Positions 1 through 64,000 of a DNA stretch of 64,000 nucleotides are shown here, piece after piece (position 1 is the stretch's first letter; each line of letters opens with the position of its first letter). Where the stretch lies: assembly GCF_024748695.1 (NCBI RefSeq), contig NZ_CP087176.1, positions 3,775,501-3,839,500 on the forward strand, read 5' to 3'. Made by a program: the position numbers and the translations under genes. The notes beneath the pieces are model-generated. The model searched no databases and was not told the origin of the DNA. It saw only the letters and a program-made list of their open reading frames with translations. The stretch is from Pseudomonas sp. B21-040. Its GTDB lineage: Bacteria > Pseudomonadota > Gammaproteobacteria > Pseudomonadales > Pseudomonadaceae.

Positions 1-2
1 TA

Positions 3-290
3 AAACCGGCGTTGATTTTGCTGGACGAGCCGACCTCGGCCCTCGACCGCACCGTACAACGCCAAGTGGTGGAGCTGCTGCGTTCACTGCAAACCAAGTA
101 CAACCTGACGTATTTGTTTATCAGCCATGACCTGGCTGTCGTTAAAGCGCTGAGCCACCAGTTGATGGTGGTCAAGCATGGCCAAGTGGTCGAACAGGGA
201 GACGCGCAAAGTATCTTTGCCGCCCCCCAACATCCGTATACACAGCAGTTGCTGGAAGCCGCTTTTTTGGCACCAGCCACTGCGCAATAA
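3..290 (+). CDS. yejF: Peptide/microcin-type ABC transporter ATPase, C-terminal part (cut by window edge)
   Basis: Only the last ~95 codons are in the window; the reading frame is already open at base 3. The fragment starts at a Walker B region ([12 protein letters not shown]) and continues with a switch histidine in [10 protein letters not shown], so it is the second half of an ABC nucleotide-binding domain. The end ([16 protein letters not shown]) is the tail usual for oligopeptide/dipeptide-type ATPases (DppD/OppD/YejF). YejF is preferred because yejF next to fabI is a recurrent Pseudomonas arrangement; that is recalled context, not something the fragment proves. fabI begins 20 bases after its stop and may be co-transcribed. 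Confidence 0.75.
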
Positions 291-309
291 CCTGAAAGAG
301 GAGCAACAC

Positions 310-1104
310 ATGGGTTTTCTCGCCGGTAAGCGCGTACTGATCGTCGGTGTCGCCAGCAAGCTGTCCATCGCATCCGGCATCGCTGCCGCCATGCATCGCG
401 AGGGCGCTGAGCTTGCCTTCACTTATCAGAACGACAAGCTGAAAGGTCGTGTCGAAGAATTCGCACAAGGCTGGGGCTCGAGCCCTGAACTGTGCTTCCC
501 GTGCGACGTGGCCAGCGATGAAGAAATCGCCAAGGTCTTCGAAGCACTGAGCAAGAAGTGGGACGGCCTGGACTGCATCGTGCACTCCGTCGGCTTCGCC
601 CCGGGCGACCAACTGGACGGCGACTTCACCGAAGCCACCACCCGCGAAGGTTTCCGCATCGCTCACGATATCAGTGCCTACAGCTTCGTGGCCCTGGCCA
701 AGGCCGGTCGCGAAATGATGAAGGGCCGCAATGGCAGCCTGCTGACCCTGTCGTACCTGGGTGCCGAGCGCACCATGCCGAACTACAACGTAATGGGCAT
801 GGCCAAGGCTTCGCTGGAAGCAGGCGTGCGTTACCTGGCCGGCTCCCTGGGCCCGGACGGCACCCGCGTCAACTGCGTATCGGCTGGCCCGATCCGCACC
901 CTCGCCGCTTCCGGCATCAAGAACTTCCGCAAGATGCTGGCCGCCAACGAAGCGCAAACCCCGCTGCGTCGCAACGTCACCATCGACGAAGTCGGCAACG
1001 CCGGCGCCTTCCTGTGCTCGGACCTGGCGTCCGGCATCAGCGGCGAAATCATGTACGTTGACGGTGGCTTCAACACCACTGCAATGGGTAGCCTCGAAGA
1101 GTAA
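310..1104 (+). CDS. fabI: Enoyl-[acyl-carrier-protein] reductase (NADH), FabI
   Basis: 264 residues, the normal FabI length. FabI performs the last reduction in each fatty-acid elongation cycle (trans-2-enoyl-ACP to acyl-ACP), using NADH in the cytoplasm. The N-terminus carries the FabI-style nucleotide-binding stretch [13 protein letters not shown] rather than the classical SDR glycine motif. The catalytic set is visible as Y149, Y159 and K166 ([17 protein letters not shown]), equivalent to Y146/Y156/K163 of E. coli FabI. The ATG at 310 follows an AAAGAGGAG ribosome-binding sequence; an upstream in-frame extension from 178 would run through the preceding gene and is rejected. A strong hairpin terminator follows at 1185. 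Confidence 0.96.
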
Positions 1105-1184
1105 TCTTCGGCTAGCCACTCAAAGGCTCGCCAACAATCAGGCTGTGTGAAAGTCTGGTGATTTGTTGGCTGGTTAAAGAAAGC

Positions 1185-1214
1185 GCCCGTATCGCTAGAT
1201 ACGGGCACTTTTTT
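1185..1214 (+). terminator. Rho-independent terminator of fabI
   Basis: A perfect 9-bp stem GCCCGTATC/GATACGGGC with a GCTA loop is followed after AC by six T residues. It sits 80 bases downstream of the fabI stop codon. Confidence 0.9.
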
Positions 1215-1288
1215 ATGCGCGATACCCAACGTCAACCCTTCTCCCAGAGTAATACCCCATGCGGCTAGACACATGAGTTAAATAACTG

Positions 1289-2512
1289 TCAACTTTGAAT
1301 CCCAAGAATAAAGGAACTATAGGCGTCCGCCATATGAACCATGATAATTCTTTGAGTGTTACTTTGTATAAAGCCGTCTCCTACCGAACCTTCACCATAT
1401 TTGACGATGCCCTGATCGCCAAACTCTTCATCAAGGACTCCTTCATTTTTTACACGTATAAGATGAGGCCACCATTGCCCCTCATATGTCGTAACAGCCA
1501 GGATAATTTTCCCATCTGACTGAACCGAGAGAACCTCTGGGTAATTCGCTACTTGATCAAGATCGATCAACAGGGTAGTCGCATTGTTAAATGTCGGATC
1601 CAGCAAACCTTCGGCTGTCAACCTGGTTACCAAGACAAGACTTTTCTCGGATGGGCGAAGATGTGTTCCTAACACGATGATTCTGTTTTCATGCACAATC
1701 ATTTTATAAGCTTGGCTAAAGATGGACTCCTCCCAATAACCACTCTTGCCAAAACCCTGATCAAGTCTGCCATTAGGCATGTAACATGCCAACGATGCTC
1801 TTGAGTTCGCCTCATGGCCCAAGACTCGGTTAAGGGTTGTGCCGACGATTATTTTCTGGTCCTGCAGAACGGCTATGCTTCTTACTTCCGTGTCTTGGCC
1901 ATTAACTCTTACGTCAATATAACCCCGAACACCGAATGTCAGATCTGGCGAACCGTCGTCATTGAGGCGATGCAGTCGTCCCGCTTGATAGATGGAATCC
2001 CCGTGTTCGTCAACTACCTGATAATTGGATACCAGCAAGATCCTGCCGTCGACCTGCAGGCGCGCAGTGGGTTCGAAAAGACCCATGCGAACGTGCTCTG
2101 GGTCTTCGGGAAATGGAAGAAATCTCGTACCGAAGATCAAATCAGGACTGCCATTGGGGTGAAATCGCGTGATAGCGGTACGCCACATAAAAATTGTCTT
2201 TTGTGAGATACCCATCACCAACAATTTTCCATCTTGCTGCCGTAACAGCTGAAACGCCAATGACGTCTCGCCACGTTCAAACTGCCAGGTCACAGCACCG
2301 TTGACCCCGAAGCTCAGATCAGGTGAACCATCCGCAAAGGCGCGACGCAAACGACATTCCTTTGATACGTTTACAACATAGACAATGCCACCTTCATCTT
2401 CTATGGCTACTTTTGCGTGTCCTAAGTCGGAAACTATAATCCTGCCGTTATTGGCGAAGTCTGGATCCAGATCCCCTGCTTTTTTAGGTGTGTGTTTTTC
2501 TGATTGAGCCAT
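1289..2512 (-). CDS. Delta-60 repeat protein of unknown function
   Basis: 407 residues built of at least seven copies of a ~55-60-residue unit, each marked by a motif like DGSPDLSFGVNG (variants DLDPDFANNG, NGRLDQGFGKSG, EGLLDPTFNN, EGVLDEEFGDQG), followed by beta-strand-rich stretches such as QQDGKLLVMG and QSDGKIILAV. This is the delta-60 / beta-propeller-like repeat family found in some Pseudomonas and myxobacterial proteins; its function is not established. There is no signal peptide or membrane segment, so the visible protein looks cytoplasmic unless exported by another route. The gene is clearly AT-richer than its neighbours and stands alone between two terminators, which suggests acquisition or relaxed codon selection. 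Confidence 0.8.
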   Translation of the reverse strand: MAQSEKHTPKKAGDLDPDFANNGRIIVSDLGHAKVAIEDEGGIVYVVNVSKECRLRRAFADGSPDLSFGVNGAVTWQFERGETSLAFQLLRQQDGKLLVMGISQKTIFMWRTAITRFHPNGSPDLIFGTRFLPFPEDPEHVRMGLFEPTARLQVDGRILLVSNYQVVDEHGDSIYQAGRLHRLNDDGSPDLTFGVRGYIDVRVNGQDTEVRSIAVLQDQKIIVGTTLNRVLGHEANSRASLACYMPNGRLDQGFGKSGYWEESIFSQAYKMIVHENRIIVLGTHLRPSEKSLVLVTRLTAEGLLDPTFNNATTLLIDLDQVANYPEVLSVQSDGKIILAVTTYEGQWWPHLIRVKNEGVLDEEFGDQGIVKYGEGSVGDGFIQSNTQRIIMVHMADAYSSFILGIQS

Positions 2513-2753
2513 CTTTCAATCCTCTGGAAAGTTAGCTGGAACTTCAGTCAGAAAGACTACCAACCTAGGCAATATGGGAAGTATTGGTACAGGTCACATC
2601 TGAGCACTGAGCAGCAACGCCGTCTACTGTCATAAATAACAGTAGACAGGCTTTAAATTTTAATTTTCGATTTAGTAAATCAGTTTCTCACAGGGGATAT
2701 AGTTGTAACCTGATGCAGCCATGCGCAAACAACTGCACTTTGTTTAGCCATTG

Positions 2754-2782
2754 AAAAACCCGCCTGCCCCGGCGGGTTTTTT
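2754..2782. terminator. Hairpin terminator in the 2513-2915 gap
   Basis: Six-bp GC stem CCCGCC/GGCGGG with loop TGCCCC, flanked by A5 on the left and T6 on the right, so it can work in both directions. It lies between the divergent start side of the delta-60 gene and the end of the LysR gene. The 2513-2753 stretch is AT-rich and probably holds the delta-60 gene's promoter, but I cannot define a convincing -35/-10 pair. Confidence 0.75.
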
Positions 2783-2809
2783 ATGCCTGGGATTTCAGGG
2801 TTGATGAAT

Positions 2810-2907
2810 CCCCTGTGGGAGCGGGCTTGCCCGCGAAGGCGGACTCACGATCAAAATGGATGCCAACTGACACACTGCTATCGCGGGCAAGCCCGCTCCC
2901 ACAGGGG
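2810..2907. repeat. REPIN: inverted pair of Pseudomonas REP hairpins
   Basis: Two REP units face each other: CCCCTGTGGGAGCGGGCTTG at 2810-2829 and its reverse complement at 2888-2907, separated by ~58 bases. The outer 24-26 bases are an essentially exact inverted repeat. This is the common GTGGGAGCGGGCTTGC REP type of fluorescent pseudomonads, normally mobilised in trans by a RAYT transposase; no RAYT gene is in this window. It lies directly behind the LysR gene stop. Confidence 0.88.
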
Positions 2908-2915
2908 TTATGTGT

Positions 2916-3776
2916 TTAGTCGTTAGTGAGGCAATCGGCAAACAACTGCTGAATCGGCTGCATCCGCTGGCTGTAACGCTGCAACAACACCATCTCCCGA
3001 TAGAACGTCAGTTCGCCCAACCGGATGATCCGGACCTTCGCCCCATACTCAAGCCACAGCCCCGCCTCCGGCAGCAGCGATACGCCCAGCCCGCACTCGA
3101 CCACTTTCACGATCGCTTCCAGCTCATCCAGTTCCAGCGCCACTTGCACGTCAATCTGCTGTTCGCGCAAAAACCGCGTCACCAGGCGACCGCCGAACGA
3201 GTTACGGTCATAGCGCACATGGGGATGGCTCGCGAGGATCTGCAACGGGTCATCGCCCTCCAGCGCCGTCGGCACGATCAACACAAACGGCTCCCGGCGA
3301 ATGACCTGTGCCGACAGTTCCTTGGGCAGCTCAAACGGCGGCTTGATCAGAATGGCCAAATCCACTTCACCGGTGTCCACCTGACTCAACAGATTCAACG
3401 ACACACCCGGCACCAGTTTCGGCTCCAAAAGCGGCGCTTGCTGGCGCAATCGCAACAGTGCCTGGGGCAACAATCCAGTCTGGGCGGTGGCCACCGCACC
3501 GATTTTCAACTCACCGCGAAACTCGCTCACATCGTCACTGACCGCCATGCGGTTGAACGTGTCCAGCATCTCCTTAGCCATCGGCAATGCCCGTTGCCCG
3601 GCGGCATTGAGAATCGCCTGACGACCGGTACGGTCGAACAAACGGATACCCAACGCCTGCTCAAGATTGCGCATTTGCGCGCTGACCGCTGATTGGGTGA
3701 GGCCAATGTGCATGCCGGCCGCCGCAAAAGTGCCGTAACGCGTGACGGCAATAAAGGTTCTCAATTCCCGCAGCAT
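2916..3776 (-). CDS. LysR-family transcriptional regulator
   Basis: 286 residues from the ATG at 3776 (MLRELRTFIAVTRYGTF). The N-terminal winged HTH is complete (AAAGMHIGLTQSAVSAQMRNLEQALGIRLFDRTGR) and is followed by a LysR substrate-binding domain. A longer in-frame form starting at 3833 would place 19 atypical residues before the HTH and is not preferred. The gene is divergent from the VOC gene at 3890 with a ~110-base AT-rich spacer, the usual geometry for a LysR protein controlling its neighbour. The effector is unknown. Confidence 0.88.
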   Translation of the reverse strand: MLRELRTFIAVTRYGTFAAAGMHIGLTQSAVSAQMRNLEQALGIRLFDRTGRQAILNAAGQRALPMAKEMLDTFNRMAVSDDVSEFRGELKIGAVATAQTGLLPQALLRLRQQAPLLEPKLVPGVSLNLLSQVDTGEVDLAILIKPPFELPKELSAQVIRREPFVLIVPTALEGDDPLQILASHPHVRYDRNSFGGRLVTRFLREQQIDVQVALELDELEAIVKVVECGLGVSLLPEAGLWLEYGAKVRIIRLGELTFYREMVLLQRYSQRMQPIQQLFADCLTND

Positions 3777-3889
3777 GGCAGTCTCGATTGATCGAAATAA
3801 TTTGAGCTCGACGCAAAAACTATCGTCTTTCAATGAAAAAGCACAGCGCTAAACTCTGCCTCAACTCCTGACTATCTGAGGCCTGTGCG

Positions 3890-4315
3890 ATGCAACTGTC
3901 CCCTTTTCACTTGGCGATTCCAGTGTATGACCTGAGCGCTGCGCGCTCTTTCTACGGCGAAGTGTTTGGTCTGGAAGAAGGTCGCTCCAGCGATCATTGG
4001 GTCGATTTCAACTTTTTCGGCCATCAATTGGTGATTCACCTTGCGCCGAAAAACGCCTCTCAGGAAGCGGCGCACACCAACGCCGTGGACGGCCATAACG
4101 TGCCGGTTCCGCATTTCGGCGTGGTGTTGAGCATGGGTGAATGGGAGGCGCTGGCGCAGCGTTTGACGGCGTTGGACACGCAGTTCGTGATCGAACCCGG
4201 CATTCGCTTTCAGGGGCTGGTGGGCGAGCAAGCGACGATGTTTTTGTTCGACCCTTGCGGCAATGCGCTGGAATTCAAGGCATTCAAGGACCTGAGTCAG
4301 TTGTTTGCCAAGTGA
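3890..4315 (+). CDS. VOC (glyoxalase/dioxygenase fold) family protein
   Basis: 141 residues with the paired beta-alpha-beta-beta-beta modules of the vicinal oxygen chelate fold: the N-terminal module begins [22 protein letters not shown] and the second [18 protein letters not shown], ending in the family signature [13 protein letters not shown]. Metal-ligand positions appear kept (H7 in the first strand, H in [10 protein letters not shown] in LEFK). Members include glyoxalase I, fosfomycin-resistance proteins and extradiol dioxygenases; the sequence does not decide among these. It is divergent from a LysR gene. Its last 32 bases overlap the 3' end of the GGDEF gene on the other strand. Confidence 0.85.
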
Positions 4316-4883
4316 ATACGTCCGCCTCGGCCAGCAGCCCTTCGATTGAGCCGTGACGCAGGGCGTCGTATTCGATCTGGCCGATACTGAAACGCATGTC
4401 GTTGGCGCGATGGGCCGCGGCATTGCGCTCGGCAAGGATTTCTTCAAGACGGGCCTCGATCGCTTCCCTGTCGACCGCGCCTGAACCGGTGAGCAACGCA
4501 GCAAACTTATCGCTGCCGAGGCGACCGATCACATCGCTTTCGCGGAAGGCAATGCGCAGCACATCAGCGAAGATTTTCAGCGCTTTATCGCTCGCGGCCC
4601 GGCCATACAGGTAGTGGGTGCGTTTGAAGTCATCAAGGTTGAACAGCAACAACGTGGCCGGTTTCTCCAGTTGTTGGCAAGCGTCCAGCCCTTGTTGGGC
4701 CAGCGCGGTAAACCCGTGGCGATTGGGGAGCAAGGTCAGCTCGTCCATGCTCGCCATCTGCACGCCCGTCAGCTCTTGCTCGGCCTTGCGGGCCAGGTCA
4801 CGCAGCCATTCGCGTTCTTGCTGCGGCGAGCGTACGGGAACGGCGCCAGCACCTGGCTTGACCGGTTTGCCTGGAATTAGCAT
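4284..4883 (-). CDS. Degenerate GGDEF-domain protein, probably catalytically inactive
   Basis: 199 residues: a ~45-residue N-terminal helix region ([19 protein letters not shown]) followed by one GGDEF-type domain. The domain start is standard ([13 protein letters not shown]), but the signature loop reads [10 protein letters not shown], so GGDEF has become GSDKF. The Mg/phosphate-binding helix is also altered ([20 protein letters not shown], lacking the usual IND..GH..GD). A diguanylate cyclase needs the glycine pair and the glutamate of GG(D/E)EF, so activity is unlikely; it may be a c-di-GMP or GTP receptor or a decaying gene. The start is supported by a GGAGTGA sequence before the ATG. It is convergent with, and overlaps, the VOC gene. 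Confidence 0.82.
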
Positions 4884-4956
4884 GACTCACTCCGTTGGCG
4901 GGTATGGTCTTTAGAGTCGGCCATACCGGCATTGACTCCCCGTTACGGACCGCCGG

Positions 4957-5538
4957 TCAACTGCCCACCAGCGGACACGGCCCTCCAGCCTCCGCCCACA
5001 GTTTGAACTGTGTGACGAAAATATCGTGAGGCACCGGCACCGGCGGCCTCCCCATTCCCGGATTCCAGCCCCAAAGCACCAGTTTGTCTTCGCTGACATG
5101 TTTAATCAGTGCCGTAAAATCACGGTCGCCATTGCTCGCGCGATCCTTGATCAATGCGCAGAGCCTGTCGGCCGGCAGCCCGATCCAGGCCATTTTGTGC
5201 GCGGCGGGCGGCAGGCTCCAGTGCGGCGCCCCCGGTGGCGTATGCGGCCCGTAACTGGCGGGCGCATTGGTTTCGGCATGACAGGTCGCACAGGGCAACC
5301 CGGCGGCGCCTTTACCATCCATCCCGCGCACCACATTCATCGCGTGAGGCGTACCCGCGTCGAACTGCAATGGGGAATCCCCAGGGATATGACAATTCTG
5401 GCAGCGGGGGCTCTGGAAGACTTTTTGCACGGTTTCAAACGCCTGCAAGGCCTCGCGGTCATCGGCGAACACGTGCGAGGCGTAGGCTACGAGACAGATA
5501 AGGATCGCCGTCCCAAGCAACCAATGATGTCGTTTCAT
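4957..5538 (-). CDS. Exported dihaem cytochrome c, electron-transfer partner of the molybdoenzyme
   Basis: 193 residues with a Sec-type signal peptide (MKRHHWLLGTAILICLVAYASHVFA) and two haem-c attachment motifs, CQNCH and CATCH. It begins one base after the stop of the large molybdopterin subunit and so is its operon partner. In related isoquinoline-1-oxidoreductase and nicotinate/aldehyde dehydrogenase systems, a periplasmic cytochrome c takes the electrons to the respiratory chain; this role is inferred from context. The proximal Met haem ligands cannot be assigned with certainty from the sequence alone. Confidence 0.85.
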   Translation of the reverse strand: MKRHHWLLGTAILICLVAYASHVFADDREALQAFETVQKVFQSPRCQNCHIPGDSPLQFDAGTPHAMNVVRGMDGKGAAGLPCATCHAETNAPASYGPHTPPGAPHWSLPPAAHKMAWIGLPADRLCALIKDRASNGDRDFTALIKHVSEDKLVLWGWNPGMGRPPVPVPHDIFVTQFKLWAEAGGPCPLVGS

Positions 5539-5539
5539 C

Positions 5540-7708
5540 TCACACCCCCGACAACTGCAACGGCAATTCCCGCAGACGCTGCCCGGTCAGGGCAAACACC
5601 GCGTTGGCCACCGCCGGTGCAACGGGCGGCACACCGGTCTCGCCGATGCCGCCAGAGCGTTCGGTGCTCGGCACGATATGCACTTCGACCACCGGCATTT
5701 CGTTGAGCCGCAGCACCTGATAGTCGTGGAAATTGGACTGCACCACTTGCCCGTTCTTGAGCGTGAGTTTGCTGTGCAAGGCGAAGCTCAGGCCGAAGGT
5801 GACGCAGGATTCCATTTGCGCCGCGATGCTCATCGGGTTGACGGCAATCCCGCAGTCCACCGCGCACACCACGCGGTGGACCCGGATGGCCAGGTTGTCC
5901 TGAGACACCTCGGCGACGTGCGCAACGTAACTGCCGAAAGATTCATGCACCGCCACGCCCAGGGCGTGGCCGTCCGGCAATGGTGCCTTCCAGTTGGCTT
6001 TCTCGACCGCCAGGTTCAGCACCCCCAAGTGCCGCGGGTGGTTTTTCAGCAAGGTCCGTCGGTATTCCACCGGGTCCTTGCCCGCTGCGTCGGCCAGTTC
6101 ATCGATCAATGACTCCATGACGAACCCCGTGTGGGTGTGCCCCACCGACCGTAACCACAAGACGCTGATTCCGGTTTTCGGCGAGTGCAAATCCACCTGG
6201 TGATTGGCCAGGTCTTCGATATACGGGCTGTCGGCGACACCTTCGACCGAGGTTTTGTCGATGCCGTCCTTGACCATGGTGGCTTCAAGCAGGGTGTCGG
6301 CCATGATCGATTGCCCGACCATCGCGTGTTTCCAGGCGATCGGCATGCCGTCGGCATCCAGACCGATTTTTGCCTGATGCAGGAACATCGAACGGTAGTA
6401 ACCGCCGCGAATGTCATCCTCGCGCGCCCACACGGTTTTCACCGGTGCGCCTGCGGCTTTCGCGACCTGCACCGCTTCGGCGACAAAATCCGAGGTCGGA
6501 TTGGCCCGACGCCCGAAGCCGCCACCGAGGAACTCGGTATGAATCTCAACTTGTTCGGGTTTGAGCCCGGTAATTTTGCCGGCGATCATTTGGTCCAGCG
6601 TCTGAAACTGCGTGCCGGTCCAGATCTCGCATTTGTCCTTGGTTATTTTCACCGTGCAATTGAGCGGTTCCATCGGCGCATGGGCCAGGTACGGCACGCT
6701 GTATTCGGCGTCGACAGACTTGACCGCTTTGCTCAACGCCGCGCTGGCATCGCCGGCCTTGCTGGCGGAAATACCGGGCGTGGCCGCCAGTTTGCGGAAG
6801 CTTTCCAGCAGCTTCTGGCTGTCGAGCCCCGTGTTCGGCCCCGGGTTCCAGTCGATCTTCAGTGCGTCGCGCCCCAGCTTTGCAGCCCAGTAGTGATCGG
6901 CAATCACCGCGACGCCCGTGGGCACTTGCACCACTTTATGCACGCCGGGCACCGCCAGCGCTTCGGCGCCTTCAAAGGATTTGACGCTCCCGCCGAAGTA
7001 CGGCGAACGCGCAACCATGGCCGTCATCAAGCCGTCGAACTGCACGTCCATGCCGAACTTGGCGCGGCCGGTGATTTTTTCTGGCGTGTCCAGGCGCTTG
7101 GTGGGTTTGCCGATGACCTTCCAGTCCTTGGCTTCCTTGAACTTGATCGAGGCAGGGTCCGGCACTGGCAACTTGCCGGCGTCATCGGCCAGTTCGCCGT
7201 AGGTTGCTTGCTGATCGCCGGCAAAGACCACACCGGACTCGGTACGGATTTGCGAAGGCGCGACGTCGAAGCGCTTGGCCGCCGCTTCAACCAGCATCAG
7301 GCGGGCGGCTGCGCCGGCCTGCCGATAGCGGTCGAACTCCATCCACGTCGAGGTCGAACCGCCGGTGATTTGCATGCCACCGAAAGCGGGCATCCCGTAC
7401 TCGGCCGCAGAGGCCGGTGAGTGTTCGACGCGGATTTTCGACCAATCAGCGTCCAGTTCTTCGGCGATCAACATGGTCAGGCCGGTCCAGATACCCTGGC
7501 CCATTTCCGAGTGACCCAGCAGCACCGTGACGCTGTTGTCGTTGCCGATCCGCAAAAAGGCATTGGGCGCAAATACATCGCCTTGATTCTCCGCACCCAA
7601 GGCAAAACGATGGGCACCGGGGATGACAAACGCCACCACCAGACCACCGCCCAACAGGGCACTGCCCTTGAGAAAACCGCGACGTGAACTCTCCAGGATG
7701 CTGTTCAT
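5540..7708 (-). CDS. Molybdopterin-binding subunit, isoquinoline 1-oxidoreductase / aldehyde dehydrogenase type
   Basis: 722 residues. The N-terminus has a twin-arginine signal (SRRGFLKGSALLGGGLVVAF), so the folded cofactor-loaded enzyme is probably exported to the periplasm. The body matches the xanthine-oxidase-family molybdenum subunit: GHSEMGQGIWTG, the HAPMEPLNCTV region, FLGGGFGRR, and RSVGHTHTGFVMES, ending IGETGVPPVAPAVANA with the active-site glutamate region. It is the second gene of a three-gene operon (2Fe-2S subunit, this subunit, cytochrome c). These enzymes hydroxylate N-heterocycles or oxidise aldehydes; the true substrate cannot be read from the sequence. Confidence 0.9.
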   Translation of the reverse strand: MNSILESSRRGFLKGSALLGGGLVVAFVIPGAHRFALGAENQGDVFAPNAFLRIGNDNSVTVLLGHSEMGQGIWTGLTMLIAEELDADWSKIRVEHSPASAAEYGMPAFGGMQITGGSTSTWMEFDRYRQAGAAARLMLVEAAAKRFDVAPSQIRTESGVVFAGDQQATYGELADDAGKLPVPDPASIKFKEAKDWKVIGKPTKRLDTPEKITGRAKFGMDVQFDGLMTAMVARSPYFGGSVKSFEGAEALAVPGVHKVVQVPTGVAVIADHYWAAKLGRDALKIDWNPGPNTGLDSQKLLESFRKLAATPGISASKAGDASAALSKAVKSVDAEYSVPYLAHAPMEPLNCTVKITKDKCEIWTGTQFQTLDQMIAGKITGLKPEQVEIHTEFLGGGFGRRANPTSDFVAEAVQVAKAAGAPVKTVWAREDDIRGGYYRSMFLHQAKIGLDADGMPIAWKHAMVGQSIMADTLLEATMVKDGIDKTSVEGVADSPYIEDLANHQVDLHSPKTGISVLWLRSVGHTHTGFVMESLIDELADAAGKDPVEYRRTLLKNHPRHLGVLNLAVEKANWKAPLPDGHALGVAVHESFGSYVAHVAEVSQDNLAIRVHRVVCAVDCGIAVNPMSIAAQMESCVTFGLSFALHSKLTLKNGQVVQSNFHDYQVLRLNEMPVVEVHIVPSTERSGGIGETGVPPVAPAVANAVFALTGQRLRELPLQLSGV

Positions 7709-7732
7709 TGTTCGGACTCCCCTAGCCTGGCA

Positions 7733-8188
7733 TCAACCTATCTCGGCGGCGCGTTTGACTGCCGCGCGGATCCTTGGGTACGTGCCGCAACGGCAGATGT
7801 TGCCGGAGAGCGCCTGATCGATGTCGCTGTCAGTGGGTTTGGGGATCTTCGCCAGCAATGCAGCGGCGGACATGATCTGCCCGGACTGGCAGTACCCGCA
7901 CTGGACCACATCAAGCTCGGCCCACGCTTGCTGCACCGGGTGCGAACCGTCGGTGGACAGGCCTTCGATGGTGAGGATTTTCTGCCCATGGGCCACAGCG
8001 GTGGCGGGTGTGATGCAGGAACGCAACGGCGCACCGTCGACGTGCACGGTACAAGCGCCGCACTGGGCCATTCCACAGCCGAATTTGGTGCCGGTCAGAT
8101 GCGCGACATCACGCAGGACCCAGAGGAGCGGCATGTCCGCCGGGACATCCAGTTCCTGATCCTGACCATTGATGTTGAGGGTCAACAT
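7733..8188 (-). CDS. 2Fe-2S subunit of the isoquinoline 1-oxidoreductase-type molybdoenzyme
   Basis: 151 residues from the ATG at 8188, which has TGAGGAAC about eight bases upstream; a form starting seven codons earlier lacks such a site. The N-terminal half is a plant-type ferredoxin domain ([20 protein letters not shown] with a later CITP cysteine). The C-terminal half is the four-helix [2Fe-2S]-binding domain ([12 protein letters not shown] ... [15 protein letters not shown]). The eight expected cysteines are present. It passes electrons from the molybdenum centre to the cytochrome c encoded two genes downstream. Confidence 0.92.
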
Positions 8189-8347
8189 GGCGAAGTTCCT
8201 CAGACTCACGGTGTCCTGAAGGGCGTCGCTGTGACGGTCGACTGTCTACGCGCGCCTTTGGGTTATCCCTTCAGCTAAGCGCAAATTGCCGGGCGAGACC
8301 GGTTCATCGACCACCGGTCACGCAGTAAGACCGAAGTATCCGGCTCT

Positions 8348-8492
8348 GTAGCAGCTGTCGAGCCCGCGAGGCTGCGTCCGGCGACGCAGTCGTCGTAATC
8401 ACTGCGAGCACGGTGTAACTGATACACCGCAGTGTCTGGCTTCACGACGACTTCGTCGCCGAACGCAGCCTCGCGGGCTCGGCAGCTGCTAC
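8348..8492. repeat. Inverted pair of GTAGCAGCTG-type REP elements
   Basis: Left unit begins GTAGCAGCTGTCGAGCCCGC at 8348; right unit ends CGGGCTCGGCAGCTGCTAC near 8492 in the opposite orientation. Internal arms (AGGCTGCGTCCGGCGACG / CGTCGCCGAACGCAGCCT) also match. This is a different REP family from the 2810 element but the same family as the one at 12539. The rest of the 8189-8499 gap holds the upstream region of the 2Fe-2S gene; no further gene is seen. Confidence 0.82.
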
Positions 8493-8499
8493 GGGGGGT

Positions 8500-9138
8500 T
8501 TAGAAGTCAGTGGACACCGACACTTCACGCCATGCCTGCAGCTCTGCGGCAACAAAGGTTTTTTTGGCTTCAATCGCCGCCACACAGTCACTGCCCAGCG
8601 GCAGGCGCAGCGGCGCATTTTGTGATTCCACCAAGGTGATCATGGTCTGCGCGAGTTTGTCCGGATCACCCGGCTGATTGAGGGTCACAGCCTTGGCGAT
8701 TTGGCGCACCTGACCCGCCGTGCCGTCGTAGTCGCCAATCGAGGACGGGGATTCGACCAATGAATTACCTTCGAGGAATTCAGTACGGAAGTAGCCGGGC
8801 TCCACCACGGTCACTTTGATGCCCAGCGGCGCCAACTCGGCATGCAACGCCTCGCTCAAGCCTTCGACGGCAAATTTGGTCGAGCAATACACGCCGAAAC
8901 CCGGCCCCGACGCGTAGCCACCCACGGACGAGAGATTGATCACATGTCCATTGCGAGCGGCGCGCATGTGGGGCAGAACGGCACGGGTGACATTCAACAG
9001 GCCGAACACATTGGTTTCGTACAGGCGCCGGACTTCATCGGCACTGGCTTCCTCGACCGCTCCGAGCAATCCGTAACCGGCGTTGTTGACCAGCACGTCA
9101 ATGCGCCCGAAGTGTTCAATGGCGGTATTGGCGACGGC
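8500..9138 (-). pseudogene. Short-chain dehydrogenase/reductase, N-terminus deleted
   Basis: The reading frame encodes the SDR C-terminal two thirds: TAIEHFGRIDVLVNNAGYG with the NNAG motif, catalytic NLSSVGGYAS, YCSTKFAVEG (YxxxK), then VVEPGYFRTEF. The whole NAD(P)-binding start (TGxxxGIG, about 70-75 residues) is missing. Upstream of TAIEHFG the sequence changes directly into the antisense of a LysR gene's HTH region, so a deletion removed both gene starts and their shared promoter. The nominal frame can be extended to an ATG at 9156, but those few codons are antisense to LysR sequence. A functional Rossmann enzyme is not expected. Confidence 0.85.
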
Positions 9139-9955
9139 AGTCAGCCATGCGATCAAGCTGTTGGAACGTCGTACCGGTGTGCTGTTGTTTCAGCGCACCA
9201 CACGCCGGGTCGCCTTGACCGAGGCCGGTGCCAATCTGTTTGCTCGCTTGCGTCCGGCGGCCAACGAGATCGATGAAGCGCTGGCGATGCTCGGCGGTTT
9301 CCGCGATCAACCGATGGGCACGCTGCGCATCACCGCGCCACGGTTGTCCGGCGCTTTATTGATCGAGCCGCTGATTCCGCTGTTTCGCCAGGCGTATCCG
9401 CAAGTCAGCCTCGATATCTCCCTGGACGATGCCACCGTCGACTTGATGACCGGCGGTTTCGACGCGGGGATCTAACTCGGTGAGTCCATAGAGAAAGACA
9501 TGATCGCCGTGCGCCTGACATCGGATTTGCAGTGGTCGGTGGTGGGCTCGCCGGACTATTTCGCCAAGGCTGGAAAACCACTCAGCCCCGAAGAACTGAC
9601 CGGACATGAATGCATAGGATTTCGCTTCTCGACCTCCGGCAGCGCTCACCGCTGGGAGTTTCGCCGTAACGAACGAGATTTTACGGTAGGCGTCGAGGGC
9701 GGGTTGACGGTCAATGATCGCCGGCTGCTGATCTCTGCCGCCCGCAATGGCCAGGGATTGGCGTATGCCTGCGATCTGGAGATCATCGACGAATTGGCGA
9801 TGGGTCAGTTGGAGCGCGTGCTGCAACCGTTTATCCCTCTGAGCACGGCCTTGTACCTGTACTTTCCGAGCCGTACGCAGACACAGCCAAAACTGCGCGC
9901 CTTCTTCGATCTGGCCACCCGGTGGATCGCCGACCAGCGTGTCCTCAACCGCTAG
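9137..9955 (+). pseudogene. LysR-family regulator, N-terminus deleted and interrupted by an in-frame stop
   Basis: LysR homology starts abruptly inside the recognition helix (AVSHAIKLLERRTGVLLFQRTTRRVALTEAG); the first ~30 residues of the HTH are absent. The effector domain follows in the same frame (GTLRITAPRLSGALLIEPL...DLMTGGFDAGI) and is broken by TAA at 9473-9475. The frame then continues in register with typical LysR sequence (LGESIEKDMIAVRLTSDLQWSVVGSPDYF) to 9955. Both lesions argue for a dead gene. It was once divergent from the SDR gene, the usual arrangement for a LysR regulator and its target. Confidence 0.87.
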
Positions 9956-9976
9956 TTTCGGGCTTGCCAGCCGGCC

Positions 9977-10225
9977 TCAAACCACCGCAGGAGTCAGGCC
10001 TTTGCTCAACCGATATTGGGCCAGCAGGCGCATGACGTAGCCAATCTTGAGGAACGTAGGCCCGATGATGGTCATGGCATGCATCGACACCAGCAGCACA
10101 ATCGACATCGGACCGGCGTACAGATAGGCGCCGTAGATACCGGCAAACAGCATGGTCAGGCCAGCACCCAGCACTTTGCTCGACAGGTGCAGAACGTTCA
10201 GCGGGTTATTGAAAAAATCGAACAT
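9977..10225 (-). CDS. Small membrane protein (possibly PpyR-like)
   Basis: 82 residues with two hydrophobic segments (VLGAGLTMLFAGIYGAYLYAG and MSIVLLVSMHAMTIIGPTF) and a basic C-terminus (RLLAQYRLSKG), consistent with a two-pass inner-membrane protein. It resembles, from memory, the Pseudomonas membrane sensor/regulator annotated PpyR; this is a weak recognition and should not be taken as function. The start (MFDFFNNPLNVLHL) is preceded by GGAGTACGACAAA. The intergenic region on its 5' side carries the three-copy motif at 10324-10382. Confidence 0.6.
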   Translation of the reverse strand: MFDFFNNPLNVLHLSSKVLGAGLTMLFAGIYGAYLYAGPMSIVLLVSMHAMTIIGPTFLKIGYVMRLLAQYRLSKGLTPAVV

Positions 10226-10323
10226 TTTGTCGTACTCCTGAATCAGATCAGTTGTACGTAGGACGTATCAAGTCTCGCGCCAAGTAGTGACCCATTTAAA
10301 ATCAATGACTTGAAGAAATACGA

Positions 10324-10382
10324 GTCATATCGACCACGGCACAAATTAGTCGATATGACCATGATCCAAGTCAATATGACTT
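10324..10382. promoter_or_regulatory. Three copies of an 11-bp palindromic motif between divergent genes
   Basis: GTCATATCGAC at 10324-10334, GTCGATATGAC at 10349-10359 and GTCAATATGAC at 10370-10380 are variants of one partly palindromic word (GTCA-N3-TGAC). The last is extended to AAGTCA-ATA-TGACTT. Start-to-start spacings are 25 and 21 bp. They lie between the small membrane protein gene and the PhnB-like gene and look like an operator cluster for an unidentified dimeric regulator. Confidence 0.5.
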
Positions 10383-10480
10383 CATTTTTTCAGCCAGTTG
10401 TCGATCTACGGTCCAACCAAGTGGCGACAGGCTGACTACGCTGATAGTCCAGCATGAGTAACCCGTAGAGGAGCGCCACC

Positions 10481-10984
10481 ATGCATCGCGTGCAAAAACT
10501 GACTCCGTGCCTCTGGTTCGACACTCAGGCCGAAGAGGCGGCGAAGTATTACTGCTCGATCTTCGATCATTCAAAAATCACCGGCACCACCCATTACGGC
10601 AAGGCCGGCCAGGAGGTTCACGGCATGCCCGAAGGGTGGGTGCTGACGGTCAGCTTCGAGCTCGACGGGCAACCTTTTACCGGCCTCAATGGCGGCCCGC
10701 ATTTCAAGTTCAATGAAGCGGTGTCCTTCCAGGTCAATTGCCAGACCCAGGAGGAAATCGACTACTACTGGGGTGAGCTCTCCAACGGCGGCGACTCACA
10801 GGCCCAGCAGTGTGGCTGGCTCAAGGACAAATTCGGCCTGTCCTGGCAAATCGTGCCGATTCCGTTCATGGAGATGCTGAATAATCCGGACACGACCAAG
10901 TCCCAGCGCGCCATGCAGGCCATGATGCAGATGAAAAAACTCGACATTGCCGAGCTGCAACGAGCCTTTGACGGCGAGAGCTAA
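10481..10984 (+). CDS. PhnB-like VOC family protein
   Basis: 167 residues beginning MHRVQKLTPCLWFDTQAEEAAKYY, the characteristic start of the PhnB/YjdN subgroup of the VOC superfamily (often mislabelled 3-demethylubiquinone methyltransferase). Further family marks are TVSFELDGQPFTGLNGGPHFKFNEAVSF and CGWLKDKFGLSWQIVP. Function is unknown for most members. A GAGGAG ribosome-binding site lies eight bases before the ATG. The AraC-type regulator gene starts 35 bases downstream on the same strand, so the two may be co-transcribed. Confidence 0.85.
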   Translation: MHRVQKLTPCLWFDTQAEEAAKYYCSIFDHSKITGTTHYGKAGQEVHGMPEGWVLTVSFELDGQPFTGLNGGPHFKFNEAVSFQVNCQTQEEIDYYWGELSNGGDSQAQQCGWLKDKFGLSWQIVPIPFMEMLNNPDTTKSQRAMQAMMQMKKLDIAELQRAFDGES

Positions 10985-11019
10985 TACACTCCAGGGCTGA
11001 CCTGTCGAGGACGCCGAAG

Positions 11020-11853
11020 ATGAAGCACGCTGCTGCCAAAAACGCCGACAAAGCCCCGCGCTTCTGGCGTGATGAAGCCCTGCCTTTCATCGAGGCCCGC
11101 GCGATCGCCGACGGCCGCGAAGTCTGCTACACCCGACACGCCCACGAGCATTTTTCCATCGGTGCGATTACCGCCGGGTGCAGCACTTACCACCATGAGC
11201 AATCGGCGTTTCAGGTCAGCGCCGGTACCGTGGTGCTGATGAATCCCCATGACGTGCACGCCTGCAATCCAATCGACGATCAGCCATGGTCGTACCTGAT
11301 GCTGTATGTCGAGACGCCGTGGCTGACCGATTTGCAGCATCAGCTCGGCTTCAACCAGGACTCGGCGTTCCGGCGGTTTTCCACCACCCATACCCGCGAT
11401 CCACAGCTGTTTGTCGGCCTGCAAAAGCTCTACGAAATATTGGTCGATCCCGAACAGGATGTGCTGCGAAAACACAGTGCGGCGGTGGAGTTTTTTACCG
11501 ATGTGCAACAGCGACTCGAACCGCTCGACCTCCCGTTGCGCGAACCCAATTTCAAGCTCGAACGGGCCGCCGACTACATCCGCGACAACTGCACGCACCT
11601 GCTCAAGCTTGAAGACATCTGCGAAGCGGCGCAGTTGTCACCGTCCTACTTGATCCGCGCCTTCAAACAGCATTACGGCATGACGCCTCACGCGTTCCTG
11701 GTCAACCGGCGTATCCAGTTCGCCCGGGATCAATTGCGTAACGGCAAGTTGATCGCCGATGTCGCGCTGGAAGCCGGGTTTGCTGATCAGGCGCATTTTC
11801 AGCGGGCATTCAAACAGCACCTGGCCGCGACACCGGGACAGTATCGCGGCTGA
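11020..11853 (+). CDS. AraC-family regulator with N-terminal cupin sensor
   Basis: 277 residues. Residues ~35-110 form an AraC-type cupin (HAHEHFSIGAITAGCSTYHHEQSAFQVSAGTVVLMNPHDVHACNP); the C-terminal ~100 residues are the double HTH (LKLEDICEAAQLSPSYLIRAFKQHYGMTPHAFLVNRRIQFARDQL ... VALEAGFADQAHFQRAFKQHLAATPGQYRG). Members of this type commonly control an adjacent LysE/RhtB exporter. Here the LysE gene is convergent and the two stop codons abut exactly (11853/11854), so the pairing is plausible. The effector is probably an amino acid or related compound (inference). Confidence 0.9.
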   Translation: MKHAAAKNADKAPRFWRDEALPFIEARAIADGREVCYTRHAHEHFSIGAITAGCSTYHHEQSAFQVSAGTVVLMNPHDVHACNPIDDQPWSYLMLYVETPWLTDLQHQLGFNQDSAFRRFSTTHTRDPQLFVGLQKLYEILVDPEQDVLRKHSAAVEFFTDVQQRLEPLDLPLREPNFKLERAADYIRDNCTHLLKLEDICEAAQLSPSYLIRAFKQHYGMTPHAFLVNRRIQFARDQLRNGKLIADVALEAGFADQAHFQRAFKQHLAATPGQYRG

Positions 11854-12441
11854 TCAGGGCAGTAACAGATACACCGCACACACGGCCAACAGCACCGCCA
11901 TGGTCCGGTTGAACAGGCGCATGCCCGCCGGGTTGCTCAAGTAGCCGCGCAAAAATGTCCCGGCATACACCCAGCAACCCACCGACACATAACAGATCAC
12001 CAGATACACCGCCGCGAACTGCCACACCAACCGTGCCTCACCGTCCGCGACGAAGGCGCCCATCCCCGCCACACACGCCAGCCACGCCTTGGGGTTGAGC
12101 CATTGCATGACTGCGCCGTATAACATCGACGGCGCCCGGCCCGTCGCGTTGGCGTCGAGACGGCCATCGTCCGCCGCCAGTTTCCAGGCCATGAACAACA
12201 AGAACGCCACGCCCGCCAGTTGCACCACCCGCGTCAGCGCCGGCCACAACCGCAAGACCTCATGCAACCCCAGCCCCATCAGCACCAGCAACAAAACGAA
12301 CCCCAGCGTTGCCCCGGCGACATGCCGTTGACTGGCGCGAAAGCCGTACTGCGCGCCCGAACTCAACGCCACAATGTTCACCGGCCCCGGCGTTATCGAC
12401 GCGACCAGGGCAAACGTTGCCATGGAGATAATCAGACTCAT
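11854..12441 (-). CDS. LysE/RhtB-family amino-acid exporter
   Basis: 195 residues with five to six hydrophobic helices; the N-terminal family signature is clear (FALVASITPGPVNIVALSSGAQYGFRAS) with the conserved PGP triad. LysE/RhtB proteins export amino acids such as lysine, homoserine, threonine or cysteine through the inner membrane. Its substrate is not evident. It is convergent with the AraC gene, and its 5' side faces a GTAGCAGCTG-type REP pair. Confidence 0.88.
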   Translation of the reverse strand: MSLIISMATFALVASITPGPVNIVALSSGAQYGFRASQRHVAGATLGFVLLLVLMGLGLHEVLRLWPALTRVVQLAGVAFLLFMAWKLAADDGRLDANATGRAPSMLYGAVMQWLNPKAWLACVAGMGAFVADGEARLVWQFAAVYLVICYVSVGCWVYAGTFLRGYLSNPAGMRLFNRTMAVLLAVCAVYLLLP

Positions 12442-12538
12442 CGCACACCTTCTTCAATTCAGGGAAATCAGCGCCCACGGTAACGAGCACCCAACCCTGC
12501 GTATTGAAGAAAACTGCCTAAAGCATTGGCACGTTTTT

Positions 12539-12669
12539 GTAGCAGCTGGCGAAGCCTGCGTTCGGCGGCGCAGCCGTCGTCAGACCCGACGACTCGGTGT
12601 TTCAGGTACGACGTGCATTCAGGTTTTACGACGGCTGCGCCGCCGAACGCAGCCTTCGGCAGCTGCTAC
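12539..12669. repeat. Inverted pair of GTAGCAGCTG-type REP elements
   Basis: GTAGCAGCTGGCGAAGCCTG at 12539-12558 with the following GTTCGGCGGCGCAGCCGTCG faces the inverted CGACGGCTGCGCCGCCGAAC ... GGCAGCTGCTAC ending at 12669. The two arms fold onto each other over about 43 bases with few mismatches. Same family as the 8348 element. It lies just behind the tctA stop codon and may also act as a transcription end or mRNA-stabilising structure. Confidence 0.85.
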
Positions 12670-12686
12670 AAGGGACGGGCGTTGAC

Positions 12687-14195
12687 TCAATCGTCCTCGT
12701 GTAGCTTGATGCCCCGGGCATGGAGCACATGCGGAACGACCAGCACCAGCAGCGTCAATGCGAGGAACGACGCGGCGATGGGTTGGGTAAAGAAGGTCGT
12801 CCAGTCGCCCTGACTGATCGACAAGGCGTTGCGCAACTGCTTCTCCGCCATCGGCCCCAGCAGCATGCCCACGATCACAGGCGCCACGGGAAAGTCGAAA
12901 CGGCGCATCAGCACCCCGCCCCAACCGATGCCAAGCATCAGCAGCAAATCAAATGACGAGTGGCGCATCCCGTACACGCCGATGGTGGCAAACACCAGGA
13001 TGCCGGCGTTCAAATAGGGCCGGGGGATTTGCAGCAACTTGACCCATAGCCCCACCAGCGGCAGGTTCAGCACCAGCAGGATGACGTTGCCGATGTACAG
13101 CGAGGCGACAAGGGTCCAGACCAGGTCGCCCGAGGTCTGGAACAACATCGGGCCCGGTTGCAGGTTGTAGTTCTGGAACGCGGCCAACAGGATCGCCGCT
13201 GTGGCGGAGGTCGGGATGCCCAGGGTCAGCAGCGGCACCAACGAACCGGTCGCGCTGGCATTGTTGGCCGCTTCTGGGCCGGCGACCCCTTCAATCGCGC
13301 CCTCGCCTTTGCTGCCGGCAAACTCTTTCGGGTATTTACTCAGCTTGCGCTCGGCCGAATAGGACAGAAACGTCGGAATCTCGGCACCACCCGCCGGAAT
13401 CGAGCCGAACGGAAAACCGATCAACGTGCCGCGCAGCCAGGCCGGAACCGAGCGTTTCCAGTCGGCGCGGGTCATCCACAACGAAGACATGCGATGCCGG
13501 CCGCTGGTTTCTTCTCTCTGGTAGAGCAGGCTGTACAACGCCTCCCCCACCGCAAACAAACCGACCGCCACCAACACCACTTCGATGCCGTCCACCAGTT
13601 CCGGCACGCCCAGCGTGTAGCGGGCGATGCCAGAGGTCGAGTCCAGGCCGATCAGCCCGATGGTCAGGCCAACCCCCAGTGAGGCAAAACCGCGCAGCAT
13701 CGATGCGCCGAGTACCGCCGACACGGTGGTGAACGACAGCACCAGGATCGCAAAATATTCCGCTGGACCAAATTTCAGCGCCAGCGTGGCCACCACGGGC
13801 GCAAACAGCGTCAGCAGGATGGTGGCGATGGTTCCGGCGACAAATGAACCGATGGCCGCGGTGGCGAGTGCCGGCCCGGCCCGACCGTTGCGGGCCATCA
13901 GGTTACCTTCCAGCGCTGTGACCATGGAGGACGACTCCCCCGGCGTGTTGAGCAGGATGGAGGTGGTCGAGCCGCCAAACTGTGCGCCGTAGTAAATACC
14001 GGCGAACATGATCAACGCTCCGGTGGGATCAACCTTGGCCGTGATCGGCAGCAACAGCGCCACCGTCAGTGCCGGACCGATACCGGGCAACACGCCGATC
14101 GCCGTACCGAGCAGGCAGCCGATAAATCCCCACATCAAATTGATCGGCGACAACGCGGCGGAAAACCCCATCGCCAGGCTTGCAAGAATATCCAC
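12687..14195 (-). CDS. tctA: Tripartite tricarboxylate transporter, large permease TctA
   Basis: 502 residues and about twelve hydrophobic segments. Family signatures: [27 protein letters not shown] near the N-terminus, [26 protein letters not shown], and the second-half repeat [44 protein letters not shown]. TctA is the large membrane subunit of a secondary, binding-protein-dependent importer for tri- and dicarboxylates. It is the last gene of the minus-strand order tctC-tctB-tctA. No TctDE-type two-component genes are next to it. Confidence 0.94.
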
Positions 14196-14219
14196 CGGAT
14201 TGCACTCCTTCGGGCCGGA

Positions 14220-14714
14220 TCAGAGCCAGGCGTTGATAAGGGGCGGCAGGGAAACGCCGAGCCCGACGTTGAACAGCCAGTAAATCGGTAGCGTCAAGGC
14301 AATGCCGATGGCCAGGTCCCGAAGCGGATGGCGACTGCCGAACCCACGTGCCGAACAGGCAAACAGCAACCCGGCCGAGAGGACGAAGCCGATGAGGTTA
14401 ATCAACAACGCAACCCCCACCAGCCCCGCCGTCACCCAGGCGGCACCGAGCTTGCCGTCGGGCAGCACCTTGGCCGACTCGTCATTGTGGTCCGCCAATT
14501 CGCGAAACCCACCCGTACTGGCCTGGTAACTCAAGAGCAAACCGACGACACCGAGGAACACCGCCAGCCCCATGGGATAGACATGAGCGCCCAAAATCAC
14601 GAAGCCCCTTTCAGGAGGAAACCGCCAGGCACCGAACGCCAGAACGCCACTGATGGCGATGAGGCCAAGGCCAATCGCCAACTGTGGCACCACGATGGTA
14701 CGGGGTCCGCTCAT
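14220..14714 (-). CDS. tctB: Tripartite tricarboxylate transporter, small permease TctB
   Basis: 164 residues with four predicted membrane helices (IGLGLIAISGVLAFGAWRF, YPMGLAVFLGVVGLLLSY, WVTAGLVGVALLINLIGFVLSAGLLFAC, LAIGIALTLPIYWLF), the usual TctB layout. It assists TctA in the membrane. The start codon is one base from the tctC stop and the stop is 24 bases before tctA, so the three are one transcription unit. Confidence 0.9.
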   Translation of the reverse strand: MSGPRTIVVPQLAIGLGLIAISGVLAFGAWRFPPERGFVILGAHVYPMGLAVFLGVVGLLLSYQASTGGFRELADHNDESAKVLPDGKLGAAWVTAGLVGVALLINLIGFVLSAGLLFACSARGFGSRHPLRDLAIGIALTLPIYWLFNVGLGVSLPPLINAWL

Positions 14715-14715
14715 G

Positions 14716-15681
14716 TCAAATCAGCCCGACTTTGACCAGCATCTCCCGTAGGCGCACGTGTTCTTCGTCAACAAACTTGCCGAATTCATCGCCGGTCAAA
14801 ATACTCGGCGACCATGCGTTGATTTGAATATTGTCCTGCCAGGATTTGCTCTTGGCGGCCGCCACCACGGCGTCGGTCAGCGTCTGGCGCTGCTCGGGGC
14901 TCAAGCCCCCGGCACCGTAGATACCGCGCCAGTTGCCGATCGTCACGTCGTAGCCTTTCTCCTTGAGGGTCGGTGCATCGATCCCGGCAACGCGTGCCGG
15001 AGCACCAATGGCGAGCACACGAAACTGACCGGCCTTGATGTATTGGCCCAACTCCGCATACCCCCCGGTGATCACTTTGATCTGGCCGCCCAATGCCTGG
15101 GCAACCACTTCGCCGCCACCGCCGGTAGCGATGTAGTTGACCTTATCGACCGGGATATTCATTTTGCCGGCCAGTTCGGCGATCCCGATGTGATCGATCG
15201 AGCCCTTGGAACCGCCACCCCAGGTGATGCTGGTCGGTTTGTCTTTAAAGGCTGCAAGCAGCTCTTCAAGGGTTTTGAACTCGGATTCCTTGCGCACGGC
15301 AATCACGTTGTACTCCGTGAACAGTCGGGCAATCGGCGTCACGTCCTTCAAGGTGATTTGCGGTTTGTTCTGCTCAATGCCCGCGACCATGATTGCGCCG
15401 ACCACCAGCAACGCTTCGCCATCACCCTTGGTGCTATTGGCAAACTGCGCCAGCCCCAGCGTACCGCCGGCGCCGCCCTTGTTTTCGTAGGTGGCGCTTT
15501 TGGCGACACCGGCTTCGATCAAGGCTTTGCCCAACTGGCGGGCAGTCTGGTCATAGCCGCCACCGACCGACCCCGGGGCCATGAACTTAACGGTGTCCAG
15601 CGCCATGGCAGGTGTCGAGAGCGCGGCAGCGGTAATAGCCACGGCAACGGCATAATTGAAACGACGGATCGCAGCAAACAT
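14716..15681 (-). CDS. tctC: Tripartite tricarboxylate transporter, periplasmic binding protein TctC
   Basis: 321 residues with a signal peptide (YAVAVAITAAALSTPAMA). The Bug/TctC family pattern is clear: KFMAPGSVGGGYDQTARQLG, YENKGGAGGTLGLAQFANS, then TSITWGGGSKGSIDHIGIAELA and PTLKEKGYDVTIGNWRGIYG. The protein captures a carboxylate in the periplasm and hands it to TctAB. The ligand is not predictable; citrate, tricarballylate and other carboxylates are known for relatives. First gene of the tct operon. Confidence 0.92.
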   Translation of the reverse strand: MFAAIRRFNYAVAVAITAAALSTPAMALDTVKFMAPGSVGGGYDQTARQLGKALIEAGVAKSATYENKGGAGGTLGLAQFANSTKGDGEALLVVGAIMVAGIEQNKPQITLKDVTPIARLFTEYNVIAVRKESEFKTLEELLAAFKDKPTSITWGGGSKGSIDHIGIAELAGKMNIPVDKVNYIATGGGGEVVAQALGGQIKVITGGYAELGQYIKAGQFRVLAIGAPARVAGIDAPTLKEKGYDVTIGNWRGIYGAGGLSPEQRQTLTDAVVAAAKSKSWQDNIQINAWSPSILTGDEFGKFVDEEHVRLREMLVKVGLI

Positions 15682-15820
15682 AAGCGGTCTCCTGATCTTG
15701 TTTTTGTGAGTGCTGATTAACTCTCGCCCAAGCGCAAGTGTTGCTCACTGAACAGGCGTCTGTGAACAAGCGTAGGTCATGGTTTTGATAGGTGGTGTGC
15801 GTTTACCGAAGAGGCCCCCC

Positions 15821-16843
15821 CTAAGGTACGTCGACAGCCTCTGGCACAGCGGCCCTCGGACGCTTCGCCAGGCCGATTTTGCGGGCGATGTCCATGAAAG
15901 GCGTCACGATCAGGCTGTACACCGTCAGGTAACGCTGGTGATCCGCATCGCCAGTGCCAAAGCGGAGCGCTTCGGGCTGGGGGGTGGTGACGTAAAGCGT
16001 GCCGAACATCCAGTCCCAGAGTGACAGGTTGATGCCAAAGTTCTTGTTGAAGTGTTTCGGCGCATCGCTGTGATGAATCTGGTGTTGGGCCGGGCTGTTC
16101 AGCACATGTTCGATCACCGGCCCAAACGACAGCCAGACATGGGTATGGCGCAGGTTGGCCGCAAAGCCGTTGAGGATCAGCACCATCCAGGTCACGCCAA
16201 ACAAGGTGTAGCGGCTGATTTCGCCGCCACAGGCGTACCAGAAGATCCCGGCAAAGGCACCGATGCACAGCGTATTGGTCACCTTCTCGACTATTTTTTC
16301 CACGAAGTGGATTCGGCTGGCGGTTGCCGGGACCAGCACCGGCGCCGAGTGATGGACCTTGTGAAAGTCCCACAGCCAGCGGGAGTGAAAGGCGCGATGG
16401 CCCCAATAGTTGGCGAAATCCTTGACCATGAACACACCCAGGCCATAGGTCAGCGACAACACGGGGTGTTCCTCGACTTGCAGGCGCGCGCCCCACAGCT
16501 CAGTGAAAAAATGCACGTAGTCGCCGGAGCGCAGGATATAGGCGTCCACCAGGCCGAAGATGGGCAGCACCAGCATGACTTTCAAAATGGCGCGGACGAA
16601 GTAGTAGCGGTAATCCAGCAACGCCGAGCGATGCAGGTGAACCCGGCGGCCACCGATGAATTGCCAGAACGTAGAGGCGTCGGTCAAACCACGGGATTTG
16701 CGGTAGCAGAACAGCCCATAGGCGACGCTGTAGGAAGTCATGAGAAACAGCAGGCCGAAGCGGCCGTTCAAATCGAAAATGCCGAAAAACTGGTCGGCGA
16801 CCGGCTCAATCACCCATCGGGACAAATAATCATAAAAAAACAT
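15821..16843 (-). CDS. Sterol-desaturase / fatty-acid-hydroxylase family membrane protein
   Basis: About 340 residues, membrane-bound, with the three di-iron histidine clusters of the family: HRAFH and HKVHHS in the middle, HQIHHS near the C-terminus. Several hydrophobic helices precede and separate them. Such enzymes hydroxylate or desaturate lipids with O2; substrates in Pseudomonas are largely unknown. Two starts are possible: ATG at 16843 (GGAAG five bases upstream) or GTG at 16855 (GGAGGT nine bases upstream). It stands alone between the tct operon and the MocR gene. Confidence 0.87.
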   Translation of the reverse strand: MFFYDYLSRWVIEPVADQFFGIFDLNGRFGLLFLMTSYSVAYGLFCYRKSRGLTDASTFWQFIGGRRVHLHRSALLDYRYYFVRAILKVMLVLPIFGLVDAYILRSGDYVHFFTELWGARLQVEEHPVLSLTYGLGVFMVKDFANYWGHRAFHSRWLWDFHKVHHSAPVLVPATASRIHFVEKIVEKVTNTLCIGAFAGIFWYACGGEISRYTLFGVTWMVLILNGFAANLRHTHVWLSFGPVIEHVLNSPAQHQIHHSDAPKHFNKNFGINLSLWDWMFGTLYVTTPQPEALRFGTGDADHQRYLTVYSLIVTPFMDIARKIGLAKRPRAAVPEAVDVP

Positions 16844-16934
16844 CAGAACTTCCACGCGCGACGGACCTCCGGCAAATGAAAACGAAGTCTAGATCATTCT
16901 CAATTGCAAAACTAACGCCGTTCGGCCAGTTTCG

Positions 16935-18287
16935 TCAGGTATAAGCCCCCACTACTCGCTTCACCGCCATCAGCGCCTCCCGCAGCGTGTCCATGCCCAC
17001 CGAGCCGAGTGCGAGGCGGATCGCATGGGGCACATGAACAGAGGTGGCAAACGGCTCGGCGGTGGACACCGACACGTGCTCGCGCATCAAGGCCATGGCG
17101 ATCTGGTCCGCCCTTGCATCCTCCGCCAGCGGCAGCCAAAGAAAATAGGACGAGGGATGGCTGACCACGCGCAACCCCGCCAACACCTCACCGGCCAAAG
17201 TCTGCCGGGCCTGGGCATCCGCGCGTTTTTGCGCTTCCAGCGTACTGACGGTTCCATCGTCGAGCCATGCGCAGGCGATGGCTGTCATCACGCCGGGGGT
17301 GTTCCAGGTGGTGGCCTTGATCGTGCGCTTCAATGCCTCCACCCAGTGCGCAGGCGCGGCGACGAAACCGACGCGCAACCCGGTGGCGATGTTCTTGGAA
17401 AACCCTGAAACGTAGACCGTTCTTTCCGGTGCCAACTCGACGATGGGCAGTGGCGCCTCTTCTGCGAGAAACGCGTACGCAGCGTCTTCAATGATCAGCA
17501 GGTCATGCTGACGCGCAATTGCCACCAACCGGGCGCGCTGATCCGCCGGCATCACCCATCCCAGCGGATTGTGCAGCGTCGGCATGGTGTAGACCGCGCG
17601 CACCGAGCGGCTGCGGCAGAGCCCGGCGAAGGCATCGAGATCAGGCCCCTGATCGGAGACAGGAATGGGCACCACTTCAAGATGCAACGCCTCGGCCAGC
17701 AGCTTGAACCCGGGGTAGGTCAACGCGTCAGCCGCGATCACGTCACCGGGTTTGAGCAACGCCATCAGGGTCACCGCCAATCCATGCTGAGCCCCACTGA
17801 CAATCAGAATCTGCTCGGCCTCGACCGTCAGTCCTCGCGTCAACAAGTGCCGCGCAATCGAGGCCCGCTCATGCAGGCGGCCTGCATGCGGCTGGTAGCG
17901 CAAATGCGCCTCCAGGTCACCGGACAGCGCGAGTTGGCGCAATGCCTGGCGCAACAGGTCCGCCTGCCCCGGCACCGAGGGATAGTTGAAATTGAGATCG
18001 ATCATCCCCGCCGCCACGTCGGGTTGTTCGATGCCCTGGCCGGGCAACAGCGAGGTTTCCCGGACGAACGTGCCCCGCCCCGTTTCACCACTGACCAGCC
18101 CCATGGCTTCGAGCTCTGCATAGACCCGGCTGGCCGTAACCAATGCCAACCCTTCGGTGGCAGCCAGTTGCCGGTGCGTGGGCAAGCGCGTACCAGGAGG
18201 TAGACGGCCAGCGCGAATATCAGCGGCAAAGGTGTCGACCAGCGACTTGTATCGGGAGCGCGGCATGTCGGGATGTATCCATGACAA
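16935..18287 (-). CDS. MocR-type regulator (GntR HTH fused to aminotransferase-like domain)
   Basis: 450 residues. Residues 1-75 form a GntR winged HTH (YKSLVDTFAADIRAGRLPPGTRLPTHRQLAATEGLALVTASRVYAEL). The remainder is a fold-type I PLP domain: ALTYPGFKLL, NPLGWVMP, IIEDAAYAF and the PLP lysine in VSGFSKNIATGLRVGF. MocR proteins usually sense PLP adducts of an amino compound. The gene is divergent from an EamA-type exporter gene starting 68 bases away, so that exporter is the likely target. Confidence 0.92.
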   Translation of the reverse strand: MSWIHPDMPRSRYKSLVDTFAADIRAGRLPPGTRLPTHRQLAATEGLALVTASRVYAELEAMGLVSGETGRGTFVRETSLLPGQGIEQPDVAAGMIDLNFNYPSVPGQADLLRQALRQLALSGDLEAHLRYQPHAGRLHERASIARHLLTRGLTVEAEQILIVSGAQHGLAVTLMALLKPGDVIAADALTYPGFKLLAEALHLEVVPIPVSDQGPDLDAFAGLCRSRSVRAVYTMPTLHNPLGWVMPADQRARLVAIARQHDLLIIEDAAYAFLAEEAPLPIVELAPERTVYVSGFSKNIATGLRVGFVAAPAHWVEALKRTIKATTWNTPGVMTAIACAWLDDGTVSTLEAQKRADAQARQTLAGEVLAGLRVVSHPSSYFLWLPLAEDARADQIAMALMREHVSVSTAEPFATSVHVPHAIRLALGSVGMDTLREALMAVKRVVGAYT

Positions 18288-18297
18288 TTTTTTGATT

Positions 18298-18307
18298 GTA
18301 TCGATAC
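18298..18307. promoter_or_regulatory. Palindrome in the MocR/EamA divergent promoter region
   Basis: GTATCGATAC is a perfect 10-bp palindrome midway in the 68-base gap between the MocR gene and the EamA gene. A related half (GTATCCATG) lies about 25 bases to the left. It is a candidate operator for the MocR protein; this is positional inference only. Confidence 0.4.
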
Positions 18308-18355
18308 TCGGTCATACGATGGGTTTCATGCAACCCGACCTTGAGCGTGAATGAA

Positions 18356-19267
18356 ATGGAACGCACTTCTGAGCTGCAAAACCGGACGCTGGTTAACCGC
18401 CCCCTGGAAAATCAGACCCGCGGCTGGATCAATGGCCTGATCGGAGTCGTGATCTTCAGCGGCTCGCTGCCCGCGACACGGGTGGCGGTACTGGAATTCG
18501 ACCCCGTTTTCCTCACGGTCGCCCGTGCCACCATCGCCGCCCTTCTGGCGCTCTGCCTGCTGCTGATATTCAAGGAAAAGCGCCCGGCACGAAGCCAATT
18601 ACTGCCCTTGATCATCGTGGCACTGGGCGTGGTGGTCGGGTTTCCGCTGTTGACCGCGCTGGCCCTGCAATACGTGACGTCGGCGCATTCCATCGTGTTC
18701 GTTGGCCTGCTGCCGCTGGCGACTGCGGTGTTCGGGGTCTTGCGCGGTGGCGAGCGGCCGCGACCGGTATTCTGGCTGTTCTCGGTGTTGGGCAGTCTGT
18801 TGGTGGTCGGCTTCGCCGTGTTACAGGGCCTGACCGCCTCGCCGCAAGGCGACATCCTGATGCTGTTGGCGATCCTCGCCTGCGGCCTGGGGTATGCCGA
18901 AGGCGCGAAGCTGTCCCGGACGCTCGGCGGTTGGCAAGTGATTAGCTGGGCACTGGTGCTGGCGTTGCCGGTCATGGCGGCATTGACCTGGTGGCGCCTG
19001 CCCGCCTCGTTCACCCACATCAGCACACCGGCCTGGTTCAGCCTGGCGTATGTGTCGCTGTTCAGCATGCTGATCGGTTTTGTGTTCTGGTATCGCGGGC
19101 TGGCGCAGGGCGGGATTGCGGCGGTGGGACAACTTCAACTGCTGCAGCCGTTTTTTGGCTTGGCGCTGGCGGCGACATTACTGCACGAACAGGTCAGCAT
19201 CGGCATGCTCGGGGTTACGGTAGCGGTGATTTTCTGTGTGGCGGGCGCGAGAAAATTTGCCAAGTAA
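18356..19267 (+). CDS. EamA-family (DMT) exporter
   Basis: 303 residues from ATG 18356, with ten hydrophobic helices in two EamA repeats. Marks include SGSLPATRVAVLEFDPVFLTVARATIAALLALCLL in the first repeat and FWYRGLAQGGIAAVGQLQLLQPFFGLALAATLLHE in the second. DMT proteins export amino acids and other metabolites across the inner membrane. Divergent from the MocR gene, its probable regulator. In-frame codons upstream of 18356 run through the promoter region and are not counted as coding. Confidence 0.86.
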   Translation: MERTSELQNRTLVNRPLENQTRGWINGLIGVVIFSGSLPATRVAVLEFDPVFLTVARATIAALLALCLLLIFKEKRPARSQLLPLIIVALGVVVGFPLLTALALQYVTSAHSIVFVGLLPLATAVFGVLRGGERPRPVFWLFSVLGSLLVVGFAVLQGLTASPQGDILMLLAILACGLGYAEGAKLSRTLGGWQVISWALVLALPVMAALTWWRLPASFTHISTPAWFSLAYVSLFSMLIGFVFWYRGLAQGGIAAVGQLQLLQPFFGLALAATLLHEQVSIGMLGVTVAVIFCVAGARKFAK

Positions 19268-19360
19268 CGAAAGTGTACTGCGGCTTGCGTCCACGGCTGT
19301 ACGGGGAAAACCGTACAACCTCCATGATAAAAATAGCGCTCTCGCTCCCGGAGACTCGCC

Positions 19361-19981
19361 ATGGACCTCGCCACCCTCACGCTTTTTTTGCCCGCCTGCT
19401 TTGCCCTGAACATGGCGCCCGGCCCGAATAACCTGCTGTCGGTCAGCAACTCGACGCGTTACGGCTATCGCGCCTCCTGCGTGGCCGGGATCGGTCGGTT
19501 GCTGGCGTTTGCCGGGATGATCGCCCTCGCCTCCGCCGGGTTGGCGGTGGTGCTGCAAACCTCCGAGCTGCTGTTCTACGGGATCAAGATTCTCGGCGCG
19601 GCCTATCTGTTTTACCTCGCCTGGCAATTGTGGCGCGCCGACCCTGGCGCCGAGCGTGTCGACACCCGCGCGCCCGTCGGTGTACTGGCCCTGGCGCGGC
19701 AGGAGTTCCTGGTGGCGGCCGGCAATCCCAAGGCCATCCTGATCTTCACCGCGTTCCTGCCCCAATTCGTCGATCCGACCCGCGCAGTGACGCCGCAATT
19801 CGCGTTGCTCGGTGCGTTGTTTTTGGTACTGGAATGGATCGCGATCAGTGCGTACGCCTACATGGGTTTGCACATGCGTCGCTGGTTTGCCGAGCCTTCC
19901 GGCAAGCGGATGTTTAACCGGTGCTGCGCGGGGTTGCTGTCGGCGGCGGCTTCGGTGTTGTTGATGGCGAAGCGGGTGTAG
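19361..19981 (+). CDS. LysE-family transporter
   Basis: 206 residues and about six membrane helices; begins MDLATLTLFLPACFALNMAPGPNNLLSVSNSTRYGYRAS, containing the family's PGPNN. The second half includes RQEFLVAAGNPKAILIFTAFLPQFVDP, also characteristic. Probable amino-acid or small-metabolite exporter of the inner membrane; substrate unknown. It follows the EamA gene on the same strand after 93 bases, close to CTGTACGG/CCGTACA repeats that could be a hairpin, so co-transcription is uncertain. Confidence 0.87.
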   Translation: MDLATLTLFLPACFALNMAPGPNNLLSVSNSTRYGYRASCVAGIGRLLAFAGMIALASAGLAVVLQTSELLFYGIKILGAAYLFYLAWQLWRADPGAERVDTRAPVGVLALARQEFLVAAGNPKAILIFTAFLPQFVDPTRAVTPQFALLGALFLVLEWIAISAYAYMGLHMRRWFAEPSGKRMFNRCCAGLLSAAASVLLMAKRV

Positions 19982-20123
19982 CCAGTCGGATGGGGGCGTT
20001 GATTATTCACATTACGTGTGTAACGCCTTCACTTTAGTGCTCTTGATGCAATATCTGCGATGAATATGCTGTTCACAGGTTGAATCCGTGATCTCGCATA
20101 AGACAGAGAAAGAGCCCGTCCCC

Positions 20124-21545
20124 ATGAATAGCCCCAGAACCCTCTATCAGAAGCACATCGACAGCCACACCGTTTGCCCTCTTGATGATGAAGGTCATGT
20201 GCTCCTGTACATAGACCGACAAGTCGCCAACGAATACACCAGTCCGCAGGCATTCAGCGGCATGCGTGAAGCGGGCCGCAGCGTCTGGCGCCCGAGTGCA
20301 ACGCTGGCGGTTGTCGACCACGTTAACCCGACAACCCCCGTTCGCATTGCGACCATGCCGGACTCAGGTGGCGCACAGCAGGTGTCGTACTTCGAAGAAA
20401 ACTGCCGTGACTTCGGTATCGAACTGTTTGACGTGCTCGACAAGCGCCAGGGTATCGAACACGTTGTCGCGCCCGAGCAAGGCTTTATATTGCCCGGAAT
20501 GGTGGTCGCCGCGGGTGACAGCCACACCACCACCTATGGTGCATTGGGGGCATTCGGTTTCGGCATTGGCACTTCTGAAATCGAGCACTTGCTGGCATCG
20601 CAGACGCTTGTCTACAAGCGCCTGAAGACTCTGCGCGTCACGGTGAACGGGATACTTGGGCCCGGCGTGACATCCAAAGACATCATCATGGCGCTGATTG
20701 AAAACATCGGTGCATCAGGTGCCACCGGCTACGCGATCGAGTTTGCCGGCCCGGCCATCACAGACCTCAGCGTCGAAGCCAGAATGACCATCTGCAACAT
20801 GGCCGTTGAAGCCGGCGCGAGGGGCGCCTTCATGGCACCAGATGACAAGGTATTTGCCTACCTGCAACTCAAGCCACGCGCGCCTCAAGGTGAGTTGTGG
20901 GAAAAGGCAGTCGTCAAATGGCGAGCGCTGCACAGTGACGAAGGGGCGCACTTCGATCGCGAAGTGACGCTCGACGTCAATGCACTGGAGCCGATGGTCA
21001 CGTGGGGAACGAGTCCGGACCAGGCCGCGCCCGTGGGCGGTCATGTGCCGGACCCCGCCGCACAGCCAGACTTCATTCTTCGCCAAGGCATGCAACGAGC
21101 GCTGGACTACATGGGGCTAACCCCGGGAATGCCGCTGAGCGATGTGGTGATCAGCCACGCATTCATTGGCTCGTGCACCAACGCTCGAATTGAAGACTTG
21201 CGGGATGTCGCTCGCGTTGTGCGCGGCAAGCGTGTTGCGACTCATGTACGCGCGATGATCGTTCCCGGCTCAACCTTGGTCCGCAACCAGGCTGAAGAGG
21301 AAGGGCTTGCACAAATTTTCCTTGACGCCGGTTTTGAGTGGCGTCAATCGGGCTGCTCGATGTGCCTGGCCATGAATGACGACGTGCTTGCACCCGGTGA
21401 TCGCTGCGCATCCAGTACCAATCGCAATTTTGAAGGACGTCAGGGCGCGGGGGCTCGTACTCACTTGATGAGCCCTGCCATGGTGGCCGCTGCGGCGATC
21501 ACCGGGCACTTGACCGACGTTCGTTCATTCGCCCTGGAGGCTTGA
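20124..21545 (+). CDS. LeuC-type hydro-lyase large subunit (3-isopropylmalate dehydratase family)
   Basis: 473 residues from ATG 20124. Aconitase-superfamily features: DHVNPTTP, GDSHTTTYGALGAFGFGIG, and the three [4Fe-4S] cysteine ligands in FIGSCTNARIEDLR and SGCSMCLAMN; the end is FEGRQGAGARTHLMSP as in LeuC. The partner small subunit follows after three bases. No leuB or leuA is nearby; instead a 2-hydroxycarboxylate transporter and a LysR regulator complete the block. I therefore infer a catabolic isomerase/dehydratase for an imported hydroxy acid (for example a malate or citramalate derivative) rather than leucine synthesis. The exact substrate is open. Confidence 0.88.
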   Translation: MNSPRTLYQKHIDSHTVCPLDDEGHVLLYIDRQVANEYTSPQAFSGMREAGRSVWRPSATLAVVDHVNPTTPVRIATMPDSGGAQQVSYFEENCRDFGIELFDVLDKRQGIEHVVAPEQGFILPGMVVAAGDSHTTTYGALGAFGFGIGTSEIEHLLASQTLVYKRLKTLRVTVNGILGPGVTSKDIIMALIENIGASGATGYAIEFAGPAITDLSVEARMTICNMAVEAGARGAFMAPDDKVFAYLQLKPRAPQGELWEKAVVKWRALHSDEGAHFDREVTLDVNALEPMVTWGTSPDQAAPVGGHVPDPAAQPDFILRQGMQRALDYMGLTPGMPLSDVVISHAFIGSCTNARIEDLRDVARVVRGKRVATHVRAMIVPGSTLVRNQAEEEGLAQIFLDAGFEWRQSGCSMCLAMNDDVLAPGDRCASSTNRNFEGRQGAGARTHLMSPAMVAAAAITGHLTDVRSFALEA

Positions 21546-21548
21546 AAC

Positions 21549-22154
21549 ATGCAACCTTTCGATACCGTGAGTGGCAGCGCCGCGCCGTTTCTGGCTTCCA
21601 ACATCGACACCGACGTGATCATGCCCAAGCAGTTCCTCAAAGGCATTGATCGCAAAGGGTTGGACCGAGGCCTGTTTTTCGATCTGCGGTTCCTTGAGTC
21701 AGGGGCGCCGAACCCCGATTTCATCCTCAACCAACCGGCGTGGAGCGATGCGGCGTTTTTAGTGGTCGGGCCTAACTTTGGTTGTGGTTCAAGCCGCGAG
21801 CACGCTGTTTGGGGCCTGAAGCAGGTGGGTATCCGCGCGCTTATCGGCACCAGCTTTGCCGGTATTTTTTACGATAATTGCCAACGCAATGGCGTACTCG
21901 CCATTCAAGTGTCTGAGGCCCAACTGAAACACATTGCGGGGGGCATCAGCGTCGCGGAAACCGCGAAGATCAGCGTGAATTTGCCCGAGCAGGAAATCCG
22001 ACTGGCTGACGGATCGGTCGTTGCTTTCGAGATCGATCAGCTGCGCAAGCAATCGTTGCTGCTGGGGCTTGATGCCATCGGCACCACCCTGCAGCGTGCA
22101 GAGCAAATTAGAAGTTTTGAATTCCGGCACCTGTCGGAAAATCCCTGGCTGTAA
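21549..22154 (+). CDS. LeuD-type hydro-lyase small subunit
   Basis: 201 residues, the usual LeuD size. The swivel-domain signatures are present: SNIDTDVIMPKQFLKGI, GPNFGCGSSREHAVWGLKQVGIRALIGTSFAGIF and DNCQRNGVLAI. It forms the heterodimeric dehydratase with the preceding gene, from which it is separated by only three bases with an internal GGAGG ribosome-binding site at the end of that gene. LeuD family proteins supply the substrate-recognition loop, so the specificity question of this cluster could be addressed here. Confidence 0.9.
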   Translation: MQPFDTVSGSAAPFLASNIDTDVIMPKQFLKGIDRKGLDRGLFFDLRFLESGAPNPDFILNQPAWSDAAFLVVGPNFGCGSSREHAVWGLKQVGIRALIGTSFAGIFYDNCQRNGVLAIQVSEAQLKHIAGGISVAETAKISVNLPEQEIRLADGSVVAFEIDQLRKQSLLLGLDAIGTTLQRAEQIRSFEFRHLSENPWL

Positions 22155-22204
22155 TCGCAATCAGGGGCTGGCGGTGGACTGCCAATTGGTCCTCCGCCGA
22201 CACC

Positions 22205-23122
22205 TCAATCAAGTGACAGCTTGCGAAAATACTCTTCGAGAAACTCGACACAAACCCTCAACTTCGCTGACTGGCTGAGCCTTGTGGGGTACACCGCCCA
22301 AACGTTCGCACTCTGGGTGTATTCGTGAAGTACCTGCACCAAACGCCCCTGTTCCAGCATCGGCTTTACGTCCCACATCGACCGCAACAGGATCCCTCCT
22401 CCGCTCAACGCCCATTCCAGTACGATCTCGCCATTGTTGGAAGACAACGGGCCGCTGACTCGCACCGACTCTTCCTGTCCGTCCTTTGTCAGGTTCCAGA
22501 CGCCAAATGCGTTATCGCGCTCTTTCAGGACCAGACAATCATGGTTTTTCAAGTCATCCAGTGAGCGAGGCATGCCTCTGCGCGCCAGGTACTCCGGTGT
22601 CGCACACAGCACTCGTCGGTTGCTCACAAGCTTTCGCCCCAAGTGCTGACCCGGCAGGTCATCCCCCACACGGATCTCCAGGTCGAACCCCTCCCCGACG
22701 ATATCGACGACGCGGTCAAACACGTCTAGGCGGATGTCGAGTTTCGGGAAGGTCTGCGACAGTTTGCAGAGGGCGGGCGCTACGTGGTTGCGTCCAAAAC
22801 CGAAGCTGCTGCAAATGTGCAAGGAACCCGTGGGTTCATGCCGCGCTTCAGATATTTCACCCACAAAATCGTCAAGGTCACCCAGCAGCTTTTCTGCCCA
22901 TAGTCGGGTTCTTTCGCCATCGTCGGTCAACGCGATACGTCTTGTCGTGCGGTGCAACAGCTTTGTAGACAGCGTCGACTCCAATACTGAAATACGCTTG
23001 CTGATGTAAGCCGGTGAATAACCGAGCTCTTCTGCGGCACTGGCAAAGCCATTTTTTCGAATGACGGTGAGAAAGACCTTGAGATCTTCCGGCAAGGGAA
23101 ATTGATCACGATTCGTGTTCAT
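22205..23122 (-). CDS. LysR-family regulator of the LeuCD/2HCT block
   Basis: 305 residues from ATG 23122 (an ATG three codons earlier is also possible). HTH: LKVFLTVIRKNGFASAAEELGYSPAYISKRISVLESTLSTKLLHRTTRR, close to the malate-responsive DmlR/TtdR group of LysR proteins (similarity recalled, not computed). It is convergent with leuD-like and divergent from the transporter at 23252, across a 129-base gap. Its position between the enzyme and transporter genes makes it the likely regulator of both. Confidence 0.88.
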   Translation of the reverse strand: MNTNRDQFPLPEDLKVFLTVIRKNGFASAAEELGYSPAYISKRISVLESTLSTKLLHRTTRRIALTDDGERTRLWAEKLLGDLDDFVGEISEARHEPTGSLHICSSFGFGRNHVAPALCKLSQTFPKLDIRLDVFDRVVDIVGEGFDLEIRVGDDLPGQHLGRKLVSNRRVLCATPEYLARRGMPRSLDDLKNHDCLVLKERDNAFGVWNLTKDGQEESVRVSGPLSSNNGEIVLEWALSGGGILLRSMWDVKPMLEQGRLVQVLHEYTQSANVWAVYPTRLSQSAKLRVCVEFLEEYFRKLSLD

Positions 23123-23251
23123 ACGCCTCATAGTTCCGCTATTTATCTCGTTATTTGCGAAGGATAGCATCGAACTACCGAGTGGAAACAAGCACCTGGT
23201 TAACCGTGAGTTTCTGAATCCTCGATAAAAACAACATGAGGAAATAGCACC

Positions 23252-24598
23252 ATGAACAAGTCTTATGAGCCGTCTCTAAAAATCGAGGACACCCGCGATA
23301 CCGGGTTTCGTCAGCGCTTGCGCAGTCTGTGTGCCTATGAAATTGGTGTTATCCCGCTACCGGTTTTTCTCGGCATCGCGGTGATCGTTTATCTGTCAGC
23401 CCACTTGGGTTTATTGCCTAAGAACATGATCGGCGGCCTCGCCATCATCATGACAATGGGCGTGTTTTTTGGCCAACTGGGCTCACGTCTGCCGATCCTG
23501 AAGGAAATCGGTGGCGGCGCCATTCTGTGCTTGATGCTGCCCTCCATTCTTGTGTTCTATGGCTTCTTCGGACCCGCCACCATTGACGCGACAAAAATGT
23601 TGATGAAGGAAGCCAACTTTTTGTACTTCGTCATTGCCAGCCTGGTCGTCGGCAGCATTCTGGGGATGAGTCGCTTTATTCTGGTTCAAGGCATGATCAG
23701 GATGTTCATACCACTGCTTGTCGGAACCGTGGCTGCCGTGGGCAGTGGGCTCCTTGTAGGGAAACTGGTCGGCTACAGTTTCTACCACACCTTCTTTTTC
23801 ATCATTGTTCCGATCATTGGCGGAGGGATTGGTGAAGGGATATTGCCGCTGTCGCTGGCCTACTCTGCGATCCTCGGTGGCACGCCAGACATCTACGTTG
23901 CCCAATTGGCGCCGGCCGCTGTGGTCGGCAACATCGCGGCGATTATCTGCGCGGGTTATCTGGCCCGTCTGGCGCTCAAACGCCCGCACCTCAATGGCGA
24001 AGGATCACTGATCCGGGCCAAGGACGAGAATGACAAATTCCAGGTCAAGGAAGAGAGCAACTCGGTATTCGATTTCAGACTGATGGGTGCAGGCGTCTTG
24101 ATCATCTGCGCCTTCTTCGTCCTGGGCGGTCTGCTTGAAAAAGTCGTGGGAATTCCAGGTCCTGTCATGATGATCCTCGCCGCCGTGCTCTTTAAGTACG
24201 TGCGTGTCTTGCCGGAAAAACTGGAAAAAGGTGCGAACAGTTTCTACAAACTGGTTTCCGCCGCCTTCATCTGGCCCGTCATGATCGGTCTGGGCATGTT
24301 GTATGTTCCGCTCGATAGCGTCGTAAAAGTCTTTTCTATCGGCTACGTTCTAGTCTGCGTTTCGGTAGTGGTCTCAATGACCGTCGCAGGTTTTTTCATC
24401 GGCAACCTGATGAAAATGTACCCCATCGAATCAGCCATCGTGACCTGCTGCCACAGCGGCCTTGGAGGCACCGGTGATGTAGCGATTCTGTCAGCGGCCA
24501 ATCGTATGTCACTGATGCCATTCGCACAGATCTCCACGCGTATCGGCGGTGCGTCGACGGTGATCCTGGCAACTATTCTTTTGCGGATGTTTGTTTGA
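23252..24598 (+). CDS. 2-hydroxycarboxylate transporter (2HCT family, CitS/CimH-like)
   Basis: 448 residues, about eleven hydrophobic segments. The two re-entrant GGxG-type loops of the family are visible: PIIGGGIGEGILPLS in the first half and CCHSGLGGTGDVAILSAANR in the second. The C-terminal arginine motif FAQISTRIGGAS matches the substrate-binding arginine region of CitS. 2HCT proteins take up citrate, malate, lactate or citramalate with Na+ or H+. Its association with a LeuCD-type dehydratase and LysR suggests uptake of the acid that the dehydratase acts on. GAGGAAATAG precedes the ATG. Confidence 0.92.
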   Translation: MNKSYEPSLKIEDTRDTGFRQRLRSLCAYEIGVIPLPVFLGIAVIVYLSAHLGLLPKNMIGGLAIIMTMGVFFGQLGSRLPILKEIGGGAILCLMLPSILVFYGFFGPATIDATKMLMKEANFLYFVIASLVVGSILGMSRFILVQGMIRMFIPLLVGTVAAVGSGLLVGKLVGYSFYHTFFFIIVPIIGGGIGEGILPLSLAYSAILGGTPDIYVAQLAPAAVVGNIAAIICAGYLARLALKRPHLNGEGSLIRAKDENDKFQVKEESNSVFDFRLMGAGVLIICAFFVLGGLLEKVVGIPGPVMMILAAVLFKYVRVLPEKLEKGANSFYKLVSAAFIWPVMIGLGMLYVPLDSVVKVFSIGYVLVCVSVVVSMTVAGFFIGNLMKMYPIESAIVTCCHSGLGGTGDVAILSAANRMSLMPFAQISTRIGGASTVILATILLRMFV

Positions 24599-24713
24599 TA
24601 CCGGAGAAATGTCGTCGATCAATCCAAACTTTTTCCTTCGCCGGGCGTCCTCTCTTTAATGCTGCCGGCATGGCTTGCAGCCTTAAAGAGCTACCCTCAG
24701 CCAAGGATCGCCG

Positions 24714-25154
24714 ATGACCTTTCTTGTTTTTCTTCTAGCCTGCGGTGCCGCCGCAAGCACAGGCTTCTTTTTCAAACCGGGCCAGTGGTACGAATCGCTG
24801 GTCAAACCCGCCTTCACCCCACCCAACTGGGTGTTTCCAGTCGCTTGGTCGACGATCTACCTTTTACTCGCCTGGGCCGGGTACCGGTTGACCCTGATAC
24901 CTGGCAGTCAGGAGGTGTTGGCGTTATGGGCGGCGCAGATTGCGCTGAATACGCTGTGGACACCGGTGTTCTTCGGCGCGCAGCGCATGTTCACCGGAAT
25001 GTTGATCCTGACGCTGCTCTGGCTGGTGGTCGCGGTGATGGTGGTGATGGCGTTGCAGCTTGATGTGATCACTGGGTTGATTCTGCTGCCTTACCTTGGG
25101 TGGCTTTGCGTCGCCGCTGCGTTGAATTTTTCCATCTTGCGCAACAACCGCTGA
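24714..25154 (+). CDS. tspO: TspO/MBR-family tryptophan-rich membrane protein
   Basis: 146 residues with five membrane helices. The family fingerprint is clear: WYESLVKPAFTPPNWVFPVAWSTIYLLLAWAGYRL, then ALWAAQIALNTLWTPVFFG and the final LNFSILRNN. TspO proteins bind tetrapyrroles and cholesterol-like ligands and influence porphyrin handling or stress responses. Its TGA stop overlaps the ATG of the following hydrolase gene, so the two are translationally linked. Confidence 0.9.
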   Translation: MTFLVFLLACGAAASTGFFFKPGQWYESLVKPAFTPPNWVFPVAWSTIYLLLAWAGYRLTLIPGSQEVLALWAAQIALNTLWTPVFFGAQRMFTGMLILTLLWLVVAVMVVMALQLDVITGLILLPYLGWLCVAAALNFSILRNNR

Positions 25155-26149
25155 TGATGAATGCCAACGAGGGGATCAAATCGCCTTGGCCTGCTGACGA
25201 GCGGGCATTGGCGCAAGTGCGCGACTTCAACAAGAAGCTCGCCTGGTTGCCGCGCTTTCGAATCCGCAATCGCCTCATGCCTCGAGTGATCCAGGCCTTG
25301 CTGCGCGCCAGTCAAATCGGCGGCGCGGGTAAATTGCGAAAGCATGGGCTCAAGGCTGAAAGAAAAGTGGTGAGTGTGGGCGGCGTTTCAGTGCCCGTTC
25401 GGATCATCCGGCCCAGAGGTAAAGCAAAGGGCGTTGTGCTGGATTTCCATGGTGGCGGTTGGGTGATCGGCAACGCGCAGATGGATGACAACTTCAACGT
25501 TGCGATGGTGAATACCTGCAGCGTCACGGTCGTCTCGGTCGATTACCGGCTTGCTCTATCGACGCCGATTGAAGGTGTCATGGAGGATTGCCTGTGTGCA
25601 GCACGCTGGTTACTGAATGACAGTTGTGAAGAGTCTGCGGGACTGCCCGTGATCGTCGTCGGTGAATCGGCCGGGGCGCATCTTGCTGCGGCAACGTTGC
25701 TGGCGCTATCACCCGACTTGCTTCAACGGGTGAGCGGTGCGCTGTTGTATTACGGCGTCTACGATTTGACGGGAACAGCGAGCGTGCGTGCGGCGCCCCC
25801 TGAAACGCTGGTGTTGGACGGCCCCGGCATGGTTGAAGCGTTGCGCAGGCTGACGCCGGACCTCAATGACCAGCAACGCCGGCAGCCACCCTTGTCACCG
25901 CTGTACGGCGACTTTACGGGTTTCCCGCCGGCGCTGATGTTTGCCGGCGAGCTGGACCCCTTGAGAGACGACACAATCGAATTAGCCGCACGATGGACCA
26001 AATCGGCACCGGTCGAGGTGCATGTGTTGCCGTCATGTCCCCACGGGTTTATTCATTTTCCGACCGCCCTGGCAGATAGCGTGCTTGCGTATGGCCGTGA
26101 GTGGATAACGGCTCGGATCGACGCGTTCGCCGGCGCTGGGGTTACTTGA
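25154..26149 (+). CDS. Alpha/beta hydrolase of the hormone-sensitive-lipase type
   Basis: 331 residues from ATG 25154 (a second ATG follows immediately). Oxyanion-hole motif HGGGW and nucleophile motif GESAG are present, with the acid in FAGELDPLRDD and the catalytic histidine in PSCPHGFIHF. Members are esterases acting on short-chain esters. No signal peptide, so probably cytoplasmic. The start overlaps the tspO stop; the 3' end overlaps that of the pirin gene on the other strand by eight bases. Confidence 0.88.
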   Translation: MMNANEGIKSPWPADERALAQVRDFNKKLAWLPRFRIRNRLMPRVIQALLRASQIGGAGKLRKHGLKAERKVVSVGGVSVPVRIIRPRGKAKGVVLDFHGGGWVIGNAQMDDNFNVAMVNTCSVTVVSVDYRLALSTPIEGVMEDCLCAARWLLNDSCEESAGLPVIVVGESAGAHLAAATLLALSPDLLQRVSGALLYYGVYDLTGTASVRAAPPETLVLDGPGMVEALRRLTPDLNDQQRRQPPLSPLYGDFTGFPPALMFAGELDPLRDDTIELAARWTKSAPVEVHVLPSCPHGFIHFPTALADSVLAYGREWITARIDAFAGAGVT

Positions 26150-27041
26150 AAACCGGCACGCTCGCCGACGGGTTTGGCGTTCGCAGGTACTCACGCAACC
26201 GAACGCCAATCTCCGCAATTTTTGCCTCCCCCGCACGCAAGGCCTGCGGGTTGGTGTGAACCGAGTAGCTGCCCAGCGCAAGATCATGGGGATGAGGTTC
26301 CGCGGAACCGATCACGAAAACTGTATCCTGATGCATGGCCTTCAGCGTCACTGCCCCGCTACCGGGTTCGAAGATAACCATTTCACCCGCCGTGACCAGG
26401 CCTGGTGCGCCGAGCGATCCCCGGCTGACACTTAACCACAAAGATTCGTGCCCATCCGGTGGCACATAGGTCCAGGACTGCCCGGCCGGAAGCGTGACCA
26501 GCAAGTAGTTCATGCCCGCCGGAGCGCGGACCGGGCTTTGGACACCTTGGTACGCGCCAAGAATCACCCGCGCCGGCCCCACTTCAGGCATCACGTTTGA
26601 CTCCAGGTACTGGCTGTCGACACTTGCGTTTTCCAACGCGGGCGGCAGTGCAACCCACAGTTGAAAGCCTTGAATCCGCTTCGATGTCCCGACCGACATT
26701 TCCTTCCCATGCCACACCCCGCCCCCCGCGCGCATCCATTCAACACCGCCATAGTCAATCGTCCCCGCACCCGATTCGGCATCCTCGAAGCGCAAATTGC
26801 CTTCAGTAATGACGGTGACGGTGGCGATCCCCGAGTGTGGGTGCATGGGCATCCCCCCGATGAATGAGCTCTCACCTTCAAACAGATCAAGGAAAACAAA
26901 TGGCTTGATCAGGTGGCCGAGATCGGACGGGCTCATCAGTCGGACAATCGAGCCATGCCCGCTGCCGGTGGTGCGGTAGCTGATGGCGCGATGCTTGGCG
27001 TCTGGTGCGATGCCGATGGGAGGCTGTTGCTGAACGGTCAT
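26142..27041 (-). CDS. Pirin-family protein
   Basis: 299 residues from ATG 27041 (MTVQQQPPIGIAPDAKH). The N-terminal cupin has the pirin signature FLDLFEGESSFIGGMPMHPHSGIATVTVITEG with metal-binding histidines (HPHSG) and GGVEWMRAGGGVWHGKE. The C-terminal cupin is also present. Bacterial pirins are non-haem metal proteins, some with quercetinase activity, others regulatory. A much longer reading frame upstream runs antisense through the divergent LysR gene and is spurious. It is divergent from that LysR gene. Confidence 0.9.
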   Translation of the reverse strand: MTVQQQPPIGIAPDAKHRAISYRTTGSGHGSIVRLMSPSDLGHLIKPFVFLDLFEGESSFIGGMPMHPHSGIATVTVITEGNLRFEDAESGAGTIDYGGVEWMRAGGGVWHGKEMSVGTSKRIQGFQLWVALPPALENASVDSQYLESNVMPEVGPARVILGAYQGVQSPVRAPAGMNYLLVTLPAGQSWTYVPPDGHESLWLSVSRGSLGAPGLVTAGEMVIFEPGSGAVTLKAMHQDTVFVIGSAEPHPHDLALGSYSVHTNPQALRAGEAKIAEIGVRLREYLRTPNPSASVPVFK

Positions 27042-27170
27042 GATGGTTGCCTGCAATGCGGAGTTGGGAGCCTTGCGACCCGATGCCTGAAACAATAGGG
27101 CCAAGGCGATTACTTGATAAGTCGATACAATTGGATTGCACTCGTCCACCAGCAACAAGAATGACCCGCC

Positions 27171-28082
27171 ATGATCGACCTCAATGACATCGCCATGTTT
27201 GTGCAGGTGGTACGCAGCGGCAGCTTTGCAGAGGCGGCGCGACGCCTCGGCATGCCGCCCAATACCGTGAGTCGGCGCATCCAGCAGCTCGAAGCGCATC
27301 TGGGTACGCGCCTGCTGCAACGCTCCACCCGCAAACTCACGCTGACCAGTGCCGGCCAGGACTTTCATGAGCGTTGCGCGGGCGCGGTCGACGGCCTGCT
27401 CGACGCGGGTCAGGCGTTGTTAACAGGCAGCAACGAGCCGAGCGGCTGGGTGCGCGTGGCGGCCCCGGCCGACTTCTTCGACTTCTTTCAGATGGAATGG
27501 GTGACCGATTTTCTGGCGATGCATCCGCGCGTGCGGCTCGACTTCGTGCTCAGCGATGTGAAGGCTGACTTGATTGCCGAGCAGATTGACGTCGCCTTTC
27601 GTGGCGGGTCCTTGCGCGACTCAGGCTATGTCGGTCGTCAGATTCTCGACCCTCGCAGCGTCGGGATGGTGGCCAGCCCGTCCTACATCGCGGCACGCGG
27701 CTCACCGAGCACACTGCAGGACCTGTTGAACCACGATTGCGTGATCTCCGCGCAACCCGGTGGTCATGCTACGTGGCGCCTGGTCGGGCCCAACGGTGAG
27801 GAAGAGGTGCAAGTTGCCGGGCGCTTCAGTGGCAATACCGCGCAAGCACTGCGCAAGGCCGCCGTGGCCGGGCTCGGCATCGCGTTGCTCCCGCCCATGA
27901 TGGCCAGGCTCGACGTTCAGGCGGGAGTGCTCGTCCCGGTGCTGCCGCAATACCAGCCCCACGGCTACGGTTTTAACGTGCTGTATCCGAGCCGTCGACA
28001 GTTGCCGCTCGCCGTATCGGCGTTCATCGCGTGGGTGATCCAGAAGCTGAATGCGGCGGATGCGCCGCAGGTGTATCGATAG
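27171..28082 (+). CDS. LysR-family regulator divergent from the pirin gene
   Basis: 303 residues: HTH MIDLNDIAMFVQVVRSGSFAEAARRLGMPPNTVSRRIQQLEAHLGTRLLQRSTRKLTLTSAG, followed by the effector-binding domain (GWVRVAAPADFFDFFQ ... FRGGSLRDSGYVGRQI ... VAGLGIALLPPMM). It belongs to the AaeR/DsdC-like CrgA-type branch often found beside pirin genes in pseudomonads. The 129-base gap to the pirin gene is where it most likely binds. Confidence 0.92.
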   Translation: MIDLNDIAMFVQVVRSGSFAEAARRLGMPPNTVSRRIQQLEAHLGTRLLQRSTRKLTLTSAGQDFHERCAGAVDGLLDAGQALLTGSNEPSGWVRVAAPADFFDFFQMEWVTDFLAMHPRVRLDFVLSDVKADLIAEQIDVAFRGGSLRDSGYVGRQILDPRSVGMVASPSYIAARGSPSTLQDLLNHDCVISAQPGGHATWRLVGPNGEEEVQVAGRFSGNTAQALRKAAVAGLGIALLPPMMARLDVQAGVLVPVLPQYQPHGYGFNVLYPSRRQLPLAVSAFIAWVIQKLNAADAPQVYR

Positions 28083-28127
28083 CGGGTTGGCGAGGAAGCA
28101 AGCTCCCCCGCCAACGTGATGCAGCGA

Positions 28128-28520
28128 TTACTTGGGCGGAACGAAGTTATCCAGCATTCGATTCACCGCCAACTCCCCCAACATGATGACCTGCTGCAAC
28201 GCCAGCACGTTGCTGCGATGAGTCCCCTCTAGCGATGCCGCCACGTTGCTGGCCATGACACTGGCCGACGCCATGTTCTCGCACGTTTGAACCAGCAAGG
28301 TTTCATGGTCGACGTCTGGGGCAATCATGTAAATGGTGCTGGGTTTACGTGGGGTGTTGTTCATGAGCGCCGCCGGATTGAGATAGAAGTTCAGCGCGCG
28401 TTCGGCTGCGTCGTGGAGTTTTTTTGGGTCGAGGGTTTCGTACGGGGATACTGACTCGGCGGTTGGCGGATCGGTATCGGGTGAATCGGTGTCCGGCGGG
28501 TTAGGTGTTACTTTGAACAT
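28128..28520 (-). CDS. DUF6124 family protein
   Basis: 130 residues: an acidic, proline-rich start (MFKVTPNPPDTDSPDTDPPT) followed by a helical region (LHDAAERALNFYLNP ... MASASVMASNVAASLEGTHRSNVLALQQVIMLGELAVNRMLDNF). This matches the Pseudomonas-restricted family named DUF6124, of unknown function. The start follows TTGGAG seven bases upstream. It has no co-directional neighbour, and its 5' side is an unusually long, folded non-coding leader (28593-28727 and beyond), which is the main oddity of the locus. Confidence 0.88.
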   Translation of the reverse strand: MFKVTPNPPDTDSPDTDPPTAESVSPYETLDPKKLHDAAERALNFYLNPAALMNNTPRKPSTIYMIAPDVDHETLLVQTCENMASASVMASNVAASLEGTHRSNVLALQQVIMLGELAVNRMLDNFVPPK

Positions 28521-28592
28521 AGATGAACTCCAACTTCTAATATTGAGGAGCCATCACCCTCGCTACCAAACGAAGGGGTGGCGGCCATACGT

Positions 28593-28727
28593 GGGTTGGT
28601 AGACCGGTAGAAGCTGGAAACCCGGCGCTCACAATGGAGCCCCACGCATGACCACCATAAACACAGAGTCCCAAAAAGAGACTACATAAGGTGTTGTCAT
28701 GCGGCTTCTAGACGGGCTACCAAACCC
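28593..28727 (-). promoter_or_regulatory. Nested hairpin in the leader of the DUF6124 gene
   Basis: Three nested inverted repeats. Outer arms: GGGTTGGTAG/CTACCAAACCC (28593-28602, 28717-28727), continued by CCG/CGG and TAGAAGC/GCTTCTA (28608-28614, 28704-28710), about 20 bp of nearly continuous pairing. Middle arms: CGCATGAC/GTCATGCG (28645-28652, 28696-28703) plus CACC/GGTG. Inner arm: AGTCCC/GAGACT (28667-28672, 28678-28683) around an A5 loop. Read as RNA from the minus strand it sits 73-207 bases upstream of the DUF6124 ATG. I cannot match it to a known riboswitch. It could be a regulatory leader, an sRNA, or a mobile structured repeat. Confidence 0.7.
28629..28700 (-). CDS. Possible 23-residue leader peptide inside the nested hairpin
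   Basis: An ATG-started frame of 23 codons (begins MTTPYVVSFW, ends VMRGAPL) opens exactly at the inner edge of the outer stem and closes before its other arm. Translation would melt the middle and inner stems, as in attenuation-type leaders. The upstream AGAAG is a weak ribosome-binding site that lies within the outer stem. Coding status is unproven. Confidence 0.25.
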   Translation of the reverse strand: MTTPYVVSFWDSVFMVVMRGAPL

Positions 28728-28995
28728 GATCACTGTTTTTCAGTGACAGGGAAACGATATAGCCCACCCCGTAGCCGCACAAGCCGGCGGATTCTGGCTT
28801 GATCGTAGGTAACGGCGCAAGGTCTTGTAGCCTTCGGGACGTAACACCAAGTGTTTTTAAACACGCTTCGTTAAACGCGTGAAGTCATCCAAAAAAATCA
28901 AAGAAACATCCGGCATTTTTTAGCGTAGGTGGCTGCTTGGGCGCTTCGTTCAACAAAGCCCGGCGTAGCCCGATCTCGGCTTATACGCTGAACGA
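28728..28995 (-). other. Remaining 5' part of the DUF6124 leader region, with further hairpins and small frames
   Basis: No ordinary gene. It holds hairpins TCACTG-T5-CAGTGA (28730-28746), AAGCC/GGCTT (28781-28800) and GTGTTT/AAACAC (28851-28864). On the minus strand, two further short frames are in phase with the 23-codon frame: 28857-28916 (19 residues, MPDVSLIFLDD...) and 28740-28847 (35 residues, GTG start, VLRPEGYKTLRRYLRSS...). Each is closed by its own stop. Whether they are translated is unknown. A promoter for DUF6124 should lie in or above this stretch. Confidence 0.45.
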
Positions 28996-29033
28996 AAACG
29001 CAAACGCCCCGTACCGATTGACGGCCGGGGCGC
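28996..29033 (-). terminator. Probable terminator behind the GST gene
   Basis: Seven-bp GC arms CGCCCCG/CGGGGCG (29005-29011, 29026-29032), followed on the minus strand by TTTGCGTTTTCG. It lies 20 bases beyond the GST stop codon and separates that gene from the DUF6124 leader. Confidence 0.6.
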
Positions 29034-29053
29034 AGTAAGGCCTTCAGACAGGA

Positions 29054-29697
29054 TCAGGCCGGGTTTTTCACGCTTGGCCGCTCACCTGTTTTTGCGTTCC
29101 ATGCGAGGAGCGCAGTGCACTCATCCGGAATCGCAATTTGAGCGAAACCGGCGAAGATCAAGCCCGCCCAAACGGTGATGTCCGCCATCGAGAATTGATC
29201 GCCGGCCACGTAAGGCTGCGATCTCAAGACCTGGTCGAAATACTTCATGCCGTTGATAGCTTTCTCTCGGTGCATCTCGCCCCATACGACCCGGTCGCTC
29301 CACTCGGGGCTTTTATAGGCTTTCAATTGAGGCCCGAGCCCGTCGGTCGCGTGGTGAAAATAGATGCCGATGGCATCGATGAGCTGGTCGTCGGCGCGTT
29401 TCTGCATCATGTGGATCATCCCCTTCTCTTTCGGCGTTGTGCCGGTGAGCGTGGGATTGCCATCAAGGTTGTCGAGATACTCGGTAATGGCCGTGCATTC
29501 AGACAGATAAGTGCCGTCATCCAGTTCCAGAACCGGCACGGTGCCGGTGGGGTTGATCGCTAAAAAGCGCTTTGTTTGTGTTCGGCTGCCGGCAAATCGA
29601 TCTTGATGAACTCGATGCTGGACGCCAACGCCTTCTCGGCGATGACCACTCGAATACGTAACGGGCTAGGAAAACCGGGGATATCGTAGATCTTCAC
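29054..29697 (-). pseudogene. Glutathione S-transferase gene with a frameshift
   Basis: The start is a GTG at 29697 with TGGAG upstream, encoding a normal thioredoxin-like GST beginning (KIYDIPGFPSPLRIRVVIAEKALASSIEFIKIDLPAAEHKQSAF). Near 29563-29568 (a run TAAAAAGCGC on the plus strand) this frame hits a stop. The rest of the protein continues one frame over (LAINPTGTVPVLELDDGTYLSECTAITEYLD ... ADITVWAGLIFAGFAQ). A single missing base restores QSAFLAINPTGTVPVLEL. It is either a recent inactivation or a sequencing error next to the A5 run. The C-terminal frame alone spans 29054-29539. Divergent from a TetR gene. Confidence 0.85.
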
Positions 29698-29715
29698 GTT
29701 AACTCCATTGCCATC

Positions 29716-29781
29716 TATCTATCGGGAGGTAGACAATGCGACCAGCGATCGTTCAGGTCAACCGATATCTATCGATAGGTA
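29716..29781. promoter_or_regulatory. Two matching operators between the GST and TetR genes
   Basis: TATCTATCGGGAGGTA (29716-29731) and TATCTATCGATAGGTA (29766-29781) are 16-base words that differ at two central positions; the second is an almost perfect palindrome around CTATCGATAG. They are 50 bp apart start to start, one next to each divergent start codon. This is the classical layout for a TetR-family autorepressor that also controls its divergent neighbour. Confidence 0.7.
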
Positions 29782-29793
29782 GGCAAAAACAGC

Positions 29794-30360
29794 ATGACAA
29801 CAATCGATACCAAGCAAACCATCCTGCAAGCAGCCCGTAGAGTCGTGCAGGCCCGCGGCTACAACGCATTGAGTTTTCGCGAGTTGGCGAAAGAAGTGGG
29901 GATCAAAAGCGCCAGCATCCACTACCACTTCCCAACCAAGGGTGATTTGGGTGCTGCTCTGGCTCGACGCTACACCGAAGACACCGCCGCGTATCTGGAT
30001 CAGTTACTGGTGGAATCACAAGACCCGAAGTCGATGATGAAGGACTACACGGCCGCCTTCCGCGCAGCCCTGGAAAACGACAATCGGATGTGCCTGTGCG
30101 GAATCCTGGCGGCCGAGCACCACGATCTCCCGGCCGAAGTACGCGTCGAAGTGGACGGGTTCACGGATACGAACGTTCGATGGTTGGCCAAGGTGCTGGC
30201 GCTGAAACAGCCAGACGTTCAGCCAGAAGCACTTGAACGGCAAGCACTGTCGATATTTGCCGCCATTCAAGGTGCGCAACTGGTGTCCCGAGGGCGCAAC
30301 GACATTTCGGTGTACGACCAAATGATCGAATCCTATCGAGTGGCCGGTTTGATGCCTTGA
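29794..30360 (+). CDS. TetR/AcrR-family repressor
   Basis: 188 residues. N-terminal HTH: KQTILQAARRVVQARGYNALSFRELAKEVGIKSASIHYHFPTKGDLGAALARRY, typical of TetR. The C-terminal helical ligand domain (LCGILAAEHHDLPAEVRVEVDGF...) resembles the branch that often controls GST, SDR or oxidoreductase genes responding to electrophiles (similarity recalled). Divergent from the GST gene with duplicated operators in between. Confidence 0.92.
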   Translation: MTTIDTKQTILQAARRVVQARGYNALSFRELAKEVGIKSASIHYHFPTKGDLGAALARRYTEDTAAYLDQLLVESQDPKSMMKDYTAAFRAALENDNRMCLCGILAAEHHDLPAEVRVEVDGFTDTNVRWLAKVLALKQPDVQPEALERQALSIFAAIQGAQLVSRGRNDISVYDQMIESYRVAGLMP

Positions 30361-30408
30361 AGTTCGCTTGCCCCGAATCGAGTTTTTACGATAGCGGCTT
30401 GGGGATGC

Positions 30409-30828
30409 CTAAGGCTGATCAGTGGACGGCCCTTTGAGCTCGACCTGGTTACCATCCGGGTCGAAACAATAAAGCGACAAGCCATAACCTTCAGCACCAA
30501 AGCGCGTGGCGGCTTTCTCCACTGTCAGACCAAACGACTGCAAGTGGCTGACAAGCGCCGCCTCATCAAAGGGTTCGATACGCAGGCAGACATGGTCGAG
30601 GTTACGCCCCTCCTGACCCGCGGCAGCGCCGCCCTTGCGCCCGAGCTCACCGTCCAGGTTGACGAGGTCGATCATCGAGGTCCCGGCGCGCAGGTGCACC
30701 AGCCCCAGATTGTCTTGGCGCTTGACCAGCTCAGCGCCGAACACCTGAGCATAAAACGTGATACTTCGCTCCAGGTCCTGGACGCGCAGCACAATGTGAT
30801 CAATGTGTTGAATCGTGAACGGTGGCAT
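30409..30828 (-). CDS. VOC family protein (glyoxalase-like)
   Basis: 139 residues. Starts FTIQHIDHIVLRVQDLERSITFYAQVFGAELV and ends GLSLYCFDPDGNQVELKGP, the two halves of a VOC module pair. Metal-ligand candidates are H11 in HIDHIV, H in LDHVCLRI and E in NQVELKG. Similar proteins are annotated as dioxygenase- or virulence-type VOC proteins without firm function. Divergent from ada, 118 bases away. Confidence 0.86.
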   Translation of the reverse strand: MPPFTIQHIDHIVLRVQDLERSITFYAQVFGAELVKRQDNLGLVHLRAGTSMIDLVNLDGELGRKGGAAAGQEGRNLDHVCLRIEPFDEAALVSHLQSFGLTVEKAATRFGAEGYGLSLYCFDPDGNQVELKGPSTDQP

Positions 30829-30946
30829 GAAATCGGTTCCTGAATGGCTGGCTGGTCAATAACCCGAAAACTGTAGTTCAGCACGACGAAAATTCACTGT
30901 CGATTTTGCGGTGGAGACACCGCCCACAGGGTTTTATGCTCACCCC

Positions 30947-32029
30947 ATGAACATACAGACCGCTTTACTGCCGCCCCACGCCGAAATGGTTCGCGCCATG
31001 CTCGAACGCGACACCGCCTATGAGGGGGTGTTCTTCACGGCCGTGAAAACCACCGGGATCTTCTGCCGCCCCGGCTGTACGGCGCGTTCGCCGAAACCGG
31101 AGAACGTCGAGTTCTTTGCGCACGCCGATGAATGCATGGCGGCGGGTTATCGCGCATGTCTGCGCTGCAAACCGCTGGACGCTGCGGCCATCGCGCCGGA
31201 GTGGGTGCAGACGCTGCTGAAGTCGGTGGACGCCGATCCCGAGCAGCGCTGGACTGACGCCCAGTTGCTGGCAGAGGGCATCGAGCCGCTGAAGTTGCGG
31301 CGCTGGTTCAAGCAGCATTTCGGCATGACCTTTCACGCCTGGCTGCGCACCCGCCGCCTCGGTATGGCGCTGGGCGGGATCAAACAGGGCGACTCCATCG
31401 ACAGCGCGGCATTCGACTCAGGTTATGAATCGCTCAGCGGCTTTCGTGACGCTTTTCAGAAGTCGTTCCACATTACGCCGGGCCGGGCCGCTCAAAGTGA
31501 ACCGCTGCTCTTTACCCGGCTGACCACGCCACTGGGGCCGATGATCGCCATGGCTGAGCGTCGCGGGCTGGTGCTGCTGGAGTTCCTCGATCGCCCGGCA
31601 TTGACCCGGGAAATCGAAGAACTGCAGCACCGGCATGACTACGCTGTCGCGCCGGGACATCACGCCCATCTGCAACACATCGAGGCCGAACTGGCGCAGT
31701 ACTTCGCCGGCAAGCTCACGCACTTCAGCGTGCCATTGCACTTGCCGGGCAGCGACTTCGCCCGCCAGGTGTGGGCGCAACTGGCTACTATCCCCTATGG
31801 CCAGACCAGCACCTACGGCGCCATTGCCGCACGACTGGGCAAGCCCGGTGCCAGCCGCGCCGTGGGCCTGGTCAACGGGCGCAATCGACTGGCCATCGTG
31901 GTGCCCTGCCACCGGGTGATCGGTGCGGACGGCTCGTTGACCGGCTATGGTGGAGGACAACCGCGCAAGGCGTTTCTGCTACGGCTGGAAAACGCGGCGG
32001 TGCAGCTCACCCAACCACTCGCGTTCTGA
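30947..32029 (+). CDS. ada: Ada: methyl-sensing regulator and O6-methylguanine-DNA methyltransferase
   Basis: 360 residues from ATG 30947. N-terminal zinc domain with four cysteines, C40 (methylphosphotriester acceptor position) and C44, C71, C74 (TTGIFCRPGC, RACLRCKP). A middle AraC-type HTH (IEPLKLRRWFKQHFGMTFHAWLRTRRLGMALGGI) follows, then the methyltransferase domain with VVPCHRVIGADGSLTGYGGG, whose PCHR cysteine accepts methyl from O6-methylguanine. In the Ada response, self-methylation turns the protein into an activator of itself and of alkA. An alkA-like gene lies two genes downstream on the same strand. Confidence 0.95.
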   Translation: MNIQTALLPPHAEMVRAMLERDTAYEGVFFTAVKTTGIFCRPGCTARSPKPENVEFFAHADECMAAGYRACLRCKPLDAAAIAPEWVQTLLKSVDADPEQRWTDAQLLAEGIEPLKLRRWFKQHFGMTFHAWLRTRRLGMALGGIKQGDSIDSAAFDSGYESLSGFRDAFQKSFHITPGRAAQSEPLLFTRLTTPLGPMIAMAERRGLVLLEFLDRPALTREIEELQHRHDYAVAPGHHAHLQHIEAELAQYFAGKLTHFSVPLHLPGSDFARQVWAQLATIPYGQTSTYGAIAARLGKPGASRAVGLVNGRNRLAIVVPCHRVIGADGSLTGYGGGQPRKAFLLRLENAAVQLTQPLAF

Positions 32030-32060
32030 ATTTCTCAACCGTCATAAGGAAGGACATTCG

Positions 32061-32864
32061 ATGGACAACCAATTCCACCAGTTGCACCAGCAAGGCTTGT
32101 TGATCCTCACCAACGTCGCCGATGCCACCGGGGCGCGGATCGTCGAGCAACTGGGCTGTAAAGCGGTCGCCACCAGCAGTGCGGCGGTGGCGTGGGCTCA
32201 TGGTTATGCGGACGGTAATGCCCTGCCCGTCGAACGCCTGGTATCGACCGTCGAATCCATCGCCCGGGTGATTTCCGTGCCGTTGACGGTGGACATCGAG
32301 GCTGGCTATTCCGATGACCTTGCGCGCGTTGCGCAAGTGATTGAGGCGGTGATTGACGCCGGGGCGGTCGGGATCAATATCGAGGACGGCGCGTCCCCGC
32401 CCGAGCTGCTGGTGCGCAAAATCGAAGTGGCGCGCAAGGTCGCCGATCAGTGCAATGTGAAACTGTTTATCAATGCACGCACCGATGTGTACCTCCGCGG
32501 ATTGGTGCCGGCCGAGGATCGCGTCGCCGAGACACTCAGGCGCGCCGCGTTATACCAGGCGGCGGGTGCCGACGGGTTGTTTGCGGCGGGCGTCTCGGCG
32601 GAGTATGAAATCGCGGCGTTGTGCCAAGGCACCGCGCTGCCGGTAAACGTGCTGGGACTGGCGAGCCTGCCCTCGCCCGACGCGCTGCAAGCCTTGGGTG
32701 TGCGACGTTTGAGTGCCGGTTCGGGCATCGCCGAGTTTCTTTACGGTGCGATGGCCGGCCTTTCAAAAAGCTTTCTGGAAACCGGCAAACTCGACAGCAG
32801 TCACCTCAAGGCGTTCACCTACGGCGAGATCAACGCCTTGCTCAAACCTGCCGGGACTGCTTGA
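32061..32864 (+). CDS. Isocitrate lyase / PEP mutase superfamily protein
   Basis: 267 residues. TIM-barrel signatures: LTNVADATGARIVEQLGCKAVATSS near the start, VDIEAGYSDD (metal-binding aspartate/glutamate), GINIEDG and FINARTDVYLRG. The KKCGH-type catalytic loop of true isocitrate lyases is absent; instead SAAVAWAHGYADG is seen, as in oxaloacetate decarboxylase/PEP-mutase-like proteins. The reaction is unassigned. It starts 31 bases behind ada and ends five bases before the alkA-like gene, so it appears to be part of the alkylation-response operon, which is unusual. Confidence 0.88.
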   Translation: MDNQFHQLHQQGLLILTNVADATGARIVEQLGCKAVATSSAAVAWAHGYADGNALPVERLVSTVESIARVISVPLTVDIEAGYSDDLARVAQVIEAVIDAGAVGINIEDGASPPELLVRKIEVARKVADQCNVKLFINARTDVYLRGLVPAEDRVAETLRRAALYQAAGADGLFAAGVSAEYEIAALCQGTALPVNVLGLASLPSPDALQALGVRRLSAGSGIAEFLYGAMAGLSKSFLETGKLDSSHLKAFTYGEINALLKPAGTA

Positions 32865-32869
32865 TCGCC

Positions 32870-33487
32870 ATGCCCGATCCCTATCAAGCCGAGAGCGCTT
32901 TCCTGGCGGCCCTGGACGACGACTGGGCGCGCCACATCGCCGCCATCGGCCCGTGCCTGCATCAGCCTCATGCGGCTCGCGATCCGTATGAGTCGCTGGT
33001 GCGGGCGATTGCGTACCAGCAACTGCACGCCAAGGCCGGGGATGCGATTGTCGGCCGGTTGCTGGCGCTGTTTCCATCGGTGAGCTTTCCACGGCCCGAG
33101 CAGATTCTGGCAACAGGGTTCGATCAATTGCGCAGCTGCGGGTTCTCGGCAGGTAAAATCGCGACCATTCAAGGGATTGCCCAAGCGACCTTGGACGGCG
33201 TGGTGCCGGATTACGCCACGGCATCGGCGATGGAAGATGAGGACCTGATCTCGCGACTGGTGACCTTGCGCGGGGTCGGGCGCTGGACGGTTGAGATGTT
33301 GTTGATCTACAGCCTCGAACGGCCAGATATTTTGCCGGCCGATGACTTCGGCGTGCGTGAGGGGTATCGGCGGCTGAAGGGGCTGGAAGTACAACCAACA
33401 CGCAAGCAGATGGTCGAGATCGGGCTGGCGTGGAGCCCATACCGGACGGTGGCGGCTTGGTATTTGTGGCGGGTGCCCAACAAATAA
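32870..33487 (+). CDS. DNA-3-methyladenine glycosylase (AlkA-type, HhH-GPD)
   Basis: 205 residues, the short bacterial AlkA form without the N-terminal AlkA domain. The HhH-GPD motif is clear: LVTLRGVGRWTVEMLLIYSL followed by LPADDFGVREGY with the catalytic aspartate. It removes alkylated bases such as 3-methyladenine from DNA, starting base excision repair. Last gene of the ada block; the ATG at 32870 is five bases after the previous stop. A REPIN follows. Confidence 0.92.
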   Translation: MPDPYQAESAFLAALDDDWARHIAAIGPCLHQPHAARDPYESLVRAIAYQQLHAKAGDAIVGRLLALFPSVSFPRPEQILATGFDQLRSCGFSAGKIATIQGIAQATLDGVVPDYATASAMEDEDLISRLVTLRGVGRWTVEMLLIYSLERPDILPADDFGVREGYRRLKGLEVQPTRKQMVEIGLAWSPYRTVAAWYLWRVPNK

Positions 33488-33488
33488 A

Positions 33489-33597
33489 CCGCGTTATCGT
33501 TCATCGTCGGAACGCCGCCCGGACCAAGCCCGGCTCCCACAGTGGATTTGTGGCGTTCACAAGACCAATGTAGGAGCCGAGCTTGCTCGCGATGGCG
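33489..33597. repeat. REPIN-like REP pair
   Basis: Left unit CCGCGTTATCGTTCATCGTC ... AAGCCCGGCTCCCAC (33489-33540) faces a right unit TGTAGGAGCCGAGCTTGCTCGCGATGGCGG (33570-33599). The left unit shares its first 18 bases with the element at 36901. Confidence 0.75.
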
Positions 33598-33628
33598 GAA
33601 TCACATTCACCCCATTACCCAATGCCCA

Positions 33629-34726
33629 TCACAACCCGGATTTCAACCGGCTAAACGCCCGAATCAATGCCCGGTTAAACGCCTTCCCATTATCATTCTT
33701 GCTGTACAACGAGGCCTTCACCTGCGCCGTCGGATACGTCCCCGGATCATTGCGAATCGCCGGATCAATCAAGCCATCCGCGGCCGTAATCGCATTGGCG
33801 TAATGAATGGTGTCGGTAATCGGCGCAATCACCTCCGGCGTCATCAAATAATCCATCAACGCCAGTCCCGCCTCGGGATGCGGCGCATCCTTGGGGATGA
33901 CCATCGCGTCAAACCAGATCAACGTGCCTTCCTTCGGGATCCGGTAAGTCAGCGTGAATGGCTTGTTCGCAGCCGCTGCCTGTCCGGCAGCGATGGCCAC
34001 GTTGCCGTTCCACGACATCGCCACGCAGGTGTTGCCATTGGCCAGATCGCTGATGTTCAGGTCATTGTCGAAGTAGCGAATGTACGGCCGGATCTTCGCC
34101 AATTGCTGCTCGGCGAGCTTCAGGTCATCCAGGTTCTGACGGTTGATGTCCAGGCCCATGTACTTCATGACCGCCGCAAACACTTCGTTGGGATCGTTGA
34201 GCAGGCTGACCCCGCAATCGGCAAATTTCGACACCACCGCCGGGTCGAACAGCATCGCCCAACTGTCCGTTGGTGCGTGCGGTAAACGCTGTTCTACGGC
34301 CTGTTCCTGATAGCCGACGCCGGTGGTGCCCCACGCATAGATACCGGCGTAGCGATTGCCGGGATCAAACACCGCCATGTGTTCGCGGAATTCGTCGCCG
34401 ACACCTTGAAAATGCGGTATTTGCTGGTGGTCCAGCGTCTGGATCGCGCCACTCTGGATCGCCCGCGATAAGTGCTGCCCCGCCGTTAGCACCAGGTCAT
34501 AACCGCTGCGTCCGGTCAGCAGTTTGGTTTCGACGGTTTCCAGTGAATCAAAGTGATCAGCGACCACATGGATACCGGTTTTCGCCTCGAAATTCTTCAA
34601 CGTATCCGGGGCCAGGTACTCGCCCCAGATATACAGGTTGACCACCGGTCTGGTGGTGTCGGCGGCCTGCACACACAGGGGTGCAAGCACCAGCATTAAC
34701 GCTTGAGTCAGTTTGTGCAGGCCCAT
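33629..34726 (-). CDS. Polyamine-type ABC transporter periplasmic binding protein (PotF/SpuD-like)
   Basis: 365 residues from ATG 34726, with a signal peptide (LTQALMLVLAPLCVQA). PotD/PotF pattern: VVNLYIWGEYLAPDTLKNFEAKTGIHVVADHFDSLETVETKLLTGRSGYDLVL, AWGTTGVGYQE and AIAAGQAAAANKPFTLTYRIPKEGTLIWFD. These proteins bind putrescine, spermidine or related amines. No ATPase or permease is adjacent, so it must share a transporter encoded elsewhere or serve as a sensor. It starts two bases after the agmatine-deiminase-like gene stop and is co-transcribed with it. Confidence 0.9.
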   Translation of the reverse strand: MGLHKLTQALMLVLAPLCVQAADTTRPVVNLYIWGEYLAPDTLKNFEAKTGIHVVADHFDSLETVETKLLTGRSGYDLVLTAGQHLSRAIQSGAIQTLDHQQIPHFQGVGDEFREHMAVFDPGNRYAGIYAWGTTGVGYQEQAVEQRLPHAPTDSWAMLFDPAVVSKFADCGVSLLNDPNEVFAAVMKYMGLDINRQNLDDLKLAEQQLAKIRPYIRYFDNDLNISDLANGNTCVAMSWNGNVAIAAGQAAAANKPFTLTYRIPKEGTLIWFDAMVIPKDAPHPEAGLALMDYLMTPEVIAPITDTIHYANAITAADGLIDPAIRNDPGTYPTAQVKASLYSKNDNGKAFNRALIRAFSRLKSGL

Positions 34727-34728
34727 GT

Positions 34729-35853
34729 TCAAACGTCCTTTTTGTTGCGGGCAGGCGCCGCGTATTGCGGCATGGTGATGCACGCGACATTGCCGCCGCC
34801 GAGGAGGATTTCCCGGGAGTTTTCGATACCGACAATTGTGTGGGTCGGGAACAGTTCGGCCAGCGTTGCCAGCGCCGCCTGATCGTGACGGTCACCGAAC
34901 AACGGCACCACGATCGACGTATTGCCGGCGTAGTAGTTGATATACGACGCGCATATCTGCGTCCCGGCCTGGCGCGTATGCGTGCTGTCCTGCTGATCCA
35001 GCCCTTCGGCTTCTGCAGCGGTCCATTGCAGTACATCCGGTTGCGGCAGTTTATGCACGATCAGCTCGCGACCACGGCTGTCACGGGTGCTGCGCAGGAT
35101 GTCGTAGGCCTCCTGATAGATTTCCCACTGGGGGTCATCGCGGTTGTCGGTCCATTGCAGCACCACTTCACCGGGTCGCACGAAGCAGGCGAGATCGTCG
35201 ACGTGGCCGTCGGTTTCGTCAAACTTGCAACCGCGCGGCAGCCAAATGACTTGCTCGGCGCCGAGGTAATCGGTCAGTCGGCGCGTGACCTCTTCCTTGC
35301 CCAAATGCTGATTGCGGTTGCGGTTTAGCAGGCATTGCTCGGTGGTGAGGATGCTGCCTTGGCCGTCGCTTTGAATGCCACCCAACTCGGCAATCAACGG
35401 TGCGCGGTAGCGGTCGAAACGTTCGATTTCGAGAATCTTGCTGGCGATCTGATCGTCCTTGTCCCACGGGTAGTACAAACCTCCGTCAAGGCCACCATAA
35501 GCGTTGAACTCAAAGTCGACGCCGCGCACTTCACCGCTGTGGTCGTTGACCACAAAGCACGGGCCACTGTCGCGGAACCAGGTGTCGTTGCAGGTCATTT
35601 CCACCACCCGCACTTGAGGGGGAAGCTGGCGGCGGGCGGTGGCGAATTGGGCGGCGGAGGCACACACGGTCACCGGTTCGCTGTGCGAGATGGCGGTGAC
35701 GATTTGCACCCAGACTTTCTGCGCAGGCTTGGCGCCGTTGCGCCAGACGTCGGTGCGCTCCGGCCAGCCGAGCCAGCAGCCGGACTTGGCTTCGAATTCG
35801 CCTGGCAGGCGGAAGCCGTCTTGTTTGGGGGTGGAGTCGAGCAAACGTGCCAT
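34729..35853 (-). CDS. Agmatine-deiminase-like enzyme (AguA family) with altered active site
   Basis: 374 residues from ATG 35853 (GAGG upstream), near the AguA length. Family features: CNDTWFRDSGPCFVVND, YGGLDGGLYYPWDKDDQ, FDETDGHVDDLACFVRPGEV with the catalytic DGHVD histidine, and the C-terminal ILLGGGNVACIT with the nucleophilic cysteine. Two positions differ from the canonical enzyme as I recall it: GGGNIHCIT is GGGNVACIT, and GGSIHVDGEG is GGIQSDGQG. Canonical AguA converts agmatine to N-carbamoylputrescine. This protein probably acts on a different guanidino compound; it is paired with a polyamine-type binding protein. Confidence 0.85.
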   Translation of the reverse strand: MARLLDSTPKQDGFRLPGEFEAKSGCWLGWPERTDVWRNGAKPAQKVWVQIVTAISHSEPVTVCASAAQFATARRQLPPQVRVVEMTCNDTWFRDSGPCFVVNDHSGEVRGVDFEFNAYGGLDGGLYYPWDKDDQIASKILEIERFDRYRAPLIAELGGIQSDGQGSILTTEQCLLNRNRNQHLGKEEVTRRLTDYLGAEQVIWLPRGCKFDETDGHVDDLACFVRPGEVVLQWTDNRDDPQWEIYQEAYDILRSTRDSRGRELIVHKLPQPDVLQWTAAEAEGLDQQDSTHTRQAGTQICASYINYYAGNTSIVVPLFGDRHDQAALATLAELFPTHTIVGIENSREILLGGGNVACITMPQYAAPARNKKDV

Positions 35854-35953
35854 GTTCAAACCTCATCAACGGGGATTGGAATGACCACAGGCTAAGGTCG
35901 CTGGCGCCTTGCTCGCCAACGATGATTATTTCGGAACACTTGAATACAACTCA

Positions 35954-36838
35954 TCAATCGATCAGTTGATCGTTGAACCATTCCAGCATCTGCGCCACTG
36001 CGGGGCGCTCCAACCGCACCCGCTCGCACACCAGCGCGTATTGGCCGAGCGCCGTCATGCTGGACGTGAACGGCCGCACCAGACGCCCGCTGAGCAAGTC
36101 CTCCTGAGCCGTCAGGTTGTCGCCCATTGCCACGCCCTGCCCTTGGGCCGCTGCTTCCAGTGCCAGGCCCGCGTGGGCGAAATACAACTGCCGTTCGGGG
36201 CGTTGATCCCCGGCATGGCTGGTCAGCCAGGCGGTCCAGGTCTTGCCGTCCTGATCGTCGTGCAACAGGCAATGGCGCGCCAGATCCTTGGGCGCCTTCA
36301 ACGTACCCTGGTTGAACAGACCGGGGCTGCACACCGGAAAGAACTGCAATGCCGGCAATGGCCGGACGAAGTACGCGCTGCTGTCCACCGGGCCCGTGCC
36401 ATAGGTGATCGCCAGGTCGATGTCTTCCCCGGGTGCCGTCGCATCAATGGGTTGTTCATAGAGGTGCAAGGTGATGTGCGGATAGCGCGCGTAAAAATCC
36501 GTGAGGCGGCTCATCAACCATTTTTGTGCCAGCTCGGCGGTCACCGCCAGTCGCAACACTGCCAGTGATGACGGATCGCGCAGTTCGTCGCAGGCATCGC
36601 CGATCAATTCGAAGGCCTGCTGCAAGCTCTGCATCAAGCGCCCGGCGGCCATCGTCGGGCGAATCTGGCGACCTTCACGCACAAACAGCGACACGCCCAG
36701 CTGTTCTTCCAACTGGCGAATCTGGTGACTGACAGCGCTGTCGGTGACACACAACTCCGCCGCCGCCCGGCCAAAATGCGCGTGACGGGCAGCACATTCG
36801 AAGGTTCGCAGTGCTGCCAGAGAAGGTAGTCGTCGCAT
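35954..36838 (-). CDS. LysR-family regulator (GcvA-like)
   Basis: 294 residues: MRRLPSLAALRTFECAARHAHFGRAAAELCVTDSAVSHQIRQLEEQLGVSLFVREGR, the GcvA-type HTH, then the effector domain with GEDIDLAITYGTGP. It is upstream of, and on the same strand as, the deiminase and binding-protein genes, separated by a 100-base gap, and is their likely regulator. The region carrying all three is bracketed by REPINs at 33489 and 36901. Confidence 0.88.
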   Translation of the reverse strand: MRRLPSLAALRTFECAARHAHFGRAAAELCVTDSAVSHQIRQLEEQLGVSLFVREGRQIRPTMAAGRLMQSLQQAFELIGDACDELRDPSSLAVLRLAVTAELAQKWLMSRLTDFYARYPHITLHLYEQPIDATAPGEDIDLAITYGTGPVDSSAYFVRPLPALQFFPVCSPGLFNQGTLKAPKDLARHCLLHDDQDGKTWTAWLTSHAGDQRPERQLYFAHAGLALEAAAQGQGVAMGDNLTAQEDLLSGRLVRPFTSSMTALGQYALVCERVRLERPAVAQMLEWFNDQLID

Positions 36839-36900
36839 GAGTCAGCCCCGGTGATGGAGGCGCCCATGCTGCCTTGGCCGTGAGTGGGCGTCCAGCAGGA

Positions 36901-36985
36901 CCGCGTTATCGTTCATCGCGGGCAAGCCCGGCTCCTACAGGCGTTCACAACACCCTGTAGGAGCCGAGCTTGCTCGCGATAGCGG
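36901..36985. repeat. REPIN
   Basis: CCGCGTTATCGTTCATCGCG then GGCAAGCCCGGCTCCTACAGG (36901-36941) faces CCTGTAGGAGCCGAGCTTGCTCGCGATAGCGG (36954-36985). The inner arms CCTACAGG/CCTGTAGG are exact. The first 18 bases are identical to the REPIN at 33489. Confidence 0.82.
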
Positions 36986-37088
36986 CGGCCCATTCACCAC
37001 AAATCCACCGCCCCATCACCCTCCCTTATCCATCATGACTTCCCTCCATCCCAGGCGCATGTTGGTGTCTCAACCGGAGGGATTCGCC

Positions 37089-37484
37089 ATGCTCGAAGCA
37101 CTGAAACAGATCAACTCAACCTCAGCCTTCAACCGCTGGGCCGATTTCGAAGTGACCCATGCCGCAAGTGGCGAAGCCGAGCTGACCATGGCTTTTCGCG
37201 AAACCGATATGGCGCAATATGCAGGCTTCCTGCACGCTGGCCTGATTGGCGCGCTGCTCGACACGGCGTGCGGCTTTGCTGCCGGTACGGTCGCCGGCAA
37301 CGTGCTGGCGTCGCACTTTTCGGTCAACTGCCTGGCGCCTGCAATCGGTGAAGCGTTCGTCGTTCGGGGTCGGGTGGTAAAGGCTGGCAAGAAACAGGTG
37401 TTCGCCCGCGCCGAGCTGTTTGCACAAACCGGCGATCAACTGAAACTGGTAGCGACCGGCGATGCGATTCTGGTACCGGTCTAG
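37089..37484 (+). CDS. PaaI-type hotdog-fold thioesterase
   Basis: 131 residues from ATG 37089, which follows CCGGAGGGATT. The hotdog-fold motif FLHAGLIGALLDTACGFAAGTVA (HxGxxxxLxD) contains the catalytic aspartate, and LASHFSVNCLAPAIGEAFVVRGRVVKAGKKQVFARAEL completes the fold. Such proteins hydrolyse acyl- or aryl-CoA thioesters. The longer frame from 37035 lacks a ribosome-binding site. The GFA gene follows 37 bases downstream. Confidence 0.88.
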   Translation: MLEALKQINSTSAFNRWADFEVTHAASGEAELTMAFRETDMAQYAGFLHAGLIGALLDTACGFAAGTVAGNVLASHFSVNCLAPAIGEAFVVRGRVVKAGKKQVFARAELFAQTGDQLKLVATGDAILVPV

Positions 37485-37521
37485 GCTGTCTGGATAAACC
37501 CCAGACCGGTCGGAGGTTGCC

Positions 37522-38019
37522 ATGCAGCTCGAAGGCTCCTGTCATTGCGGCGCGGTGTCGTTCAGTTTGAACAGCGCCCACCCCTACCCTTATCAGCGTT
37601 GCTACTGCTCGATCTGCCGCAAGACACAGGGCGGTGGCGGGTATGCGATCAACCTCGGCGGCGATGCCGCAAGCCTTAAGGTACACGGGCGAAAGCACAT
37701 CGCGATTTACCATGCGCGGCTCAAGAATGACGGCGACAAACGCGCCCACAGCAGCAGCGCCGAGCGGCATTTCTGCTCACTGTGCGGGAGTGGTTTGTGG
37801 CTGTTCAGCCCTGAGTGGCCGGAGCTGATCCACCCGTTCGCGTCCGCCATCGACACTCCGTTGCCGGTGCCACCGGAGCACACGCACCTGATGCTCGGCT
37901 CGAAAGCACCGTGGGTGGAGGTCGAGGCGCACCCTGGCGATCAGCAATTCGACGTTTATCCCGAAGAATCCATCGCCGACTGGCACGAGCGCCTTGGGTT
38001 GACTCGCGAGGACGTTTAA
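37522..38019 (+). CDS. GFA (Mss4-like, CENP-V-type) zinc protein
   Basis: 165 residues with the two zinc clusters of the glutathione-dependent formaldehyde-activating family: GSCHCGAVSF with CYCSICRKTQ, and HFCSLCGSGLW. The name comes from a formaldehyde dehydrogenase partner; most GFA proteins have no proven enzyme activity. GGAGGTTGCC precedes the ATG. Convergent with miaE, with only nine bases between the stops. Confidence 0.9.
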   Translation: MQLEGSCHCGAVSFSLNSAHPYPYQRCYCSICRKTQGGGGYAINLGGDAASLKVHGRKHIAIYHARLKNDGDKRAHSSSAERHFCSLCGSGLWLFSPEWPELIHPFASAIDTPLPVPPEHTHLMLGSKAPWVEVEAHPGDQQFDVYPEESIADWHERLGLTREDV

Positions 38020-38028
38020 CAGTCTGTG

Positions 38029-38637
38029 TCAGGCCGCTGCGGGCACACCGCTGTGGAAACGGAATTCCACGTCTGGCGACTCGATCAGTTCCTGCTCGGC
38101 GGCGCGGACCTTGTCGATCACCTGGGCGATATCCTTGGCATCGCCGTACTGATAGGCCAGTTTCAGGTAACCCTGAAAATGCCGGGCCTCGCTTTTCAGC
38201 AGGCCGAAGTAGAACTTGCCCAGTTCTTCGTCCAGGTGCGGCACCAGTGCCTCGAAACGCTCGCAGCTACGGGCCTCGATAAACGCGCCGACCACCAGGG
38301 TGTCCACCAGTTTGACCGGTTCGTGGCTACGCACCACTTTGCGCAAACCCGAGGCGTATCGCCCGGCAGACAGTTGGCGCAGCTCGATCTTGCGCTTTTT
38401 CATCAGGCGCATGACCTGCTCGTGGTGCACCAGTTCTTCCCGGGCCAGGCGCGACATCAGGTTGATCAGGTCGACGTGGGAGTGATACTTGGCAATCAGG
38501 CTCAGCGCGGTGCTGGCGGCCTTGAATTCGCAGTTCTTGTGGTCGATCAGCAGGGTTTCCTGATCGGCCAGTGCGGCCTGAACCCAGCCGTCGGGGGTAC
38601 GGCAGCCGAGGAACTCGTGAATTTCGGGAAGGATCAT
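38029..38637 (-). CDS. miaE: tRNA-(ms2io6A)-hydroxylase MiaE
   Basis: 202 residues from ATG 38637 (MILPEIHEFLGCRTPDGWVQAAL), the usual MiaE start. Di-iron ligands of the ferritin-like core are visible: ETLLIDHKNCEFKAAST, LAREELVHHEQVMRLM, FIEARSCERF and LKSEARHFQGY. MiaE hydroxylates 2-methylthio-N6-isopentenyl-adenosine at tRNA position 37 with O2. Upstream in-frame codons to 38661 have no family support. Confidence 0.93.
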   Translation of the reverse strand: MILPEIHEFLGCRTPDGWVQAALADQETLLIDHKNCEFKAASTALSLIAKYHSHVDLINLMSRLAREELVHHEQVMRLMKKRKIELRQLSAGRYASGLRKVVRSHEPVKLVDTLVVGAFIEARSCERFEALVPHLDEELGKFYFGLLKSEARHFQGYLKLAYQYGDAKDIAQVIDKVRAAEQELIESPDVEFRFHSGVPAAA

Positions 38638-38796
38638 GGGGCTCACGGATAAGTGGTTCAAATCGAAGGGCGCCGATTATACCGGCCTGCCCGCAGACCA
38701 CCAGCGGCCAACCATTGATATGCATCAAGTCGCCGGATGCCGGGCAGCAACTATAGTTGTGCAACGCCGTGCTTTTTTCTTCAGGAGATCCCGATC

Positions 38797-39660
38797 ATGC
38801 AAGCCATTCGCAGCATTCTGGTGGTCATAGAACCCGAACACTCGGAGAGCCTGGCGCTCAAACGGGCCAAATTGATTGCCGGTGTGACTCAGGCGCACTT
38901 GCACCTGCTGGTCGGCGACCCCAAGCATGATCACAGCGGCTTGCTGGGCGTGCTCAAGGCGGCCCTGGTGGCGGACGGTTACAGCGTCACCACCGAACAG
39001 GCCTGGCATAAGAGCCTGCACGAAACCATCGTCGAGGTGCAGCAAGCTGAAGGCTGCGGGCTGGTGGTCAAGCAGCACTTCCCGGACAGCCCGCTGAAAA
39101 AGGCACTGCTGACCCCGGATGACTGGAAGTTGCTTCGCGCGTGCCCTACCCCCGTGCTGCTGGTAAAAACCGCCGGTTCCTGGAAAGACAAAGTGATTCT
39201 GGCGGCCGTCGATGTCGGCAATACCGACCCTGAACACCGCCACCTGCACAACACCATCATCGATCATGGCTATGACATCGCCGGCCTGGCCAAGGCGCAC
39301 CTACACGTCGTCAGCGCTCATCCGTCGCCGATGTTGTCCGCTGCCGACCCCACGTTGCAGCTCAGCGAAACCATCGAGGCGCGCTATCGCGAGCAGTGCC
39401 GGGCGTTCCAGGCAGAGTTCGACATCGACGACTCGCACCTGCACATCGAAGAAGGCCCGGCAGACGTTTTGATACCGTTCATGGCGCACAAGCTGCAGGC
39501 GGCTGTGACCGTGATTGGCACCGTGGCGCGCAGCGGACTGTCAGGGGCATTGATCGGCAATACGGCTGAAGTGGTGCTGGATTCGGTGGAGAGTGACGTG
39601 CTGGTGCTCAAGCCGCGGGAGATCGAGGATCATCTGGAGGAGTTGGCTGACAAGCATTGA
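38797..39660 (+). CDS. Tandem-domain universal stress protein
   Basis: 287 residues with two Usp domains: residues 1-~140 (MQAIRSILVVIEPEHSESLALKRAKL ... PTPVLLVKTAG) and ~145-287 (WKDKVILAAVDVGNTDPEHRHLHNTIIDHG ... VIGTVARSGLSGALIGNTAEVVLDSVESDVLVLKP). The second carries the ATP-binding GTVARSGLSGALIGNTA pattern; the first lacks a full G-x2-G-x9-G(S/T) motif. This resembles UspE-type proteins. A TCAGGAGATC ribosome-binding site precedes the ATG. Confidence 0.9.
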   Translation: MQAIRSILVVIEPEHSESLALKRAKLIAGVTQAHLHLLVGDPKHDHSGLLGVLKAALVADGYSVTTEQAWHKSLHETIVEVQQAEGCGLVVKQHFPDSPLKKALLTPDDWKLLRACPTPVLLVKTAGSWKDKVILAAVDVGNTDPEHRHLHNTIIDHGYDIAGLAKAHLHVVSAHPSPMLSAADPTLQLSETIEARYREQCRAFQAEFDIDDSHLHIEEGPADVLIPFMAHKLQAAVTVIGTVARSGLSGALIGNTAEVVLDSVESDVLVLKPREIEDHLEELADKH

Positions 39661-39680
39661 GATGCTTAACGTCGGGGCGC

Positions 39681-39725
39681 AAACTTTCGCGAGCGGTGCA
39701 ACTATTCGAACTGCTCGCGAAGTTT
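39681..39725. terminator. Bidirectional terminator hairpin between usp and DUF1289 genes
   Basis: AAACTTTCGCGAGC (39681-39694) pairs with GCTCGCGAAGTTT (39713-39725), giving a 13-bp stem with one bulge and A/T ends on both sides. It directly abuts the DUF1289 stop codon. The two genes are convergent. Confidence 0.75.
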
Positions 39726-40196
39726 CTAGGCGCCAAAGGCGTCTTTCAGAAAACCCGGTGCGATGTAGCGCTGGTAGTGCGCCTCGGACAGGAGGAAAAA
39801 TTCCCGATCAATGGCATCGCGCAATTCCGGCAGGTTCCAGTCGCGGAATTCCGGCATCAACACCATCCCGTAAGCCTCCAGGTTGTTGATCACCCGCGCC
39901 CCTCGGGCAATCAGTTGATACGCCCAGCAATACTCTGACTGATGCGGCACAAAACGAATCTTGCGTTGCTCCAGCTGCAAACGCAGGCGCTGGGGGTCGA
40001 ACACCTCCAGCTTGCTGGCCATCACTTGGGACAGCAATTGTTCAAGTCGAAGCCATACGGCGCGCTTCTCCTCCTCGTTGTAGCCATTCCAGTTGATCAC
40101 TTCATGGTGGAAACGCTTACAGCCACGGCACACCAAATCACCGTAAACAGTGGAGCAAAGGCCGACGCATGGCGTCTTGATAGTCTGATTGGGCAT
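39726..40196 (-). CDS. DUF1289 family protein
   Basis: 156 residues from ATG 40196. The N-terminal DUF1289 motif has four cysteines (TPCVGLCSTVYGDLVCRGCKRFHHEVINWNGY), which probably bind a metal or Fe-S centre. A longer C-terminal region follows (WLRLEQLLSQVMASKLEV ... EYCWAYQLIARGARVINNLEAYGM), typical of the Pseudomonas version. Function unknown. It is divergent from acnB; frame codons above 40196 are unlikely to be translated. Confidence 0.86.
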   Translation of the reverse strand: MPNQTIKTPCVGLCSTVYGDLVCRGCKRFHHEVINWNGYNEEEKRAVWLRLEQLLSQVMASKLEVFDPQRLRLQLEQRKIRFVPHQSEYCWAYQLIARGARVINNLEAYGMVLMPEFRDWNLPELRDAIDREFFLLSEAHYQRYIAPGFLKDAFGA

Positions 40197-40256
40197 AGAG
40201 GTAGGCAAAACACGGGGAAAACTGACAGGTCCGCATGTTAGCCCTTTGTCTAACAT

Positions 40257-40606
40257 TCATCACCCCTCAAAATTCGAGGGCTAACTTACCTTTAATTTTT
40301 TTTTGCCGTAGAATCAGCCAGCCTTTTTAAGGCGCCAATGTCCGTTTGAAGCTGTTTTCAAAGCGTCACGAGCACAGTCGTTCCTTCAGAGCGGTGTTGG
40401 CGAAGGGTTTTTCCAGCGGGGAAAAGCTCAACGCCAACCCTCATCAGCTCCCGTTCTGCAGGCGTAAAACTTTGAAAGCAGCTTCTGTAAGGAATTGTCG
40501 GTAATTCTGGCTAAGTGGCTCACAACGCCATGCAGCGCATGAGTACGGCAATTTCGGGATGAGCGTCCCGGACACCCATTTGGGACCACTGATGAGGGTA
40601 ATAACT
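40257..40606 (+). other. 350-base acnB upstream region
   Basis: No gene is seen here. It contains a CCCTC/GAGGG hairpin (40264-40280), an AT-rich block with a possible -10 TAGAAT at 40309-40314, and a GCCTT-TTT-AAGGC hairpin at 40321-40333. If the -10 guess is right, acnB would have a ~280-base untranslated leader. In pseudomonads acnB is a known target of the iron-responsive PrrF small RNAs; I did not identify the pairing site by eye. Confidence 0.4.
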
Positions 40607-43207
40607 GTGCTTGAAGCCTACCGCAAACATATCGAAGAGCGTGCAGCACTGGGTATCGTTCCCCAGCCACTTAACGCCGAACAAACTGCAGGCCTGGTCG
40701 AGCTGCTGAAGAATCCTCCGGCTGGCGAAGAAGCTTTCCTCGTTGACCTGATCACCAATCGCGTTCCACCTGGCGTGGACGAAGCGGCCTATGTCAAGGC
40801 CGGCTTCCTGTCCGCCCTCGCCAAAGGCGAAGCCAAATCCCCCCTGATCGACAAGAAGCGCGCTGTTGAACTGCTCGGCACCATGCAGGGCGGCTACAAC
40901 ATCGTGACCCTGGTCAACCTGCTGGACGACGCCGAACTGGCGCCCGTCGCGGCCAAAGAACTCAAGCACACCCTGCTGATGTTCGATGCCTTCCACGACG
41001 TCGCTGAGCGCGCCAAGAACGGTAACGTTCACGCTAAAGGCGTGCTGCAGTCCTGGGCTGACGGCGAGTGGTTCAAGAACCGCCCGACCCTGGCCGACAA
41101 GATCAGCCTGCGCGTGTTCAAGGTCACCGGCGAAACCAACACCGACGACCTGTCCCCTGCCCCGGATGCCTGGTCCCGTCCAGACATCCCGCTGCACGCC
41201 CTGGCCATGCTGAAAATGGCCCGCGACGGCATCGTCCCTGACGCCCAAGGCGTTACCGGCCCGATGAAGCAGATCGAAGAAATGCGCGGCCAAGGCTTCC
41301 CGATCGCCTACGTCGGTGACGTGGTCGGTACCGGTTCCTCGCGTAAATCGGCGACCAACTCCGTACTGTGGTTCTTCGGCGACGACGTTCCTTACGTGCC
41401 GAACAAGCGTGCTGGCGGTTTCTGCTTCGGCAGCAAAATCGCTCCGATCTTCTACAACACCATGGAAGACGCCGGCGCACTGCCAATCGAATTCGACGTG
41501 TCGAACATGCACATGGGCGACGTGATCGACCTGTACCCGCATGCGGGCAAAGTCTGCAAACACGGTACTGACGAAGTCCTGACCACCTTCGAAATGAAGA
41601 CCCCGGTGCTGTTGGACGAAGTTCGTGCTGGCGGCCGTATTCCGCTGATCATCGGCCGTGGCCTGACCGACAAGGCTCGCGCCGAACTGGGTCTGCCAGC
41701 GTTCGACCTGTTCAAACTGCCGGAAGCCCCGGCTGAAAGCACCAAGGGTTACACCCTGGCGCAGAAAATGGTCGGCAAGGCTTGCGGCGTAGCCGGTGTG
41801 CGTCCTGGCACCTACTGCGAACCGAAGATGACCACCGTAGGTTCTCAGGACACCACCGGTCCAATGACCCGTGACGAACTGAAAGACCTGGCGTGCCTGG
41901 GCTTCTCGGCTGATCTGGTGATGCAGTCGTTCTGCCACACCGCGGCGTATCCAAAGCCGATCGACGTGACCACCCACCACACCCTGCCTGACTTCATCAT
42001 GACCCGTGGCGGCGTTTCGCTGCGTCCGGGCGACGGCATCATCCACTCGTGGCTGAACCGCATGCTGCTGCCAGACACCGTCGGTACCGGTGGTGACTCG
42101 CACACCCGTTTCCCGATGGGCATCTCGTTCCCGGCCGGTTCCGGTCTGGTCGCGTTCGCCGCTGCCACCGGCGTCATGCCGCTGGACATGCCGGAATCGA
42201 TCCTGGTGCGCTTCAAAGGCAAGATGCAACCGGGCGTCACCCTGCGTGACCTGGTTCACGCCATTCCTTACTTCGCGATCCAGGCTGGCCTGCTGACCGT
42301 CGAGAAGAAAGGCAAGAAGAACGCCTTCTCCGGCCGCATCCTGGAAATCGAAGGCCTGGACAACCTGAGCATCGAACAGGCTTTCGAACTGTCCGACGCC
42401 TCGGCCGAACGTTCGGCTGCCGGTTGCACCATCAAGCTGTCGAAAGAGTCGATCACCGAATACCTGAGCTCCAACATCACCCTGCTGCGCTGGATGATCG
42501 GCGAAGGCTACGGTGACGTGCGTACCCTGGAACGTCGTGCTCAAGCGATGGAAGCCTGGATCGCCAACCCTGAGTTGATGGTTGCCGATGCTGACGCCGA
42601 ATACGCTGAAATCATCGAAATCGATCTGGCCGACATCAAAGAGCCTGTGCTCTGCGCGCCAAACGATCCGGACGACGCCCGTCTGCTGTCCAGCGTTGCT
42701 GGCGAGAAGATCGACGAAGTGTTCATCGGTTCGTGCATGACCAACATTGGTCACTTCCGCGCTGCCGGCAAGTTGCTGGATCAGGTCAAGGGTCAGCTGC
42801 CAACCCGTCTGTGGCTGTCGCCGCCGACCAAAATGGACGCTCACCAGCTGACCGAAGAAGGCTACTACGGCATCTACGGCAAGGCCGGCGCACGCATGGA
42901 AATGCCAGGTTGCTCGCTGTGCATGGGTAACCAGGCCCGCGTTGAGCCGAACTCCACTGTAGTGTCGACCTCGACCCGTAACTTCCCGAACCGTCTGGGT
43001 GACGGCGCGAACGTCTACCTGGCTTCGGCTGAGCTGGCGTCTGTTGCTTCCATCCTGGGTCGCCTGCCGACCGTCGAGGAGTACATGGAATACGCGGGCA
43101 AGATCGACAGCATGGCGGCCGATGTCTACCGCTACCTGTCCTTCGACCAGATCGCCGAGTTCCGTGAAGTCGCTGCGAACGCCAAGATCCCGGTCGTTCA
43201 AGCGTAA
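40607..43207 (+). CDS. acnB: Aconitate hydratase B / 2-methylisocitrate dehydratase AcnB
   Basis: 866 residues, matching E. coli AcnB (865) throughout, from the GTG at 40607 ([22 protein letters not shown]). Order: HEAT-like domain 1, swivel domain 4 ([40 protein letters not shown]), then the catalytic core with [21 protein letters not shown]. The [4Fe-4S] cysteines are in [12 protein letters not shown] and [10 protein letters not shown]. It interconverts citrate and isocitrate in the TCA cycle and can act in the methylcitrate cycle. A longer nominal frame from 40559 is not used because GAGGG precedes the GTG and AcnB homology starts there. Confidence 0.97.
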
Positions 43208-43227
43208 CGTTACAACGCCATAGAAAA

Positions 43228-43261
43228 CGCCGCCCTTCGTGAGAGGGGCGGCGTTTTTTTT
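43228..43261. terminator. Terminator of acnB
   Basis: CGCCGCCC (43228-43235) and GGGCGGCG (43246-43253) form an 8-bp GC stem with a 10-base loop, followed by eight T residues. A-rich sequence on the left side could serve the convergent SulP gene weakly. Confidence 0.92.
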
Positions 43262-43284
43262 ATGCCTGCAACATGACTATGCCC

Positions 43285-44946
43285 TTACACAAATCCCTCT
43301 GTAGAAGTGAGGGCTTGTTGTACCGCGCCATCTACGCTCAAGCCGCTGAGGATCACCTGTGTATCCTTCACTTCCGGCAATGCCGCCAACGCGGTTTGCG
43401 CCGAATCCTTGAGCCGTGCCAGCACCAGCTGCTTGCCTTCGTGATGCACCCGCACAAAAAATTCCTGCAACGCCTCAATGCTGGTGCCATCCAGATCGGG
43501 CGATTCCTCAAGGCTGAGAATGACCGAGTGAATCGGCGCCTCAGAATGGCGGATCAACCGCAACGTACTCCCCAGAACACGCTCGACGTTGGCAAAGAAC
43601 AACGCCTCACCCGGTCGAACAATCAACACCCCTGGCACCGTTTGCGCCGTCGGATGGCGTTGCAGGTCGACAAAGTCGTGACCGCCATCAATCCGCCCCA
43701 GGACCTGAATGTCGGCCGCCGACAGTTGCTTGAGCATCAGCACCACACTGATCGCCACCGCCAGCAGTAACCCGTCCAGCACACCCAACACCAGCACGGC
43801 GGCCACCGCGCAGATCACCAGCACGCGGTCACGTCGCCAAATGAAGTACCGCCCCAACGGTTGCAGGCTCAAGCCTCGGGCCAGGGCATGGATGACGATG
43901 GCGGCTAAAATCGGCTCCGGCGTCAGGGCAATGTAAGGCAACACCGTCAAAACGATCAGCAACACCACCAGCGCCGCCACGCCACCGGCCAGTCGCGACG
44001 TGGCGCCCGCCGCTTCATTGGCCGACGTCGCCGAATACCCTGCCCCCGCCGGCATGCCATGAAACAACCCGGACAACAGATTGGACGCACCCAACGCGAG
44101 CAGATCGCGGTTCGATGAAATACGGTCGCCGTGCTTGAGCGCGTAGGCACTGATCGAGCCGTATGACTCCGCGTACAGGATCATCACCATGGCAACTGCC
44201 AGCTCACCCAGGCGCAACCAGTCACTGAAGGGCAATACCGGTAGTTGGGGCACTTCCAGGCTCAGATCGATCACGCCAATCAACTTCACGCCATACACCG
44301 GCAGGTTCAGCCATTGACCGGCCACAATACCAATCACCACGACCAGTAAGCCGCCCGGCAAACGACGCAGCCGCCCGAACAGCGTCAACAAGGCCAATGC
44401 CACCGCCGCGACACCCGCCGCCACCCAGTTCCACTGCGGTAGTTGTTCCAGCAATTGCGGTAGAAACCGGACCAGGTTGGCGTCGCTCAAATGCACACCG
44501 ACCACACTGGCCACTTGTTTGAGGATGATGGTCAACGCCAGACCAAAGGCAAAGCCGCGCAGCACCGGCTTGGCAATGAACGACGTCACGCTGCCGAGTT
44601 TGAACAGCCCGGCCAGCAGGAAGAACACGCCGGTCATCAGCACCAGTCCAATGGCCAGAGTCGAGCGCAAATGCGGATCGCCGTTGGCCAGCGTCGCGGT
44701 CGCAGCGGCCAGCACCGCAGCCGACGAAGACGTCGCAGAGACAATGGCGAAGCGGCTGGTGCCTAACAGTCCATAGCACAGCAAACCGGCAAACAAGGCG
44801 ATCACCCCGGCCTGAGGCGCCACGGCCGCAATACTTGAATAGGCGACCGCTTCGGGCAACAACAGGCCAGCAATAGACAACCCGGCCAGCAAGTCTTGCC
44901 AGCGGCTGGGTTGTCCGGTGGGGTTTCGGGGAGAGGCGCTCGACAA
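43285..44946 (-). CDS. SulP-family anion transporter with C-terminal STAS domain
   Basis: About 553 residues. The transmembrane part (residues ~20-400) starts WQDLLAGLSIAGLLLPEAVAYSSIAAVAPQAGVIALFAGLLCYGLLG, the SulP signature, and includes ASNLLSGLFHGMPAGAGYSATSANEAAGA. The STAS domain follows (LRLIRHSEAPIHSVILSLEESPDLDGTSIEALQEF). SulP proteins move sulfate, bicarbonate or dicarboxylates. I place the start at TTG 44946, behind CTGGAGAC, because upstream in-frame codons to 45012 run through the terminator hairpin of the preceding gene (44964-44996). Confidence 0.88.
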   Translation of the reverse strand: MSSASPRNPTGQPSRWQDLLAGLSIAGLLLPEAVAYSSIAAVAPQAGVIALFAGLLCYGLLGTSRFAIVSATSSSAAVLAAATATLANGDPHLRSTLAIGLVLMTGVFFLLAGLFKLGSVTSFIAKPVLRGFAFGLALTIILKQVASVVGVHLSDANLVRFLPQLLEQLPQWNWVAAGVAAVALALLTLFGRLRRLPGGLLVVVIGIVAGQWLNLPVYGVKLIGVIDLSLEVPQLPVLPFSDWLRLGELAVAMVMILYAESYGSISAYALKHGDRISSNRDLLALGASNLLSGLFHGMPAGAGYSATSANEAAGATSRLAGGVAALVVLLIVLTVLPYIALTPEPILAAIVIHALARGLSLQPLGRYFIWRRDRVLVICAVAAVLVLGVLDGLLLAVAISVVLMLKQLSAADIQVLGRIDGGHDFVDLQRHPTAQTVPGVLIVRPGEALFFANVERVLGSTLRLIRHSEAPIHSVILSLEESPDLDGTSIEALQEFFVRVHHEGKQLVLARLKDSAQTALAALPEVKDTQVILSGLSVDGAVQQALTSTEGFV

Positions 44947-44963
44947 TCCAATGTCTCCAGGCG

Positions 44964-44996
44964 AAAAAAAACCGCTGCGCGCATCACGCGCAGCGG
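44964..44996 (-). terminator. Terminator of the sdaC-type gene
   Basis: A perfect 10-bp stem CCGCTGCGCG/CGCGCAGCGG (44972-44981, 44987-44996) with a five-base loop, followed on the minus strand by eight T residues (A-run at 44964-44971). It lies 45 bases behind the amino-acid transporter stop and immediately upstream of the SulP start. Confidence 0.93.
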
Positions 44997-45040
44997 CCAC
45001 TGTAGCTGTCAATTCGGCGCTGCGCGAGCAGCCCGAACGA

Positions 45041-46321
45041 TCACGCGGTCAGCGAGTAAATCAGCGCCGTAATGGCCACCAGGCCCACCGCAGTGACGAA
45101 GACGTTGGACGCCTGCCCGCGATAACGCGCCATCGCCGGCACCTTGCGGATCGCGTACATCGGCATCAGGAACAGAATCGCCGCGATGACCGGGCCACCC
45201 AGGGTTTCGATCATGCCCAGAATACTCGGGTTCAGCGTGGCAACGATCCAGCACACCACCAGCATGAACGCCGCGGTCATGCGGTCCAGGGTCTTGGCGC
45301 CCGGACGCTTGCCGCTTTTGACGATCAGGCCTTTAAGACCTTCGCTGGCACCGATGTAGTGGCCCAGGAACGACTTGGAGATGGCCACGAAGGCAATCAA
45401 CGGCGCCGCGAAGGCGATGGTCGGGTTGCTGAAGTGGTTGGCCAGGTACGACAAGATCGACAGGTTCTGCGCTTTGGCTTCAGCCAATTGCGCCGGCGAC
45501 AAGGTCAGCACGCAACTGAAGACGAAGAACAGCACCATTATCACCATCAACAGGTGAGCGCGGGACAGGATCTGCGAGCTGCGCTCTTCGGCGTGATCGC
45601 CGTAACGGCGCTTCTGGTCGACCGCAAACGCCGAGATGATCGGTGAATGGTTGAAGGAGAACACCATCACCGGAATCGCCAGCCACAGGGTGTGCAGCAG
45701 CGCCGATGGTTCCGGCACCGTGCTGGCGGTGCTCAGGATGCCGCCGTTCCAGTGTGGAATCAGGTACACCCCCAAAAACAGCAGTGCGACGATGAACGGG
45801 TAGACCATCAGGCTCATGGCCTTGACGATCAGTTGCTCACCGCAACGCACCACCGCCAGCAGACCGAGGATCAGCACCAGCGACAGCACCGCGCGCGGTG
45901 GCGGCATGATGTGAAGTTGATGCTCAAGGAAACTGCCCACGGTGTTGGTCAGCGCCACGCTGTAGATCAGCAGGATCGGGAAGATCGCAAAGAAGTACAG
46001 CAAAGTGATCAGCGCACCGGCCTTGATGCCGAAGTGCTCTTCCACCACTTCAGTGATGTCGGCGCCTTCGCGTCCGGACAGCACGAAGCGGGTCAGGCCG
46101 CGGTGTGCGTAGAAGGTCATGGGGAACGCCAGTACCGCCAGAACCAGCAACGGCCAAAAGCCGCCCAGCCCTGCGTTGATCGGCAGAAACAACGTGCCCG
46201 CCCCGATGGCCGTGCCAAACAGGCCGAGCATCCAGGTGGTGTCATGGCGATTCCAGCTCGAAAGCGTTGCTGGTGTCGCCGCTACATAGCGTTTGTCGAC
46301 GCTATTGGCCTGATCATTCAT
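45041..46321 (-). CDS. HAAAP-family amino-acid transporter (SdaC-type, serine/threonine)
   Basis: 426 residues from ATG 46321, eleven hydrophobic helices. Family signatures: WMLGLFGTAIGAGTLFLPINAGLGGFWPLL in helix 1, AIPVMVFSFNHSPIISAFA and FLGHYIGASEGLKGLI. This is the SdaC branch (H+/serine symport) rather than aromatic amino acid permeases. The ATG has a GGAGATCC sequence upstream. It ends at a strong terminator and is divergent from the LuxR gene. Confidence 0.9.
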   Translation of the reverse strand: MNDQANSVDKRYVAATPATLSSWNRHDTTWMLGLFGTAIGAGTLFLPINAGLGGFWPLLVLAVLAFPMTFYAHRGLTRFVLSGREGADITEVVEEHFGIKAGALITLLYFFAIFPILLIYSVALTNTVGSFLEHQLHIMPPPRAVLSLVLILGLLAVVRCGEQLIVKAMSLMVYPFIVALLFLGVYLIPHWNGGILSTASTVPEPSALLHTLWLAIPVMVFSFNHSPIISAFAVDQKRRYGDHAEERSSQILSRAHLLMVIMVLFFVFSCVLTLSPAQLAEAKAQNLSILSYLANHFSNPTIAFAAPLIAFVAISKSFLGHYIGASEGLKGLIVKSGKRPGAKTLDRMTAAFMLVVCWIVATLNPSILGMIETLGGPVIAAILFLMPMYAIRKVPAMARYRGQASNVFVTAVGLVAITALIYSLTA

Positions 46322-46368
46322 CCGGTGGGATCTCCGCATTCCGGTCAGTTGCTACCCGGTCAGGACGA

Positions 46369-46384
46369 GTCGGAAAAATCCGAC
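46369..46384. promoter_or_regulatory. Palindrome upstream of the sdaC-type gene, in the 340-base gap 46340-46679
   Basis: GTCGGA-AAAA-TCCGAC is a perfect inverted repeat 48 bases before the SdaC-type start codon; it could be an operator or a small RNA hairpin. The rest of the gap to 46679 has no gene that I can support and must hold the promoters of both divergent genes. GCGTGCG/CGCGCGG-like repeats near 46600 are not convincing. Confidence 0.4.
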
Positions 46385-46679
46385 AGGCAGCGCCCTGGCC
46401 GAAACAGGGGCGCGATTGTCCGGGATTAATCAACAGAAGCAAAGACTTAGCTGAAGAATGGTAGTGCGGATCAGTGTTCAGGAGGCTATACAGGAGCAAA
46501 CAGGGCTGTGGGCCGATACGATCGTTTCTGCTACCAACCGTGTAGCACTCGGTAACATCCAGCCCTGTTGCGGTGCGTCTTTTCCCTGACGTACGGGCGT
46601 GCGTCCCGCGCGGCAAGGCGCAACCCACCATGGCGTAGTTTGTGCATCCAATGGCATTCCACTCCTGCCTGAAACCGCC

Positions 46680-47489
46680 ATGCGCCCCAAGGAACTGAAA
46701 CTCTGGACCACCGGTGTCGCCCACCTACTTGACCTGCCTGCAGGGCATGCGCGGTTATCGGCGTTAAGCCATTGGTTGCGCCAGGTGTGTCCGGTCGATC
46801 ATTTCGTCCTGTTCGTCTACGAAGGCAATCACCGACCGTTGGCGCTGTTCGACACCTTTGCCGCCGACAAGCGTGCGGTGTATGTCGATGACTACCAGTG
46901 CGGTCCGTATCTGCTCGATCCGTTCTACCTCGCCTGCACCCGCGGACAAGCGGCGGGACTGTGGCGCTTGCGCCAGTTCGCGCCCGACCACTTCTACCTC
47001 GGCGAGTACTACCTGACTTATTACCAGCAGACCGGACTGGCCGAAGAAGTGGCTTTTTTTGTCGAGCTCGGCGACGGCGCCATGGCCGTTCTATCGCTGA
47101 TGCGCTCCTCTGCCAGTTGCGCGTTCAGTCGTGACGAAATGCAGTTGATCGAATGCGCACAGGCCGTCGTCGAACAAGTCGTCAACGAAGCCTGGCGCTT
47201 GCGTCAGGCGCAACAGCCGCGCCCGGCACAAGACCTCGACTTCAAGATCCGCGAAGCGTTCGATCAGTTCGGCGCGCACATCCTTACTTGCCGCGAACAG
47301 GAAGTGGTGCAGTTGCTGCTGCGCGGTCACTCCAGTGCCTCGGTGGCCGAGCAACTGAGCATCAGCCCCGGCACGGTGAAGATTCACCGCAAGAACATCT
47401 ACGCCAAGCTCGGCATCGGCAGCCAGTCCGAGTTGCTCGGGCTGTTTATCCGCGATCTCACCGGCCAGGAACTGCTCGCCGAAGCCTGA
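46680..47489 (+). CDS. LuxR-family regulator (C-terminal HTH)
   Basis: 269 residues from ATG 46680. Residues 1-~195 form a divergent sensor-like domain (LSALSHWLRQVCPVDHFVLFVYEG ... LGEYYLTYYQQTGLAEEVAFFVELGDGAMAVLSLMRSS). Residues ~205-265 are the LuxR HTH (LTCREQEVVQLLLRGHSSASVAEQLSISPGTVKIHRKNIYAKLGIGSQSELLGLF). There is no receiver domain or recognisable acyl-homoserine-lactone pocket, so it is likely a one-component sensor of a metabolite. It directly precedes the polyamine-type ABC operon on the same strand, separated by a 105-base gap that contains a 16-bp palindrome. Confidence 0.9.
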   Translation: MRPKELKLWTTGVAHLLDLPAGHARLSALSHWLRQVCPVDHFVLFVYEGNHRPLALFDTFAADKRAVYVDDYQCGPYLLDPFYLACTRGQAAGLWRLRQFAPDHFYLGEYYLTYYQQTGLAEEVAFFVELGDGAMAVLSLMRSSASCAFSRDEMQLIECAQAVVEQVVNEAWRLRQAQQPRPAQDLDFKIREAFDQFGAHILTCREQEVVQLLLRGHSSASVAEQLSISPGTVKIHRKNIYAKLGIGSQSELLGLFIRDLTGQELLAEA

Positions 47490-47505
47490 CACCTGAAAAC
47501 GACTC

Positions 47506-47521
47506 TATCCCCCAAGGGATA
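47506..47521. promoter_or_regulatory. Palindrome between the LuxR gene and the ABC operon
   Basis: TATCCC-CCAA-GGGATA is a perfect 6-bp inverted repeat centred ~80 bases upstream of the GTG start at 47595. LuxR-type HTH dimers bind such palindromes, so it is the best candidate operator for the adjacent regulator. It is followed by AT-rich TATACA that could form part of a -10. Confidence 0.5.
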
Positions 47522-47594
47522 TATACAGCGCAAAACCGCGATTGCTAGTTTGGCTCCCGACGCAATGATTGATCACTGCAAGGGGAGCCGCACC

Positions 47595-48710
47595 GTGAAT
47601 GACAACCAGCCAAGCGATATCGAATTCTGCAATGTGGTCAAACGCTATGGCGAGGTGGCGGCCGTCAATGGCCTGAATTTCGCCGTGCGTCGTGGCTCAT
47701 TCCACTCTTTCCTCGGTGGCTCGGGCTGCGGCAAAACCACGACCCTGCGCATGATTGCAGGCTTCGAACAACCGACCAGCGGCGAAGTACGCCTGGCCGG
47801 CAAAAACGTCGCCGGCATACCGGCGTTCGAACGGCCGGTGAACATGGTGTTCCAGCATTACGCCCTGTTCCCGCACCTCACGGTGGCGCAGAACATTGCC
47901 TATGGCTTGCGTTATCGCACGCCGCGCCCGGATAAGAAAACCCAATTGCGCATGGCCGATGAGGCCCTGGAAATGGTTCGCCTCAGCGGCTTCGGCCAGC
48001 GTAAACCGAGCGAACTCTCCGGCGGCCAACAGCAACGTGTCGCCCTCGCCCGGGCGCTGGTCAACAAACCGACCGTGCTATTGCTCGACGAGCCACTGGC
48101 GGCGCTCGACCGCAAGTTGCGCAAGGAAATGCAATCCGAACTGCTGCGCCTGCAGCGCGAAGTCGGCATCACTTTCGTGCTGGTCACCCACGACCAGGAA
48201 GAAGCCTTGTCGATGAGTGACAGCATCAGCGTGATGCACAACGGTTCGATCATCCAGACGGCCACCCCGGAACAACTGTACGAAGCTCCGGCCAGCCGTT
48301 ACGTCGCCGACTTCATCGGCGAATCCAATCTGTTCAACGGCACCGTACGCCACCTGCACGGCAATTCGGTGGTGCTGCGTACCGAGCAAGGCCTGGAGCT
48401 GACCAGCCCGCTGACGCCAACCGGCAAGGCCCTGAGCGCCGACGCCGCCGGTTGCATCGCGGTGCGCCCCGAGTTGATCAGCATTGCCGGCGCCCACGCC
48501 GATCTGGCCCGTGAAGTGAAACTGCAAGGCTGCGTGGAAGACCGCATCTACCTCGGTAATTCCACCGAATACCGCGTGCGCACCCAGGCCTTTGGCGTGG
48601 TCTGTGTGCGGGTTCCCCGCCAGCAGGATCACGGCGCCAATGCATTCGAACACGGCGCTGCAGTGAGCGTCGGCTGGGATCACGCCAATGGCCTGGCCAT
48701 GGCGTTGTAA
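47595..48710 (+). CDS. Polyamine-type ABC transporter ATPase (PotA-like)
   Basis: 371 residues from GTG 47595 (GGGGAG upstream). Walker A at 41-49 (GGSGCGKTT), signature LSGGQQQR, Walker [13 protein letters not shown]-loop VTHDQEEAL, and a C-terminal TOBE domain from about residue 240 ([15 protein letters not shown]). PotA-type ATPases energise import of putrescine, spermidine and related compounds. First gene of a five-gene operon (ATPase, binding protein, two permeases, aldehyde dehydrogenase). Confidence 0.93.
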
Positions 48711-48749
48711 ATCATCGACTCGATTCATCAACCGGATGTGGAGCGTGCT

Positions 48750-49892
48750 ATGGACCAGAAGACGTTTATCAAAACCCTGCGCAGTTGGCAGAACGGCTCG
48801 ATCAGTCGTCGCGAATTTCTTGGCCGCACCGGCCTGGGGATTGCCGCCGCCGTGGTCGCCACCAACATGCCCGGCCTGCTGACGTCCAGCGCAGAAGCGG
48901 CCGAACAGGCCAAGCTGGGGGATCGCCTGTCACTGGCGACGTGGCCGAACTACCACAGCCAGGAAAACCTCGACACCTTCGGCAAAACCACCGGCGCCCG
49001 CGTCTCGATGAGCGTGTTCGGCTCCAACGAAGAAATGCTCGCCAAGTTGCAAGCCGGTGGCAGTGGCTGGGACGTACTGGTTCCGACCAACTACACCATC
49101 AGCACCTACGTCGGTCTGGGCTTGATCGAGCCGCTGGACCTGTCGCGCATTCCCAACTTCGATGCCTCGGCATTCCAGCAAAAATTCATGGCCCAAGGCA
49201 CCGTGGACGGCAAGGTGTACGCCGTGCCAAAAAACTGGGGCACCACCGGCATGCTCTTCGACGCCGGCAAACTGAAGAACGGGCCGAGCAGCTGGAAAGA
49301 GTTCTGGGCCGCCGCCCAAGGCCCTGCCAGCGGCCGGACGATGGTTCACGATTACCAGTTGACCGCCATCGGCAACGCCCTCAAAAGCTTCGGCTACAGC
49401 TTTAACTCCCTCGACCCAAAAGAACTGGCCGACGCGGAAAAACTGTTGATCGAGGTCAAGCCGCACCTGTTCGCCATCAACTCCGACATTCAGCCGTCAA
49501 TGCGCAGCGGCGATGCCTGGCTCGCGATGTCGTGGACCGGCGACGCCTCGCAGTTGCACCGCGACAACGCGCAGATGCAGTTCGAACTGGGCAAGGAAGG
49601 TGGCGAACTGTGGAGTGATTTTTTTGCCATCCCGAAAAGCTCGGAGCACAAGGACGCGGCCTACGCCTTCATCAATTACCTGCTCGACCCGCAGCACAAC
49701 AAGCTCGAAGTGTTGAGTCACGGCTATCCGAGCGGCGACAAACGGGTCGATGCGCTGCTTCCCACCGCGATGCTCAACGATCCGATCATGTACCCGGCCG
49801 CCGAAGCACTCAGCCCACTGGAGTTCGGCGCCGCTGCAACGCTCACCAGCCCGGCGCGCGCCGAACTGATGGCGCGTTTCAAGTCCGCCTGA
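48750..49892 (+). CDS. Polyamine-type ABC transporter binding protein with Tat signal
   Basis: 380 residues from ATG 48750. The N-terminus has a twin-arginine motif and a hydrophobic stretch (SISRREFLGRTGLGIAAAVVATNMPGLLTS), so export is probably by Tat rather than Sec, less usual for PotD-like proteins. The binding-protein core follows: LSLATWPNYHSQENLDTFGKTTGARVSMSVFGSNEEMLAKLQAG, PKNWGTTGMLFDAG and DAWLAMSWTGDASQLHRDN. The ligand is inferred to be an amine from family and context only. GTGGAG ribosome-binding site. Confidence 0.9.
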   Translation: MDQKTFIKTLRSWQNGSISRREFLGRTGLGIAAAVVATNMPGLLTSSAEAAEQAKLGDRLSLATWPNYHSQENLDTFGKTTGARVSMSVFGSNEEMLAKLQAGGSGWDVLVPTNYTISTYVGLGLIEPLDLSRIPNFDASAFQQKFMAQGTVDGKVYAVPKNWGTTGMLFDAGKLKNGPSSWKEFWAAAQGPASGRTMVHDYQLTAIGNALKSFGYSFNSLDPKELADAEKLLIEVKPHLFAINSDIQPSMRSGDAWLAMSWTGDASQLHRDNAQMQFELGKEGGELWSDFFAIPKSSEHKDAAYAFINYLLDPQHNKLEVLSHGYPSGDKRVDALLPTAMLNDPIMYPAAEALSPLEFGAAATLTSPARAELMARFKSA

Positions 49893-49923
49893 TCGCCTGA
49901 CCATGGCCAATGAGGAGTCACCC

Positions 49924-50841
49924 ATGAATGCTGCCGCCCACCCGCAAACGGTGCAGCCAGGCAATGCCCTGTCAATCGAGGTACGTCAACGGCGCAGCCT
50001 CGGTCGGCGGATCACCCTGCTGATGCTCTTGCCTTCGACCTTGTGGTTCCTGCTGCTGTTATTGATGCCGCTGGTCATCATACTGGTCTTCAGTTTCGGC
50101 GAGCGCAGTGCCGTGGGCGGCTACGCCGGTGGCTTCACCCTGGCCAACTACCTGAACCTGGGCTCGCGTGGCGCGGCATTCAGTAACACGCTGATGCTGG
50201 CGCCACTGGGCACCCTGGTGTGCCTGGTCGCGGCCTACCCGCTGGCGTACTTTCTGGCGGTCAAGGTCACCCGTAACCGCTCGCTGTTGCTGACGCTGGT
50301 GATCGTACCGTTCTGGACCAGTTTCCTCATCCGTACCTACGCCTGGATCTTCATCCTCAGCGGCAAGGGCATCCCCGCCCTGCTCGCCAGTCTTGGCCTG
50401 GAAGACGTGCGGCTGATCAACACGCCGTGGGCGGTGCTGATCGGTATCGTCTACGGCTACCTGCCACTGATGGTGTTTCCGATTTACGTCAGCCTCGAAA
50501 AACTCGACAAACGCCTGCTCGAAGCCTCTGCCGATCTCGGTGCCAGCGCATTCGAGAGCTTCCGGCGGATCACCTTGCCGCTGTCCGCGCCGGGAATCAT
50601 CACCGGCGTGATGCTGGTGTTCATCCTGTTGATGGGCGAGTTCCTGATCCCGGCGATTCTCGGCGGCGGCAAAGTGTTCTTCGTCGGCAACGCGCTGGTC
50701 GACTTGTTCCTGCAGTCGCGCAACTGGCCGTTCGGCAGTGCCCTGGCAATGACGCTGGTGGCGATGATGCTGCTGATCATCGGCGTGTATTTGAAACTGG
50801 TGGCGCGCTACGGCGGCCGCCCTGCCGATGGAGGGTTGTGA
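49924..50841 (+). CDS. Polyamine-type ABC transporter permease (PotB-like)
   Basis: 305 residues from ATG 49924 (GAGGAG six bases upstream, in preference to ATG 49903). Six membrane helices after a ~35-residue cytoplasmic start; the EAA loop that contacts the ATPase reads LEASADLGASAFESFRRITLPLSAPGI. It forms the membrane channel with the next gene. Stop and next start are one base apart. Confidence 0.92.
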   Translation: MNAAAHPQTVQPGNALSIEVRQRRSLGRRITLLMLLPSTLWFLLLLLMPLVIILVFSFGERSAVGGYAGGFTLANYLNLGSRGAAFSNTLMLAPLGTLVCLVAAYPLAYFLAVKVTRNRSLLLTLVIVPFWTSFLIRTYAWIFILSGKGIPALLASLGLEDVRLINTPWAVLIGIVYGYLPLMVFPIYVSLEKLDKRLLEASADLGASAFESFRRITLPLSAPGIITGVMLVFILLMGEFLIPAILGGGKVFFVGNALVDLFLQSRNWPFGSALAMTLVAMMLLIIGVYLKLVARYGGRPADGGL

Positions 50842-50842
50842 C

Positions 50843-51670
50843 ATGTGGCTGCGCAGCTATTCAACCTCGCTGTACCTGTTTCTCTACGCGCCGATCGCGT
50901 TGATCGTGCTGTTCAGTTTCAACGCCGGGCGCAGTGGCCTGGCATTCGAATGCTGTTCGGTGCAATGGTTTGGTCGCGCCTTCGGCAACCCGTTCATCAT
51001 GGAAGCGCTGGGGCACAGTGCGTTCATCGCCTTCACGTCGGCAGTGATCGCCACATTGTTCGGCACCCTGGCAGTGTTCGGCTTGCAACGCGCGGGTAAA
51101 AAAGTACGCCTGTTGTTCGATGCACTGACCTATTGCGCGATCATCGTGCCGGGCATCGTCATCGGCATCTCGACGCTGATTGCGTTCATTACCCTGTTCG
51201 ACCTGATCAATCCGCTGCTGGCAAGCTGGATACCCAATGTGCCGCGTCTGAACATGGGTTTTTCCACGGTGATTGCTGCGCATTCGCTGTTTACCATGGC
51301 GCTGGTCATGGTGATCGTGCGCAGCCGCGTCGACTCGCTGGACAAGGCCTTGCTCGAAGCTTCAGCGGACCTCTATGCCCCACCCATGCAAACGTTCTGG
51401 CGGGTCACCCTGCCGCAGATCAGCCCGGCAATCATGGCCGGATTCCTGCTGGCGTTCACCTTCAGCTTCGACGACTTCATTATCGCGTTCTTCGTTGCCG
51501 GTTCCGAGACGACGTTGCCGATCTACATCTTTTCATCGATCCGCCGCGGCGTGACGCCAGAAATCAACGCGGTCTCGACCGTCATTATCTGCGCCTCACT
51601 GGCCCTGCTATTCACTTCCCGCTCTCTGCAAAACCGCCGTACCGGCGTCCAGGAGTCAAACCATGCGTGA
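50843..51670 (+). CDS. Polyamine-type ABC transporter permease (PotC-like)
   Basis: 275 residues from ATG 50843 (GGAGGG upstream). Six membrane helices; starts LYLFLYAPIALIVLFSFNAGRSGLAFECCSVQWFGRAF, a PotC-type beginning, with EAA loop LLEASADLYAPPMQTFWRVTLPQISPAI and LLAFTFSFDDFIIAFFVAG. Its last eight bases overlap the aldehyde dehydrogenase start, so the two are translationally coupled. Confidence 0.92.
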   Translation: MWLRSYSTSLYLFLYAPIALIVLFSFNAGRSGLAFECCSVQWFGRAFGNPFIMEALGHSAFIAFTSAVIATLFGTLAVFGLQRAGKKVRLLFDALTYCAIIVPGIVIGISTLIAFITLFDLINPLLASWIPNVPRLNMGFSTVIAAHSLFTMALVMVIVRSRVDSLDKALLEASADLYAPPMQTFWRVTLPQISPAIMAGFLLAFTFSFDDFIIAFFVAGSETTLPIYIFSSIRRGVTPEINAVSTVIICASLALLFTSRSLQNRRTGVQESNHA

Positions 51671-53135
51671 TCAGCTTTACATCAACGGAGAGTGGGTCAG
51701 TCCGGACCTGGGCGGTTATCTGGACGTCATCGACCCGGCCACCGAAGCGGTTTTCCATCGGGTAGCCGCAGGCACCGAAGAAGACGTCGATCACGCGGTG
51801 CGCGCCGCACGCAGAGCCTTTGATAACGGCTGGAGCCAGACCACCGGCGCCGAACGCGCGCAATGGCTGGAGGCATTGGCTGATGAACTGGAAAACAGCC
51901 AACCGGTCTTGGCCGAACTGGAAGTGCGTGACAACGGCAAACCATTGCCCGAAGCGCAGTGGGACGTCGGCGATGCCATTGGTTGTTTCCGTTATTACGC
52001 CGGCCTGGCCCGCGAACTGGATCAGCAGCAGGATCAACCGCTGGCGTTGCCGGACGCACGCTTTCGCTGCCGTATCCGTCATGAGCCGATTGGCGTCGCC
52101 GGGCAGATCATTCCCTGGAACTACCCATTGTTGATGGCGGCGTGGAAAGTCGCGCCGGCCTTGGCTGCAGGTGCCACGGTGGTGTTGAAACCGTCCGAGC
52201 TGACGCCTCTCACAGCACTGGAGCTGGCCGCTGCCGCCGACCGTATCGGTTTGCCCGCCGGGGTATTGAACGTGGTCACCGGCCTCGGTGCCGACGCCGG
52301 CAGCCCGCTCACCGAACATCCCGGCGTGGACAAACTGGCCTTCACCGGCAGCGTGCCCACCGGAGCGAAAATCATGTCGGCGGCCGCCCGCGACATCAAG
52401 AACATCAGCCTCGAACTGGGCGGAAAATCTGCATTCATCGTATTCGACGACGCCGATGTCGAGGCGGCGGTGGAATGGATTCTGTTCGGGATTTTCTGGA
52501 ACCAGGGCCAGGTGTGCAGCGCCACGTCACGCCTGCTGGTGCAGGAAAACATTGCCCCGCGATTGATCGAACGTCTGGTGGAGGAAACCCGCAAGATCAG
52601 TATCGGCCCGGGCATGGAACCCGGCGTCCTGCTCGGCCCACTGGTCAGTCAAAGCCAGCATGACAAGGTCCTTGGTTTCATTGATCAAGGCCTCGCCAGC
52701 GGTGCCCGTCTGCTCATCGGTGGTCGGCGGCCGGCGCATCTCCCTAAAGGTTACTTTATTGAACCGGCGATCTTCGACGAGCCCGGGCACAGCAGCATTC
52801 TCTGGCGCGAAGAGGTGTTCGGCCCGGTACTGTGCATCAAGCGTTTCAAGACCGAAGAGCAAGCGGTGCAAATGGCCAACGCCAGCCGCTTCGGCCTCGC
52901 CGCCGCGGTAATGAGCGCTGATTTGCAACGCACCGCCCGCGTCGCCAACCAGTTACGCGCGGGAATCATCTGGGTCAACTGCTCGCAGCCGACCTTCGTC
53001 GAAGCCCCGTGGGGCGGGATGAAACACAGCGGGATTGGCCGCGAGTTGGGCCAGTGGGGACTGCACAATTACCTGGAGGTGAAGCAAGTCACCGAGTACA
53101 TCAGTGATCAGAAGTGGGGCTGGTACCTGAAATAG
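51663..53135 (+). CDS. Aldehyde dehydrogenase, betaine/amino-aldehyde type
   Basis: 490 residues. Active-site residues visible: N153 (PWNYP), E251 (SLELGGKS), C285 (NQGQVCSATSR). The stretches FWNQGQVCSATSR and IIWVNCSQPTFVEAPWGG resemble the betaine-aldehyde/aminoaldehyde dehydrogenase (ALDH10-like) branch. It would oxidise an omega-aminoaldehyde, such as 4-aminobutanal or 3-aminopropanal, to the amino acid with NAD+. Fused to a polyamine-type importer operon, this fits catabolism of an imported amine after an amine oxidase or transaminase step; no gene for that step is in the operon. Close paralogue of the convergent gene at 53190. Confidence 0.9.
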   Translation: MRDQLYINGEWVSPDLGGYLDVIDPATEAVFHRVAAGTEEDVDHAVRAARRAFDNGWSQTTGAERAQWLEALADELENSQPVLAELEVRDNGKPLPEAQWDVGDAIGCFRYYAGLARELDQQQDQPLALPDARFRCRIRHEPIGVAGQIIPWNYPLLMAAWKVAPALAAGATVVLKPSELTPLTALELAAAADRIGLPAGVLNVVTGLGADAGSPLTEHPGVDKLAFTGSVPTGAKIMSAAARDIKNISLELGGKSAFIVFDDADVEAAVEWILFGIFWNQGQVCSATSRLLVQENIAPRLIERLVEETRKISIGPGMEPGVLLGPLVSQSQHDKVLGFIDQGLASGARLLIGGRRPAHLPKGYFIEPAIFDEPGHSSILWREEVFGPVLCIKRFKTEEQAVQMANASRFGLAAAVMSADLQRTARVANQLRAGIIWVNCSQPTFVEAPWGGMKHSGIGRELGQWGLHNYLEVKQVTEYISDQKWGWYLK

Positions 53136-53153
53136 TCGCTCTCGGATCAGCAG

Positions 53154-53179
53154 GCAGGAACCGGCCAGCCGGTTCCTGC
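53154..53179. terminator. Hairpin between the two convergent operons
   Basis: GCAGGAACCGGC and GCCGGTTCCTGC form a perfect 12-bp stem with a two-base CA centre (53154-53179). Short T-rich sequence follows on the plus side (CACCTTTCTC). It lies between the stops of the two paralogous aldehyde dehydrogenases and probably ends both transcripts. Confidence 0.78.
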
Positions 53180-53189
53180 AGCACCTTTC

Positions 53190-54668
53190 TCAGTTCAGAT
53201 ACCAGCCCCACGCCTCGCCGTTGTACCGGGTGATTTGCTTGGTCTCGAGGTAATTGTTGTAGCCCCACTCCCCCAGCTCTCGGCCGATACCGCTCTGCTT
53301 GTAACCGCCCCACGGCGCTTCGACAAAGGTCGGCTGCGAGCAGTTGACCCACACGATACCGGCGCGAAAACGTCGAGCCACGCGTTCGCAACGTGGAATA
53401 TCACGGGACATGACGGCCGCCGCCAGACCGAACGGCGAGTCATTGGCCAGGTGTATCGCTTCGGCCTCGGTATCAAATGCACGCAGACACACCACCGGGC
53501 CGAAGATCTCTTCGCGCCACACCGAGCTGTCTTGCGGCACATCGGCGAAAATCGCCGGCGTCAGGAAGTACCCCTTCTGCAAGTGCGCCGGACGCGTCCC
53601 TCCGTACACCAGGCGCGCGCCTTCTCGCTGGCCGACCGCAATCGCCTCGAGGACTTTGTCCAGTTGCCCCTGACTGACCAGCGGCCCAAGCTTCACACCC
53701 TCGGTGAAGCCCTCGCCGATCTGGATCTGCTCGGTAGCCACGATCAGACGCGCCAGCAGCGCCGGGTACAATGCGCGCTCCACCAACACCCGCGAAGTGG
53801 CCGAACAGACCTGGCCCTGGTTCCAGAAAATCCCGAACAGAATCCATTCCACTGCGGCATCGAGGTCGCTGTCGGCGAAGATCACGAACGGCGATTTGCC
53901 GCCCAGTTCCAGGCTGATATTTTTGATCTCGGCGGCCGCGGCTTGCATGATCTTGCGCCCGGTCGGCACACTGCCGGTGAAGGCGATCTTGTCCACATCC
54001 GGGTGTTCAGCCAGCGACGCGCCCGCCTCTCGCCCGAGCCCGCTGACGATGTTCAACACCCCGGCCGGCAAGCCGGCCTGATCGGCAATGCGTGCCAGTT
54101 CAATGGCGGTCAGCGGCGTCAGCTCCGAAGGTTTGAGCACCACGGTGCAGCCGGCTGCCAGCGCAGGGGCGACTTTCCACGAGGCCATCAGCATCGGGAA
54201 ATTCCACGGGATGATCGCGGCGACCACGCCTACCGGCTCCTTGATCACCGAGGAGTTGAAGCGCTCATCCGGCACGCTGATTGACTGTTCGCCGTGTTGA
54301 TCCGAGCCTTCGGCGAGTCCGGCATAGAAATCGAAACAACCGGCGGTGTCGGCGATGTCCCACTGCGCTTCCGGCAGCGGCTTGCCGTTGTCGTGTACTT
54401 CAATCGCGGCCAGTTCGTCCTGTCGCGCACGGATGCCGTCGGCGATTCGCCGCAGCACGTGTGCGCGTTGCGCGCCCGTCCAACGCGGCCAGTCGCCTTC
54501 GTCGAAGGCCAGGCGTGCGGCGGCGACGGCCAGGTCGATGTCTTCTGCCGTAGCGGCAGCGACCTGCGCCAGCACCGACTCGTCGCCCGGGTCGAGCGTC
54601 TCGAACACTCCGCGCTGGACCGGCGCGATCCACTCACCACCGATGTACAGCCGTTGATAATTCCCCAT
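53190..54668 (-). CDS. Aldehyde dehydrogenase, betaine/amino-aldehyde type (second copy)
   Basis: 492 residues from ATG 54668, with AAGGAG six bases upstream. Active-site residues N156 (PWNFP), E254 (SLELGGKS), C288 (NQGQVCSATSR). Large parts are the same as in the convergent dehydrogenase (for example VNCSQPTFVEAPWGG, SGIGRELGEWG), so the two are paralogues of the aminoaldehyde type. It is the last gene of the long minus-strand operon, eleven bases after the nucleotidyltransferase. Substrate unproven. Confidence 0.9.
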   Translation of the reverse strand: MGNYQRLYIGGEWIAPVQRGVFETLDPGDESVLAQVAAATAEDIDLAVAAARLAFDEGDWPRWTGAQRAHVLRRIADGIRARQDELAAIEVHDNGKPLPEAQWDIADTAGCFDFYAGLAEGSDQHGEQSISVPDERFNSSVIKEPVGVVAAIIPWNFPMLMASWKVAPALAAGCTVVLKPSELTPLTAIELARIADQAGLPAGVLNIVSGLGREAGASLAEHPDVDKIAFTGSVPTGRKIMQAAAAEIKNISLELGGKSPFVIFADSDLDAAVEWILFGIFWNQGQVCSATSRVLVERALYPALLARLIVATEQIQIGEGFTEGVKLGPLVSQGQLDKVLEAIAVGQREGARLVYGGTRPAHLQKGYFLTPAIFADVPQDSSVWREEIFGPVVCLRAFDTEAEAIHLANDSPFGLAAAVMSRDIPRCERVARRFRAGIVWVNCSQPTFVEAPWGGYKQSGIGRELGEWGYNNYLETKQITRYNGEAWGWYLN

Positions 54669-54679
54669 GACAGACTCCT

Positions 54680-55441
54680 TCATTGGCCGCGTCGACGCTG
54701 CTGGAAAAGCTGTTCGGCTGCCTGCAATTGTTCGCGATCATTGACACCGAGCACCTCGGCCTCATCCACCTCCACCGCCGTGACGGGCAGGCCGGCACTG
54801 TTGGCCACGGCCACCGCATCGGTGAGGTAATACTCGCCCTGGGCATTCTGATTGCCGATCCGGTCGAGCAGCCAGAGGCACGTGTCGGCGCGCAAACCCA
54901 TCACCCCGCCGTTGCAAAAATTGACCCCAAGTTCTTGTGGGTTGGCGTCCCTGGCTTCGCGAATCGCCAGCAAACGCCCTCCTTCTACCAGCAGTCGCCC
55001 GTAAGGCCCTGGCCGTTCGGTGTGAAACCCGGCGACCGCCACGGCAGCGCCCTCGATCAGCGCCTGACGCAGCTGCAACAACGTCTGCGGGCTTATCAAC
55101 GGTGAATCGCCAAACAGTACCAGCACGCAGCCCTGCTCATGGGCCTGCAACGCGGGCCGGGCGGCGAGCAGCGCGTGTGCCGTGCCCAGCTGTTCATTCT
55201 GGGTAAACGTGCGCACGCTGGGTGCGGCCTGCTTCACATAATCGGCCACCACCCGACTGCCAGCGCCCACCACCACCGCGCAATGCTCGATATCCGCTGC
55301 CCCGACCGCCGCCAGCACGTGACCGAGCAACGGCCGGTCGTCCACCAGATGCATGACCTTCGGCAACGGCGAACGCATGCGAGTGCCCTGCCCGGCGGCG
55401 AGAATCACCGCCAGGGTTGGCCAGGAAATGTTGTCGCCCAT
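54680..55441 (-). CDS. Stand-alone GlmU-type sugar-phosphate nucleotidyltransferase
   Basis: 253 residues from ATG 55441. The N-terminal signature LAVILAAGQGTRMRSPLPKVMH is the nucleotide-binding loop of GlmU (LxxGxGTxMxSxxPKVxH), followed by QLGTAHALLAARPAL, LFGDSPLIS, NFCNGGVMG and GEYYLTDAVAVA. The left-handed beta-helix acetyltransferase half of GlmU is absent. It would join a sugar-1-phosphate (HexNAc-1-P most likely) to UTP. With the AmgK-like kinase two genes upstream it recalls the AmgK/MurU recycling pair, and the product could feed the GT1 enzyme of the same operon. The real sugar is unknown. Confidence 0.85.
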   Translation of the reverse strand: MGDNISWPTLAVILAAGQGTRMRSPLPKVMHLVDDRPLLGHVLAAVGAADIEHCAVVVGAGSRVVADYVKQAAPSVRTFTQNEQLGTAHALLAARPALQAHEQGCVLVLFGDSPLISPQTLLQLRQALIEGAAVAVAGFHTERPGPYGRLLVEGGRLLAIREARDANPQELGVNFCNGGVMGLRADTCLWLLDRIGNQNAQGEYYLTDAVAVANSAGLPVTAVEVDEAEVLGVNDREQLQAAEQLFQQRRRGQ

Positions 55442-55466
55442 TGCGACCCTCCCGATTACAAATGAG

Positions 55467-56975
55467 TTAAACCTGATCGCGATAGAACACGTCGTCGGCG
55501 TAGGGATACCACCAGTCCTGAATCTTGGGCTGGTGATCGATGATGACCATCTTCGAGCGACGGAACGCTTCCAGGCCCTGACGCCCGAGTTCACGCCCCA
55601 GACCGGACATCTTCCAGCCGCCAAACGGCAGTGCGTCGTTGTCGATCAGTGGGTTGTTGACCCAGACCATCCCGGCTTCGAGACGCTCGGCAGCCTCCAT
55701 GGCTTCGGCAAGGTCGGTGGAGAACAGCGAGGCGCCCAGGCCGAATGGCGAGTCATTGGCCTTGCGTACCGCTTCGTCAAAGTCACTGACACGGCAGATC
55801 GCTGCGACCGGTCCGAAACACTCTTCCTGAAGAATCGCCATGTCGGTGGTGACGCCGGTAAGGATGGTCGGTTCGTAGAACCAGCCCACGGTGTGTTGCG
55901 GCGGAATCCGCCCGCCACAGACCAGCGTCGCGCCTTTGGCCAGCGCGTCGTCGACCAGGCGCATGACCTTGTTGCGCGCTGCTTCGCTGACCATCGGCCC
56001 GATTTCCGTATGTTCCAGACCATGACCGATGCGCAGGGCACGGGTGCGTTCGGCGAACTTCGCGACGAACTCATCGTGGATCTCATCGACCACATAGAAG
56101 CGTTCAGCCGAGGTACAGATCTGTCCGCTCAGGTGGAACGCAGCGGTCACCGCACCTGCCGCAGCCACTTCAAGCGGCGCGTGTTTCGAAATGATCAACG
56201 GGTCGCTGCCACCGGCCTCGATCACGCACGGTTTCATCTGTTCGGCACAGGCCATCGCCACCGCTTTGCCCGCCGCCACACTGCCGGTGAACGCAACGGC
56301 GTGGGTGCCGGTGGATTGCACCAGCAACTGTGCGGTCACCGCATCACCCGGCACACAAGACACCAGGCCCGGCAGCAGCGCAGTGAAGTGCTCCATGAAT
56401 TTGAGCGTGCACAGGGTCGTGGCTTCCGCCGGTTTGATGATGCAAGCGTTACCCGCCGCCAGCGACGCAGCGACCGTCCAGCACATCAGCAGTATCGGAA
56501 AGTTGAACGGCATGATGTGCACGCTGACGCCATACGGCTCATAACGCACATGCTGGAACGAACCGATCTGCGTGGTGCCGGCGACCTTGCCGGCGTCGTC
56601 CCGGGCCATTTCCGCGTAGTAGCGAAAGATCGGCGCGCAGTTGGCGAGTTCGCCCATCGCTTCGGGGAATGGCTTGCCCATTTCCAGGGTCATCAAGCGA
56701 GCGACTTCGCGGTTGCAGGCAACGTTCTGTTCGATGGCATTGGCCAGTTGATGCAAGCGCGCGGCGCGGCTTTTCGCATCGATCAGTCGCCATTGTTTCT
56801 GCGCGGCGGTGGCGGTATCGACGGCGGCTTGCACGTCGAATTCGCCACACACGCCAACCTTGCCGACCGGTTGCAGTGTCGCCGGGTCGAGCACTTCACG
56901 CTCTCGGGCATCGGTCAGCGGCACATAGTCGGCGTTGATGAAGCGCAGTGCGGTATCAGTGTTAAAGGTGGCCAT
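55467..56975 (-). CDS. Aldehyde dehydrogenase, distinct subfamily
   Basis: 502 residues from ATG 56975. Active-site residues N158 (MPFNFP), E253 (CVIEAGGSDP), C287 (LSGQICTSAER). It differs clearly from the other two dehydrogenases of the region (GGSDPLIISKHAP, GMVWVNNPLIDNDALPFGG) and looks more like the succinate-semialdehyde / lactaldehyde group of NAD(P)-dependent ALDHs. Its start lies inside the end of the kinase gene (14-base overlap). It may catalyse a second oxidation step in the pathway; substrate not predictable. Confidence 0.88.
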   Translation of the reverse strand: MATFNTDTALRFINADYVPLTDAREREVLDPATLQPVGKVGVCGEFDVQAAVDTATAAQKQWRLIDAKSRAARLHQLANAIEQNVACNREVARLMTLEMGKPFPEAMGELANCAPIFRYYAEMARDDAGKVAGTTQIGSFQHVRYEPYGVSVHIMPFNFPILLMCWTVAASLAAGNACIIKPAEATTLCTLKFMEHFTALLPGLVSCVPGDAVTAQLLVQSTGTHAVAFTGSVAAGKAVAMACAEQMKPCVIEAGGSDPLIISKHAPLEVAAAGAVTAAFHLSGQICTSAERFYVVDEIHDEFVAKFAERTRALRIGHGLEHTEIGPMVSEAARNKVMRLVDDALAKGATLVCGGRIPPQHTVGWFYEPTILTGVTTDMAILQEECFGPVAAICRVSDFDEAVRKANDSPFGLGASLFSTDLAEAMEAAERLEAGMVWVNNPLIDNDALPFGGWKMSGLGRELGRQGLEAFRRSKMVIIDHQPKIQDWWYPYADDVFYRDQV

Positions 56976-58029
56976 GGGAGGATCCTTGAACCAATCGATA
57001 AGGGGTCTCGCGCAACGCGGCGAGGGTGGTGGGCGGCAGTTCATCGCGCCAGCCCGGCACGTGTTCGTTTAGCCATGCGCGCAGGGGCGCAAAGGCGTCT
57101 GCCTCCAGTGCTCGCACAAACAGACCGAGGGTGCGCGGCAGGTGCGCCAGGTAACCGTGTTTGCCGTCGCGCCCGGCCAGGCGCACGAAAATCCCCAGCA
57201 CCTTGGCATGGCGTTGGGCGGCCAGTCGCCGGTAGTCCTCGAGAAAGCGTGGTGCGTCGAGCTCCGGGCGTTGCATCAGGTAATGCGTCATCAGCGCCAC
57301 GCGTAATGCTTCGGGTACATTGCGACGTGCGTCTTCGAGCAACGACATCAAGTCATAGGCCGCCGAACCGAGCAAAGCGTCCTGGAAATCCAGCAGACCG
57401 CAGGCTGCAATACCTTCGCGACCTTCGAGCAACATCAGGTTGTCGACGTGAAAATCGCGCAGCACCAACGCTTCGCGACGCTGTGCGACCTCTTCACAGG
57501 CCTCGGCAAACAGGTTCAGAAACGACTCACGCAGTGCCAGCGCGGCGTCCCTGCCGATCAGCAGCGGGATGTACCAGTCGATCAGCAACGCATACTCGTT
57601 TCTCAACTGCCGGGCATCGTAAGGCGCCATGTCTGCCGTTGGCGGCGCGCGATGCAATGCCACCAGCGCATCGACCGCCAGGTGATACAACGCGCCTTCC
57701 GGATGCCCCGCGGCCAGCAATCGGGTGTAGGTGTCGTGACCGAAATCTTCGATCAGTGCCAACCCCGCCGCTTCGTCGACCTGTCGCAAGGCCGGAGCGG
57801 AAAGCCCCAGCCCGTGCAAGTGGCGGGCAACCTGCACAAACGGACCGATCGGCTCGCTGTGCGGTGGCGAATCCATCAGCAGCAAGCCTTCACCGCTCAA
57901 GCGAAAATAGCGCCGGGTCGAGGCATCCGCCGGCAATGCGATCAGTGGCGCCCTGGCGAAGCCGGCACGCGCCAGAAAGGCTGCGCGCTGGCTTTCACGA
58001 TCGGGCGATGACGCACGTGTGTCAGTCAT
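56962..58029 (-). CDS. APH-fold small-molecule kinase, AmgK-like
   Basis: 355 residues from ATG 58029 (a GTG at 58038 is also possible). Aminoglycoside-phosphotransferase fold: N-lobe LPADASTRRYFRLSGEGLLLMD, catalytic loop LVLRDFHVDNLMLLEG (HxDN) and metal motif GLLDFQDALLGSAAYDLMSLLEDAR. The pattern ADASTRRYFR is characteristic of the AmgK group, anomeric kinases for N-acetylmuramate/N-acetylglucosamine. Position next to a GlmU-type nucleotidyltransferase supports a sugar-1-phosphate product. The housekeeping AmgK/MurU pair is expected elsewhere, so this would be a specialised second copy. Confidence 0.82.
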   Translation of the reverse strand: MTDTRASSPDRESQRAAFLARAGFARAPLIALPADASTRRYFRLSGEGLLLMDSPPHSEPIGPFVQVARHLHGLGLSAPALRQVDEAAGLALIEDFGHDTYTRLLAAGHPEGALYHLAVDALVALHRAPPTADMAPYDARQLRNEYALLIDWYIPLLIGRDAALALRESFLNLFAEACEEVAQRREALVLRDFHVDNLMLLEGREGIAACGLLDFQDALLGSAAYDLMSLLEDARRNVPEALRVALMTHYLMQRPELDAPRFLEDYRRLAAQRHAKVLGIFVRLAGRDGKHGYLAHLPRTLGLFVRALEADAFAPLRAWLNEHVPGWRDELPPTTLAALRETPYRLVQGSSHGHL

Positions 58030-58034
58030 GGCAA

Positions 58035-58379
58035 TCACCGGATCATGTAGACCTTTTTCACCGTCTCATGGACGGTGCATACGCCTTTCCAGTCCTTGCG
58101 GAAAAAGGCCGCGGTGTCGGGTTTGATCTCGATCACTTCGCCGGACTCGTGAACGTAGGTGCAGCGACCTTCGAGGAAATGGCAGAACTCGTCGCTGGTG
58201 ACGTGGCAAAACCACTTGCCCGGCGTGCAGATCCACACACCGCACTCGGACTGGCCTTCAGGGCCTTTGTGCAGCACCACGCCAGAGATGTGGGACTCAC
58301 CTTCGAGCATGGTCGGGATCACGCCCCAGTCCTTGACGTCGGTGATTTGCAACGGGTTGTACAGAAACGGGGTAGTCAT
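58035..58379 (-). CDS. Small cupin (DUF861-type), copy 2
   Basis: 114 residues, a single cupin barrel: DWGVIPTMLEGESHISGVVLHKGPEGQSECGVWICTPGKWFCHVTSDEFCHFLEGRCTYVHESGEVIEIKPDTAAFFRKDWKGVCTVHETVKKVYMI. The DUF861/cupin_3 marks are W.C..(S/D)DEFCHFLEG and the closing WKGVCTVHET. Only one or two of the usual metal histidines remain. Clear paralogue of the cupin at 58419. Ethanolamine-utilisation and ureidoglycine-type enzymes belong to this superfamily, but no function can be assigned. It overlaps a possible GTG start of the kinase gene. Confidence 0.85.
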   Translation of the reverse strand: MTTPFLYNPLQITDVKDWGVIPTMLEGESHISGVVLHKGPEGQSECGVWICTPGKWFCHVTSDEFCHFLEGRCTYVHESGEVIEIKPDTAAFFRKDWKGVCTVHETVKKVYMIR

Positions 58380-58418
58380 TGTGGTTCTCCAGATAAAAGT
58401 CAGTGTCAGCCCGCAGGT

Positions 58419-58787
58419 TCAAGCCAGCATGTAGACGTTACGCAGGGTTTCCCGGACGTGGCATTCGCCGGTCCAGCCGGCCGGGAACAGCACCAGGGTG
58501 TTGGCTCGGACTTCGATGACTTCGCCGTTGTCATTGCGATAAGTGGCCTCGCCGGCAAGGAAGTGGCACAGCTCATCGCGGGGAATCGACAGTCGCCAGC
58601 GCCCGGGCGTGCACACCCAGAGCCCGGTTTCGGGACTGTTATTCGGCCCTTTGAACAGTAGCCGTCCGCTGGAATGCGAAATGCCTTCGACGGCGTCGCT
58701 CTGTACGCCCCAGTCCACCAGATCGGTGCGACTGCTGACGGATTCGAGGTACGGCGTGATACCCGCCGTGGTGTTTTGCTCAGGCAT
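58419..58787 (-). CDS. Small cupin (DUF861-type), copy 1
   Basis: 122 residues from ATG 58787, inside the last codons of the glycosyltransferase gene (eight-base overlap). Same layout as the cupin that follows: DWGVQSDAVEGISHSSGRLLFKGPNNSPETGLWVCTPGRWRLSIPRDELCHFLAGEATYRNDNGEVIEVRANTLVLFPAGWTGECHVRETLRNVYML. The first histidine of the second copy's HVTSDEF is replaced by serine here. The pair arose by tandem duplication and may form a heterodimer. The longer frame reaching 59018 is antisense noise. Confidence 0.83.
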   Translation of the reverse strand: MPEQNTTAGITPYLESVSSRTDLVDWGVQSDAVEGISHSSGRLLFKGPNNSPETGLWVCTPGRWRLSIPRDELCHFLAGEATYRNDNGEVIEVRANTLVLFPAGWTGECHVRETLRNVYMLA

Positions 58788-60063
58788 TGTCAAGCACCTT
58801 GTCGAGAATGGCGGCCGCGTCCGCAGGCCCTTTGCGTGATTGCATGTGTGTGCTGGTGATTTGCAGGCGTTGGCGCATCGTCTGGTCGTTGAGACACGCG
58901 GCGAGTTTTTCCGCCAATTGCGTTTCATTCCACTCGTAGCGATCGAGCTTGAAACCATGGCCGCTTTCTTCGGCGCGCATGGCGTTGTCGTGACCGTCCC
59001 AGACGTAGGACATGACAATCGCCGGCTTACCGAAAAACAGGCATTCGGTGAAACTGTTGTTGCCGCCGTGGTGAATCACCGCATCGACCTGGGCAATCAC
59101 CGAAGGCTGTGGGAACCAGTTGGAGATCAGCACGTTGTCCGGCAGGTTCGGGTATTCATCAAGATGCTCACCGACGTTGAACAATGCGCGATAAGGCAGC
59201 TTGCCTACTGCCGTGATCAGACGCTGGAGCAGATCGACATCGCCGGAACCCAGGCTGCCGAAACTGACATACAGCAAAGGCTTGTCGTTGTTGGCCTTGA
59301 ACGGCGGAATCTCGTAGGTCGTGTCCTGCCGCACGCACCCTTGCAGATAGTGAAAACGCTCCGCCGGCAATGGATGACGGCGCTCGAACTTGACGGCGTC
59401 CGGGTACAGCAACAGGTTCATGTACGGCGAGGCTTCGAAGAACGTACCGAGCGGGTACGGCTGCTCGCCATGGGCTTGCAGGAAGTGGTTGAAGTCCTCA
59501 TGGATCGGCCCGACCGCCTCTTCGAAGCGCCGGCGAAATTCAGCATGGCCAGCCTTGTCGTGAACGCTCATGCCTGACAGGTGCGGCGGGATTTCCGGGT
59601 CTTCGATCTCGTTTTCCGAGCAGGAAATGATCCGCACCCATGGCTTGCCGTATTGCTTGATCGCCGGGAACAGGATCACGTTGTCGACGCAGATCAGGTC
59701 AGGCTTGACCTTGTCCAGAACGGCCGGCAGGTCCTTTTGCGCCCATTTCGCGGTTTCAACGATGGCCGCCCAGCATTCCTTCACGTAGTTGTCGATTTGA
59801 TCCAGAGGGGTTTTACGGAAATTGGGAATGTGGCCGTTGATGAAATCGACCCAATAGCGGGCCATTTCTTCGGCCGGCATCGGTGCCGACATGTTGACCA
59901 TGTGTTCTTCAAACCCGTAACCGGCATACACGCCGCTCATGCCCGGGTCGGTGAGGAATACCGCTTTGTGGCCAAGGGCTTCGCATGCCTGGGCAATACC
60001 GACGGAGTTCAGTGCCGGGCCATAAGCGGCTTCCGGAAAAAAGGCGATCACTTTCTGTTTCAT
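58780..60063 (-). CDS. GT1-family UDP-glycosyltransferase (MGT-like)
   Basis: 427 residues, two Rossmann lobes. The N-lobe starts KVIAFFPEAAYGPALNSVGIAQACEALGHKAVFLTDPG. The C-lobe has the nucleotide-sugar motif SNWFPQPSVIAQVDAVIHHGGNNSFTECLFFGKPAIVMSYVWDGHDNAMRAEE; the usual DQ-xx-NA ending is replaced by DGHDNA, which may change donor choice. LLYVSFGSLGSGDVDLLQRLI precedes it. GT1 enzymes transfer a sugar from UDP to a small hydrophobic or amine acceptor. Located directly behind the ABC importer genes and before the cupins. Acceptor unknown; cytoplasmic. Confidence 0.9.
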   Translation of the reverse strand: MKQKVIAFFPEAAYGPALNSVGIAQACEALGHKAVFLTDPGMSGVYAGYGFEEHMVNMSAPMPAEEMARYWVDFINGHIPNFRKTPLDQIDNYVKECWAAIVETAKWAQKDLPAVLDKVKPDLICVDNVILFPAIKQYGKPWVRIISCSENEIEDPEIPPHLSGMSVHDKAGHAEFRRRFEEAVGPIHEDFNHFLQAHGEQPYPLGTFFEASPYMNLLLYPDAVKFERRHPLPAERFHYLQGCVRQDTTYEIPPFKANNDKPLLYVSFGSLGSGDVDLLQRLITAVGKLPYRALFNVGEHLDEYPNLPDNVLISNWFPQPSVIAQVDAVIHHGGNNSFTECLFFGKPAIVMSYVWDGHDNAMRAEESGHGFKLDRYEWNETQLAEKLAACLNDQTMRQRLQITSTHMQSRKGPADAAAILDKVLDNA

Positions 60064-60096
60064 CGAGAGGTACTCCTGCCTGGTCTTTTTTATTGT

Positions 60097-61176
60097 TCAG
60101 CGCGTCAATACGCGGGCATGGCGGGCCTGCCAGCCCAACCGGATGTTCATGCCGATAGCAAAATGAGCAAATTCGAACTGCGAGGACGGCACGCGGACGA
60201 TCAGCGCCTTGTCGCTGAGCGCCGTCAGCACATGCACGTTGGTGTCGAGGCCGTGATAAGCGATTTCGACGATTTTTCCGGTGACCTGATTGGCGCAGTC
60301 GCCCCCCTCCGCAGGCAGCACCTGCAAACGTTCCGGGCGCACGACGACAGCGACTTTCTGCCCTGGAATCAACGGTTCAACGGTTTCGACAGCCAGCTCC
60401 TGGCCGTTGACGCGCACCGTGTGTGCACCAGAGCGCACGCCTTCAAACAGGTTGCTGACGCCAATGAAATTGGCGACAAACCGGCTGTTGGGGTTTTCGT
60501 AGAGTTCAGTCGGACTGCCGCACTGGCAGACCTTCCCGCCATCGAGTACGGCCATGCGGTCCGACATCACCAGGGCTTCTTCCTGGTCGTGGGTAACGAT
60601 GATGAAGGTGATGCCGCTCTCGAGTTGCAAGCGCTTGAGTTCAAGCTGCATTTTTTCCCGGAGTTTTTTATCCAGTGCGCCCAACGGTTCGTCGAGCAGC
60701 AACACCCGTGGGCGTTTGACCAGCGCCCGCGCCAGGGCGACGCGCTGGCGTTGACCACCGGAAAGTTGATCCGGCTTGCGCTCGGCCAACTCGCCCAGCT
60801 GCGCCGTGCTCAGCACTTCATCGACCCGGCGACGGATTTCCGCTTCCGGCAAACGCTCCATCTCCAGGCCGTACGCAATGTTCTTGCGCACCGTCATGTT
60901 GGGAAACAGCGCATAGGACTGGAACATCAGGTTCAGTGGACGCTTGTTGGCCGGCAGCGGCGAGATGTCCTTGCCGTCCAGATAAATGCAACCGGCGCTG
61001 GGCGTCTCGAAACCGGCGAGCATGCGCAACAGGGTGGTCTTGCCGCAGCCGGACGGCCCGAGCAACGCAAAGAACTCGTTCTCGCGGATGTTCAGTGACA
61101 CCTCGTCGACCGCCAGACCGTTGCCATAAGACTTGCTGACCTTGTCCAGGATCAGTACCGCAGATGAGTTATTCAT
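60097..61176 (-). CDS. Polyamine-type ABC transporter ATPase (PotA-like), second system
   Basis: 359 residues. Walker A LLGPSGCGKTTLL, signature LSGGQRQR, Walker B LLLDEPLGALD, H-loop [13 protein letters not shown] domain at the C-terminus (NFIGVSNLFEGV). Starts eight bases before the end of the permease gene above it and ends 33 bases before the glycosyltransferase gene. Drives the importer encoded by the three preceding genes. Confidence 0.93.
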   Translation of the reverse strand: MNNSSAVLILDKVSKSYGNGLAVDEVSLNIRENEFFALLGPSGCGKTTLLRMLAGFETPSAGCIYLDGKDISPLPANKRPLNLMFQSYALFPNMTVRKNIAYGLEMERLPEAEIRRRVDEVLSTAQLGELAERKPDQLSGGQRQRVALARALVKRPRVLLLDEPLGALDKKLREKMQLELKRLQLESGITFIIVTHDQEEALVMSDRMAVLDGGKVCQCGSPTELYENPNSRFVANFIGVSNLFEGVRSGAHTVRVNGQELAVETVEPLIPGQKVAVVVRPERLQVLPAEGGDCANQVTGKIVEIAYHGLDTNVHVLTALSDKALIVRVPSSQFEFAHFAIGMNIRLGWQARHARVLTR

Positions 61177-61975
61177 GGGTGCGAGGAGCCTTGTTGAGAC
61201 GCTGCGAAGCCAGCAGCGCGGTAATGCTGACCAGCATCACCAACGTCGCCAGAGCATTGATTTCCGGGGTGACGCCAAAACGGATCATGGCGTAGATCTG
61301 CATCGGCAACGTGGTGGAAGCCTGGCCGGACCCGGAGTTGAAAAAGGCGATGATGAATTCGTCCACCGACAAGGTGAACGAGAGCAAACCGCCCGCCAGC
61401 ACGCCGGGAAAAATCGCCGGCAACAACACCCGGCGAAACGTGGTGGCCCAGCTCGCGCCGAGATCGATCGAAGCTTCGAGGATCGAATAGTCGAAGTGTT
61501 TGAGGCGCGTGCGCACGACCGCGCAGACGAAGGCGATGTTGAACACGGCGTGGCTGATGATGATCGAGTGCAAGCCCAGCCCGACTTTGAGCAGGTTGAA
61601 GAAGCTCAGCAGCGCAATGGCCAGGACGATGTCGGGAATGATCATGGGCGCCATCAGCAGCGTGTCGACCACTTGCCCCTTGTCGTTGCCCTTGCGGCGC
61701 AGTTCGATGCCGAGCGCGAGGAATGTCCCTAGCACACAGGCAATGAAGGTCGCCGAGAGGGCCACGATCAGGGTGTTGAGCGCCGCCGACAAAATCGCCG
61801 AGTTATGCGCCAGCGCCACATACCACTTCAGCGATACGCCGCCCCAGGCCGTCGGTAATCCGGACTTGTTGAACGACAGCAGAATCAATACCAGGATCGG
61901 TACATAAAGGAAGGCATACACCAACCCCAGGTGCGTAGTGAGTACGGTGCCGCTTACGGAACGAGACTGGCTCAT
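61169..61975 (-). CDS. Polyamine-type ABC transporter permease (PotC-like), second system
   Basis: 268 residues, six membrane helices, starting GLVYAFLYVPILVLILLSFNKSGLPTAWGGVSLKWYVALAHN. EAA loop ILEASIDLGASWATTFRRVLLPAIFPGV and the substrate-path segment LLSFTLSVDEFIIAFFNSGSGQASTTLPMQIYAMIRFGVTPEINA. Its ATG overlaps the stop of the previous permease (ATGA), and its end overlaps the ATPase gene. Confidence 0.93.
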   Translation of the reverse strand: MSQSRSVSGTVLTTHLGLVYAFLYVPILVLILLSFNKSGLPTAWGGVSLKWYVALAHNSAILSAALNTLIVALSATFIACVLGTFLALGIELRRKGNDKGQVVDTLLMAPMIIPDIVLAIALLSFFNLLKVGLGLHSIIISHAVFNIAFVCAVVRTRLKHFDYSILEASIDLGASWATTFRRVLLPAIFPGVLAGGLLSFTLSVDEFIIAFFNSGSGQASTTLPMQIYAMIRFGVTPEINALATLVMLVSITALLASQRLNKAPRTHE

Positions 61976-62832
61976 GCGCGACCTCCTTCTGCGCGACGAG
62001 CAACCAGCGCCTGCACGAACAACAGAATCAGCATGATCGCGATCAGGAAGAAACTTAGCGCCGCGCCGAACGGCCAGTCCCGCGCCGTGAGGAATTGCGA
62101 GTAGATCAGGTTGCCGACCATCTGCACTTGCTTGCCGCCCAACAGGTCGGCGGTGATGAAGTTGCCGATGCTCAGGACGAATACAAACACCGCGCCAGCC
62201 GCCACACCGGGCACGCTCAACGGCAGGATGATCCGGCGAAAGGTCATCCAGCCCGAAGCACCAAGGTCTTTCGAGGCGTCCCAGAGTTCGTTATTGATGC
62301 GCGACAACGAGGAGAAAATCGCCAGGATCACAAACGGGATGTAGTTGTAGACCAGCCCCAGCACCACCGACGCTTCGGTGTACAGCAGGCTGATCGGTTC
62401 ACCGCTATAGCCGAACAACTGCAGCATGCGGTTGATCAGGCCTTCGCGATTGAGCAGGACGATCCACGCATAGGTGCGGATCAGGTAGTTGCTCCAGAAC
62501 GGCAGCATTACCAGAAACAGAAACACCGCTTGATGGCGCCGCGGAGCGCGGGCAATCGCGTAGGCCGCCGGATAGCCGATCAGCACCGCAAACAGTGTCG
62601 CCAGGCCGGCGATTTTGGCCGACTTGAGCAGGATCCCGAGGTACAACGGATCGAATGCGCGTTGGTAGTTTTCCCAGGTGAACAGCCAGTCGATGCCGCC
62701 GTAGGCACCGCGTTCGACGAAGCTGTAGACCAGCACCAGAATGCACGGCACCACCAGAAATATCAGCAGCCAGCCAAAGCCGGGCGCAAGAAGCCAGGCC
62801 GACAAACGCCTGTCAGCATGCAAAGCACTCAT
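61972..62832 (-). CDS. Polyamine-type ABC transporter permease (PotB-like), second system
   Basis: 286 residues from ATG 62832, preceded by GGAGG. Six helices; starts WLLAPGFGWLLIFLVVPCILVLVYSF, EAA loop LWDASKDLGASGWMTFRRIILPLSVPGV, and DLLGGKQVQMVGNLIYSQFLTARDWPFGAALSF near the end. In-frame codons up to 62886 have no ribosome-binding site. Second gene of the importer set. Confidence 0.92.
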   Translation of the reverse strand: MSALHADRRLSAWLLAPGFGWLLIFLVVPCILVLVYSFVERGAYGGIDWLFTWENYQRAFDPLYLGILLKSAKIAGLATLFAVLIGYPAAYAIARAPRRHQAVFLFLVMLPFWSNYLIRTYAWIVLLNREGLINRMLQLFGYSGEPISLLYTEASVVLGLVYNYIPFVILAIFSSLSRINNELWDASKDLGASGWMTFRRIILPLSVPGVAAGAVFVFVLSIGNFITADLLGGKQVQMVGNLIYSQFLTARDWPFGAALSFFLIAIMLILLFVQALVARRAEGGRA

Positions 62833-62928
62833 TACCCATATCCTCCCGCCCCGGAACAGAGGCGGCTTGCGAGCGTGGCGAGGCATGCAGGCATGCCTCG
62901 GTTTGATGCGGCTTACGGTTGTTGAGGC

Positions 62929-63984
62929 TTAGTTCTGCGCCGCCATGATTTCGGTGACGGCCCGGGTATAGGCTTTCTGGGTGGTGCCGCCCAGATCGCG
63001 CAATTGCTCCATCTTCAACAACTCGCTCGGGGCGATGGTCAAGTTGGGATATTGCTTGAGCAGGTCAGCGGACAAACCGGCCATTGCGGCCTGGTTGGGG
63101 ATTTTGTAGAGGATGTTTTCCGCAACCCATACGTGGTTTTCCTTGGCGAGCATGAAGTTGAGGAATTTGAACGCCTCCTCCTGATGCTTCGAGCTTTTCA
63201 GCACGACCATGGTGTCCACCCACAGATCGGAACCTTCTTTGGGCACGACGAATTTGATCGCCGCGTTGGCCTGGGTCCCGTAGTTGCACCAGCCATCCCA
63301 GGCGTGGGCCATCAGCGATTCGCCGGAAGCGAGTTTCGAGTAGAAGGTGGTGTCGTCGAAGGCGAGGATGCGTTTCTTGGTAGCGATCAACTGGTCGCGG
63401 ACGGCGGCGACGTGGCTTGCGTCGTTGTCGTTGACCGACCAGCCCTTGGCCAGGAAAGCGGCGCCGAGCATCCAGCGGTCAGTGGCAAGCATCGTCACTT
63501 TGCCTTTGAGCGCATCGCTTGGGTTGAGCAGCTCATTCCAGCTGGTGGGCGCCGGCGTCACTTTGTCGGAGCGATAGCAGATACCGGTCGTGCCCCAGGT
63601 ATACGGCACCGAGAAATGGTTGCCCGGGTCATATTCCAGCTGGGTGGCTTCGGGATAGAGGTTCTTGAGGTTGGGAACCTTGACCGGATCGATATCCGCC
63701 AGCAGACCCTGCTTGTGCAGGACTTCGGCGAACGGTGAGGAGACAAACACAACGTCATAGCCTTCACCGCCAGACGCCATCAGCTTGCCCATGATTTCTT
63801 CGTTGGTCGCGTGCAAAGCCTTGTCGATGTCAACGCCGCTGGCCGCTTTGAACTTGTCCAGCGCATCCGGGGCCATGTAACCGTCCCAGATGGAAATCAC
63901 CATATCTTTTGCACTTGCAGCCTGTGATGCGATCGCCAGGGAAACACTTAATCCCAGACACATAAGGCCTTTCAGCTTTCTCAT
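62929..63984 (-). CDS. Polyamine-type ABC transporter binding protein, second system
   Basis: 351 residues from ATG 63984 (GTG 63993 is an alternative), with a Sec signal peptide (LKGLMCLGLSVSLAIASQAASA). PotD-like core: VISIWDGYMAPDALDKFKAASGVDIDKALHATNEEIMGKLMASGGEGYDVVFV, PYTWGTTGICYRSD and SGESLMAHAWDGWCNYGTQAN. First visible gene of the minus-strand operon; its promoter and any earlier genes lie beyond the window edge. Unlike the plus-strand counterpart it is Sec- rather than Tat-exported. Confidence 0.92.
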   Translation of the reverse strand: MRKLKGLMCLGLSVSLAIASQAASAKDMVISIWDGYMAPDALDKFKAASGVDIDKALHATNEEIMGKLMASGGEGYDVVFVSSPFAEVLHKQGLLADIDPVKVPNLKNLYPEATQLEYDPGNHFSVPYTWGTTGICYRSDKVTPAPTSWNELLNPSDALKGKVTMLATDRWMLGAAFLAKGWSVNDNDASHVAAVRDQLIATKKRILAFDDTTFYSKLASGESLMAHAWDGWCNYGTQANAAIKFVVPKEGSDLWVDTMVVLKSSKHQEEAFKFLNFMLAKENHVWVAENILYKIPNQAAMAGLSADLLKQYPNLTIAPSELLKMEQLRDLGGTTQKAYTRAVTEIMAAQN

Positions 63985-64000
63985 AATACTCACCCGACGA

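Follow-up and report, generated by a model that had tools for sequence, protein, structure and literature searches.

A glycosyltransferase, cupin and aldehyde dehydrogenase cassette with an amine-type importer in Pseudomonas sp. B21-040

Gamma-glutamyl routes of amine degradation (Puu for putrescine, Ipu for isopropylamine) combine amine import, oxidation and an aldehyde dehydrogenase, and in the Puu route glutamate serves as a temporary group on putrescine. Canonical GT1-family glycosyltransferases possess a catalytic His in the N-terminal domain and usually a D-Q donor motif, and reversible GT1 enzymes are known. Clusters of the secondary-metabolite type commonly contain macrolide-type GT1s, NDP-sugar genes and a LuxR regulator. 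Motif 1 of metal-dependent cupins reads HxH...E. In E. coli PotD, we take Asp168/Glu171 and Asp257 to be the acidic amine sites. AmgK and MurU produce UDP-MurNAc, as described in the part of PMC5371407 considered here, and the Ipu route is described in PMC6776027, the considered part of which contains no glycosyltransferase. A literature search with the gene set presented below yielded no paper describing a pathway for it.

Organization of the locus

This gene set lies in a stretch of 64,000 nucleotides from Pseudomonas sp. B21-040 (the window). A plus-strand operon with the order LuxR-potA-potD-potB-potC-ALDH (module A) faces a convergent minus-strand operon of 11 genes, whose first gene, potD2, is situated within the window (Table 1). 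The gene families and coordinates that an earlier note on this DNA had given for both operons were all borne out, as was the tight packing of the minus operon, with intergenic gaps of about -14 to +42 bases and an overlap of 8 bases between cupB and GT1. The start of the NTase gene was corrected to near 55441, the listed ORF (to 55624) being too long, and that of ALDH3 to near 56975.

Table 1. Features of the two convergent operons (window positions)
Feature	Position	Strand	Remark
LuxR-type regulator, GerE HTH, module A	46680..47489	+	domain match
potA1, ABC ATPase, module A	47550..48710	+	TIGR01187 potA 365.8 bits, cut-off 355.6
potD1, solute-binding protein with Tat signal	48738..49892	+	
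potB1 permease	49903..50841	+	
potC1 permease	50828..51670	+	
ALDH1, betaine-/aminoaldehyde-type	51663..53135	+	
ALDH2, betaine-/aminoaldehyde-type	53190..54683	-	
NTase, GlmU uridylyltransferase domain without acetyltransferase domain	54680..55441	-	
ALDH3, core aldehyde dehydrogenase of cassette	55467..56975	-	
AmgK-like APH-fold kinase	56962..58038	-	
cupA, DUF861/Cupin_3	58035..58379	-	
cupB, DUF861/Cupin_3	58419..58787	-	
GT1, GT-B fold glycosyltransferase without canonical His	58780..60063	-	
potA2, ABC ATPase	60097..61176	-	TIGR01187 389.4 bits, cut-off 355.6
potC2 permease	61169..61975	-	
potB2 permease	61972..62886	-	
potD2, solute-binding protein	62929..63984	-	listed GTG start at 63993

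Genes were scanned from window position 44918 to position 9698 of L009, beyond the window edge. There we detected a divergent GntR/FCD regulator gene and a second GT1 gene, GT2 (L009 2177-4488), and further out a DAO-family flavoprotein gene (L009 4928-6349) and a small cupin-like ORF. The GntR gene, GT2 and the flavin oxidase gene are all beyond the window edge and were therefore invisible when the earlier note was made. The importers and the GntR/LuxR regulators are consistent with uptake and catabolism. Among the genes scanned in this region there was no gamma-glutamyl-amine ligase, and the cassette of the window contains no amidotransferase. Promoter scans gave 1 and 2 sites (4.6 and 2.1 in shuffled sequence), and terminator counts were near chance (20 and 10, compared to 15.7 and 7.6 in shuffles).

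Conservation of the minus-strand genes and of module A

The earlier note had proposed that amine import, aldehyde oxidation and glycosylation belong together, and had named joint conservation of the sugar-handling genes with transporter and ALDH genes as the point to check. GT1 was present in 27 of 398 genomes of the genus and was paired with a cupin at 47 of 48 loci, the single miss being at a contig end. The order of the minus-strand genes is kept in the genus, in another genus of the family and in another class, at roughly 55-90% identity. GT1, the cupins, importer 2 and ALDH3 are thus conserved as a unit, and for these genes the dispersal on which the earlier proposal could have foundered was not seen. 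ALDH3 was found in all 26 genus relatives (in one of them split in two pieces) and in both haloarchaea. On plasmids of Rhizobium, Shinella and Ruegeria, GT1 and cupin occur with importer 2, ALDH3 and often GT2, and the GT1-cupin-ALDH3 core is present on two haloarchaeal plasmids. GT matches occurred in 15 plasmid records, of which seven were examined: four carried the cassette, the two from haloarchaea carried the triad with sugar genes, and the Pseudomonas frederiksbergensis plasmid carried GT fragments only, beside type VI genes and without the cassette. In the other class (17 loci), ALDH3 was absent from seven (one of these, G519, is cut by a contig end), potD2 from seven and both from six, so that the GT1-cupin pair may serve a role not connected with amines. 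ORFs at the relatives' loci were called by a GC3-based method, by which some genes were missed or fused.

The proposed joint conservation did not extend to the sugar-activation genes. Of the 26 genus loci, 23 had a kinase match (with an in-frame stop in two cases) and 18 an NTase match. All three loci from a second genus of the family had the kinase and none the NTase, and neither gene was matched at any of the 17 other-class loci. The kinase and the NTase are accessory, Pseudomonas-side additions. As both are unmatched in the other class and the NTase is missing at eight genus loci, recycling of a sugar by them cannot be essential.

The minus operon is a conserved, probably horizontally spread cassette; the two operons do not form one inseparable unit, because module A also occurs alone. 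potD1 was detected in 36 of the 398 genomes, 19 of them without GT1, and four of 26 relatives, as well as Ruegeria, have the plus operon at the cassette locus. The potD1 loci of 18 of the 36 genomes (13 without and 5 with GT1) were examined besides five linked loci; a LuxR orthologue was present in 16 of these 18 further loci and in Ruegeria conchae. Within the genus, co-occurrence with GT1 exceeded expectation for both potD1 (17 of 27 GT1-positive genomes, expected 2.4) and the kinase (24 of 398 genomes, all 24 GT1-positive, expected 1.6), although the relatedness of the genomes enters into these counts. The rival view that passenger sugar genes lie by chance beside an ordinary polyamine operon would suit the independent occurrence of module A, but it is extremely improbable as an account of the locus. 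For the minus operon it is rejected by the gene order conserved across the genus and another class; it can be upheld solely for the association of one operon with the other.

Differences between the encoded proteins and their described relatives

GT1 has a GT-B fold with a UDPGT-like C-terminal domain and is 47% identical to GT2. Unlike macrolide/UGT-like GT1 glycosyltransferases, neither cassette GT has the catalytic His in any row aligned: all 170 GT1 rows show Pro at this position and all 33 GT2 rows show Ala, whereas the His is seen in alignments with UGT203A2, CalG1 and 2iya. Glu11 is invariant in the GT rows lacking His, and 'DGHDN' stands in place of the usual donor motif. The two cupins (46% identical to each other) resemble mainly DUF861 proteins of unknown function in fold matches, and WxC or WxL replaces HxH in the 17 cupins aligned.

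Both importers share with PotABCD systems an ATPase exceeding the TIGR01187 cut-off. Their binding proteins score far below the NCBIfam models for PotD (PotD2 148 and PotD1 131 bits, cut-off 582) and PotF (141 and 108 bits, cut-off 636), and in each a single carboxylate and the greater part of the aromatic cage are retained (equivalents of Trp34, Tyr37, Trp229, Trp255, Asp257 and Tyr293), but the Glu belonging to the second amine site has been lost. In place of Glu171 there is Trp in 37 of 37 PotD2 rows and Thr in 7 of 7 PotD1 rows, while Asp257 is retained in all rows of both sets (own gene counted twice in each). Asp168 is replaced by Thr in the PotD2 of the window (HMMER alignment to E. coli PotD) and by Tyr in PotD1, where the position was placed via PotD relatives, not E. 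coli PotD directly; Tyr85 is lost in PotD2. Neither protein thus has the two acidic sites of PotD/PotF. All 37 PotD2 rows have an Asp at the residue following the Asp168 position, and the second site of PotD2 may therefore not be wholly lost. The polyamine label previously attached to these genes became doubtful, and a pure polyamine operon was rejected in view of the binding-site residues and the presence of NTase, kinase and GTs. On the catabolic reading given below, the imported substrate is probably a monoamine or an N-substituted amine rather than a polyamine, although the importer class by itself is no proof of an amine substrate.

The kinase and the NTase resemble the AmgK-MurU/GlmU pair of peptidoglycan salvage in Pseudomonas in being, as predicted from their families, an anomeric-type sugar kinase and a GlmU-like uridylyltransferase. 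They differ in their location in an amine-type operon and in scores far below the equivalog cut-offs: 238 bits (cut-off 500) and 142 bits (cut-off 550) for the kinase against the NCBIfam AmgK models, and 283 bits for the NTase against the best GlmU model, whose cut-off of 505 was set for the two-domain protein. The NTase aligns over the full length of the N-terminal domain of GlmU structures and ends thereafter. Elsewhere in the genome there are a GlmU-length frame (40% identical to the NTase) and the sole other kinase match (37% identical). Relatives of the kinase at 53-54% identity occur in alphaproteobacterial MAGs, and in the scan of genome contigs (80 loci kept) the closest NTase was that of Pseudomonas sp. 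GM74 (80%), all others being at most 50% identical. In both haloarchaeal records genes for a ROK-family protein and a phosphosugar mutase lie beside GT1-cupin-ALDH3, possibly an independent way to a sugar-1-phosphate; the best models for the Natrialba pair were glucokinase and archaeal GlmM, both below cut-off. The clues to the sugar conflict, being of HexNAc type in Pseudomonas and of glucose or glucosamine type in Natrialba. The relatives of NTase and kinase point to GlcNAc as donor, the Natrialba kinase and a GH13 gene upstream of GT1 in one MAG to glucose.

ALDH3 scored below the cut-off of every NCBIfam model among the 25 listed of 41. ALDH2 adjoins GT2 instead at three rhizobial-type loci. 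DAO-family flavoproteins were found at 17 of 26 genus loci (at least 60% identity) and 5 of 17 other-class loci (27-30%); the flavin oxidase is thus a variable component, and its position also differs between loci. Some other cassette loci carry glutamine-synthetase-family genes: at two (G666 and G519) a PuuA-like member directly follows GT2 and is followed by a flavin oxidase, and the vicinity of the Natrialba core contains glutamine-synthetase-family-like, flavin-oxidase-like and amidotransferase genes. At one further locus a GcvT-like gene separates both GT genes. The neighbour proteins scanned at other loci were a selection, several without match. The recurrence of amine-type enzymes around the core was counted in favour of amine catabolism.

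Possible roles of the cassette

We tentatively regard the cassette as catabolic, with an imported amine-bearing compound, a glycosylated intermediate and a recycled sugar handle. PotDBCA2 would import the amine, and the LuxR-linked PotADBC1, inherited independently, would be a second importer. With a nucleotide sugar as donor, GT1 and GT2 would glycosylate either the substrate itself or an intermediate formed early on, the amine being the most likely site, and the cupin next to GT1 may process or resolve the glycosyl intermediate. The flavin oxidases near many cassette copies and ALDH3, together with ALDH1/ALDH2, would convert the carbon skeleton into an acid by oxidation, and in Pseudomonas the AmgK-like kinase and the GlmU-like NTase could convert the freed sugar to UDP-sugar. 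By analogy, the sugar would correspond to the glutamate of the gamma-glutamyl (Puu) route as a temporary group masking the amine; the cassette differs in that two GTs and cupins replace or accompany a gamma-glutamyl ligase. It speaks against this reading that the conserved core contains no glycosidase to release the sugar. A more specific version, possible but doubtful, treats the sugar as a recyclable amine mask: the His-less GT pair would form an N-glycosyl amine, the cupin would handle the glycosylamine or imine, oxidation would take place while the mask is in place, and the freed sugar would be re-activated by kinase and NTase in Pseudomonas or by ROK kinase and sugar-phosphate mutase in haloarchaea.

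Detoxification, in which the GTs conjugate a toxic amine, an aldehyde or an ALDH-made acid for storage or excretion while kinase and NTase supply the donor only, is unlikely: instead of an exporter the cassette genes include two importers, three ALDHs and GntR and LuxR regulators, and the retention of two diverged GTs with cupins across classes suggests ordered catabolic steps. Biosynthesis of a glycosylated osmolyte, signal or secondary metabolite from the imported amine would agree with the macrolide-type GT1, the NDP-sugar genes and the LuxR regulator, and an osmolyte would suit haloarchaeal and marine hosts. We consider it quite improbable, because no scaffold-building enzyme is among the recognised genes near the core (many flanking genes are unannotated), the presence of ALDHs and flavin oxidases indicates oxidation, and the importer and the FCD-type GntR fit catabolism. 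It is still less probable that a natural sugar-amine conjugate is imported, its sugar transferred to UDP by a GT working in reverse and the aglycone amine then oxidised. Reversible enzymes of this family and the match of PotD1 to the agropine permease 6hly (E 1.8e-11), indicating that sugar-amine ligands occur in this class of binding proteins, would allow for this, but a sugar kinase and an NTase are pointless if UDP-sugar is the product, and the PotD2 site appears to be an aromatic cage, invariant across the rows aligned.

If the catabolic reading is true, the cassette would represent an undescribed amine pathway of proteobacteria and haloarchaea. A task would be found for DUF861 cupins, a group in which most of the nearest relatives with a solved structure are annotated as having no known function, and GT1 enzymes would be revealed that work without the standard catalytic His, possibly as N-glycosyltransferases. 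The catabolic reading also suggests that the labels 'spermidine/putrescine transporter' and 'MGT family glycosyltransferase' on these genes would be misleading.

Gene layout in and beside the window

The window occupies G000:C1:3775501-3839500 of our strain's 6.75-Mb genome. Both operons described in the earlier note are present with the genes named there, and we regard this anatomy, as well as the conservation of the minus-strand operon (the cassette), as solid. Intergenic gaps in the cassette are about -14 to +42 bases. A neighbouring stretch lies just outside the window in L009, the continuation past its end; beyond its DAO-family flavoprotein gene (DAO) follow an AraC gene and then unrelated genes, including type VI secretion.

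Features in the window and in L009 (window numbering unless stated)
Feature	Position	Strand	Remarks
Module A: LuxR, potA1, potD1, potB1, potC1, ALDH1		plus	
Cassette: potD2, potB2, potC2, potA2, GT1, cupB, cupA, kinase, ALDH3, NTase, ALDH2		minus	
GT1	58780-60063	minus	
1102-codon open frame	55353-58661	plus	antisense through ALDH3, kinase, cupA
GntR/FCD to DAO stretch	64177-68349		L009 2177-6349
GntR/FCD regulator	64177-65109		divergent; in L009
GT2 ORF	from 65106		second GT1; overlapped by GntR ORF; probable gene start near 65205
Third cupin-like ORF	L009 4550-4921	minus	123 aa; 27% similar to cupB
DAO	66928-68349	minus	

The 123-aa cupin-like ORF found no match in an NCBIfam scan, and its family is present at 16 of the loci compared. 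The long antisense frame appears to be a side effect of GC-rich coding sequence and not a gene. Searching the own genome returned GT1 and GT2 as the sole matches for the glycosyltransferase (GT) family at E 1e-30, a single paralogue of the AmgK-like kinase (37% identical) and, for the GlmU-N-like NTase, a 457-codon frame of GlmU length (40% identical). The solved structures nearest to GT1 are spider-mite UGTs (203A2, 202A2), with bacterial macrolide GTs behind; one might speculate that this bacterial family stands near the donor of the mite UGT genes.

Conservation and spread of the cassette

GT1 is present in 27 of 398 genomes of the genus (own included). At the loci of the 26 relatives, counted at set identity and coverage limits and with some absences due to contig ends (e.g. 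G231, G123), cupA and ALDH3 were found in all cases (ALDH3 split in two pieces in G376), cupB in 24, potA2 and the kinase in 23 (the kinase matches of G194 and G120 with an in-frame stop), potD2 and GntR in 22, GT2 in 21, NTase and ALDH2 in 18, DAO in 17, potD1 and ALDH1 in 4 and LuxR in 3. G353 and G376 have just GT1-cupA-ALDH3. In a decayed copy (G305, L160/L159) kinase, NTase, GT2 and DAO are fragmented and importer 2 (PotDBCA2) was not found at the locus, while GT1-cupB-cupA-ALDH3 are full-length, as if this core had outlasted the remaining genes. Past GT2, G107 (L142), G156 and G159 have two genes in common and a further Pot-type importer; the best match of one of these genes, scanned in the G107 copy, was an ectoine hydrolase below the cut-off.

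In a second genus of the family the cassette is present at each of three loci, with the kinase and without the NTase. GT1 was positive in 8 of 398 genomes (own included) of a phylum-level draw, and in 11 of 289 genomes of the class of G698, whose closest named relatives appear to be alphaproteobacterial. GT2-GntR and potDBCA2-GT1-cupB-cupA-ALDH3 recur in identical order on plasmids of Pararhizobium gei, Rhizobium sp. ACO-34A, Shinella sp. HZN7 and Ruegeria conchae; those of Natrialba magadii and Natronorubrum aibiense have GT1-cupin-ALDH3 plus ROK-family and sugar-phosphate-mutase genes. GT1 is accompanied by a cupin at 47 of 48 loci (26 + 3 + 17 + 2, own excluded); at the sole exception, G519, GT1 lies at a contig end.

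A tree built from 46 GT rows by maximum likelihood, midpoint-rooted and with several long branches, separated GT1 and GT2 into two fully supported groups and placed the Pseudomonas and haloarchaeal GT1 within the spread of other-class sequences; the ALDH3 tree was poorly resolved. Given the patchy distribution and the plasmid location, together with the GT tree, horizontal transfer appears to be the simplest account of the cassette's spread.

G957 (L217/L224) has GT, cupin and a GcvT-like gene, a second GT, ALDH3, a flavoprotein looking by eye like the old-yellow-enzyme/TMADH type, and an Fe-S + ETF-beta protein; here the GT core may adjoin an N-demethylation system. A Pseudomonas frederiksbergensis plasmid (L203) holds fragments of a 45%-identical GT beside type VI secretion and PAAR genes, with no cassette. 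One GT1 match of 81% identity (P0011), attributed to Archangium minus, would be contamination or a recent transfer.

Module A as a separate unit

The earlier note had combined the two operons. They are distinct modules that tend to co-occur. In Ruegeria conchae LuxR-potADBC1 again adjoins the cassette. Module A lies at the cassette locus in five genomes (own, G107, G156, G159, G129); in the other 12 genomes with potD1 and GT1, potD1 is on a different contig or 46 to 160 kb distant (G194, G128, G276, G274). Of the 36 genus genomes (of 398) with potD1, 17 are GT1-positive versus 2.4 expected (Fisher 1.4e-13); all 24 with the kinase are GT1-positive versus 1.6 expected (Fisher 1.5e-35), both p-values ignoring shared ancestry. 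At 18 further potD1 loci with variable flanks, LuxR was called in 16 and potD1 and ALDH1 in 17 each, the gene caller having missed some genes and G228 being cut by the contig. In G274, G276 and G128 LuxR is followed by a few inserted genes, and G080 is without most of module A. In G046 (L231) module A is convergent with an ALDH2 orthologue (86%) and no GT cassette is present; this arrangement may be a remnant or intermediate.

A possible pathway

Several observations count against the pathway proposed below for the cassette: no glycosidase occurs in the conserved core, kinase and NTase are dispensable and a flavin oxidase is not a fixed member. The same applies to 6 of 17 other-class loci (G839, G815, G1018, G800, G928, G845), which have GT1 and a cupin without a match to importer 2 or ALDH3, some on short contigs. 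A literature search yielded no description of this gene set, which is weak evidence because most subscription papers lie outside the searched literature. We infer that an amine would be taken up by importer 2 and lead to a glycosylated intermediate, which would be oxidised to an acid, and that in Pseudomonas the sugar may be re-activated.
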